A DNA stretch of 64,000 nucleotides from Salvelinus alpinus (taxonomy: Eukaryota; Chordata; Actinopteri; Salmoniformes; Salmonidae). Below are positions 1 through 64,000 of the stretch, piece by piece. Made by a program: the position numbers and the translations under genes. The stretch is taken from contig NC_092096.1 in NCBI RefSeq assembly GCF_045679555.1, positions 28,590,364-28,654,363 on the forward strand, given 5' to 3'. The first letter of the stretch is position 1. The number at the start of each line of letters is the position of its first letter. The notes beneath the pieces are model-generated. The model searched no databases, had not been told where the DNA came from, and worked only from the letters and a program-made list of their open reading frames with translations.

Positions 1-3000
1 CTGAGAGCAAGAGTAAGAAATGCCACATTTTATACCATACAGAATCACTTCAATGTGCTGGGACAGTCCCACCTACTTCCTGCATCCTGTCACATACTGT
101 TTTTGAATGGGCTTTAAAAAATCATGAAAACATGGGCATTTAAGATATAATATTCTAGTTGTATTCGTGGATTAATTTACTTCTACCTGATGCCTTTTAT
201 GAAGGTTTTCAATTGTTTTTGTAATCAAAAACCATAAGGCATCAGGTAGAATTTCACATATCTCAAATGACTGTGTTTTTCATGAATTTGATGATATAAT
301 CTTGAAGCCCATTAAAAAACAGTATGCAACTTTATCCAGGAAGCAGGGGGACTTTCTTAGTGTATAGGTAAAATGTAGAAAATAGTTTTATGCAAAGTAT
401 CAGACTTGATCACTTTTCTTGCAGGTAAACCCTGTCAGCCTCCGGACCCTCCTTTATAGAATAAAGTCTTCTCAACATGCACAGGTTGGTGAATCAAAGT
501 ATGAATACAATGCCAAGATTGGAGATTTTGTTCTGCTGGACACTTATGAGATAATTAACACCCTCATAATTCAGAAACGTTTAAAAACAAGAGATTTAAG
601 ATTGTTGGTATGGATGGTTGTGCGCCATTTGTCTGAAAGTCTAAAAATGATTGTTTATTTATTTATTTTTTACTTTTTTTACAGTCCAATGATGCAGGCA
701 TGGAATCACCTGAAGCTAACTTTTCCAAGCTCACCCAAAGCTTGATTATAGACCCGGTTGAGCGTGAACACTTCGTCCAAGTAAGTAGCTGTTAATGCCA
801 AGCTTGTCTTGAACCTACAAGGCCTTCCCACACTACGTCAGATTCAGTCTTTTACGATTATTACATGTCACACTGTGCAACGTGACCAAATTAAAATCTT
901 GACATCAACCTGGCTGGGTTGTACGGTTTAACTCAGTTCTGTTGTCATATTCTACGATTGGCTTGCGAGGCTATGTCAGTCGACTTAGGCTACGTCAACT
1001 GGGCGTATCAAGCATTGGTGTCAAAAGAAAAACAACAAGCTGTTGCTATGTTGATTGACAGACAATGCTCCTCCTACCTCTGTGACTGAGCGGTCCTTGT
1101 AATAAAAAGCTAAATTCTTGAATTGAAGAGGCTCATCACAACATGGAAACGCTAATGCCGAATATAAGCCCCGTAGCATAATCATTGGCATTACTCAATA
1201 AAAGCATTGCAATTTTGACATTCAAGGTGTGATGGTTATTTATAACTACAGAGCCAATTACTTGCACCAAGCTTTCATTCTACAAAGTGTGATTTTAAAA
1301 AAAAAAATTTTTTTTATGAATGGCGTCATTGCTGGTCGTTTTCTTATTGATACTGCCATAACTTTTTCGGAGCTTAGGAAAAGTAGAGGTATTTAAAGGA
1401 AAATTCCACCCAAAAACTATCTTTTGGTATTTGTTTTATTAGTCCATTGTAGGGCTGGGCGACTAAATCAAAATAATTTGAAATTATGTTTTGTACGATA
1501 TTCCAAGTAACTGTATCGCAAGAATCAAGTGTTTTTATTTTTTCATTTTTGAGTGTTTATGTCCACTTGTTTTCATGTCTTTTTGGTCTCGTCTCCTTCG
1601 CTCTGTGATGTGTGCGCCTTCCCATTTTACACCAGAGATCTGTATGTAATGATGAGATGCATGTCTTCGCCCTAACAATTGGGGTTGTTGTCCCGAAAGC
1701 AAGCTTAGGTCCACTATAAGCCCATTTGAAACGCATTGGGCTTATTTTGGACAGATTTTAGCTTGCGTGAAACTGATCACTTCACCTCTTCCTCTTGTTT
1801 ACACACACCAAGCCACTCTCCCTGTCACTCACAACAACAAAGATGAGAGATCACGTCTTCCTCCTTGACAAGCGGTTTCAACTTGCTATTTGCATTTGAA
1901 AGAGGAAACTAATAAATGAAAGAGAAATTGCAAAAAGGAGGAGCGTAAGTAGTAAAAGTTACAGGTCCATTGTGATATTCTGAGAGAGCATCTTGTGCAT
2001 CTAAGTGCTGCATTCAACACTGTTGACCATGATGTCCTTCTGAACAGACTGGAGAGGTGGGTTATGTGTCCAGTACAGTAGGTCCCTCAGGTCCTCTGGT
2101 GCACTGGCCTTTTAACTATCCCAAAGCCTAGAACCAGGAGTCATGGAGAGGCAGCCTTTAGTTACTATGCCCCCAGCCTCTGGAATAGCCTGCCAGAGAA
2201 CCTGAGGAGGGCCGAAACTGTGATTTTTTTTTTTTAAAGATCTTAAAACACACCTTTTTAGCTTTGCTTTTACTTGGGGTGCTTTTTAGTTGTTCAGTTT
2301 GTTATTCATCCTCTTGTTGTGTAGTAAATATAGCATTTAAAAAAAATAAATGTGAAGAACATTATTGCATTCCATGGCTGAAATGTGCTGTATAATTAAA
2401 GCTTGATTTAACCTGTGTAATTTTCTGTAGCCTAATGCCTGCTACGTTAAGTTAGTCATTATTAGTGAATGTGCATTATGCAAGGTTCTGATAATGTGTC
2501 CCTTTCCAACAATGTAGAGAAATAATATAAATTAGAAATAATTACAATGAGTAACAATAACCTGGCTATATACACGGGGTACTGTCGGGAAGAGTGGGTT
2601 GTGCCCGACTACACAAGCAGCAATGAGTGTAAACATGAGTTCAAGTTTTAGATGCTTTTACATTAGGTTTTTGTGTCTCTGGCATTGTAGTCCACAAACC
2701 GTTCAGTCCAGATGGTGTTTGAAGACGGCGGCCACCTGTAGTCTCTTGCGGCGGTGTGGCTTCACTGGCAGAGTACGTAACACTCCTTCTAAGAGGTCTG
2801 TGGAAGGGGAGAGTAGGCATGCTGTGTCTTCCTAACTGCTCACTTGAGTTAGGTCCAGCCTGCACTCTTGTGCCAGTCAGTTGATTAGGGAATTCCTTGC
2901 AGGTGTGCTGATTAGTAATCCTGCACAGGTGTGTTGGGTGAGCAGCGTTCTGGCTGTCTTCGGCTGGCCTGGTGCTGAAGGTAGTGCAGCCTTGCACAGT

Positions 3001-6000
3001 GCTGAACTGAGTGCCATTGTCCATGGGGCTGAAGTGAGCGCACCTCTCTCCTGTGCTAAGGTGGATGGCTCTGTCCATGTTGCTGCACTGAGAGTCCTTC
3101 AGCCAAACCTATGCCCATGCCTCTCATGGTGCCACACAGCCCTCCCTTTAACTCCGAGCCATGAAACGAATTGGTGGAAGAGAAGAGAAAATGGAGCCGG
3201 GAGAGGGCATCAGCGTTCCCATGAGCAGACCCTGGTCTGTGTCAAACCACAAAGTTGTATGGTTGGAGCTCGAGGAACCAGTGAGTCACCCGGTCATTGG
3301 GGTCCTTGGCCATCCACTGCAAGGGTGCATGGTCTGTCTCCAGGGTGAACTGCCTTCCCATGAAATGGTAGGATCGGGAGCAGGCAGCCTATTTTATAGC
3401 CAGACATTATTTTCCAGATATTATTTTTCTGCGGTAAGCATACTTCCGTTCCCTGGGTAGGAGCTTTTGACTGATAAATAAAGCATAATGTTCTTAACCA
3501 TCCCAGACCTGGGACTGGACGGCTCCTTGTCCAGTTTCAGAGGCGTCTGTTTGGACGACGAAAGGCTTGGAGTAGTCTGGTGACCTCAGGACTGGTCCTG
3601 AACAGAACGAGGTTTGAAGATCCACAGAATAAACCGCCGGTAGTAACTGGCCAGTCCCATGAAGGCTCTCACCTGAGTCTTGGTGGTTGGATGAGGTCAG
3701 TTGCTTGGATACCAGGACGATAGGGCTGGCCCTCTGACTTTTTGACTCCTCTATGGCATCCAACTCGCACACATTTTTGACCTCGGCGCAGACGGCTTTG
3801 CGATGAGCTTCAAGGACCCTATACGGCTTGACGTGTACAGTCTTCCCAGGTAGCATAAGGATATCCTGCTCTAGCACATCTGTCCGCCCTGGCAAAGAGG
3901 TAAATGTATCCGTGTACTGATCAACAAAGTGTCTTACCTCTTGGAGTTGTTGGGGAGTAAGGTCTTGGCCCATGTTTATGACATCTCTGGGTATTTCCCG
4001 AGGAAGCTCTGGAGACAAAGGCCAAAGTAACATCATCCTCCTCCCACTTCTTCAGAAGGTTGATGTGATATACTTGCTCTCGATCTGGCTGGTTTATCCC
4101 GTACGTCATTGGGTCTAGTTTCTCCATGACTGCGTAGGGCTGCTGCCACCGGGCGAGGAACTTGCTTTCTGTGGTGGGAAGAAGGCGCACTCGGTCACCA
4201 GGATTGAACTCTAGGAAGGCCCACCCTTGCGAACATATGTACCAACTCCTTGGCTATGGCCTTGGTAGGGATGGTTCATAGGGTAATTGCCTCTGGGTAC
4301 CTGGTGGCATAGTCTACCACCACCAGGATATATCGGTATCCTTTCCCAGACTTTGGGAGAGGTCCAACTAGGTCTATCCTTAGTCTATCAAATGGGGTCT
4401 CAATGATAGGTAGCGGGGTACGCCCTACTGGGGATGTCTGCTGACAGGTGGGAAACCTCTGACAGTACTGTGAGACAGACATGTAGATTCCCGGGCCAGT
4501 AAAACTTCTGTAGGATTTGTTCCCATGTCTTTTCCTCACCCAGATGAGTGCCCAAGATGTGAGAGTTGGCCAGTTGGAGAACAACTGGAACATACACTTT
4601 GGGCACTAGGAGGATATAAGTTATTCGCCTACTTCTTTAACCTATAGAGTAGCCCTTGATGAAGGGCAATGTAAGGAGTCACCAAAGGGCATTTGCGAGG
4701 TTTTGGTCTCTGGGCATCACCAAAACGGCCCTGCAACAGAACTGAGAAGTCATTGATATGTAGGGGAGGCTCACCTTCCACATCAGTGGTATCTCCGTTG
4801 TCCTCAGGCTGGTCTGGTTGTGTGGCATCACCCAGCAGCACCTTTACTGATCTCTGCTGGCGAGAATGTTTTTTAGTATGTTGACCCTTCAGAACAGGCA
4901 GCAAAGACTTGGGTCTATGGGTGTGGTGAAGAGCAGAGGTAGTGCGAAATGAATTTTTGCTTACCCCAGCAGCCTCAAAGACTCAAATCCCAGGCAGTTT
5001 CGACTCGGGAGCAGAGGGGTTGTCAATTCTGTCATCACCCCTGCAATGACCGTCCATGCCCCACAATCAGTGTTGAACCGGATGTGGGATGTCTTTGGTG
5101 TGTCCCCATGGATGCAGGTGAGGGGTATGGTGTTGTGGTTTCGAAGACCCCCTACAGGAATCTATTCTGTCAGCGTGACTGCTCTGCCAGAATAGGTTAT
5201 GTGAGCCCACCTGCACTAGATACTAGCGAGCAGGTACCTCACTTCCCTCCTCCCTCAGGTCCCACAAGTGGCAATTGCTGTTAGTCGAGTAGGGTACCCT
5301 TGGTCTCACATTTTCCGCACCAGACAACATTATGTCGCTCCTCTCTGGCTGGGAAGTAAGCGGCAGTTTTGGGAGGCTCATATTTTCTTGAGGAAAAAGG
5401 TTGTCCGGTTGTTTCTTCATAGGTGAAGGTCATTCCTGTTAGTTTGACTTAAGTGCATCTTTTGAAGCCCCCAACTTTTCCACCAGCTAAATCATGTCCT
5501 GGTAAGTCTGAGCATCTGGCATTGTTGGGTGGCTGCTTTGTGCAGATCATAGGGAAGGCCTCTCATGAACTGGTCCAGGCCTTATGGCTTCAGACAATTT
5601 TTTCCCAAGCCGCCTTCGGTGGTATAATTGGGCCCGGGGTACCTGGCCAGCTTGTTATTCCCAGGTTCTGAACCGGTGGGCGCATTGCAAAGGGGTTGAG
5701 CCTTAATCTGCTCAGGATCTCCTCCTTCAAACGGTCATAGTTAATGACCCCTACTGTCCCCAGATCCTGATAGCCTTGTTGGGCCTCTCCTGTGAGATAC
5801 GGGCTACAAGAGCGGCCATGTCATCCGGTCCCATAACTCTCTCTCTCTGCCACTCTCAAACATCAAGAGAAAAGCCTCTGGGTCATCAGCGTCAGTTATC
5901 TTAGTGAGTGTCTCTCTTGCCTTACTGGCGGGTGAGCGAAGAGGGACTGGACCCCTAAGCTGTTCCAACAGGCCTCTGATCTTCCAGGGTACCTTTGAGG

Positions 6001-9000
6001 TGGGTAATCTGTTGTACGAGCCGGCCATGCCTTCTACCATGGTATCAGAGATCTGTTGGCTGACTCCATGAAGATTTATGAGTTATCCCAGCATGTTTTC
6101 CAAGTTTCCAACTCCAGGATTAGACAGGGTTCCGCTCTTGCACAAAAAAAAAGTTGAAAGAAAATGCAATAAGTTGTGTTTTTACTCAGATGTCTGCATT
6201 CTCCATCATATGTCGGGAAGAGTGGGGTGTGCCCGACTACACAAGCGGCAATGAGTAAACACACAACAAAAGAGTAAAAGTTTCAGATGCTTTAGCTTTT
6301 AGTGTCTCTTGTGTTCTAGTCCACAAGCAGTTCAGGCAAGAGGGTGGTTGAAGATGTCGGCCACCTGTAGTCTCTTGCGGTGGTGTGGCCTCACTGGCAG
6401 AGTCTGTAACTCCCCTTCCAGGGAGTCTGTGGAAGGAGAGAGAAACAGTGTAAGTGGGAGAGTAGGCACAGTGTAGCTGTGCCTTCCTAACTGCTACAGG
6501 ATAGATAATAGATAGTAAAAGCAGCATGCTGTGATGATTTAAGAGTTCAATGCAGATACTCTGTGTAGCTATTGATTAACTATTTAACAGTCTTATGGCT
6601 TGGGGGTAGAAGCTGTTCAGGGTCCTGTTGGTTACAGACTTGGTGCATCAGTACCGCTTGCTGTGCGGAAGCAGAGACAACAGTCTATGACTTGGGTGGT
6701 TGGTGTCTTTGACCATTTTTAGGGCCTTCCTCTGACACTGCCTGGTATAGAGGTCCTGGATGGCAGGGAGCTCTGCCGTACGCACTGCTCTCTGTAGCGC
6801 CCTGTAGGCTGTCTCATCATCGTCAGTGATCAGGCCTACCACCGTTATGTTATCGGCAAACTTAATGATGGTGTTTGAGTTGTGAGCGGCCACACAGTCG
6901 TGGGTGAACAGGGAGTACAGGTGGGGACTAAGCACGCACCCCTGAGGGGCCCCCGTGTAGAGGGTCTGCATGGCGGATGTGTTGTTGCCTACCCTCACCA
7001 CCTGGGGGGCGGCCCGTCAGGAGGTTCAGGATCCAGTTGCAGAGGGAGGTGTTTAATCCCAGGGTCCTTAGCTTAGTGGTGAGCTTGGAGGGCACATGTC
7101 AGCAATCGAGTTTTCAAGATATAGAACTTTCGAAATACACAAATACCAAAACGCAGCATCATATGATGATGCAAAACTCAGCTGTATTTTGAAAGTTATA
7201 CATCTTAACTCGATTGCTGACATACAAAACATTTTGGGGCTACATCAACAATGGACTAATGAAACAAATACCAAAAGAGTGGAGTTTTCCTTTAATCGGC
7301 AGACCCTGTCACATTGATCAAGCCAAGACGTCCGACAATTGTTTACGACCTAAGAATTTACCCACAATGTGGACATTTTGTCTGGATGGCAAAATCGTGT
7401 CATAAGGCGGCTAAAATCATGCAGTCTGTGCGGGCCTTTACTTGAACATTTTCTCTGGCCTAACTCAAGTTAGTTATGATGTTTGTGGAGAATATAGTTG
7501 AGTTGAGATTCGGTAAGATTGTTAGTCAACAAGATAGCATTTGAATAGTGAATAGGCCTACGCTACTAGAAATCATAACTAGTCATTCACTAACATTAAT
7601 TTGTCTGTGCTGTGTTTACACAGACAGCCCAATTCAGATTTTTTTCCCAGTAATTGGTATTTTGACCAATCAGATCTGATGTGAAAAAATCTGGTGTGAT
7701 TGGTCAAAAGTGCCACAACATGCAGCCTTACATGCCACAACACTGATTTCTGTTCTTTGCGTACTGGATTGTGCTAGCCTGAGTGCCAAGACAGCAGAAA
7801 CAGGCTTGGTACCCAGGCTAGGATCATGCAGGGTCTCTCAAACAATAATTCATTGATATAATTATTTTCCCTTTTGCATTATCTCACTGACTCTCTATCT
7901 TTTCAGGTGGTGTTTCCTGAAGAATTCAGACCTGATTTTGACCAAGTGCTTCAGGAACTGGTCTGTGACTTCCTCACTCGGCTGGAAGAGCTGCTTACAC
8001 TACCAGACTTTAAGCAGGTGCAGAAATCACTTTCGTAAGATTGTCTTGAGACAACGGCATTCAAATGAATAACTGTAGTTGGCCTGGAATCTATTTTGGC
8101 ATTTTATTTGTGTCCCTCTTTTCCCTAGACTGCATTGTTGCTGAGTGCTGGCTCCTCTGGCCTGGATGAATGCCTGCAATCTTTCTCTCACTCAGAAGAT
8201 CTCCAGTTTCTGCTCCAGAATTACAAACAATGCAGAACATTGTACACAAACAGTAAGTTCATAGAAAATTATAAATTTTTCATGCATCATTTTAGCACCA
8301 CATGGTCAGATAAGGTTTATTGATATAACAACTGCATCTGAGGAGAATAATATGATTTATGTGCAGGAAGTTCCTCTCACCATGTTCCTTACCTTCCTTG
8401 TTCATTTGAAAGGGATTTAAAGTTGGAAGGATTAGTCAAATAAAGTGACGGATTAAAATGTAATTTATGGATTTGAGAAGTTTTGCCTCTGTGTTCAGAA
8501 CAGTCACCTAGATAAAAAAGTGTGTTTTTAATGTATTTGTTTTTGTCTGTGCAGTTTCCTCCTCTGACATTCCTCAGGAATCAGATATTGAATCTGATGC
8601 TTTCCCTGACCAGTTAAACCGTACCAATCTGGACACTGGTGTGGGGATGAGGACTGGGATACAAAGCAGAGACTGCCAAAGGATGGAGTTGGCATCACAT
8701 TTAGTGGAAATGGGGAGCACAAGAGATATTATAGGCTGCGATGAAACCTGTGATGAAGGGAATGAAGATGACATTGATGTAGAGGACGACCCAAAACAGA
8801 AAAGGTATGAGAATAAATGTATTTTTGTTATTTCAAACAGTACAGTTGGTAAATAATCATTTGCATTTGGACAGTCTATCAAACAAACTTACCACTTGAC
8901 CCAGTAATAGTCAACCATTTGCATTTCTGTTTTGTGCTGTTCACAGGGCTTGTTCTGGTCTTTCTCCTACCAGTGTCATGCAAGGTGGTGATACAGGTGA

Positions 9001-10438
9001 GACCTCACTAACTTTTAGTTGAGTACATTTACCCTTTGGAAAGCCTCAGTTGACCATTGTGGGGCAATGGTAGGGGAAACTTCCTCATGAGTTCAATATT
9101 TGTATTCATTTTTCCACAGACACTGTTGCAGGGGTATCGTTTCAGGTGTTGACTCCTCTTTCTTCAGCTTCAAATGAGTGTGCCCCATCTACTTCCAGTT
9201 CATCACACATGAACATTTTCCACCAGTGTCCCCAGTGTGGAAAGTGCTTTAATTATCAGTCTCAACTTGTCCAACACCAGCAAATTCACTGTGGGGACAA
9301 TCCATACAAGTGCTCCAACTGCGGGAATAGATTCAAATTCTTTACAAGTCTGTCAAATCATAAGAGGATGCAATGTGTGGGCACTGCCTTTAGCTGTCCC
9401 AAGTGCTGGAGAGAGTTTGGTTCTCTGCGGGAGAAATTGAGACACCAGTGTCCACACAACGAAGTCATGTACATCTGTCCACAGAGCGGGAAGAGTTTTA
9501 AGACGCCACAGCAACAACCATTCCAGTGCCGTCATTGCGCAATGGCCTTTTCCGAAATGGATCAACTGCATGCTCACGAAAAAATTCACGGAATCCCCCA
9601 AACTCTTGACTGTCACACATGTGGAATTACATTCAGCAACTTGCCCAGCCTCGTGCACCACGTGGAAGCCCACAAGAGGTCGGATCTGAGGCCATCGTCA
9701 CACCTTCCAAAGAAGAAGAAAGGATTGCAGCTTCCGAAAACTCACCATTGTCACCAATGTGGAAAGTCCTTTGTAACAAACCGACGCCTTAAGGATCACG
9801 TTCGTACTCATTTGAATTATCGTCCCTTCCCCTGCTCCTACTGTGGAAAATGTTTCACTCAGAAAGGTAATCTCAATGTGCACATAAGGATCCACACAGG
9901 GGAGAGACCCTACATGTGCTCTGTGTGTGGGAAGACCTTTCAGTCAGCAGGGAATCTGCAGGTACACCAGCGCTTTCACACTGGGGAGAAACCCTACCAA
10001 TGCAAAGAGTGTGACAAACGTTTTACTAAGTCGAGCCATTTAGTCGTCCACATGCGTGGGCATACTGGAGAGCGTCCTTTCACTTGTAATGAATGTGGAA
10101 GGAGTTTTATCCGGAAAACTTGCTTAAAGAAACATTTGCTAGTTCATTCAGGACAGAAGCCTTATTCACGGCCTCGTTGCCCGAATAATTCCAAGCGCAG
10201 TTCACAACCAAGCTATCATATGAAGGAGAATCCTACTAATGCGAGTGCCATGACTGGACATGCGACTGCCATGGCTGGACATGCGGCCGCCATGGCTGGA
10301 CATGTGGCCGCCGTGGCTGGACATGTGGCCGTACCAGCAATCTATCATGACAGCCTTAACATAAAAATGTTGGCACATGTTGGCATGTCCCGAGGCTATG
10401 CCATGGAGAGACTAGGAGGTGGTCCTTCAAATTGTTGA
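1..10438 (+). CDS. TINF2_N-domain C2H2 zinc-finger protein, copy 1 (5' end outside window)
   Basis: Eight exons are inferred by alignment with copy 2 and by GT-AG sites: <1-12, 425-484, 685-780, 7907-8017, 8129-8252, 8555-8804, 8947-8996 and 9120-10438. The sum is 2022 nt, divisible by three, and no internal stop is seen. Exons 1-5 encode a helical domain that resembles the N-terminal domain of TIN2 (TERF1-interacting nuclear factor 2). Landmarks are [20 protein letters not shown] in exon 4 and a [19 protein letters not shown] stretch in exon 5. Exon 6 is an acidic linker ([14 protein letters not shown]). Exon 8 carries the fingers. A nuclear DNA-binding regulator is likely from family knowledge; its target and the role of the TIN2-like domain are unknown. 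Exon 2 is 24 nt (8 codons) shorter than in copy 2, in frame. Intron 3 is swollen to 7.1 kb by transposons. The start codon is outside the window. Confidence 0.8.
1393..1446 (+). repeat. End of a palindromic MITE (family C), detached half
   Basis: The segment from AAAGGAAAATTCCACC to AGTCCATTGT is the inverted match of 7230-7291, where TGGACTAATGAAACAAATACC and AGTGGAGTTTTCCTTT are found. The two stretches look like the two ends of one palindromic MITE now 5.6 kb apart. Confidence 0.5.
1447..1985. repeat. Unclassified interspersed repeat in intron 3 of copy 1
   Basis: The segment starts with AGGGCTGGGCGACTAAATC, a motif common at the edge of fish interspersed repeats, and continues as AT-rich non-coding sequence. 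No open frame, terminal repeat or target duplication was found. It could be a degraded hAT-type non-autonomous element; this is a guess from the opening motif. Confidence 0.3.
1986..2400 (+). mobile_element. LINE fragment (reverse transcriptase remnant)
   Basis: Translation near 2010 gives [17 protein letters not shown], the fingers/palm motif that precedes the catalytic site in non-LTR reverse transcriptases. It is followed after a deletion by a C-terminal LINE-like stretch ([24 protein letters not shown]) and an A/T-rich tail. The core of the RT is missing, so this is a dead fragment, probably of the L2/Rex group. Confidence 0.6.
2505..2582 (-). mobile_element. LINE 3' untranslated piece, left of the Gypsy insertion
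   Basis: The sequence ending CTGGCTATATACACGGGGTAC resembles the 3' untranslated part of the LINE family seen at 26541-28183 and 56580-56806, in reverse orientation. It stops exactly where the Gypsy LTR begins. The matching piece of the same LINE resumes on the other side at 6497, so the LTR element probably landed in this LINE. Confidence 0.5.
2583..3138 (-). repeat. Gypsy LTR, complete copy (556 bp)
   Basis: The repeat runs from TG to CA on the + strand. It shares its first approximately 280 bp with the stretch starting at 6211, and is bordered internally by the polypurine tract. It is the 3' LTR of the - strand element. Confidence 0.65.
6211..6496 (-). repeat. Gypsy LTR, partial copy
   Basis: The repeat starts TGTCGGGAAGAGTGGGGTGT, matching the copy at 2583 with scattered differences and small length changes. 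It ends early, joined to LINE sequence at about 6497. Confidence 0.65.
6497..7093 (-). mobile_element. LINE fragment (Rex/L2-like), reverse orientation
   Basis: The - strand translates to [20 protein letters not shown] and [15 protein letters not shown], followed by a FADN version of the FADD catalytic box and by [18 protein letters not shown]. It is the same family as the + strand LINE at 26541-28183. The thumb region is deleted. The left part belongs to the 3' untranslated region and continues at 2505-2582 beyond the Gypsy insertion. The right edge (7093) is the 5'-truncated end and abuts the MITE half at 7094. Confidence 0.75.
7094..7292 (+). repeat. Palindromic MITE (family C), main part
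   Basis: The segment carries an internal inverted repeat: ATGTCAGCAATCGAGTTTTC near 7097 pairs with AACTCGATTGCTGACAT near 7207. Its right end is the inverted match of 1393-1446. No coding capacity is present. Confidence 0.55.
7618..7738. repeat. Palindromic MITE (family B), copy 1
   Basis: The sequence contains ACACAGACAGCCCAATTC and an inverted pair built on TTGACCAATCAGATCTGA. Three further copies lie at 25328-25478, 28184-28312 and 39958-40068. Confidence 0.55.
9120..10438 (+). CDS. Zinc-finger exon (exon 8) of copy 1
   Basis: The exon begins after an acceptor at 9118-9119 and ends at a TGA at 10436-10438. It encodes about 11 recognisable C2H2 units starting at CPQCGKCF, joined in the second half by HTGE(R/K)P(Y/F)-type linkers. 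Finger 2 ends H-x4-C (C2HC). Finger 4 lacks its second cysteine (CPQSGKSF). The twelfth unit, canonical in copy 2 (YSCLRCPN), has lost a cysteine here (YSRPRCPN) and its final histidine context. The reading frame then runs on about 75 residues past the point where copy 2 stops. This tail contains four 7-residue repeats of the type AMAGHAA (10247-10330). Compared with copy 2, the exon start is nearly identical while fingers 4-6 differ clearly. Confidence 0.85.
10247..10330 (+). repeat. Four tandem 21-bp repeats coding for AMAGHAA-type heptads
   Basis: Four in-frame 21-bp units each encode A-(M/V)-(T/A)-G-H-(A/V)-(T/A). They lie in the C-terminal extension of copy 1 and have no counterpart in copy 2, whose protein ends just before this point. 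Confidence 0.85.
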
Positions 10439-11362
10439 ACGCTGCCCTGCGCACGGAAAAATTTCCCAATACTCCCCCCCCGGCCCTACCTCTCACTTTT
10501 GAGTATCCATCTTAGAGGGTAGTTGGGAGTGCAATTCGCTAGGGAAGCAGCAAGTTATGGGGAAAGATCAATACTAGTCCAGAGAGATTAATGGGTGTTC
10601 TAATTATTGTTAACATGGAAACAACTGCATTTTTCATTGTAGGTTTCAAACAAACCCTCTGCAATGGCTTCATGCACGGAATTGAATTGGAACAACTAAC
10701 AATTTATCATTAACACAGAAACAAAGGAATTGTCTGGTGTAGGTTTTCCAAAAACGTGCGGCAATGGCATCATTCACGGATGGGGGAGGGGCTTTGGAAG
10801 GTGAAGGGGGTGTAGACTCTAGTCTTTCTCTATACATCATGTCTCAGAACCTCATCAAGTAGCTGATTTGGTTGCCAAGGTTACCGGACCAGTTAAGAAG
10901 CTACTTTATAGTTTCATGTGATGTTCTGTTTTTCTCATTACAAATATTATTCCTTTACAGATGTATTATAAACATGTAGAGCTGTTTGCATGTAGACATG
11001 TTTATGTAATAGGAGCGGTAGTCATGGATAGAGGTTGAACTGGTGAAATGCATGTGCAATTGTAATATAAGTATTTACTCTTAACAGTAATAATGATAAT
11101 GTGTTATTTGATAAGTGTATTTCTAGACTTTCAAGGAATCTAGAAAAGTGTATTTCCTGGTGTTATATTTGGAGGGTTGTGATATTCTTTGTTATACCTA
11201 TTATTAAAGGTTTTAATACTTAAGCTTCTATTTATTTATTTTTTAGGGGCATTCAGCACTGTGCTCTCTCTGTGTTACATGTGACCAACCTGCACAATCA
11301 CATGCTATCGCAACACCATTAGGTTGTATATTCTGTTTTCTGGGTTATTGGCTGCTCACAAC
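10439..11362 (+). other. 3' flank / probable 3' UTR of copy 1
   Basis: No gene is seen. An ATTAAA at 11203-11208 is a plausible polyadenylation signal. Two imperfect direct copies of about 71 bp (10609-10680 and 10709-10780) end in TTCATGCACGGA and ATCATTCACGGA. Confidence 0.45.
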
Positions 11363-14193
11363 TATGGTTGCAAAGGGTCAGAAACTTTCCATGGGAAGTT
11401 AAGCCCGGGAATTTGGGGAATTTTGCTAAAAGTCATCAAAAAAGTTGGCTCATAAAAGTTAACCTTTTTTTGTGGGAAACACATACGGCAATTCTAGGTC
11501 TTGCGGCATATTTTGGTTAAACTATCCCCAATTCAATGGAATTGCAACCCTCTGCATGCACAGTGCATTCTTCCATCACATGTACAGCTGATTCTCAAGG
11601 TCTTGCACACTAATGAGATGCTATTGGACCAACACTACTACACTGTCTGAGCCAAGGACTACATGCTTTCTGGTAAGTTTTCATTACAATACTGGGTGGG
11701 GTGAATATATTTTATGACATAAAATATTTTTTGTTAACTAGTAAACAGTAGCCTACAGCAAAGTGTGTTTAAATCATTTCTAACTTGTTAACAATTTATG
11801 CTAGTTAGTTTTTGCTACCATGTGGGTGTTAGCTTATTTGAGCCTGCTAACTGAGGAGTGTTAATTCACCTGTTTCCATACATATTTCATTTTAAAACAT
11901 TTATCTTACAAAGGAGTTGTTTAATCTAATTGCTTAACTATATCTGTACATGGAATTGTATTTGGTTTTTTCTTAAACTCTTTTTTTCTAATCTTTACAG
12001 GAAAATGTCACTGTCTAATGTGTGGAGACATTTCACTGCAGCTAATGTAGAAGGAAAAGCTGTGTACATTTGCAAATACTGTGCCAAATCATATGTGAAG
12101 AATGCAACAAAGATGCAGAATAATCTGGCCAAGTGCATAAAGTTCCCTCAGCACTCACAACAAGCAACCTCTGACAAAAGTCCCTCTACTTCTATTTGAT
12201 GTGAAAATGATGAATCAGACACCTTATCGATAGCAACAGCTCATGGTCCTCCTGGAATCCGAAGTTTTTTTGACTCAATGGAGGAACGTAGTCAAAGAAA
12301 GGCTGATGAATGTCTTGCTCGAGCTGTGTATGCAACTGGTTCACCTCTGATGCTCACAGGCAATGTGTATTGGAAGAGATTTCTGAATATTCTTCGCCCA
12401 GCAAACACCTGTCCAACCAGATATACTTTATCTACTCATTTGCTGGATGCAGAGTTCAAGTAAAGGTCAAGCAAATCATAGAGAAAGCAGACTGTATTGC
12501 AATCATCTCTGATGGGTGATCGAATGTTTGTGGGCAAGGAATAATTAACTACATAATCTCCACCCTTCGACCAGTATTCTACAAGAGCACAGACACTAGG
12601 GACAACACACACCGGACTCTACATTGCAGATGAGCTGAAGGCAGTCATCAATGACCTTGGACCACAGAAGGTATTTGCACTGGTGACAGACAATGCTGCG
12701 AACATGAAGGCTGTTTGGTCTAAAGTGGAGGAATCCTACCCTCGCATCACACCCATTGGCTGTGCTGCTCATGCATTGAATCTGCTCCTCGAGGACATCA
12801 TGGCACTGAAAACGGATACACTACGAGAGCCAAGGAACTGGTTAGGTATGTGAAGGGTCATCAAGTTATAACAGCAATCTACCTCACCAAGCAAAGTGAG
12901 AAGAATAAGAGCACCACATTGAAGCTGCCCAGCAACACCCGTTGGGGTGGTGTCATCATGTTTGACAGTCTTCCTGGAGGGGAAGGAGTCTCCAAGAAAT
13001 GGTCATATCGCAGTCTGCCGATATGGACAGCCCCATCAACAGGATCCTCCTGGATTATGTATTTTGGGAGAGAGTGGTAAGCAGCCTGAAACTCCTGAAA
13101 ACTATAGCAGTAGGCATGGCACGGATTAAGGGAGACAATACCATCCTGTCTGATGTTCAGACTCTGCTTGCAGATGTAAGAGAAGAAATCCGTACTGCCC
13201 TGCCCACTTCACTGTAAATCCAAGCAGAGGAAACTGCAGGTCTGAAATACATCAAAAAGCGTGAAGACTTCTGCCTGAAGCCCATACACGCCACAGCTTA
13301 CATGTTGGACCCTAAGTATGCTGGCAAGAGCATCCTGTCTGGTGCAGAGATCAACAAGGCCTATGGTGTCATCACTACCATGTCTCGCCACCTTGGCCTG
13401 GATAAGGGCAAGGTTCTTGGCAGTCTGGCAAAGTACACTTCCAAGCAAGGGCTTCGGGATGGAGATGCAATGAGGCAGTCGTGCCAACATATCTCATCAG
13501 CCACCTACTGGAAGGGACTTTGTGTTTCTGAGGCTCTTTCCCCTGTTGCCTCCATCATCCTCCAAATCCCACCAACATCAGCCGCCTCAGAGCGCAACTG
13601 GTCCTTGTTTGGGAACACACACACACCAAAGCACGCAACAGACTGACCAATACAAGGGTTGAAAAATTGGTGGCCATCCTGCAAATTTTAGGCTTTTTGA
13701 GCCTGACAACGAGCCATCCTCAACAAGGTTGGAAAGTGACAGTGAAGATGAGGCCTCAGAGTCTGAGGAGGAAGCCTGAGAGGAAGAGGATTTAATCTGA
13801 GAGGAACCAAAGATTTAGTTTCTAGACTATAATTTTACAGATGTATGTTGAAAACATTTTTGGGAGATGCGATGGATCATTGGGGATCATTCAATATTCC
13901 CTTTCTTTTGTTGTTCAGTGAAATCATCCCATGTGAAGAGTCAACTAATTTAATTAAAGTTAAATTTGTAACTAAATTGTTGTTGTTTTTTTCTATTGGA
14001 AGGATTTAATCATTTGCAATTATGTCTACTTATGATAAGGTAAAAGGTTTATGTTTCTGTCTCCATATATGGTAAATATATCCAATGCAAAAAACATCTA
14101 CAATTAAGTGGTATTAATATTACTTTGCATATATTCCGTTAATTCCCACGGAAAGTTTCCACCTCTGAATATTCCCCAAAATGTGCAACCCTA
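11363..14193 (+). mobile_element. hAT DNA transposon with BED finger, degraded
   Basis: An 8-bp duplication CTCACAAC flanks both sides (11355-11362 and 14194-14201). The ends are inverted (TATGGTTGCA against TGCAACCCTA). A BED-type zinc finger begins at 12004 (MSLSNVWRHFTAANVEGKA, then YICKYCAKSY). The middle encodes hAT transposase segments (LGPQKVFALVTDNAANMKAV near 12655). The C-terminal dimerisation region is seen near 13540-13610 (PTSAASERNWSLFGN). Several stops and frame changes interrupt the frame, including a stop after the BED finger at about 12197, so the element is not autonomous. It lies between copies 1 and 2. Confidence 0.85.
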
Positions 14194-14201
14194 CTCACAA
14201 C

Positions 14202-15176
14202 ACACGGTTTCTGAAAACATTCACCCTCTTCCATACAGTTTCATAGAATTGTGGGTACAATCAGCATTTACTTCCTGAATATTGTACAGTGAATTATATG
14301 AACAGGGTTTAGTGTGTGTGACTGCCGTGCTCTATTTTGGCACAAAGTGATTATCAATGGAGAGGCATCATGAACAACACAGGTAAACACATTTGTGGAT
14401 ACCTTTTCAACTATCAGAAATTACCAAATTCCCTATGGTCCCTTGGTCTGACATGTCACAGAGAATTATGACTCCACTCCCATGAAGCTTCAGTAGGTCA
14501 AGTGGCTCGCATAATAAAACATATAAGTATATGACGGATGTAAGCCCTACCCTTACATAGTTTTCCTTGATAGGGACACATCTTAGGCTGCCATTGATTA
14601 TTACTATTCAATTCACAATCACAGCATGAGGAAGTGATTAGTAGGCATACTATTTTAGACAGATATGGTCTATAATGGTATGATGATGTAGATGTCTAAT
14701 GTTAGTCTACAATGCCCTTGTTACAGATGTCTTAGACCTCTTATTATACTAATGATGAAGTTAATGGTTACATGGAAATACAGTTAGTAATAACTAAAAT
14801 GCAGATTGTATTGGCAATAATCAAGTTCATAAATACATATATTGAATAGCTTGATAGTTAAATATTACACATTTAGCATAATTGATGACTTTTATTTTGA
14901 AGACTTTTTGGACACTGACGTTAAAATTGTACTTGGTGGCAAAGGTTTCACATCCTCTTTTATGGTGGTAACATTAGCTAGCTAGATTTACTTTCTACCG
15001 TCTCATGCGGCGCTCACTAGCTAAGGTAGCTAAGATATTGATTGGCACATGGGCCATAATGGGTATGTATACGGTATTGGTGGTAACTTGCAAGATAGAA
15101 AACAATATTGTGTGTTTGCTAGCTAGCTTTCTAAACTAGGTGGGCGTAATAACCAGTTCGCTAGCTAGCTATGACC
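14202..15176. other. Intergenic, nothing recognised
   Basis: AT-rich sequence without convincing open frames or known repeats. A CTAGCTAG-rich stretch lies near 14980-15170. It may contain the promoter side of copy 2, but no motif could be supported. Confidence 0.3.
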
Positions 15177-15317
15177 AGGGTCGTATAGGAACAACCCGTA
15201 GCTAAACGTTTTGCAACGGAACATGTAAACGAGCGTTTCTAATTGGACAAATTCGGGTCGTCGCTCCACGTTTCGGTCAGTTTTCTAGCACTTGGTGTCT
15301 AGTGAAAACGACCCTGA
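15177..15317. repeat. Small terminal-inverted repeat element
   Basis: The segment opens with CAGGGTCGTATAGGAACAAC and closes with GAAAACGACCCTGA, so the ends are inverted. The interior is non-coding. It resembles a common short salmonid repeat, by memory only. Confidence 0.4.
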
Positions 15318-15414
15318 CGTCAAGGAAGTAGCTGGATATCTAGCTAGCTATTGTGCGGTTTCTAGCAAAACCTCTTGTATATCTAACGTTAGCTAGCTGT
15401 GCCTTTCGATATTT

Positions 15415-15672
15415 TAAAGCAATAAGACCGAGGGGTTGTGGTATATGGCCAATATACCACGGCTAAGGGCTGTTTTTCATCACGACGCAACGCGGAGTGC
15501 CTGGATACAGCCCTTAGCCGTTGTATATTGGCAATATACCACAAACCCCTGAGGTGCCTTATTGCTATTATAAACTGGTTTCCAAGGTAATTAGAGCAGT
15601 AAAAATACATATTTTGTCATACCTGTGGTATACGGTCTGATATACCACGGCTGTCAGCCAATCAGCATTACA
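15415..15672 (+). repeat. Palindromic MITE (family A), copy 1
   Basis: A near-perfect palindrome of about 160 bp is built on GTGGTATATGGCCAATATAC and its reverse complement, with GCAATAAG and CTTATTGC at the edges. A side arm extends to CCACGGCTGTCAGCCAATCA. A second copy in the opposite orientation lies at 63340-63597. Confidence 0.7.
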
Positions 15673-15901
15673 GGGTTCCATCCACCAAGTTTATAATATG
15701 TTATTGACTAGCTAGCTCGCTATTATTATGTTATTGAGTGTCCACATGCACATTCCGCGGAAGCTATTGTCTGCTGGGATTGTTATGAAATTTGTTATGA
15801 CAATGTTATTATGACATAACGGTAGCTAAGATATGCATAGCTAAACGTAATTGATTTAACTAGCCATCTAACAGTAACACACTGTGCTTTTCACATTATA
15901 G

Positions 15902-18900
15902 ATTACCCCATCCCTCTCTCCTCCCTGCGCCTTTTGGTCCCACCTCTACGACTGATGTCTGCATTTATGTGGCAGGTATCACAACAGAGGGCCATTAAGC
16001 ACTATGGAAAATTAGAGGAGTTTGTGACCGTGGTAACACAAACTGTCCCAGAACTTATGACTGACAGACAGAGGACCCTTCTTATTTTGGGGCTGAGAGC
16101 AAGGGTAAGAAATTCTGTCTAATCTTTCATACAGGATCACTTCAATTGGTGAAGTGCAGAGAATAGTTTTATGCAAAGTATCAGACTCCATCACCACTTT
16201 TCTTGCAGGTAACTTTGGGGCGATTTTCTGCTGAACACCCTGTTAGCCTCCAAACCCTCCTTTATTCTATAAAGTCTTCTCAACTTGCACAGGTTCAGGT
16301 TGGTAAATCAAATGTCATAGTACAATGCCAATATTTGAACTTTTTTTCCCCCTGCTGGACACTTAAATGAGAATTAACACCCTGATAATTCAGCCACATT
16401 AAAATCAAGAGCTTAAGTTTGTTGGTATGGACAGTTGTGTGCCATTTGTCACCCCCTTTAACACAAAGTGTAAAAATGACCGTCCGGTTTCAGTGTGTTT
16501 TCCACATTGTTTTACAGTCCTATGATGCAGGCATGGAATCACCTGAAGGTAACTTCGCCAAGCTCACCCAAAGCTTGATTACAGACCCAGTTGAGCGTGA
16601 ACACTTCGTTCAAGTAAGTAGCTGTTCATGTCAAGCTTGTCTTGAACCTGTTTTAGTTTAACATTTTCTTTAGCCTGACTCAACCTAATAATAATTTATT
16701 TTGCTTATATAGCGCTTCTCATTACAAAATATAATCTCAAAACACTTCAAAAGCAAAACAAACCTGCACAGCAAATAATCAAAATGGAAAGTGAATGGTG
16801 TCTAGTCAGCTTCAGATAGTTGAGGCAGTTTGGAAAGGCAGTCTCTGCCATATGGCTTGACTGGATCGATGGTACAGCCAGGGAGAACCTAGTAATAATG
16901 TCCTTTAAAAATTGCATTTTGTTGTATGATAAGTCATAACTAGTAGACCCTGGCAAGAGAGAAGAAAAAGACTTGGCACCCAAAGTAGGATCATGCAGGG
17001 TCTCCCAACCAATCATTAAGTAGGCTAACCGTTTTCCTTTTGCATTATCTCACTGACTCCATCTTTTTAGGTGGTGTTCCTTGAGGAATTCAGACCTGAT
17101 TTTGACAAAGCGCTTCAGGAACTGGTCTGTGACTTCCTCACTAGGTTGGAAGAGCTGCTTACACTACCAGACTTTAAGCAGGTGCAGAAATCACTTTTGT
17201 AAGACAGTCTTGTAAGACAGCATTCAAATTAATAACTGTAGTTGGCCTGGAATCTATTTTGGCATTTTATTTGTGTCCCTCTTTTCCCTAGACTGCATTG
17301 TTGCTGAGTGCTGGCTCCTCTGGCCTGGATGAATGCCTGCAATCTTTCTCTCACTCAGAAGATCTCCAGTTTCTGCTCCAGAATTACAAACAATGCAGAA
17401 CATTGTACACAAACAGTAAGTTCATAGAAAATTACTCATTTTTTATACCAATCATTTTAGCGCCACATGGTCAGATAAGGTTTATTGATGTAACAACTGC
17501 ATCTGAGGATCAATCAATCAAATGTATTTATAAAGCCCTTCTTACATCAGCTGATGTCACAAAGTGCTGTACAGACACCCAGCCTAAAACCCCAAACAGC
17601 AAGCAATGCAGGTGTAGAAGCACAGTGACTACAAAAAACTGCCTAGAAAGGCCGGAACCTAGGAAGAAACCTAGAGAGGAACCAGGCTATGAGGGGTGGC
17701 CAGTCCTCTTCTGGCTGTGCCGGTTGGAGATTATAGCAGAACATGGCCAAGTTGTTCAAATGTTCATAGATGACCAGCAGGGTCAAATAATAATAATCAC
17801 AGTGGTTGTAGAGGGTGCAACAGGTCAGCACCTCAGGAGTAAATGTCAGTTGGCTTTTCATAGCCGATCATTCAGAGTATCTCTCCCGCTCCTGCTGTGT
17901 CTAGAGAGTTGAAAACAGCAGGTCTGGGACAGGTAGCACGTCCGGTGAACAGGTCAGGGTTCCATAGCCGCAGGCAGAACAGTTGAAACTGAAGCAGCAG
18001 CACGACCAGGTGGACTGGGCACAGCAAGGAGTAATCAGGCCAGGTAGTCCTGAGGCATGGTCCTAGGACTCAGGTCCTCCGAGAGAGAAAAAGTGAGAGA
18101 GAATTAGAGAGAGCATACTTAAATTCACACAGGACACCGGATAAGACTGGAGAAATTCTCCAGATATAACAGACTGACCCTAGCCCCCCGACACAAACTA
18201 TTGCAGCATAAATACTGGAGGTTGAGACAGGAGGGGTTGGGAGACACTGACGATACCCCCGGACAGGGCCAAACAGGCAGGATATAACCCCACCCACTTT
18301 GCCAAAGCACAGCCCCCACACCACTAGAGGGATACCTTCAACCACCAACTTACCACCCTGAGACAAGGCCGAGTATAGCCCACAAAGATCTCCCCCACAG
18401 CACAAACCCAAGGGGGGCGCCAACCCGGACAGGAAGATCATGTCAGTGACTCAACCCACTCAAGTGACGCACCCCTCCTAGGGACGGCATGGAAGAGCAC
18501 CAGTAAGCCAGTGACACAGCCCCTGTAATAGGGTTAGAGGCAGAGAATCCCAGTGGAGAGAGGGGAACCGGCCAGGCAGAGACAGCAAGGGCGGTTCGTT
18601 GCTCCAGTGCCTTTCCGTTCACCTTCACACTCTTGGGCCAGACTACACTCAATCATATGACCTACTGATGAGATGAGTCTTCAATAAAGACTTAAAGGTT
18701 GAGACCGAGTCTGCATCTCTCACATGGATAGGCAGACCATTCCATAAAAAATGATCTGATTTATGTGCAGGAACTTCCTCTCACCATGTTCCTTACCTTT
18801 CTTGTTCATTTTAAAGGGATTTAAACTTGGATGGATTAGCCAAATAATAAACAATTTGACAGATTAAAATGTAAATTAGGGATATGAGAAGTATTCAGAA

Positions 18901-21900
18901 CAGCCTGGCAGATATTCAATTTATTTAACGTATTTGTTTTTGTCTGTGCAGTTTCCTCCTCTGACATTCCTCAGGAATCAGATATTGAATCCGATGCCTT
19001 CCCTGACCAGTTAAACCGTACCAATCTGGACTCTGGTGTGGCTATGAGGACAGCACATTTAGTGGCAATGGGGAGCACAAGAGATATTATAGGCTGCGAT
19101 GAAACCTGTGATGAAGCGAATGAAGATGACATAGATGTAGAGGACGAGTCAGCACAGAAAAGGTACAGTGCCTTCAGAAAGTATTCACACCCCTTGACTT
19201 TTTCCAAATGTTGTTGTGTTACAGCCTGAATTTAAAATTAAGATTAAATTAAGATGTTTTGTCACTGTTCTACACACAATACCCCACAATGTCAATGTTA
19301 AATTATGTTTTTAGACATTTTTACAAATGAAAAGCTGAAATGTCTTGAATCAATAAGTATTCAACCCCTTTTTTATGGCAAGCCTAAATAAGTTCAGGAG
19401 TAAATATTTGCTTAACAAGTCACATAAGAAGTTGCATGGACTCACTCTGTGTGCAATAAGTGTTGAACATTATTTTTCAATGACTACCTCATCTCTGTAC
19501 CCCACACATACAATTATTTATTAGATCCCTCAGTTAATTTCAAACACAGATTCAACCACTAAGACCAGGGAGGTTTTCTAATGCTTCGCAAAGAAAGGCA
19601 ACTATTGGTAGATGGGACTTTGAATAGCACTTTGAGCATGGTGAAGTTACTAATTATACTTTGGATCGTGTATCAATACACCCAGTCAGTACAAAGATAC
19701 TAGCGTCCACTCAGTTGCTGGAGAGGAAGAAAACCGCTAATGGTGAATATAAAACAGTTGCAGAGTTTAATGGCTGTGATAGGAGAAAACTGGGGATGGA
19801 CAACAACATTGTACACTGCTCAAAAAAATAAAGGGAACACTTAAACAACACAATGTAACTCCAAGTCAATCACACTTCTGTGAAATCAAACTGTCCACTT
19901 AGGAAGCAACACTGATTGACAATAAATTTCACATGCTGTTGTGCAAATGGAATAGACAAAAGGTGGAAATTATAGGCAATTAGCAAGACACCCCCAACAA
20001 AGGAGTGGTTCTGCAGGTGGTGACCACAGACCACTTCTCAGTTCCTATGCTTCCTGGCTGATGTTTTGGTCACATTTGAATGCTGGCGGTGCTTGCCCTC
20101 TAGTGGTAGCATGAGACGGAGTCTACAACCCACACAAGTGGCTCAGGTAGTGCAGCTCATCCAGGATGGCACATCAATGCGAGCTGTGGCAAGAAGGTTT
20201 GCTGTGTCTGTCAGCGTAGTGTCCAGAGCATGGAGGCGCTACCAGGAGACAGGCCAGTACATCAGGAGACGTGGAGGAGGCCGTAGGAGGGCAACAACCC
20301 AGCAGCAAGTCCGCTACCTCCGCCTTTGTGCAAGGAGGTGCAGGTGGAGCACTGCCAGAGCCCTGCAAAATGACCTCCAGCAGGCCACAAATGTGCATGT
20401 GTCTACTCAAATGGTCAGAAACAGACTCCATAAGGGTGGTATGAGGGCCCGACGTCCACAGGTGGGGGTTGTGCTTACAGCCCAACACCGTGCAGGACAT
20501 TTGGCATTTGCCAGAGAACACCAAGATTGGCAAATTCGCCACTGGCGCCCTGTGCTCTTCACAGATGAAAGCAGGTTCACACTGAGCACATGTGACAGAC
20601 GTGACAGAGTCTGGAGACGCCGTGGAGAACGTTCTGCTGCCTGCAACATCCTCCATCATGACCGGTTTGGCGGTGGGTCAGTCATGGTGTGGGGTGGCAT
20701 TTCTTTGGGGGGCCGCACAGCCCTCCATGTGCTCGCCAGAGGTAGCCTGACTGCCATTAGGTACCGAGATGAGATCCTCAGACCCCTTGTGAGACCATAT
20801 GCTGGTGCGGTTGGCCCTGGGTTCCTCCTAATGCAAGACAATGCTAGACCTCATGTGGCTGGAGTGTGTCAGCAGTTCCTGCAAGAGGAAGGCATTGATG
20901 CTATGGACTGGCCCGCCCATTCCCCAGACCTGAATCCAATTGAGCACATCTGGGACATCATGTCTTGCTCCATCCACCAACGCCACGTTGCACCACAGAC
21001 TGTCCAGGAGTTGGCGGATGCTTTAGTCCAGGTCTGGGAGGAGATCCCTCAGGAGACCATCCGCCACCTTATCAGGAGCATGCCCAGGCATTGTAGGGAG
21101 GTCATACAGGCACGTGGAGGCCACACACACTACTGAGCCTCAATTTGACTTGTTTTAAGGACATTACATCAAAGTTGGATCAGCCTGTAGTGTGGTTTTC
21201 CACTTTAATTTTGAGTGTGACTCCAAATCCAGACCTCCATGGGTTGATAAATTTGATTTCCATTGATCATTTTTGTGTGATTTTGTTGTCAGCACATTCA
21301 ACTATGTAAAGAAAAAAGTATTTAATAAGAATATTTCATTCATTCAGATCTAGGATGTGTTATTTTAGTGTTCCCTTTATTTTTTTGAGCAGTGTAGTTA
21401 CTCTACAATACTAACCTGATTGACAGAGTGAAAAGAAGGAAGCCTGTACAGAATAACAAATATTCCAAAACATGCATTATGCTTGGCCTACCGAATGGTG
21501 CAGCAGTCTAAGGCAATGCATCGCAGTGATAGAGGCGTCACTAGAGACCCGGGTTCGATCCCGGCCTGTATCACAATCGGCCGTGATCGGGGGAATCCCA
21601 TAGGACGGCGCACAATTGGCCCAGCGTCATCCGGGTTAGGGAAGGGTTTGGCCAGGGGTGCTTTACAAGTAGGCCGTCATTGTAAATGAGAATTTGTTCT
21701 TTACTGACTTGCCTAGTTGAATAAAGGTTAAATAAAACATTAAAATACAAGGCACTAAAATAATACTCAGTACCACTCTCCATATTTTCAAGCATACTGG
21801 TAGCTGAATCATGTTATAGGTATGCTTGTAATCATTGGGGACTGGGGAGTTTTTCAGGATAAAAAGTAAACGGAATGGAGCTAAGCACAGGCAACATTCT

Positions 21901-23697
21901 AGAGGAAAACCAGGTTCAGTCTGCTTTCCACCAGACACTTGGAGATGCAGGACAATAACCTAAAACACAAGACGAAATCCACACTGAAGTTGCTTACCAA
22001 GAAGACCGTGAATGTTCCGGAGTGGCAGAGTTACAGTTTTGACTTACAGCTGTAATCGCTGCTAAAGGTGCTTCTACCAGGTCTTGACTCAGGGGTGTGA
22101 ATACGTATGTAAATTAATTATTTCTGTATATAATTTAATACATTTGCAAACATTTCTAAAAACATGTTTTCACTTTGTCATTATGGGGTATTGTGTGTAG
22201 ATGGGTGAGAATATTTTTTATTTAATCCATTTTGAATTCAGGCTGTAACAGCAAAATGTGGAATAAGTCAAGTGGTGTGAATACTTTGAGACACTGTATG
22301 TGATAATTAATTTATAAAATTTTGTTGTTTGAAACAGTGCATCAAACAACTTTACCACTTGACTTAGTAATGGTCATCAATTTGCATTTCTGTTTTGTGC
22401 TGTTCACAGGGCTGGTTCTGGTCTTTCTCCTACCAGTGTCATGCAAGGTGGTGATACAGGTGAGACCTCACTAACTTTTAGTTGAGTACATTTACCCTTT
22501 GGAAAGCCTCAGTTGACCATTGTGGGGCAATGGTAGGGGAAACTTCCTCATGAGTTCAATATTTGTATTCATTTTTCCACAGACACTGTTGCAGGGGTAT
22601 CGTTTCAGGTGTTGACTCCTCTTTCTTCAGCTTCAAATGAGTGTGCCCCATCTACTTCCAGTTCATCACACGTGAACATTTTCCACCAGTGTCCCCAGTG
22701 TGGGAAATGCTTTAATTATCAGTCTCAACTTGTCCAACACCAGCAAATTCACTGTGGGGACAATCCATACAAGTGCTCCAACTGCGGGAATAGATTCAAA
22801 TTCTTTACAAGTCTGTCAAATCATAAGAGGATGCAATGTGTGGGCACTGCCTTTAGCTGTCCCAAGTGCTGGAGAGAGTTTGGTTCTCTGCGGGAGAAAT
22901 TGAGACACCAGTGTCCACACAACGAAGCCATGTACATCTGTCCACAGAACGGGAAGAGTTTTAAGACATCACCGCAATATCCATTCCAGTGCCGTCACTG
23001 TGCAAGGAGCTTTCCCGAATCGAATCAACTGGACACCCACGAAAAAAGTCACAGTGTCGTCCAAACGCTTGACTGTCACAAATGTGGAATGACCTTCAGC
23101 AACTTGCCCAGTCTAGTGCACCACGTGGAAGCCCACAAGAGGTCGGATCTGAGGCCATCGTCGCATCTTCCAAAGAAGAAAGGATTGCAACTTCCGAGAA
23201 CACACCATTGTCACCAATGTGGAAAGTCCTTCGTAACAAACCGTCGTCTCAAGGATCACATGCGTACTCATATGAATTATCGTCCCTTTTCCTGCTCCTA
23301 CTGTGGTAAATGTTTCACTCAGAAAGGTAATCTCACTGTGCACATAAGGCTCCACACAGGGGAGAGACCCTACATGTGCTCTGTGTGTGGGAAGGCGTTT
23401 CCATCAGGAGGGGATCTGCAGGTACACCAGCGCTTTCACACTGGGGAGAGACCTTACCAATGCAAAGAGTGTGACAAACGTTTTTTTAAGTCGAGCCATT
23501 TAGTCGTCCACATGCGTGGGCATAGGGGAGAGCGTCCCTACACTTGTAATGAATGTGGAAGGGGTTTTATCCGGAGAACTTGCTTAAAAAAACATTTGCT
23601 AGTTCATTCAGGGGAGAGGCCATATTCATGTCTTCGTTGCCCGAATACTTACAAACGCAGTTCACACCTGAACTATCACATGAAGAAAAATCATTGA
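15902..23697 (+). CDS. TINF2_N-domain C2H2 zinc-finger protein, copy 2
   Basis: Exons: 15902-16104, 16209-16292, 16518-16613, 17071-17181, 17292-17415, 18952-19162, 22410-22459 and 22583-23697. From the first in-frame ATG (15955, MSAFMWQV) the coding length is 1941 nt, or 646 residues, fully open. The first exon reads [11 protein letters not shown]...[20 protein letters not shown], which parallels the TIN2 N-terminus. Exon length from the AG at 15900-15901 is 203 nt, exactly as in copy 3, so an upstream 5' exon may exist and the true start is uncertain. Exon 6 is 39 nt shorter than in copy 1, in frame. Twelve finger units end with HMKKNH. Introns 5 and 6 hold insertions absent from copy 1. 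The polyadenylation signal may be AATAAA at 24513. Function is inferred: nuclear DNA-binding regulator. Confidence 0.82.
17507..18748 (-). mobile_element. LINE-related interspersed repeat in intron 5 of copy 2
   Basis: The left edge is a TCAA-type short repeat (ATCAATCAATCAAATG), which read on the - strand is the simple tandem tail typical of L2/Rex LINEs. The body is the abundant salmonid repeat with GGCCAGTCCTCTTCTGGCTG and related motifs. Copy 1 has an uninterrupted intron at the same place (about 8341), so this is an insertion after the duplication. No intact coding frame is seen. The family assignment is tentative. Confidence 0.55.
19814..21394 (+). mobile_element. Complete Tc1-like transposon (1581 bp), nested
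   Basis: Ends are identical inverted repeats beginning CACTGCTCAAAAAAATAAAG, flanked by TA at 19812-19813 and 21395-21396. The element carries one uninterrupted transposase gene. Both ends and the gene look whole, which suggests a young copy. It lies inside the outer Tc1 element in intron 6 of copy 2. Confidence 0.92.
20111..21136 (+). CDS. Tc1-like transposase, DD34E, intact
   Basis: The protein has 341 residues from the ATG at 20111 ([14 protein letters not shown]), the usual Tc1 length. The N-terminal paired-type helix-turn-helix ([20 protein letters not shown]) is followed by a GRRR basic hook region. The catalytic triad is visible: D152 in [10 protein letters not shown]243 in LMQDNARPH and E278 in [12 protein letters not shown], with 34 residues between the second D and E. 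The glycine-rich box [13 protein letters not shown] is present. The family cuts and pastes DNA at TA sites. No stop or frame change is seen; whether it is expressed or active is not known. Confidence 0.93.
21484..21742 (+). mobile_element. tRNA-derived SINE
   Basis: A tRNA-like head has an A-box region (TGGTGCAGCAGTCTAAGGC) and a clear B box (GGTTCGATCCC at 21552). The body and the tail TGACTTGCCTAGTTGAATAA match the shared 3' end of salmonid SINEs (Slm/HpaI type by memory). It is inserted in the outer Tc1 element. Confidence 0.8.
22583..23697 (+). CDS. Zinc-finger exon (exon 8) of copy 2
   Basis: The exon encodes twelve finger units. Finger 2 is C2HC (H-x4-C), finger 4 lacks a cysteine (CPQNGKSF), and a basic spacer ([14 protein letters not shown]) separates fingers 6 and 7. 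Fingers 7-12 are canonical with HTGERPY linkers. The first about 340 bp differ from copy 1 at only a few positions and the preceding intron is identical, while fingers 4-6 differ strongly. Confidence 0.88.
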
Positions 23698-24615
23698 AAG
23701 TTGTAGTGTATTTACAATATGCTTTTTTTGGTAGAGCTTTTGTAAAAGTGGCATTAGTGGAAATGCAGGAAGTACACCCAGTACCAAACTAATTTATCAT
23801 ATCCTCAACACTTTAAAGCCTTGTTTCCCAGTTGAAGGGTAAGTTCAGTAATTTACAGCTTGACGATTCCTCATCCTTTAAGTAGTCTATGGGCCAGGAG
23901 ACACTAATCTGCGCTTCAGACACTACAACAAACAAACAAGCTAACGTGAGCCTCCACTGATAATCAATGGAAGTGATATGGGGCATCCATGAAAAAAAAA
24001 AAAAACGTTTTTTAAATTGCTAAATTACCTTTTGCTAATGTAAAACCAAATATTGGATTTATTTCAGTTGATTTGGCTATTACATTTAGAACAATTACAT
24101 AATTGACCCTATCACTCCCTTTGATTTATAGTTAGAGGTGTTTAAAATTAGCTTAAGTTTGTAGTGGCTGCTTAAAGTAAGACTGAACCATAGATTACAG
24201 GTTTTCCTGGCCCATAGACTACTTTCAAGGTGATGAACTATCTAACCATAAGTTGTTAAATAGTTAACTTGCCCTTTTTAAAAATCACTCTGCATAATAG
24301 TTAAGGATGAAAATATGTACATAAGCCACTCCACTGGTTGAGGCTGTTCCATCTGTTTGTTTACGTAATGTTATATGGAGTTTTGGTGAAACTGTTTAAA
24401 TGTTCAGCACCTGGATTTATTTCCATGGTGATATAGTGATTTAGTGTTCTGTTGAATGCAGTATAATCGGCAGAATCTACTCATCTGTAATTGAGTTATG
24501 CATTCATATATCAATAAACATATCCATCTAAAAATGCCAACCGTTTAGCCTTTGTGTAAACGTTGTGCCATTCCAAAACATTAAAGTAGATGAATGATTG
24601 AGTCAAGCATTTTCA
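23698..24615 (+). other. 3' flank / probable 3' UTR of copy 2
   Basis: Nothing coding is seen. AATAAA at 24513 is a candidate polyadenylation signal. The stretch lacks recognisable repeats, in contrast to its surroundings. Confidence 0.4.
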
Positions 24616-25240
24616 TAATCATTACATGCTGGTGTACTCCCATCTGGCACTGGCTTACAGGGTTATCGTACAGGTGACTGTTCAGAACTGGGACGGGACT
24701 GCCCTAGATGTCCTGGGTGGACCAGAGGGCCCCCGACTGGGCCTCGTGCAATCAAACAAGCCAAAGCTCAGAATGATGGGTAACTGCCAACATACAGGAA
24801 ACACTTGAGTTAAATGAGGGTTACAAAGTATATTGAAAGCTGTTGCTTCCACACAGGTGTGGTTCCTGAGTTAATTTAAGCAATTCACATCCCATCATGC
24901 TTAGGGTCATGTATAAAAATACCCAGTTGCTCATTATTTTGGCTACAATGGGTAGAAGAGATCTGTGACTTTGAAACGGGTCTCAAAGAAGCATAGGGGG
25001 TTTAAAGGGTGTCTCACCAGATCTCAACCCAATTGAACACTGAGACAGGCGTTTCCACCACCATCAACAAAAACCCAAATTGTGGAATTTCTTGAGCAAG
25101 AATGGTGTCACATTCTTCCAATAGAATTCCAGACACTTGTAGAATCTATGCCATGGGACATTGAAGCTGTGCTGGCAGGCCCAAAGCCCTATTAAGACAC
25201 TATGTTGGATTTAGGAAGTTACCTGTATCTTCCTTTGCTT
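24616..25240 (+). mobile_element. Tc1-like remnant, internally deleted
   Basis: The 5' part (to about 24990) has a non-coding leader with CATCATGCTTAGGGTCATGT and the beginning of a transposase (MGRRDL-like). It jumps directly to the C-terminal part, where SPDLNPIEH is encoded near 25018 and ending sequence follows to about 25200. The catalytic middle is missing. Confidence 0.65.
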
Positions 25241-25327
25241 CTATCAGTAACATGTTCTCACTTTGCAGTGGGTAAAACATGAGCTGAAACAGACATCCAG
25301 AAACATGATTCAATCAGCACGGTTCAC

Positions 25328-25478
25328 ATAGGCTGTGTAGACACAGGCAGCCCAATTCTGATATTTTTCCCACTAATTGGTCTTTTGACCAATCACCAAT
25401 CTTTTTCAGAGCTGATCTGATTGGTCAAAAGAGTCATTAGTGAAAAAAATATTAATTTGTCTGCCTGTGTAAATGCAG
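25328..25478. repeat. Palindromic MITE (family B), copy 2
   Basis: The left arm GGCTGTGTAGACACAGGCAG pairs with CTGCCTGTGTAAATGCAG on the right. Internally, TTGGTCTTTTGACCAATCAC pairs with GATTGGTCAAAAGAG. This is the most complete of the four copies. Confidence 0.65.
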
Positions 25479-26540
25479 ACATACAGGTTTCACAGGGTTC
25501 TTCCAAGTTGTTTACTACAGCGGAAGTGTTTTTTTGACAGTTTACCCACCTTTGAGGAAAAATTAATTGAACGTATTACTTTTTTCACCGCGACCGGCGA
25601 TCAGAGTTCACCCATCTATTTGTTTTACCACTACATCACATGCAGACGAGCTTCAAGTTGGGACTGAGTCCTCCAGCTGGGGGGTAGTGTCTCATCCAGA
25701 CCTGACACTATGGACCTCAGGACCAGTTTCCTAGAAGAAAGGTGATATCTTCTGTGTGGATAAAATAAATACAATTCTTCTTCACGATGCTAAAGTAATG
25801 CTGGTGATTGTATTGAACACCCAGAAAGGTAAAGGTATGAGATGCATTGCTACTCTGCTACAGAATGTTTGTTATTCCTGACGTTCTTTGCTATGTGTCA
25901 ATCTTGCAAATGGTCTCATTGATGTGATTGATGCAAATGAAACAATATACACAAAGTGGTGGGGGCATTTTCTAACCTTCAGAAAGCTTACCTGGTCATA
26001 TGATAAAAATAAAAACTTGCAGACTTGAATACCTTTGCAGTTGCACTGTAAGAGTTGGTTGTGTATTATATCAAATCTGTTTTCACTAACAATTACAGTT
26101 CTGAATCAACAGAACACAGTTTTTCAAATGTTATCTATTCTATAGGTTGAAATGCATAGAAATATAATGAATAGAACGGACTAATCATTGACTTGGATGG
26201 GGACCCCCGTTTTGACCATTATATTTCTATGAAATCCATATAGATTTTTTAAAAACTGGGCCCAGGGCTGACATACTGGTAATGACCCACAAACAAAATA
26301 ACAAAAATCCAATCAGATATCATCAGAGCCTACAAAAACAATATTTTCTAGATATCTCAATCAAACATGATAAAGTGGGCTTGGGAGGACATTCACAAGC
26401 AATCAGACACTTTCAATCCACAGTCAATGGGGAATTTGGCCGTTTGGCAGGCATTTTAATAATAAGGCATAGAAATTTTACATGTCCCCAACCGATTGTG
26501 TTTTTTTGTTCGTTTATTTACGTTTTTTGTAACTTAAATT
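25479..26540. other. Intergenic, nothing recognised
   Basis: AT-rich sequence with short open frames that resemble no known protein. No terminal repeats were seen. Confidence 0.3.
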
Positions 26541-28183
26541 TTTACTTATTGTGTACATAATGTTGCCGCTACCGTCTCTTATGACTGAAAATAACTTCTG
26601 GACATCAGGACTGCAATTACTCACCACGGACTGGCCATGTGCACAACACAACAAGTGTCTTCACTGACATTTTCAACCTCTCCCTGTCCGAGTCTGTAAT
26701 ACCAACATGGTTTAAGCAGACCACCATAGTGCCTGTGCCCAAGAACACGAAGGTAACGTGCCTAAATGACTACCGACCCGTAGCACTCACGTCTGTAGCC
26801 ATGAAGTGCTTTGAAAGGCTGGTCATTGCTCACATTAACACCATTATCCCAGAAGCCATAGACCCACTCTAATTTGCATACCGCCCCAACAGATCCACAG
26901 ATGATGCAATCTCTATTGCACTCCACACTGCCCTTTCCCACCTGAACAAAAGGAACACCTATGTGAGAATGCTATTCATTGACTACAGCTCAGTGTTCAA
27001 CACCATAGTGCCCTCAAAGCTCATCAATAAGCTAAGGACCCTGGGACTAAACACCTCTCTCTGCAACTGGATCCTGGATTTCCTGACGGGCTGCCCCCAA
27101 GTGGTAAGGGTAGGTAACAACACACCTGCCACGCTGATCCTCAGCACAGGGGCCCCTCGGGGGTGTGTGCTCAGTCCACTCCTGTACTCCCTGTTCAATC
27201 ATGACTCCAACACCATTAAGTTTCCCGATGACACAACAGTGGTAGGCCTGATCACCGACAACGACGAGACAGCCTATAGGGAGGTCAGAGACCTGGCCGT
27301 GTGGTGCCAGGACAACAACCTCTCCCTCAACGTGATCAAGACAAAGGAGATGATTGTGGACTACAGGAAAAAGAGGACCGAGCACGCCCCATTCTCATCG
27401 ACGGGGCTGCAGTGGAGCAGATTGAGAGTTTCAAGTTCCTTGGTGTCCACATCACCAACAAACTAACATGGTCCAAGCACACCAAGACAATCGTGAAGAG
27501 GGCACGACAAAACCTATTCACCCTCAGGAGACTGAAAAGATTTGGCATGGGTCCTCAGATCCTCAAAAGGTTCTACAGCTGTGCCATCGAGAGCATCCTG
27601 ACTGGTTGCATCACTGCCTGGTATGGCAACTACATCACTGGGGCCGAGCTCCCTGCCATCCAGGACCTCTATACCAGGTGGTGTCAGAGGAAGGCCCTAA
27701 AAATTGTCAAAGACTCCAGCCACCCTAGTCATAGACTGTTCTCTCTGCTACCGCACAGCAAGCTGTACCGGAGCGCAAAGTCTAGGTCCAAGATGCTTCT
27801 AAACAGATTCTACCCCCAAGCCATAAGACTCCTGAACCTAATTAAATGGCTACCCAGACTATTTGCATTGCCGCCACCTTCCCCCTCTTTTACACAGCAG
27901 CTACTCTCTGTTATCATCTATGCATAGTCACTTTAACTCTACCCACATGTGTATATATTACCTCAATTAACTGGTGCCCCCGCACATTGACTCTGTACCG
28001 GTACCCCCCTGTATATATTCTCGCTATTGTTATTTTACTACTGCTCTTTAATTACTTGTTCATTTTATTTTTTATTCTTATTCGTACTTATTTATTTTTA
28101 CTGCATTGTTGATTAGGGGCTCATAAGTAAGCATTTCACTGTAAGGTCTACCTACACATGTTGTATTTGTATTTGATTTGATA
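26541..28183 (+). mobile_element. Rex/L2-like LINE, internally deleted
   Basis: The reverse transcriptase is recognisable from [20 protein letters not shown] through [20 protein letters not shown] and [17 protein letters not shown], a PDDTT box (normally FADDT), and [19 protein letters not shown]. The thumb and C-terminal part follow (CQRKALKIVKDSSHPSHRLF). The endonuclease is missing through a deletion near 26637. An in-frame stop (about 26871) and frame changes (for example near 27400) disable it. The 3' end is a short ATTTG-type tandem tail near 28165. It lies between copies 2 and 3. Confidence 0.82.
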
Positions 28184-28312
28184 TTAATATTTGGCTATTT
28201 TTTCCACTAACTGGTCTTTTGACCAATCACATCAGATCTTTTTCAGAGCTGATCGGATTGGTCAAAATACCAGTTAGTGGAAAACGTATCAGAATTGGGC
28301 TGTCTGTGTCAT
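28184..28312. repeat. Palindromic MITE (family B), copy 3
   Basis: The inverted pair CCACTAACTGGTCTTTTGAC and TTGGTCAAAATACCAGTTAG is followed by AGAATTGGGCTGTCTGTGT. Its left end has been lost at the LINE tail. Confidence 0.6.
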
Positions 28313-29350
28313 CTCAGCCTTTGCAGCAGGAACTCCATATATGGGCATTGGCCCGTCACCATGACACAACTACCTCACATACTAGGGTCACGTTCAGTAG
28401 GTCACAAGTTAGTTTTGGAACGTTCAGATATAAATACGTAATGTAAAACAAACATGCCGCTCTGACAAGGAATCATGTCGGCTCTATTTCTATATGCAAA
28501 GTTTTAAAATTCAAAAGGCACTCGCCCATCTGAGCTAACTTTTTTTGTGGGTGCATGGTAACAGTTGAATAAAATTAGAAAAAAGAAACCCGCACACTGC
28601 AAAGTTTGGCAACTGAAAGTGGCCCTGCATACACATGACCATAAGCCATAATTACACCTCACACACCTGAATACAAGTTTACGTATAACAATACAAAACA
28701 CTCGTAATTGCTAAAGTACCTACTACCTCCATGTGGAAATGTAGATGACATTTGTAGCAGTTTAAGTGTTCAAATTATAATCTATAAACGGTAATATATA
28801 AAAGTTTAATAAACAATATTTACATTTACGTACACACCTGTTTGTGTATTATTTTTAATTAAGCCAAATGCTTATTATATATAGAATAGGTAAGGTAGAA
28901 TATAATAAATTAAGCCTACTGTAACAGTTTTCATTTGCATAGAAGAAAGAAAAAAAATACAGTTGTATTTCAAAGTTCAAATATTGTCTTCTCAGTTTTT
29001 GTATTGGTTTTTATGCTGACATTTGTTACATTCAAAATAAAATGACTCAAACCACAAACTTCCAGAGAGAAGCAGGCCCAAGCTAGAAAGTATCATAAAA
29101 TGCCTAATTTATATGACACATACTGTAACTTGAAAGAGGTTATTTTATATTTTGAAATGTTTCTTGTTTATTTTCCATCCATGTTGGCAGTAATGTACAC
29201 AAACTACAGTTTGAGAAAAAGGCATGGTGAGCATGGTTTTCAGTTATACATTGACGTTATTCAGCATAACAAATTGACAGACAGTGAAAGAGCAATCCAT
29301 GGTAACGCTTTTCAGAATGAAACCAAAACAGGAAAACACACCGGACTTCC
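28313..29350. other. Downstream flank of copies 2 and 3, nothing recognised
   Basis: No gene is seen. The right part is probably the 3' UTR of copy 3 (- strand). No polyadenylation signal can be assigned with confidence. Confidence 0.3.
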
Positions 29351-44646
<15,296 letters not shown>

Positions 44647-45734
44647 CTATTGTGTAGAGAAGGATGTACAGTAATATCAAAGACAGTACAGTATAAAGAT
44701 AACTGCTTCTCCAAAATAAATCCCTGATCTTGCTTGTAGGAGATAGCTAAGCTCACGCGCAGAAACAAGTCTTCGTCTAACGGCGGTCTCGTGCCGAACT
44801 GCGAATGTCTAGCAACCAAAGGTTGCTAATTCGAATCTCATTAAGGACAACTAGCATTTTATCAACTTTTCAACTACTTACTACTTTTTAGCTACTTTGC
44901 AATTACTTAGTATATTAGCTAACCTTTCCCCAAACCCTTTAACCTAACTCCTAAACTTAACCCTAACGTTAGCCACCAAGCTAGAATTCGTAACATATCC
45001 TACGTTTGCAAATTCGTAACATATTGTACGTTTGAAAATGTGTAACATATAATACGTAATATTGTACTTCGTTACATATCATACAAAATGGCTGATGGAC
45101 GTCCACAAATTATTACATACCATACGAAACTTAACATATCATAGTTAACGGCAGGTTACTGATTTACATACAGAATAATACGACATGCTCTGAGACCAGG
45201 TTGCAAAGCTAGCTAGCTGGGGCCATATAGACATATAAATCCCTCATACAAAAATAAACTGTGTGCTAAAATAGCTACAGCAAGTTTGAAGACATATATA
45301 ACTAGGCTAGCTACAGGAAGCTGTTTGCTACATACCCATAGCATCCATCTTTTGCTGTGTTATAAGTCTGCTAAATGACTGTATCAATGCTGACAACTGT
45401 TTACAGCATTCTGCTGTAAAACAGCAGTTTTATTATTAGATGTTGTTCTAAAATGCATGAACAAAACAGAAGGAAAAAAACGTGTCCTCGAGTATTTAGC
45501 TACTTCCGGGTGGGAACGTCCACAAAATTGTCAAAATAAAAGTCCTTTTCGCTGCACGTGTTTTGATCATGAAGTAACTTACTTTAATTCATTCATGAAG
45601 CTGTTTCTTTTTTTTATGAGGTGGAAGTAACTAACAAAAACATAAACATGTGTATTGAATGGAATACCATTTAAATAAATAATGGATTGATTAATTGACA
45701 ACTAATATGATCAGTTCATTAATACCAAATTAAT
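44647..45734. repeat. Upstream flank of copy 3 with an AT-rich salmonid repeat
   Basis: No gene is seen. From about 44820 there are tandem-like motifs such as AATTCGTAACATAT with variations (44986-45080) and a CCTAAC-rich stretch (44935-44975). It may include the promoter or 5' exon of copy 3, but nothing could be supported. Confidence 0.4.
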
Positions 45735-46145
45735 TCAACTGTAAATGAGATACAGGCAGAAGAAAGGCCTTAGATTTTCTTTGACAGTATTCAGTCCTTT
45801 CTTCTCAGTCTGATCCTTAGCAGCCACAGCCGTTAAAGATCCCCTTCTGACAGACCTAATTAACACATCCCATCTATGGGGCAGTAGCCAGTAAGGAAAA
45901 GGTGGCCTGCCAAACGTGACACAAGAAGGATTGTGGCTGAGGAGAGAAGTAAGGGAAAGAGCAAGGAACAGGTATGTGTGTGTGGGCAGATCAAACAGGC
46001 CACAGAGGAAAAGCCCTATCCCAAAGCCCAAACACACTCCATATTCATTGACCTGTCAGACAGAAATAGGATAGCTAACTGGGCTAACACCACTGTGTAT
46101 ATGATATTATAGACACTCAGGATCCAGAATGTGCACACAAATAAT
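45735..46145 (-). pseudogene. Decayed duplicate of the last exon of an SLC5A7-like gene
   Basis: On the - strand the sequence VNEYGVCLGFGIGLFLCGL aligns with [19 protein letters not shown] of the intact gene at 47615-50922. Before it, VHILDPECL and a TVV-like stretch align with [16 protein letters not shown], with a stop between them. The C-terminal part retains RWDVLIRSVRRGS and AAKDQTEKKGLNT, against [13 protein letters not shown] and [13 protein letters not shown]. Part of the middle is deleted. No other exons of this copy were found, so it is the relic of a tandem or partial duplication. Confidence 0.7.
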
Positions 46146-46456
46146 CTCAATTGAAAATGCTACTTAGTCCAGAACTGGGTTAATATGTGTCTGGGAGACA
46201 AACTCTTAAAGTGACAGTTCACCGTTTTACCTTGTTTTTCCACCTAACTAGGGTGGTGTCATTCATGCATGATCACTCGTTATTTAGCTTGTATTTTTAT
46301 TTATTTCTAAACAAACAGACTTTGAAGGATATTCATACAAATGTACCATAAACATGAAGATGACATACAAGTAACAAGAACAAGGAAACAGTACTTTCCA
46401 CAAGCTTCATTTCTTTGAAAAAGTAACATTGTTTATTGAATTATTATTACATTATT

Positions 46457-47524
46457 TATTAACCTCTCTTGGGTAGGGGGCAGTATTTTCACCTCCGGAT
46501 GAAAAGCGTGCCCAAAGTAAACTGCCTGTTACTCAGGCCCAGAAGCTAGGATATGCATATAATTGTTCGATTTGGATAGAAAACACTCTAAAGTTTCTAT
46601 AACTGTTAAAATAATGTCTGTGAGTATAACAGAACTGATATAGCAGGCGAAACCCCAAGGACAAACCATCCAGGGGGGGAAAAATTGAGGTCATAGGATT
46701 TTCCAGTTGTTTTCTATGTGATACCCTGGGTACCCTGTGATACCCTTATTATATTATACCCTTATTATTAGGAACCTGGCTGCAGTTCCTATGGCTTCCA
46801 TAGATGTCAACAGTCTTTATAAATTGTTCAATCTTTTTCTTTTGAGAAATTAAGAAGTAGTCCTATTCAATGTAAGTGTCACTCCAGGTGGACTACTGTT
46901 TTGGTGCGCGTAAACTGGAGCACGCTTTATGTTGTTTTTATCCGGTATTAGAAACAGTTTATTCTGTCTTAAATTTTATTGATTATTTACGTTTTAGGGT
47001 ACCTGAGGTTGGATTAGGAACGTTGTTTGAAATGTTTGGACCAAGTTTACAGGTAACTTATTAGATACTTTGTAGGCATGTTGGGCGAGTTGAAACTGGT
47101 GTATTTCTGAATCAAATGCGGCAAATAAATTGACATTTTTGGGACATAAAGAAGGACATTATCGAACAAAAGGACCATTTGTGATGTTTCTGGGACATTT
47201 TGGAGTGCCAACAGAAGAAGATCTTCAAAGGTAAGGCATTAATTATATCGCTATTTCTGACTTTTGTGGCACACCTGCCTGGTTGAAATATGATTTTCAT
47301 GCGTTTGTATGCGGGGCGCTGTCCTCAGATAATCGCATGGTTTGCTTTCGCCGTAAAGAAATCTGACACAGTGGCTGGATTAACAAGAAGTTAAGCTTTA
47401 TTTTGATGTATAACACATATATTTTCAAGAATGTTAAATATTTGGTATTTTTGAATTTCGCACTCTGCAATTTCACCGGATGTTGGCCAGGTGGGACGCT
47501 ACTATCCCACCTTCCCATAAGATT
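46457..47524. repeat. About 1-kb salmonid interspersed repeat with inverted ends
   Basis: It begins TTAACCTCTCTTGGGTAGGG and ends with CTATCCCACCTTCCCATAAG, which are imperfect inverse copies. The interior has no intact gene. The TTAA at the left edge suggests, without proof, a piggyBac-type non-autonomous element. Confidence 0.5.
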
Positions 47525-47614
47525 AAGAGTTTTGACTGTGCTGTGGTGTTTGAGTCCTGCCTGTTCCTGGCCTTTGGCCGTTGTATGTAACTATCTACAT
47601 GATGGGACCCCAGG

Positions 47615-50600
47615 TCATTGTAAAGATCTCATATCTTCTGTGCTAGCATGAGGAGATGGGTCCATCTGCCTTGTGTTCAGTCCAATCTTCTCAGTCAGAT
47701 CCTTAGCTACCATATCCTTAATCAAAATCCTCCTTTTTTGACCAAGTTCATATACATCCCAGTTGTCAGGCAGTAGCCCTTTAAGGAAAAGGCAGGCTGC
47801 GAAACGTGACACAATCAGGATGGTGGCCAGAGAGACCAACATGATGCCGGTGCGGAACGGGAAGACATGCAGCAGACGCCCGTCCTCGTGTAGGCTGTCC
47901 CAGGGAAGGGGCATGAGTCCAGGCACACCAAGCAGGGGCTCTCCTACTAGGAACCGCAGCAGTAGCCCTACCACAAGGCCTGCCAAGGCACCATACCCAT
48001 TGACCTTCCCAGGCAGAAAGAGGACGCAGATCAACTGTGCACACACCACCGTGTACATCACATCTCCACTGAGAATCCAGAAGACATACACAGAGGAGGT
48101 CGTCATTGCCAAGCCCGCCCCCATCAAACCAAACAGTAGGATGGACACCTTTACAACCAGTAGAATCTGTTTCTCAGAGGCCTAAAATGAAGAACAAAAA
48201 TCAATCGCAGTGCCCTATTCAGTAAATTTGTGGGAAACATTTACAAATAAATAGTTACATAGAATAAACGAAGATGTTTGTAAGTAGATTCTCAAACTTT
48301 CTCTCACCCTTTTGCTGAAAATGTTTTTGTAGATGTTTCGGGCAAAAAGGGACGCAGAAGACAGCAGGGCAGAGTCAATCGATGACATCACGGCAGCAGC
48401 AATGGCGCCGATTCCAGCAAGAGAGACGAAATGTGGACACAGGTGGTGCAGGGAGATGGGCAGAATCATACCCGCCTTGCCCTGCTCGTAGGGAGTAGGT
48501 AGACCAAAACTGGTCTGGTTCCAATCTAAGTGAGGGAGAGAGTAAAAAGCAAGCATATGAGATTTACAGAACTCCCAGTGATTGACATTATTGGGACAGA
48601 GTCGGCTCCTCCCATGAAGCCTACTCCTCCATTTTGATGAACACACTGCTGTACCTGTGGATGCTGCCACAGCACCAATGAGAAGAGGTGGTATGGCGAG
48701 GATGAAGCAGAAGACAGAGGCAGCATAGCAGGTGAACTGAGCCTGAGCCACAGTGGCTGTGGCCAGGACTCTCTGGTAGAAGGACTGGTAACAGATTCCA
48801 CCTAGAGTCTGAGAGAGCGAGACATTGAAATGGACCGTAAAAATGTTGAAATCAAAAAAGTGACAGGACCTAAATGAGAAAACAACCAGCACAGAAAATA
48901 GAAAGGTAACACAATACAATGAAAATTATAGGGTCTTTGTTTGGGATTGAGACATTTAGATATAGATCTATACAACAGATGGTCTGTGATGTGGAATCAA
49001 CTAGATATTAGACCATGTTTGAGGTCTGAACACCTCTGACAAACTGTGAAATTTGAGTGAAATGTGACTTTAAGTTGACATTACCACCAGTAGCAGGTCA
49101 TCCAGCCAGCGCCCTGCATCTGCCAACTTCAGCCTGCCGGTCCATGGCTCCTGATACAGTTTTGTCACCGCTGTGACTGTAATGTCTGTTGAGGCGGGGC
49201 TCATCAGTATGAAGGGCACACAGAACCACTGGAAGGAAAAAAACAAAACCACAAAATCACTGAAAGGAAAAAAAAAATAAACCACAAAACCATTGAAAGG
49301 GAAGAGAAAAAAAAAGTTGAAGCAATTCCCATACAGAAACTCTGACACGTAAATAAAGTGAATCTTAGCGTGTATATATACAGTAGACCACACGTGCCTC
49401 ACTCACTATAACACGTTGACCCTAGAACCAATAAGGGTTCTTCGGGCTGTCCCCATAGGAGAAACCTTTGAAGAACACTTTTTGGTTCCAGGTAGAACCC
49501 TTTTGGGTTAAATGAAGGGTTCTCCTATGGGGACAGACAAAGAACCCTTTTGAAACCATTTTTTCTAAGAGTGCAGGACAAAGTTTTATCACCAGGCTGA
49601 GGAACATGAAGATGAGCTGGATGACATCAGTGTAGGCCACCGAGTACAGCCCTCCCAGCAATGTGTAGAGAATTGCCACGGCAGCAGACAGGGCCACAGC
49701 CAAGGGTGATGGGATATCCATGATCACACTCACCGTTCCCCCTAGAGCAAAGCATTGTACAGATTGTTCACACATTCTAGCTAGCGTAGTAGCTTGCAAG
49801 CTTCTGTGTGTAGCCTATAGCCAACAACATCCCTGAGATCTAGTGTCATGATGTCGCTAGAAGGCCTCAACCATTCACCCAATGTATAACTTACAGACAT
49901 GCCATGCAGGTTCAGGCACTCATTCATGCATCAGGAAGTTGGCCAACATCACCAACTAATAATGTAAGAGTTTAGACTCATTCTCATGCTTCCAGATAAT
50001 GTGGTGGTGGAAAACAAATGCTTATTCTTCAATAAATTACATCAAAGAATCATTCAGAGAAATCTAAGCTAGAGACAGTTTTTCCACGTGACATAACCAG
50101 GTAAACGTGGCTCTAGTCATGGCACGTGCTAAAAGGTGCTGTGAAGGCTATTTTGCTGACAGAACAACTGACTTACCCAATGCAGCGAGCACACAGGCTA
50201 TCCAGAAGATGTCAGCAAGGAGTGATGGGACAAAGAGAATAGCAGTTAACGTGTTTCCATACTTCTCCTGGAACGGATCCATTATTGTGACGTAATTCTT
50301 CTCTCGGACCGGTTTCACAAAGAACAACGCACCTGCAGTCACAAATCCATTTACTGTGAATTACTTACCTTACACCGCATGGTTGCCATGTGTTTGATGC
50401 CATTCCATTCGCTCCATTCCAGTCATTATTATGAGCCGTCCTCCACTCAGCAGCCTCCACAGCCCAATTATTATGATAACATAACCATACATACCTACAA
50501 CCAGGCTAAGGGTGAAGCCTATTGGTCCGATGGCCCAAGCCAGGCCCCTTTTAGGGTCGTAGACCACCTCAGCATTGCCTAAGATGAAACCTCCTCCCAC

Positions 50601-50922
50601 CCATGTAGCTGTAGAGAGTGGGTGGTAACACAGAACAACCACTAAGCATTGAAAAACACTAAAGTACTTTGAAAGAGACTCAATGACTTTCAAATCTGGG
50701 TGATCTTATGTTACACGTTAGTTAGGTTGACTGCACACCTGTGGTAGTGAAGATGCTGACCCAGATGTTGAGGTTCCGCCCTCCAACCATGGCAACCTCA
50801 CTAAGGTTTCCAGTGCACTTCCTCTCCTCGTGTTTGGACTTCCTGGACGCCCAGACGCCTGTCGCGAGGACGATAAGGTAGAACACCCCGATCGACAGCA
50901 GGCCGGGCCAGTTAAGCGCCAT
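47615..50922 (-). CDS. slc5a7-like: High-affinity choline transporter-like protein (SLC5A7-like)
   Basis: Eight exons: 50922-50739, 50608-50495, 50332-50177, 49741-49593, 49228-49085, 48808-48655, 48525-48308 and 48181-47615. They join in phase to 561 residues without a stop (human SLC5A7 has 580). The family takes choline into cholinergic terminals with Na+ and has 13 membrane spans. Conserved stretches: [20 protein letters not shown] at the N-terminus, ATWVGGGF, the [18 protein letters not shown] segment, [40 protein letters not shown] and [17 protein letters not shown]. The C-terminal tail is shorter than in mammals, and the dileucine-type endocytosis motif is not obvious. Sequence divergence from classical CHT1 suggests a paralogue; the substrate is inferred from homology. 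Tc1 elements begin 98 bp upstream of the ATG. Confidence 0.9.
49415..49562. repeat. Short palindromic repeat in intron 4 of the SLC5A7-like gene
   Basis: The inverted pair CCCCATAGGAGAAACC and GGGTTCTCCTATGGGG, with AAGGGTTCTTCGGGCTGTCC nearby, forms a hairpin-like MITE 31 bp from the exon 4 donor. Confidence 0.6.
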
Positions 50923-51019
50923 CTTCAGGGAGGAGAGGGAATTTCTATAAGATACATGAATATTGACGACAGACCATCGAGACTTAGGCCAATGTCACAC
51001 AGAGATGGACGAAAACGTA

Positions 51020-52482
51020 AACGCAAAAAAGGAAACGTCCTCTCACTGTCAACTGTATTTATTTTTTAGCAAACTTAACATGCGTAAGTATTTGTGTGAA
51101 CATAACAAGATTCAACAACTGAGACATAAACTGAACAAGTTCCACAGACATGTGACTAACAGAAATTTAATAATGTGTTCCTGAACAAAGGGGGGGTCAA
51201 AATCAGAAGTAACAGTCGGTATCTGGTGTGGCCACCAGCTGCAATAAGTACTGCGGTGCATCTCCTCCTCATGGATTGCACCAGATTTGCCAGTTCTTGC
51301 TGTGAGATGTTACCCCACTCTTCCACCAAGGCACCTGCAAGTTCCTGGACATTTCTGGGAGGAATGGCCCTAGCCCTCACCCTCCAATCCAACAGGTCCC
51401 AGACATGCTCAATGGGATTGAGATCCGGGCTCTTCGCTGGCCATGGCAGAACACTGACATTCTTGTCTTGCAGGAAATCACGCACAGAACGAGCAGTATG
51501 GCTGGTGGCATTGTCATGCTGGAGGGTCATGTCAGGATGAACCTGCAGGAAGGGTACCACATGAGGAAGGAGGATGTCTTCCCTGTAATGCACAGCGCTG
51601 AGATTGCCTGCAATGACAACAAGCTCAGTCCAGACCATGACGGACCCTCCACCTCCAAATCGATCTCTTTCCCGAGAACAGGCCTTGGTGTAACGCTCAT
51701 TCCTTCGACGATAAACGTGAATCCGACCATCACCCCTGGTGAGACAAAACCGCGACTCGTCAGTGAAGAGCACTTTTTGCCAGTCCTGTCTGGTCCAGCG
51801 ACGGTGGGTTTGTGCCAATAGGCGACGTTGTTGCCGGTGATGTCTGGTGAAGACCTGCCTTACAACAGGGCTACAAGCCCTCAGTCCAGCCTCTCTCAGT
51901 CTATTGCGGACAGTCTGAGCACTGATGGAGGGATTGTGCGTTCCTGGTGTAAGTCAGGGAGTTGTTGTTGCCATCCTGTACCTGTCCCGCAGGTGTGATG
52001 TTCGGATGTAACGATCCTGTGCAGGTGTTGTTACACGTGGTCTGCCACTGCGAGGACGATCAGCTGTCCGTCCTGTCTCCCTGTAGCGCTGTCTTAGACG
52101 TCTCACAGTACGGAAATTGCCATTTATTGCTCTGGCCACATCTGCAATCCTCATGCCTCCTTGCAGCATGCCCAAGGCACATTCACGGGCAGGGACCCTG
52201 GGCATCTTTCTTTTTGTGTTTTCAGAGTCAGTAGAAAGGCCTCTTTAGTGTCCTAATTTTTCATAACTGTGACCTTAATTGCCTATCGTCTGTAAGCTGT
52301 TAGTGTCTTAATGACCGTTCCACAGGTGCATGTTCCTTAATTGTTAATGGTTCATTAAACAAGCATGGGAAACAGTGTTTAAACTCTTTACAATGAAGAT
52401 AATGAAGTTATTTGGATTTTTACTAATTATCTTTGAAAGACAGGATCCTGAAAAAGGGACGTTTCGTTTTTTGCTGAGTTTA
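51020..52482 (-). mobile_element. Tc1-like element with broken transposase
   Basis: The right end reads inward as AAACTCAGCAAAAAACGAAA, and the left end is a related but diverged CGCAAAAAAGGAAACGTCC. On the - strand the transposase begins MPRVPARECALGMLQGGMRI with a paired-type HTH and GRPR hook, and continues with [18 protein letters not shown] and [12 protein letters not shown], so the DDE residues can all be seen. The frame changes between 51954 and 51818, and there is a deletion near the VMVW box. It shares its right-hand boundary (TATATA) with the next element. Confidence 0.88.
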
Positions 52483-52486
52483 TATA

Positions 52487-53066
52487 CACTGCTCAAAAAA
52501 ATAAAGGGAACACTTAAACAACACAATGTAACTCCAAGTCAATCACACTTCTGTGAAATCAAACTGTCCACTTAGGAAGCAACACTGATTGACAATACAT
52601 TTTACATGCTGTTGTGCAAATGGAATAGACAAAAGGTGGAAATTATAGGCAATTAGCCAGACACCCCCAATAAAGGAGTGATTCTGCAGGTGGTGACCAC
52701 AGACCACTTCTCAGTTCCTATGCTTCCTGGCTGATGTTTTGGTCACTTTTGAATGCTGGCGGTGCTCTCACTCTAGTGGTAGCACGAGACGGAGTCTACA
52801 ACCCACACAAGTGGCTCAGGTAGTGCAGCTCAACCAGGATGGCACATCAATGCGAGCTGTGGCAAGAAGGTTTGCTGTGTCTGTCAGCGTAGTGTCCAGA
52901 GCATGGAGGCACTACCAGGAGACAGGCCAGTACATCAGGAGACGTGGAGGAGGCCGTAGGAGGGCAACAACCCAGCAGCAGGACCGCTACTTCCGCCTTT
53001 GAGCAGGAGGAGCACTGCCAGAGCCCTGCAAAATGACCTCCAGCAGGCCACAAATGTGCATGTGTC
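52487..53066 (+). repeat. Left arm of the 580-bp inverted repeat
   Basis: Nearly identical to the inverse of 53464-54043. It contains the transposase N-terminal coding region with a premature stop at 53000-53002. Confidence 0.9.
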
Positions 53067-53463
53067 AGCATATGGCTCTGAGGATCTCATCTCGGTACCT
53101 GATGGCAGTCAGGCTATCTCTGGCGAGCACATGGAGGGCTGTGCGGCCCCACAAAGAAATGCCACCCCACACCATGACTGACCCACCGCCAAACCGGTCA
53201 TGCTGGAGGATGTTGCAGGCAGCAGAACGTTCTCCACGGCGTCTCCAGACTCTGTCACGTCTGTCACATGTGCTCATGTGCTCAGTGTGAACCTGCTTTC
53301 ATCTGTGAAGAGCACAGGGCGCCAGTGGCGAATTTGCCAATCTTGGTGTTCTCTGGCAAATGCCAAACGTCCTGCACGGTGTTGTGCTGTAAGCACAACC
53401 CCCACCTGTGGACGTCGGGCCCTCATACCACCCTCATGGAGTCTGTTTCTGACCGTTTGAGCA

Positions 53464-54043
53464 GACACATGCACATTTGTGGCCTGCTGGAGGTCATTTT
53501 ACAGGGCTCTGGCAGTGCTCCTCCTGCTCAAAGGCGGAGGTAGCGGTCCTGCTGCTGGGTTGTTGCCCTCCTACGGCCTCCTCCACGTCTCCTGATGTAC
53601 TGGCCTGTCTACTGGTAGCGCCTCCATGCTCTGGACACTACGCTGACAGACACAGCAAACCTTCTTGCCACAGCTCGCATTGATGTGCCATCCTGGATGA
53701 GCTGCACTACCTGAGCCACTTGTGTGGGTTGTAGACTCCGTCTCATGCTACCACTAGAGTGAGAGCACCGCCAGCATTCAAAAGTGACCAAAACATCAGC
53801 CAGGAAGCATAGGAACTGAGAAGTGGTCTGTGGTCACCACCTGCAGAATCACTCCTTTATTGGGGGTGTCTTGCTAATTGCCTATAATTTCCACCTTTTG
53901 TCTATTCCATTTGCACAACAGCATGTGAAATTTACTGTCAATCAGTGTTGCTTCCTAAGTGGACAGTTTGATTTCACAGAAGTGTGATTGACTTGGAGTT
54001 ACATTGTGTTGTTTAAGTGTTCCCTTTATTTTTTTGAGCAGTG
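53464..54043 (-). repeat. Right arm of the 580-bp inverted repeat
   Basis: Inverse copy of the left arm with only scattered differences, ending at the TA at 54044. Confidence 0.9.
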
Positions 54044-54045
54044 TA

Positions 54046-55004
54046 GTTTTGTCCATTTTGTCCATCAAAAGTTCAACTAATTCTTACTTTTTATGTACAT
54101 CTAATTATAATTTGCATAATGTTTAGCAAAACTTTGGTTGCCTCTTGATGCAAACTGTTAAATCGCTCAGAGGCTGTCTACTATAAATGGCCAATATCCA
54201 CCAGCAAGCAATGCTTCACCTAGCCACGCGAGCTTCGCCCTGAGAAGCTTGCCATGTGGGTGCTAGCAAGCCAACAACATGATAGGTACTGCCAATCCAG
54301 TAGGGGCTGGAAGCTATTTTAAGCTTTAATTGGTTGTGCAATATTGGCAATAATTTACATATATCAAGCTTTCCCCAACTTAAGTCCTGCCCTGTTCAGG
54401 GTCTGTTCAGCGAGCTTCTCTTGCCTTGCTAACTTACTTCCTTACACTGAAAATGAATGGGCTCCGTAACTTTGTCGGAGGCATCTCTTGCTAGTGGACA
54501 TGCCCGGTAAGTGACGGATCACTTCAGTTTGCTATTTCCAAAGAAATGTAGCTTGTGGTATCAAACAACATTCACACAGGTCGGGAATTTATCAATAGCC
54601 AATCTAGCCCGGTGTTCAAGCTAGCGAGACCTTCCCTCCCCCGATTGGTTAATTGCACAGTGGTTTTCTTCTGTGATTTTCATAAAGTTCAGCCTAACTT
54701 TTTGCCTCTTTCTGTTCACCAGAATTGGTTTGCATCACTCATTTAACCCTGGTGCTTTGCTGAAAACAATGTACGGCCATTGTGGTATGAGTCAGATTGA
54801 CCCGTATAGTTTAAACACACTCAAGACAGTCAAAGAATCACGTAAAAACAACCAAAACTTTATTTTGTCTTGTCAGACCTTTCAGAAAGAAGAAATGCAA
54901 GAACATTTGATTTAAAGAACTCTATATTTAAGTACTATTTGTTAAACATATTTTCTTTCTCACAAACAAGCATTTTCTGTTGGAGCTCATTTTGGGGTGT
55001 CTGT
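54046..55004. other. Intergenic, nothing recognised
   Basis: AT-rich DNA without coding signals or known repeats on either strand. Confidence 0.3.
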
Positions 55005-55265
55005 CAGAGATCGGTGTTAACTCGAAATGACACAACGACAAGGTTCCAGTTTAACAAAGTTTACTCTACTATATGAACACACTACAAGGTAGCCATTACA
55101 CTCAAGGCTAGGTCCAACAACGACAAGACTTCCTGCGCATGCGCACTCTTGACTGAGTGATAGCCCCGTAATAACAGAAATATAGGGATACTTAAAACAT
55201 GAACTTAACAATCGGCTGCTCTCACGCTGAGAAGCTTGGGAATGCTCCTTTTCACCCAAACATAA
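55005..55265. repeat. Unclassified interspersed repeat, possibly a solo LTR
   Basis: The stretch begins TGTCAGAGATCGGTGTTAAC and has LTR-like base composition. It has the feel of a familiar salmonid repeat, but no second copy is present in the window and the right edge is not clear. The identity is a guess. Confidence 0.25.
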
Positions 55266-55646
55266 TTATAAAAGTGCAACCACAACCAGTCAAAACAAAA
55301 TACATCACACATTTGTTTATTTTGGACCTGTGCAAATATCTATACACATGAAAGCCTCTGGGTCAAAATAACAAACAACATCATGTTTGTACACAAAATC
55401 TAGACATTCTACAACACATCAGTGTGTCCACATTTTGAGTTAGGTTCATGACGCTAAACGAGGACAAGGTATTTAATTTCATGGAGAAAAAGAGAGGTTA
55501 ACTAGTATTTTAGGGGTCAAGTTGATCCGCAACATAATAAGAGGGTTAACAGGTGTTTCCTTCCTTTGAAAAATAATGACTTCTGCAATTTGTCGCTTAT
55601 AGTGGACAACCTCTGACAATGTCTCCTTGTGTCTTTTCCTCCCATT

Positions 55647-56115
55647 GCGGCCAGCAGCATACCACCCTGCATACCACTGCTGGCTTGCTTCTGAAGCTAA
55701 GCAGGTTTGGTCCTGGTCAGTCCCTGGATGGGAGAGCAGATGCTGCTGGAAGTGGTGTTGGGGGGCCAGTAGGAGGCACTCTTTCCTCTGGTCTAAAAAA
55801 TATCCCAATGCCCCAGGGCAATGATTGGGGACACTTCCCTGTGTAGGGTGCAGTCTTTCGGATGGGATGTTAAATGGGTGTCCTGACTCTCTGAGGTCAT
55901 TAAAGATCCCATGGCACTTATCGTAGGGGTGTTAACCCTGGTGTCCTGGCTAAATTCCCAATCTGGCCCTCAAACCATCACGGTCACCTAATAATCCCAA
56001 GTTTACAATTGGCTCATTCATCCCCCCTCCTCTCTGTAACTATTCCCCAGGTTGTTGCTGTAAATGAGAATGTGTTCTCAGTCAAATTACCTGGTAAAAT
56101 AACAGGAAAAATTGG
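55647..56115 (+). mobile_element. 5S rRNA-derived SINE
   Basis: The head (about 55647-55745) matches 5S rRNA: GCGGCCAGCAGCATACCACC at the start, AAGCTAAGCAGGTTTGGTCC (box A region) and CCTGGATGGGAGAGCAGATG (box C region). The body and a LINE-like tail follow, with GTTGTTGCTGTAAATGAGAA near 56053. This organisation is that of SINE3-type elements of fish, transcribed by RNA polymerase III through the internal 5S promoter. Confidence 0.85.
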
Positions 56116-56579
56116 AAATAACTTATTCCTGGTTGTTTGATTTCTCAAAGTAATGCCCAGTATAAATGTACTGTTAGTGTGAACTCCAACCTAATTTGCA
56201 TAACACCAGCATTTAGAACAACAGAAAGGAGTCCACTCCACAGGAGTCTTCACCACATGGAATATATGGGAGAAATGAACGTGAAACCCAAATAAGGGTA
56301 AAGTTAGGAGAGATTTGTGGTCAGAGATGTTGCCATAGATCTTCACCTTAGCCCAAGAAGTCACCAAGGCAACCAGTAAAGAGAGAGCAGATATGCATTC
56401 AGTCAGTCAGTCGGTTTCATTAACATGCTGAACTCACTCACACACACGCATCCCATACCCAAAAAAATCTCTTTACAAAGGCATTACACTGGAACCACAT
56501 ACTAAAGGTGGATGGTCTTGCACATAAGAAAATGGTAATGTATTTACTGTATAATTACAAAATAGTTATGCTGCATGTC
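56116..56579. other. Intergenic, nothing recognised
   Basis: No coding signal or identified repeat; a few CAGT and ACAC short repeats near 56400-56450. Confidence 0.3.
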
Positions 56580-56806
56580 AAATAAAATCCAAGTTTATTT
56601 GTCACGTGCGCCGAATACAACAGGTGTAGTAGACCTTACAGTGAAATGCTTACTTACAGGCTTTAACCAATAGTGCAAAAAAGGTATTAGGTGAGCAATA
56701 GGTAAGTAAAGAAATAAAACAACAGTAAAAAGACAGGCTATATACAGTAACGAGGCTATAAAAGTAGCGAGGCTACATACAGACACCGGTTAGTCAGGCT
56801 GATTGA
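56580..56806 (-). mobile_element. 3' end of a Rex/L2-like LINE
   Basis: It starts with a TCAAATAAAATCC tail (reverse orientation) and contains TTGTCACGTGCGCCGAATAC, TAGACCTTACAGTGAAATGC and GGCTATATACAGTAACGAGG. These are 3' untranslated motifs of the same LINE family as 6497-7093 and 26541-28183. It is strongly 5'-truncated. Confidence 0.65.
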
Positions 56807-58053
56807 GTCAGAACTAGGAAACTCGGAAATGTCAAACTTGGAAACTTGTTGTAGAAAGATGATACCCAAGTTTCACACTTGGAAAGTATCAGAATCAACC
56901 AATAGGAAGCTCTACGCAAACAACTTACGTTAATTTTAACTCAGAGGTTCCCGAGTTTCTGACTTGTCATAAATGTAGCATTACACTATAATTACTACAC
57001 ACAAAAGTTGTTATATCATTCTGCATTCAAATTCATTGTGGTTTCATATATGGAAACTGAGACAATCATTTTGTTATGTAAATAAACAGATCTTGTACAA
57101 TTCTGTAATGTCTTCGCAATATTTTCATAAAACAGACCAGACAGTACAGTACACCCTTCAAATGTTATTATATTTCTAAATGTCAGTCAATTATGCAAGT
57201 ACAGTATAACATTTTAAAATACATTTAGTCCTATTTTAATGTTCCAATATTCAATAGATACTGTATCACATATTTAATTGGTTTTATATACTTTGTAGTA
57301 TTTCTCTTCAAGTTCAGTAGATACTTATTTGATTGATGTTTCAGCATTGAGACATACCAAAGTGTACTCCCAAGTACGATTAACATGACAAAACAAATAT
57401 AAGATGCTAAGAACTGTTTAAACTTACCTCGATGTGCAATTTCCTTGATCCTCTGAGGAAAAACCTAAATGTACTTTGAGAATATCTTCTAACTCCTCCC
57501 TCTAGTCTTAAGAGTTTATTAGTGTAGTCAATATAACAAGTTAATAATTGATCATTACAGTACACTCATGTGGACTAAAATGCAAAAACAGTTGTAGTAA
57601 AACTGTGTTGACCACACTGTGAAAAATATATTAGTGGAATTTATGATTTATTTTAGCATTGCACTACTACACTGAGCTGTATTCTGTCATCGTCAGTTAC
57701 ATCCCTTTATAAGGAATCATTATGGTCTGGGATTCCAGTGCGCCAATTTCCTCATGTTAATCATTAAACTGCCTGGCCTATATCCAGGTAGCTATCTGAA
57801 CAGACACCCTGCTGAGACATGGTGGACCCCAATACAAGTTAGTTCAGGTGTGACCCCACAGCATAAACCGAAACCCAGCGGGACCAGGTGGTCACTTTGT
57901 CAAGGGTCAGATTGCAACTCAAGCCAAGCATTCTTTCACTGCAGGGAAACTGGGTCAATTAAAATCTAAGCTAAGTAACACTCTGTTACTCAACTCCATA
58001 AGTAAAGAAAAAGGCAAAAGGGAAATGTTGAGAGACTTTGAGCAACAACTGAC
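56807..58053. other. Intergenic, nothing recognised
   Basis: AT-rich sequence with no supported gene or repeat. Confidence 0.3.
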
Positions 58054-58346
58054 CAGTGGGGGATGTTGACAAACCCAGGGGGTGACATCAACGAGAGACT
58101 TTCGAAAAAATAAACTATCACTGGGTTTCTCAATGCCGCTAGGCTTTAGTTGCCCTGTCTCTTATTCAGCTCTCCACTGTCCTGTCCTCCACATCCTGTT
58201 GCGTGACCACATTCTTTCACAGTGGAGAGCTGAATAAGGGACAGCGCAACTAAAGCCTAGCGGCGTTGAGAAACCCAGTGATAGTTTATTTTTTTCGAAA
58301 GTCTCTCGTTGATGTCACCCCCTGGGTTTGTCAACATCCCCCACTG
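58054..58346. repeat. Hairpin element: 127/128-bp inverted arms around a 38-bp loop
   Basis: The left arm 58054-58180 (from CAGTGGGGGATGTTGACAAA) and the right arm 58219-58346 (ending TTGTCAACATCCCCCACTG) are inverse copies with about four substitutions and one length difference. The loop is 58181-58218. No coding capacity and no clean target duplication. CAGTG/CACTG ends hint at a hAT-type or fold-back MITE. Confidence 0.9.
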
Positions 58347-59019
58347 TATCCATCACAACTGTAATAGGGGGATGAAATACGACATGGCTGAAGAACAGGG
58401 GTGGATGGGGCTGCTTTTTGATGTGGCTGTATCTTGTGCATGTTGCTACAGGGTTTTGTCTACATAAATGAGCTGACAGGTGCATTTCATATATGTAGAC
58501 TACATAACTTGAGTTACAGTTATAATGTAATGCAATTTTTATATTATTTTCTATATGATAGTAAAGTGGAACCCTGAACATATAAAACTATAGAAAGCAA
58601 TGTGTTCAGCCAGCCTTGAATGTGTCATAAAAGCCTTTGGAGGGTCCCTGCCTGGTAGCATTTCTGGTTTCCTAGTAACCAGGCAGCCTAGTAATTGGAC
58701 ACATAATGACATGGTATGACACCAACGCGGAGGACGGCTTGAAGGATCATGTTCAACTGGTGCTTCCTGCTAGGAACATTCCACTGCTCTCCTGGACCTT
58801 GATTACTGTTTTCTTCTGAACCAGATGTATTCATAAGCATGAGGATCCTCGCACAACTTCAATTGGAATAAGTGTTTATTTGTCGGTTTGGATGACTGGG
58901 GGAAATGGGAGAGGGGTGACCAAGAGACATGATACGGTGTATTCACCCTCCAAAACAGATACCTGGTGCAACGGGTGTCGTTCCTTATTGGATACGAAGG
59001 TACAGAGGAAGTAGAGTCC
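58347..59019 (+). other. 5' flank of the dystroglycan-like gene
   Basis: No repeat or gene is recognised. It probably contains the promoter and 5' UTR, but no motif could be supported. Confidence 0.3.
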
Positions 59020-62000
59020 ATGCTTTTTGAACCTTTCTCCCCTCTCCTCTGTCTCTTGATGCTGCTGGGATGTGTGTCGAAGTCCCATGGCTTGGTGAAA
59101 CCGCACTCTTGTCCTCCAGTGGGACGGCAGCAGGGCCTCCCAAACCGCACAGTCCAAGCTGGGACAGCTTTCTACTTTCCACTCCCCCTGCCAGCCATAC
59201 AGAGAACTTTACAGCACTATCAGGTGAGCTGACTGTACTGAAAGTTGCCATGTAAATCCAAGGCCATTAATAATGTCAACTAGAGGCTGATATTTCAATA
59301 GCTTGGTAGCAAATGCTTATTTCAAACACATAAGTGGGGAACACTGTTTACTCATTTGGCTGGGGAGTTATGGACTACACAACTACAATGGAATATGGCC
59401 ATATAGGCCTGGCAGAATAATTAAGTAACTCATGGAGGAAAAGGGTTACTGAATGAAAGTTCATCCACTCCTTCAGGTCTCTTTGGCCAATGATGATGCA
59501 ATGCCAAGGTGGTTGGAGTTCACTGAGAAGACTGGCAAGCTATTTGGCTTGGCAGTACCCCCTTAAAGTGTCCGTCGCAGGCTACTGTGTATCCATTACC
59601 TACTTTCATCCACATGTCCTTAATGGAACAGCGGGAGAGGGGAGCATATTCTCTACACACATAAAGAGGACATTGATCATTTTATATTCATCATGTGCAT
59701 TGCATGTATCGATTGATTAAATTGAACTGTTTTCGGTAAAAAGCTGAGAGATGGGCCTGGAGAAATGTAACCACTCTCAAATTCATAGAGCTATAGATGC
59801 AAGGAGTGACCATCCATTATATCAAAATGAGAGTTTAAACCATATTTTAAGGCTATACAGACTTTGTTTACATTTATATTGTTTACAAACATTTGAGTAA
59901 AACATGTTTGTATTTTGGGTTCTGATGGGGTACGACAGTTGAACTAAGCTCATAAGGTATTTATAAGTTATATTCTTCAAGATTCAATAGGTATATATAA
60001 TTAATTTATACATTTTTTTTTTTTTTTTATGGATGTTGCATTTAAGGATTCCAGCTTTAAATAAATTTGATCTGTTCAATTTAGGTATTTAAATTTACTT
60101 CATAAACTGACTGAATTGAATAATTATTTTGACACTAATCCTGGTTGGTGGTGTGTTTGACAGGGCCAGTCTCATCTGCCCTGTGGGGGAGACTGTCATC
60201 TGGGCTGATCTAATGCTTCAGGTGGACCCTGGCAGCTTGGACGCAGACCAACGTGTACAGCTGACCAGCAGAATGGCTGACTATCTGCGAATGGCTCCTG
60301 GCTCCGTACACCTCCTCTCGCTCAGGGGCCCCACTGCACTGCAAAGAGAGAAAACCAGGGTGTGTAAGCAGGATCTCCTGACTGCCCGCGCTACTCGGGG
60401 AAAGGGACCGTGGGAAGAGGGCAGGCTGCCGAGCTCTTGTGACCGGTCGGTTGTGGGGGAGCAGTTATCAGACTTAGTCCTGATTTTGGAGCATAGCACT
60501 GCCTCAGGTCTGCTGACCATCATGTTGGGAGTCCCCATACTAGGGTGGAGGGTTCTCTGCAAGGGGTTGCTTTCTAGGATCAGGAGGGGCCTGCAACCTC
60601 TGCGTCATACAGCCACTCCAAATGCAGTTCTCCCACCACCAACGCAGGTGTCAGAGTCAGTCAGACTGGAGCTTTCACACATACCTGCTCTGGAGCCTTC
60701 TACTAGTTTGATGATGTCATGCCCCACAGCCATCCTGGAGACACACACTGGGACCCCAAACCTAGAACTAACACAGGCCTCAAGTTACCCTCTAACATCC
60801 TGTTGCTTGTGAGGGTGTTTTGCAATCACCACCATCTGGCACGAGAGACGATTTGTTGTCCATGCCTCTCAAACCATCCCTACTCACCCCAGAATGTTTC
60901 ACACAATCACTGAAGAGGCCTACATTTCACACAGCCACCAAAACGGAGACGGTATCAACTGTTAGTATGTCCAGAGAATCAAACCATTCTCAGCACCAGG
61001 CTGGAGAGTATGACGCAACTTCAAGCTTCTCATCAGGTCCAGTTGAGACGCAAGGTTTCTTTGGGCCTTGCTCCAACTGGAGTACTTAGAGCATCTTCCC
61101 AGCCCATGTCTCCTTCAGCTGCCTCCTCAGGTTAGTTTACTACTAACTTTCACATCACATTTCTCATGCATAACTTCCTCTCTGTATGAACTTTGGCATG
61201 ATGTAATGGTCTTTCTAAATATGTACTGATGTTATTCCAGGGCCCTCCAATCTCCCTCCCAAAGTGTTGCAGTCCATCCCACTTCTGGAAGCCACAGTCG
61301 GCTTCCCTTTCCACTACACAATACCATCAAGGACCTTTCTGGATCCAGAGGATGGAGAAGCAGAGTCCCTCTCCCTGGAGCTGATGTTCAAAGATGGCCC
61401 TCCTGTGACTCTGGGGTCCTGGGTGGTCTGGGATGGACTTGAGCTGCACGGTGTCCCTCTGGAAGTGGACCTGCAGTTTGCCCCTCTGCAGCTGCTGCTG
61501 GCTGCTCGGGACAATCAGGGCCTGGCTGCCTGGCTCCCCCTCACCTTGGACCTCCACCGCAGCCATGCGGAGCCCTGCCACAGCTTTAGCCTCACGGCTC
61601 ACCGGAGTCTTCACTCCATCCTCAGCCAGCGCCACAGGGTGGAGCTTCTCCTAGACAAGCTGTCCCGCTTCTTCAATGACTCTGGCAGCCACCACCTTGC
61701 CGTGCTGTCCCTGGCACCTGGATCCACTATTGTGTCTTGATACAACTTCACCCTATGCCAGGTGGGGGGGTGATGGTGTCGAGGGACAGTGCCCTGTGGG
61801 TCGGGTCTGGCGTATGTGGGAGGAAATTAGTTCAGAGGCCAGACAGAGTAGCCCTGCGTTCAGCCAGACGATTTTCCCAGAGTTCCCCATCAGCAAGGTA
61901 GGCCCTGTGAGCTTCAGACGTGACTGTTTCTCCAGCCCCAACTACTGCCACAACTATAGCCTCTAGTCCCACTCTTTCCCCCAGTACTCCATATCCCACT

Positions 62001-62468
62001 TCTGTCAACACCGTCTCAGCCTCGGATCCCACTGGTGCATCAGTGCGACAGACAGACCCCTATCATTGGATGGCCAGTGTGTTGACAGCTTTACTAGTGG
62101 TCTGCTGCCTCTTTCTGGCAGTCACCCTTACATTTACAGTTTTCTATAGAAGCCGTGTGAGGGTAAGGACTCTTGCGATTTGGCCCTCAGAGGGGGTTGT
62201 CCCAGGTCACATCATGGATCTGAGGACAATAAGGCCAAGGATGCCCCTGCTGTTCTGACCAAAAGTACCCCCACTTCCCCCGAGGTTGTGGCGTAACGCT
62301 TCACCAGCCAGTGGAGAGCATCTCACTCCCACATATCTCCAGGGCAGACAGCCTTATCAAAGAGCAGTGTCTTTTCACCCACCTCCACAATACCAGTTCC
62401 CACCACAATACCCACATAAAAGACCATGGGAACACAAATCCCAAGAAGAAAAGCATACAAACAAATGA
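59020..62468 (+). pseudogene. Dystroglycan-like gene with several frame breaks
   Basis: Exon 1 (59020-59223) encodes a signal peptide (MLFEPFSPLLCLLMLLGCVS). Exon 2 starts at 59477 (AMPRWLEFTEKTGKLFGLAV, cadherin-like, like the first Ig-like domain of DAG1). Exon 3 starts at 60164 (SLDADQRVQLTSRMADYLRM, the S6-like domain), with a serine/threonine-rich stretch after it. The exon from 61241 has the second cadherin-like domain (FHYTIPSRTFLDPEDGEAES) and a SEA-type domain. A transmembrane helix (VLTALLVVCCLFLAVTLTFT) lies near 62080. Frame changes occur near 59558-59562 (C run), near 60810, at 61764-61770 (G run) and near 61920. TGA codons stand at 61738, where the family has a tryptophan, and at 62256. 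The same frame continues after 62258 to HPPPQYQFPPQY. It could be a pseudogene or a gene with assembly errors at homopolymers. Confidence 0.65.
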
Positions 62469-62899
62469 ATCCATTCTTGGAAGTGAGGTTGTGACATGTT
62501 CATACACACACTAGTCATGCTACTACGAGGGTTGTTGAGACAAATGTGTTGCACAACCGTTTTGGAAGACAAAGTATTAATGGATCTTAGGAGGGCAATT
62601 ATAAATGTACCTTTTATACTGGAACGTTGTATTGCTGTGATAATCTACACACATTTGCACTTCTATGTACCAAAACGTACAACATAAAGCATGAAAATTG
62701 TCGTTTTTCATTTCATTGAGGAATCCTAAAGTAGAATTAAGATACAATATACATCATAGCTGGATTTTACTATATTTCAGACAAAAACCTTCCAAACTGA
62801 CAAAACTGCATTTTGTTATATATGAGACTTGATGCCAACCATTCGCGGTCACCGTACCATTAACCTAACCATGAGAAAAATAGAACGGCACAAAAAAAA

Positions 62900-63800
62900 A
62901 ATACTGCCTGTTGACCAAACTTTATTGCTTCACACAATATGTGAGCCTATCCATACAAACGTGGGTAGAAAAACGAACAAAAATCACTCTAAAAATTACA
63001 AAGTCTGACTGCTACCCATTTAATCTATGCCTGGTATGGACAGAGTAGGGGAAGACAGTCCATACACCTCAGATTGACATGATGTCTGGTCCAAGCTCAT
63101 ATTCCTGCTGTGGTAAGGTGTTCGGTGGAGTGGGTGCATCCTGTATAGAGACAGGTCACATCATCTGGTGGCTTTCCCATTCTCGTGGAGGTCCATTCTG
63201 TTAACAATAGGAAAAAAGTAAACTGATTATTTATCATAAGACCGTCTACTCCATAACAGGCACTGGACAATCAGATTTCAGTCAAGAAAACAAACTACAA
63301 CATCTCTATCAAACATTATAAACTGGGTGGTTCGAGACCTGAATACTGACTGGCTGACAGACGTGGTACATCAGACTGTATACCACAGGTATGACAAAAC
63401 ATGTATTTTTACTGCTCTAATTACTTTGGTAACCAGTTTATAATAGCAATAAGGCACCTCAGGGGTTTGTGGTATATGGCCAATATACCACAGCTAAGGG
63501 CCTGTATCCAGGCCCTTCGTGTTGCATTGTGCAGCCCTTAGCCATAGTATATTGGCCATATAACACACCTCCTTGGGCCTTATTGCTTAATTAGAACTAG
63601 GGGTTATAATACACTGTGATGTGGGGAATGGTTATATACAGTACATTATCACACACCCATTCTCATCTTTAAGGTGCTGGTATAACTCTGCCTTGTTGTT
63701 CACAGAGCTGATCCTTCCGGCAAACTCCTGGTGTTTCCTGGAGTTGGCCACAGTGATTCTGTTAGTCCACATGGTGAGCAGGGACACCGGACCTACATTG
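62900..63800 (-). CDS. 3' exons of an unidentified gene
   Basis: Not recognised. A probable exon at about 63672-63796 encodes VGPVSLLTMWTNRITVANSR then KHQEFAGRISSVNNKAELYQ, between an AG acceptor (63797-63798) and a GT donor. A second probable exon, from an acceptor near 63145 to a TGA near 63073, encodes TPPNTLPQQEYELGPDIMSI at its end. An AATAAA on the - strand (62921-62926) fits as a polyadenylation signal. The 5' part lies beyond the window. It is tail-to-tail with the dystroglycan-like gene. Exon limits are uncertain. Confidence 0.5.
63340..63597 (-). repeat. Palindromic MITE (family A), copy 2
   Basis: The same element as 15415-15672 in the opposite orientation: GGCTGACAGACGTGGTACAT, then TATAATAGCAATAAGGCACC, then a palindrome on GTGGTATATGGCCAATATAC. 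It lies in an intron of the unidentified - strand gene. Confidence 0.7.
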
Positions 63801-64000
63801 TAACCACAGGCCGAAAACACACACAGAGGCAGAAAAATCAATGAAAAGGAAAAATACATGTAATGGCACACCTTATCAATGTATTGTCTCTGAATAAAAA
63901 AGGTAATTAATGCAGTGATGAGACAAAAAACGAATAATAATAGAATACTACTCATTGCAATGACAACCATGAACTTGGCATTCAACAAATATACCAGTTC

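Follow-up and report, generated by a model that had tools for sequence, protein, structure and literature searches.

The window, a 64,000-nt stretch of the 2.37-Gb Salvelinus alpinus genome (C11:28590364-28654363), contains three paralogous genes, two in tandem on the forward strand (genes 1 and 2) and one on the reverse strand (gene 3). Each joins a TIN2-like N-terminal domain (TINF2_N) to a C2H2 zinc-finger array through an acidic linker, as the initial annotation had proposed (Table 1). In our joined-exon models, every gene has eight exons, all 21 introns have GT...AG borders, and the joined exons give an open frame that runs through to a stop codon in all three genes. The phases of the introns closing exons 1–7 (0, 0, 0, 0, 1, 2, and 1) are identical in the three genes, and two domain exons, 3 and 4, have a single length throughout; the shared phases of the five domain exons and the equal length of two of them had been noticed previously. 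For gene 1, the part of exon 1 beyond the window was taken from the genome sequence immediately upstream. In 10140-10438, the last finger of gene 1 has lost two zinc ligands that are present in gene 2, and the frame continues into a short tandem repeat.

Table 1. Exons of genes 1-3 and mobile-element frames in the window
Feature	Positions	Strand	Description
Gene 1 exon 1	1..12	+	last 12 nt; remainder upstream of window; joined-exon model
Gene 1 exon 2	425..484	+	TINF2_N; 24 nt below gene 2 model length
Gene 1 exon 3	685..780	+	TINF2_N; 96 nt
Gene 1 exon 4	7907..8017	+	TINF2_N; 111 nt
Gene 1 exon 5	8129..8252	+	end of TIN2-like region
Gene 1 exon 6	8555..8804	+	acidic linker
Gene 1 exon 7	8947..8996	+	linker
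Gene 1 exon 8	9120..10438	+	C2H2 array, 10 fingers by pattern, repeat-bearing tail; stop-to-stop frame 9074-10438
Gene 2 exon 1	15902..16104	+	TINF2_N; 203 nt
Gene 2 exon 2	16209..16292	+	alternative donor after 16298, 6 nt beyond model
Gene 2 exon 3	16518..16613	+	96 nt
Gene 2 exon 4	17071..17181	+	111 nt
Gene 2 exon 5	17292..17415	+	
Gene 2 exon 6	18952..19162	+	acidic linker
Gene 2 exon 7	22410..22459	+	linker
Gene 2 exon 8	22583..23697	+	C2H2 array, 11 fingers by pattern; stop-to-stop frame 22537-23697
Gene 3 exon 1	44444..44646	-	TINF2_N; 203 nt
Gene 3 exon 2	35669..35761	-	
Gene 3 exon 3	35466..35561	-	96 nt
Gene 3 exon 4	35080..35190	-	111 nt
Gene 3 exon 5	34762..34882	-	
Gene 3 exon 6	34084..34654	-	acidic linker, 571 nt; 10-residue motif near start
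Gene 3 exon 7	30798..30868	-	linker
Gene 3 exon 8	29351..30702	-	C2H2 array, 15 fingers by pattern; stop-to-stop frame 29351-30748
Mobile-element frames	20024-21133 (+), 51159-51953 (-), 13218-13643 (+), 32481-32939 (+), 3497-4051 (-)		Tc, hAT, reverse transcriptase, RNase H

Exon 1 follows a splice acceptor and its first codon is one base short, so the start codon must sit in a further upstream exon. Conserved blocks and ATG...G/GT patterns upstream of exon 1 in genes 2 and 3 did not locate this exon. When the ~940 upstream bases were examined for the ATG...G/GT pattern in most of the 21 family copies described below, and likewise in a second copy of gene 2, some copies showed isolated candidates, and only near-identical duplicates had any in common.

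A TIN2-type domain ahead of DNA-binding parts

The TINF2_N profile (PF14973; 149 positions, curated Pfam cut-off 29.4 bits) matched gene 3 with an E-value of 4.8e-45 (154 bits) and gene 2 with an E-value of 1.5e-36 (126.4 bits), in both cases over profile positions 1-149, and matched the in-window part of gene 1 with an E-value of 6.5e-18 (65.9 bits). The gene 1 match is limited to positions 68-149, since only 12 nt of its exon 1 fall inside the window. The absence of a significant match, which the initial annotation had named as grounds for abandoning its TIN2-like assignment, did not occur; all three genes scored far above the cut-off. When a profile of the three window domains (gene 1's almost without exon 1) was compared with 177,635 distinct PDB sequences, human TIN2 (5xyf_A; E 4.1e-10) was the sole match at E 1 or better. 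Over the aligned residues, gene 2 is identical to human TIN2 at 39/158 and gene 3 at 42/158. No relatives were confirmed in bacterial and viral collections.

The TIN2-like domain comprises about 206 residues across five exons and is followed by linkers with net charges of -17, -17, and -13 in genes 1-3, respectively. In gene 3, the only array that was profile-scanned whole, zf-C2H2 matched with an E-value of 3.5e-61. Neither KRAB nor SCAN matched at E 0.01 or better in the whole of gene 3, in gene 2 to residue 332, or in the domain of gene 1.

The same domain recurs across the genome. At least 125 TINF2_N matches, each above the Pfam cut-off, were scored (60 exon-1-type, 62 exon-4-type, and 3 other matches); the genome counts are lower bounds because the search was made exon by exon and 150 of 196 candidates were scored. 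A same-strand exon 4 lay within 20 kb of 58 of the 60 scored exon-1 matches (median distance 1,153 bases), and at least two of these 58 pairs are decayed copies (the locus L010 and the counterpart of gene 3). We fetched 10 kb around the best 20 of the 60 exon-1 matches by score, which is not a random sample. Finger arrays were present on the strand of the domain in 18 of these 20 stretches, and on the opposite strand in none; at the level of copies, 19 of 21 distinct exon-1 copies had arrays of 4 to 15 fingers. With the three window genes and two counterparts added to this sample, 34 of the 60 exon-1 places lie outside the survey for fingers. These genome-wide counts of domains and finger arrays fit the earlier suggestion that the domain occupies the place held by KRAB or SCAN in other zinc-finger proteins.

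One family member carries a different DNA-binding part. In locus L027 (1584-9063, -; C11 about 31.757-31.766 Mb), eight Myb/SANT-like exons, in place of fingers, come after the TINF2_N exons, and Myb_DNA-bind_4 exceeded the Pfam cut-off in all eight. With the domain also standing ahead of Myb/SANT-like exons, it looks like a portable attachment for DNA-binding parts. A second atypical locus, L010 (900-3500; C23 about 16.48 Mb), is decayed and contains a long tandem repeat together with broken finger remnants. By eye, its exons 1-3 lie together and its exons 4-6 are continuous without introns, which gives it the look of a retrocopied family gene, as if made from spliced RNA. Both loci were considered as the true fish TIN2, and both were rejected, L010 as a decayed copy and L027 as a Myb/SANT fusion; no true fish TIN2 was identified to serve as a yardstick.

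Several indirect signs favour joint splicing of exons 1-5 with the finger exons in the window genes. First, the phases are the same in the three genes. Second, all eight exons of gene 2 recur in order and gap-free in a second intact copy. Third, exons 4, 5, and 6 read on without introns (by eye) in the decayed L010 copy.

Gene 3 and 5 of the 21 fetched copies (L010, L016, L018, L022, and L027), which include both finger and Myb/SANT types, share a 10-residue motif, D[CT]I[LV]x[ST]LSLP, early in the linker exon; it is perhaps a docking motif.

Selection analyses of the genes and their fingers

Genes 2 and 3 each have a counterpart in a second segment, on C37. That of gene 2 is intact, with all eight exons gap-free and the same length as gene 2, and comparison of the two copies gave a dN/dS of 0.10 (29 synonymous and 11 nonsynonymous changes; p 5.3e-12). 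By part, the domain scored 0.07 (13 synonymous and 3 nonsynonymous changes; p 1.4e-6), the finger exon 0.12 (p 4.9e-6), and the linker 0.14 (p 0.13). An intact second copy at this overall dN/dS indicates that the gene 2 protein is under selection. The gene 3 counterpart is a pseudogene, with indels in exons 1, 3 (in frame), 6, 7, and 8 and, in the alignment, with the AG missing before exons 2, 5, and 7. Between gene 3 and this pseudogene, the overall dN/dS was 0.67 (p 0.08) and the domain value 0.39 (p 0.035), and the window copy of gene 3 presumably stayed under selection.

Between genes 2 and 3, dN/dS was 0.15 in exon 1, 0.31 in exons 2-5, and 0.18 in exon 8 (where synonymous sites are near saturation), with linker values of 0.79 in exon 6 (p 0.49) and 1.02 in exon 7 (17 codons). 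Between genes 1 and 2, it was 0.37 in exons 2-5 (p 0.016), 0.45 in exon 6 (p 0.18), and 0.38 in exon 8 (p 4e-5); constraint on the exon 6 linker was thus not significant in either comparison. At synonymous sites, exon 1 is much more similar between genes 2 and 3 than exons 2-5 are (15/51 vs 57/94 changed; p 0.0005), and change in this exon was denser past codon 58 (7/10 codons vs 12/58; p 0.004), a pattern that could reflect gene conversion or unusual constraint.

These results bear on whether the window genes are simply decaying or unexpressed copies without function, which we regard as very improbable. Decay does occur in the family, as the pseudogene on C37 and L010 attest, and gene 1 has a shortened exon 2, lacks two of the zinc ligands in its last finger, and ends in a tail that bears a repeat. 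However, genes 2 and 3 contain no stop or frameshift across eight exons, and the low dN/dS between gene 2 and its intact counterpart means that a functionless reading is already disfavoured for gene 2.

A different alternative is that the genes encode repressors that silence transposons and are engaged in an arms race, a role previously suggested for KRAB and FiNZ genes. The family is clustered and its finger contact residues differ between clusters, as might be expected on this proposal, for which FiNZ genes offer a precedent (PMC10547256). Moreover, three of 12 close pairs leaned toward contact change (6/28 v 5/77, p 0.064; 2/44 v 0/121, p 0.07; and 3/44 v 0/121, p 0.018), although these three pairs partly overlap and the p values are uncorrected. 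The other nine close pairs showed no excess of contact change (p 0.24 or more). Between genes 1 and 2, 4/44 contact positions had changed compared with 24/187 other finger positions (p 0.61), and the fingers of gene 2 are strongly conserved relative to its counterpart. In the eleven paired fingers of genes 2 and 3, contact residues were identical at 18/44 positions vs 36/118 elsewhere (p 0.26). No consistent signal of diversifying selection emerges, and the finger-contact data neither show nor exclude an arms race, which we hold to be a possible but unlikely explanation.

The putative partner-binding surface of the domain

The TRFH domain of TIN2 binds peptides of TPP1 and TRF2, and the TRFH domains of TRF1 and TRF2 homodimerise (PMC7617103). 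In human TIN2, the F152A or E153A mutation abolishes binding of both TPP1 and TRF2, the A15R mutation abolishes TPP1 binding, and K160 is irrelevant (PMC8262337). With human TIN2 as the reference, which may not be the rule for fish, the positions of F152 and E153 are occupied by C-D in genes 1 and 2 and by C-Q in gene 3, and the position of A15 is methionine in gene 2 and leucine in gene 3. In the 21 fetched copies, the F152/E153 positions are W-E in 12, W-Q in three, and G-G in six. Set against the window residues, these pairs indicate that family members differ at the F152/E153 site: many copies retain something close to the human pair, and the window genes do not. To judge from these substitutions, the domain would have a docking role with a partner that has changed in the branch of the window genes, and TPP1, docked as it is on human TIN2, is probably not that partner.

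This variation speaks to whether the link to shelterin has been kept, such that the domain binds fish TPP1/TRF2 and either brings shelterin parts to other loci or acts at telomeres. The aromatic tryptophan at the F152 position in 15 of the 21 fetched copies, with W-E in 12, and the fact that most of the domain can be aligned with human TIN2 are what such a link would lead one to expect. Against it stand the cysteine at the F152 position in all three window genes, the G-G pair in 6 of the 21 fetched copies, and the absence of [FY]xLxP (the FxLxP TRF1-docking motif) from all three window proteins. On balance, we find a retained shelterin link improbable.

The domain might instead serve for SCAN-like oligomerisation, pairing family members so that the target depends on which finger arrays are brought together. 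Dozens of clustered copies with contact residues that differ between clusters would suit such a scheme, as would the fact that TRF1 and TRF2 homodimerise through related TRFH domains; however, the same source gives homodimerisation for TRF1 and TRF2 and describes the TIN2 domain as a TPP1/TRF2 peptide binder (PMC7617103). We rate oligomerisation as rather unlikely.

We consider it fairly probable that the window genes belong to an expanded family of DNA-binding proteins that combine a TIN2-type docking domain, followed by an acidic linker, with C2H2 fingers. Directly supported are the identity of the domain at the sequence level, the architecture of the genes, the existence of the family, and selection acting on the gene 2 protein. 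Exons 1-5 are predicted to encode the TIN2-type domain, TRFH-like by sequence, exons 6 and 7 a flexible acidic linker, and exon 8 the fingers. DNA binding by C2H2 fingers is established for this type of protein. The fingers would pick DNA sites, and the TIN2-type domain would act as a docking platform that keeps a partner protein at the sites so chosen, probably holding it by a short peptide motif in the way that TIN2 holds TPP1/TRF2. By analogy, the docking domain would do the job of KRAB, SCAN, or FiNZ in other finger families. Weighing against this reading are the substitutions at the F152/E153 positions of the window genes and at the A15 position of genes 2 and 3, and the lack of significant constraint on linker exon 6. 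This arrangement suggests that a telomere docking domain has been reused as an attachment for gene-regulating proteins.

A bolder reading, to which we give an even chance, is that in this fish lineage the shelterin-type domain is now a general effector module, present in dozens of copies, joined to numerous C2H2 arrays and to one or more Myb/SANT rows, and serving a dedicated non-telomeric partner as a class comparable to SCAN or KRAB proteins. It is usually the N-terminal partner domain that defines a family of finger proteins; a TIN2-type domain in that position, in dozens of copies (some of them decayed) and with protein-level selection seen for gene 2, would add a further class and tie a part of the telomere complex to gene regulation.

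Relation to known families and genomic neighbourhood

Pfam or InterPro lists TINF2_N together with zinc fingers in fish. SCAN zinc-finger proteins have an N-terminal partner-binding domain, a linker, and a C2H2 array in the last exon. KRAB zinc-finger proteins likewise combine a partner-binding N-terminal domain, a linker, and a last-exon C2H2 array (PMC10547256), but the window proteins have neither a KRAB nor a SCAN match in the parts scanned. Genes 2 and 3 resemble TIN2 (TINF2) itself in carrying an N-terminal TINF2_N over its entire Pfam length, and they differ in the linker and fingers that follow, in lacking [FY]xLxP, and in the changed F152/E153 positions.

The nearest published families that we found are the FiNZ genes of cyprinid fish (PMC10547256) and the KRAB-like genes of ray-finned fish (PMC11603059). 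FiNZ genes also form a fish family with an N-terminal domain and a C2H2 array; the FiNZ sequence spans 28 residues of a single exon, and zebrafish has about 700 such genes (PMC10547256), whereas the window domain has about 206 residues in five exons, a distinction drawn from architecture only. The KRAB-like proteins are likewise finger proteins with an N-terminal effector domain, for which TRIM33 has been proposed as a partner (PMC11603059); the window genes differ in having a TIN2-type domain and no KRAB match in the parts scanned. Neither TINF2 nor TERF1 appears in the main texts of PMC10547256, PMC11603059, and PMC11620358, and no description of a TIN2-domain/zinc-finger fusion was found among the papers listed in searches of the open-licence literature.

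Beyond the three genes, the window contains a sodium:solute symporter exon (Pfam SSF; 48218-48925, -), which looks like SLC5A7, and frames at 60120-61740 (+) that have no Pfam match and that resemble dystroglycan. Tc-type transposase frames, a reverse transcriptase, an RNase H piece, and a hAT dimerisation match just below the Pfam cut-off lie in, between, and beyond genes 1-3 (Table 1).
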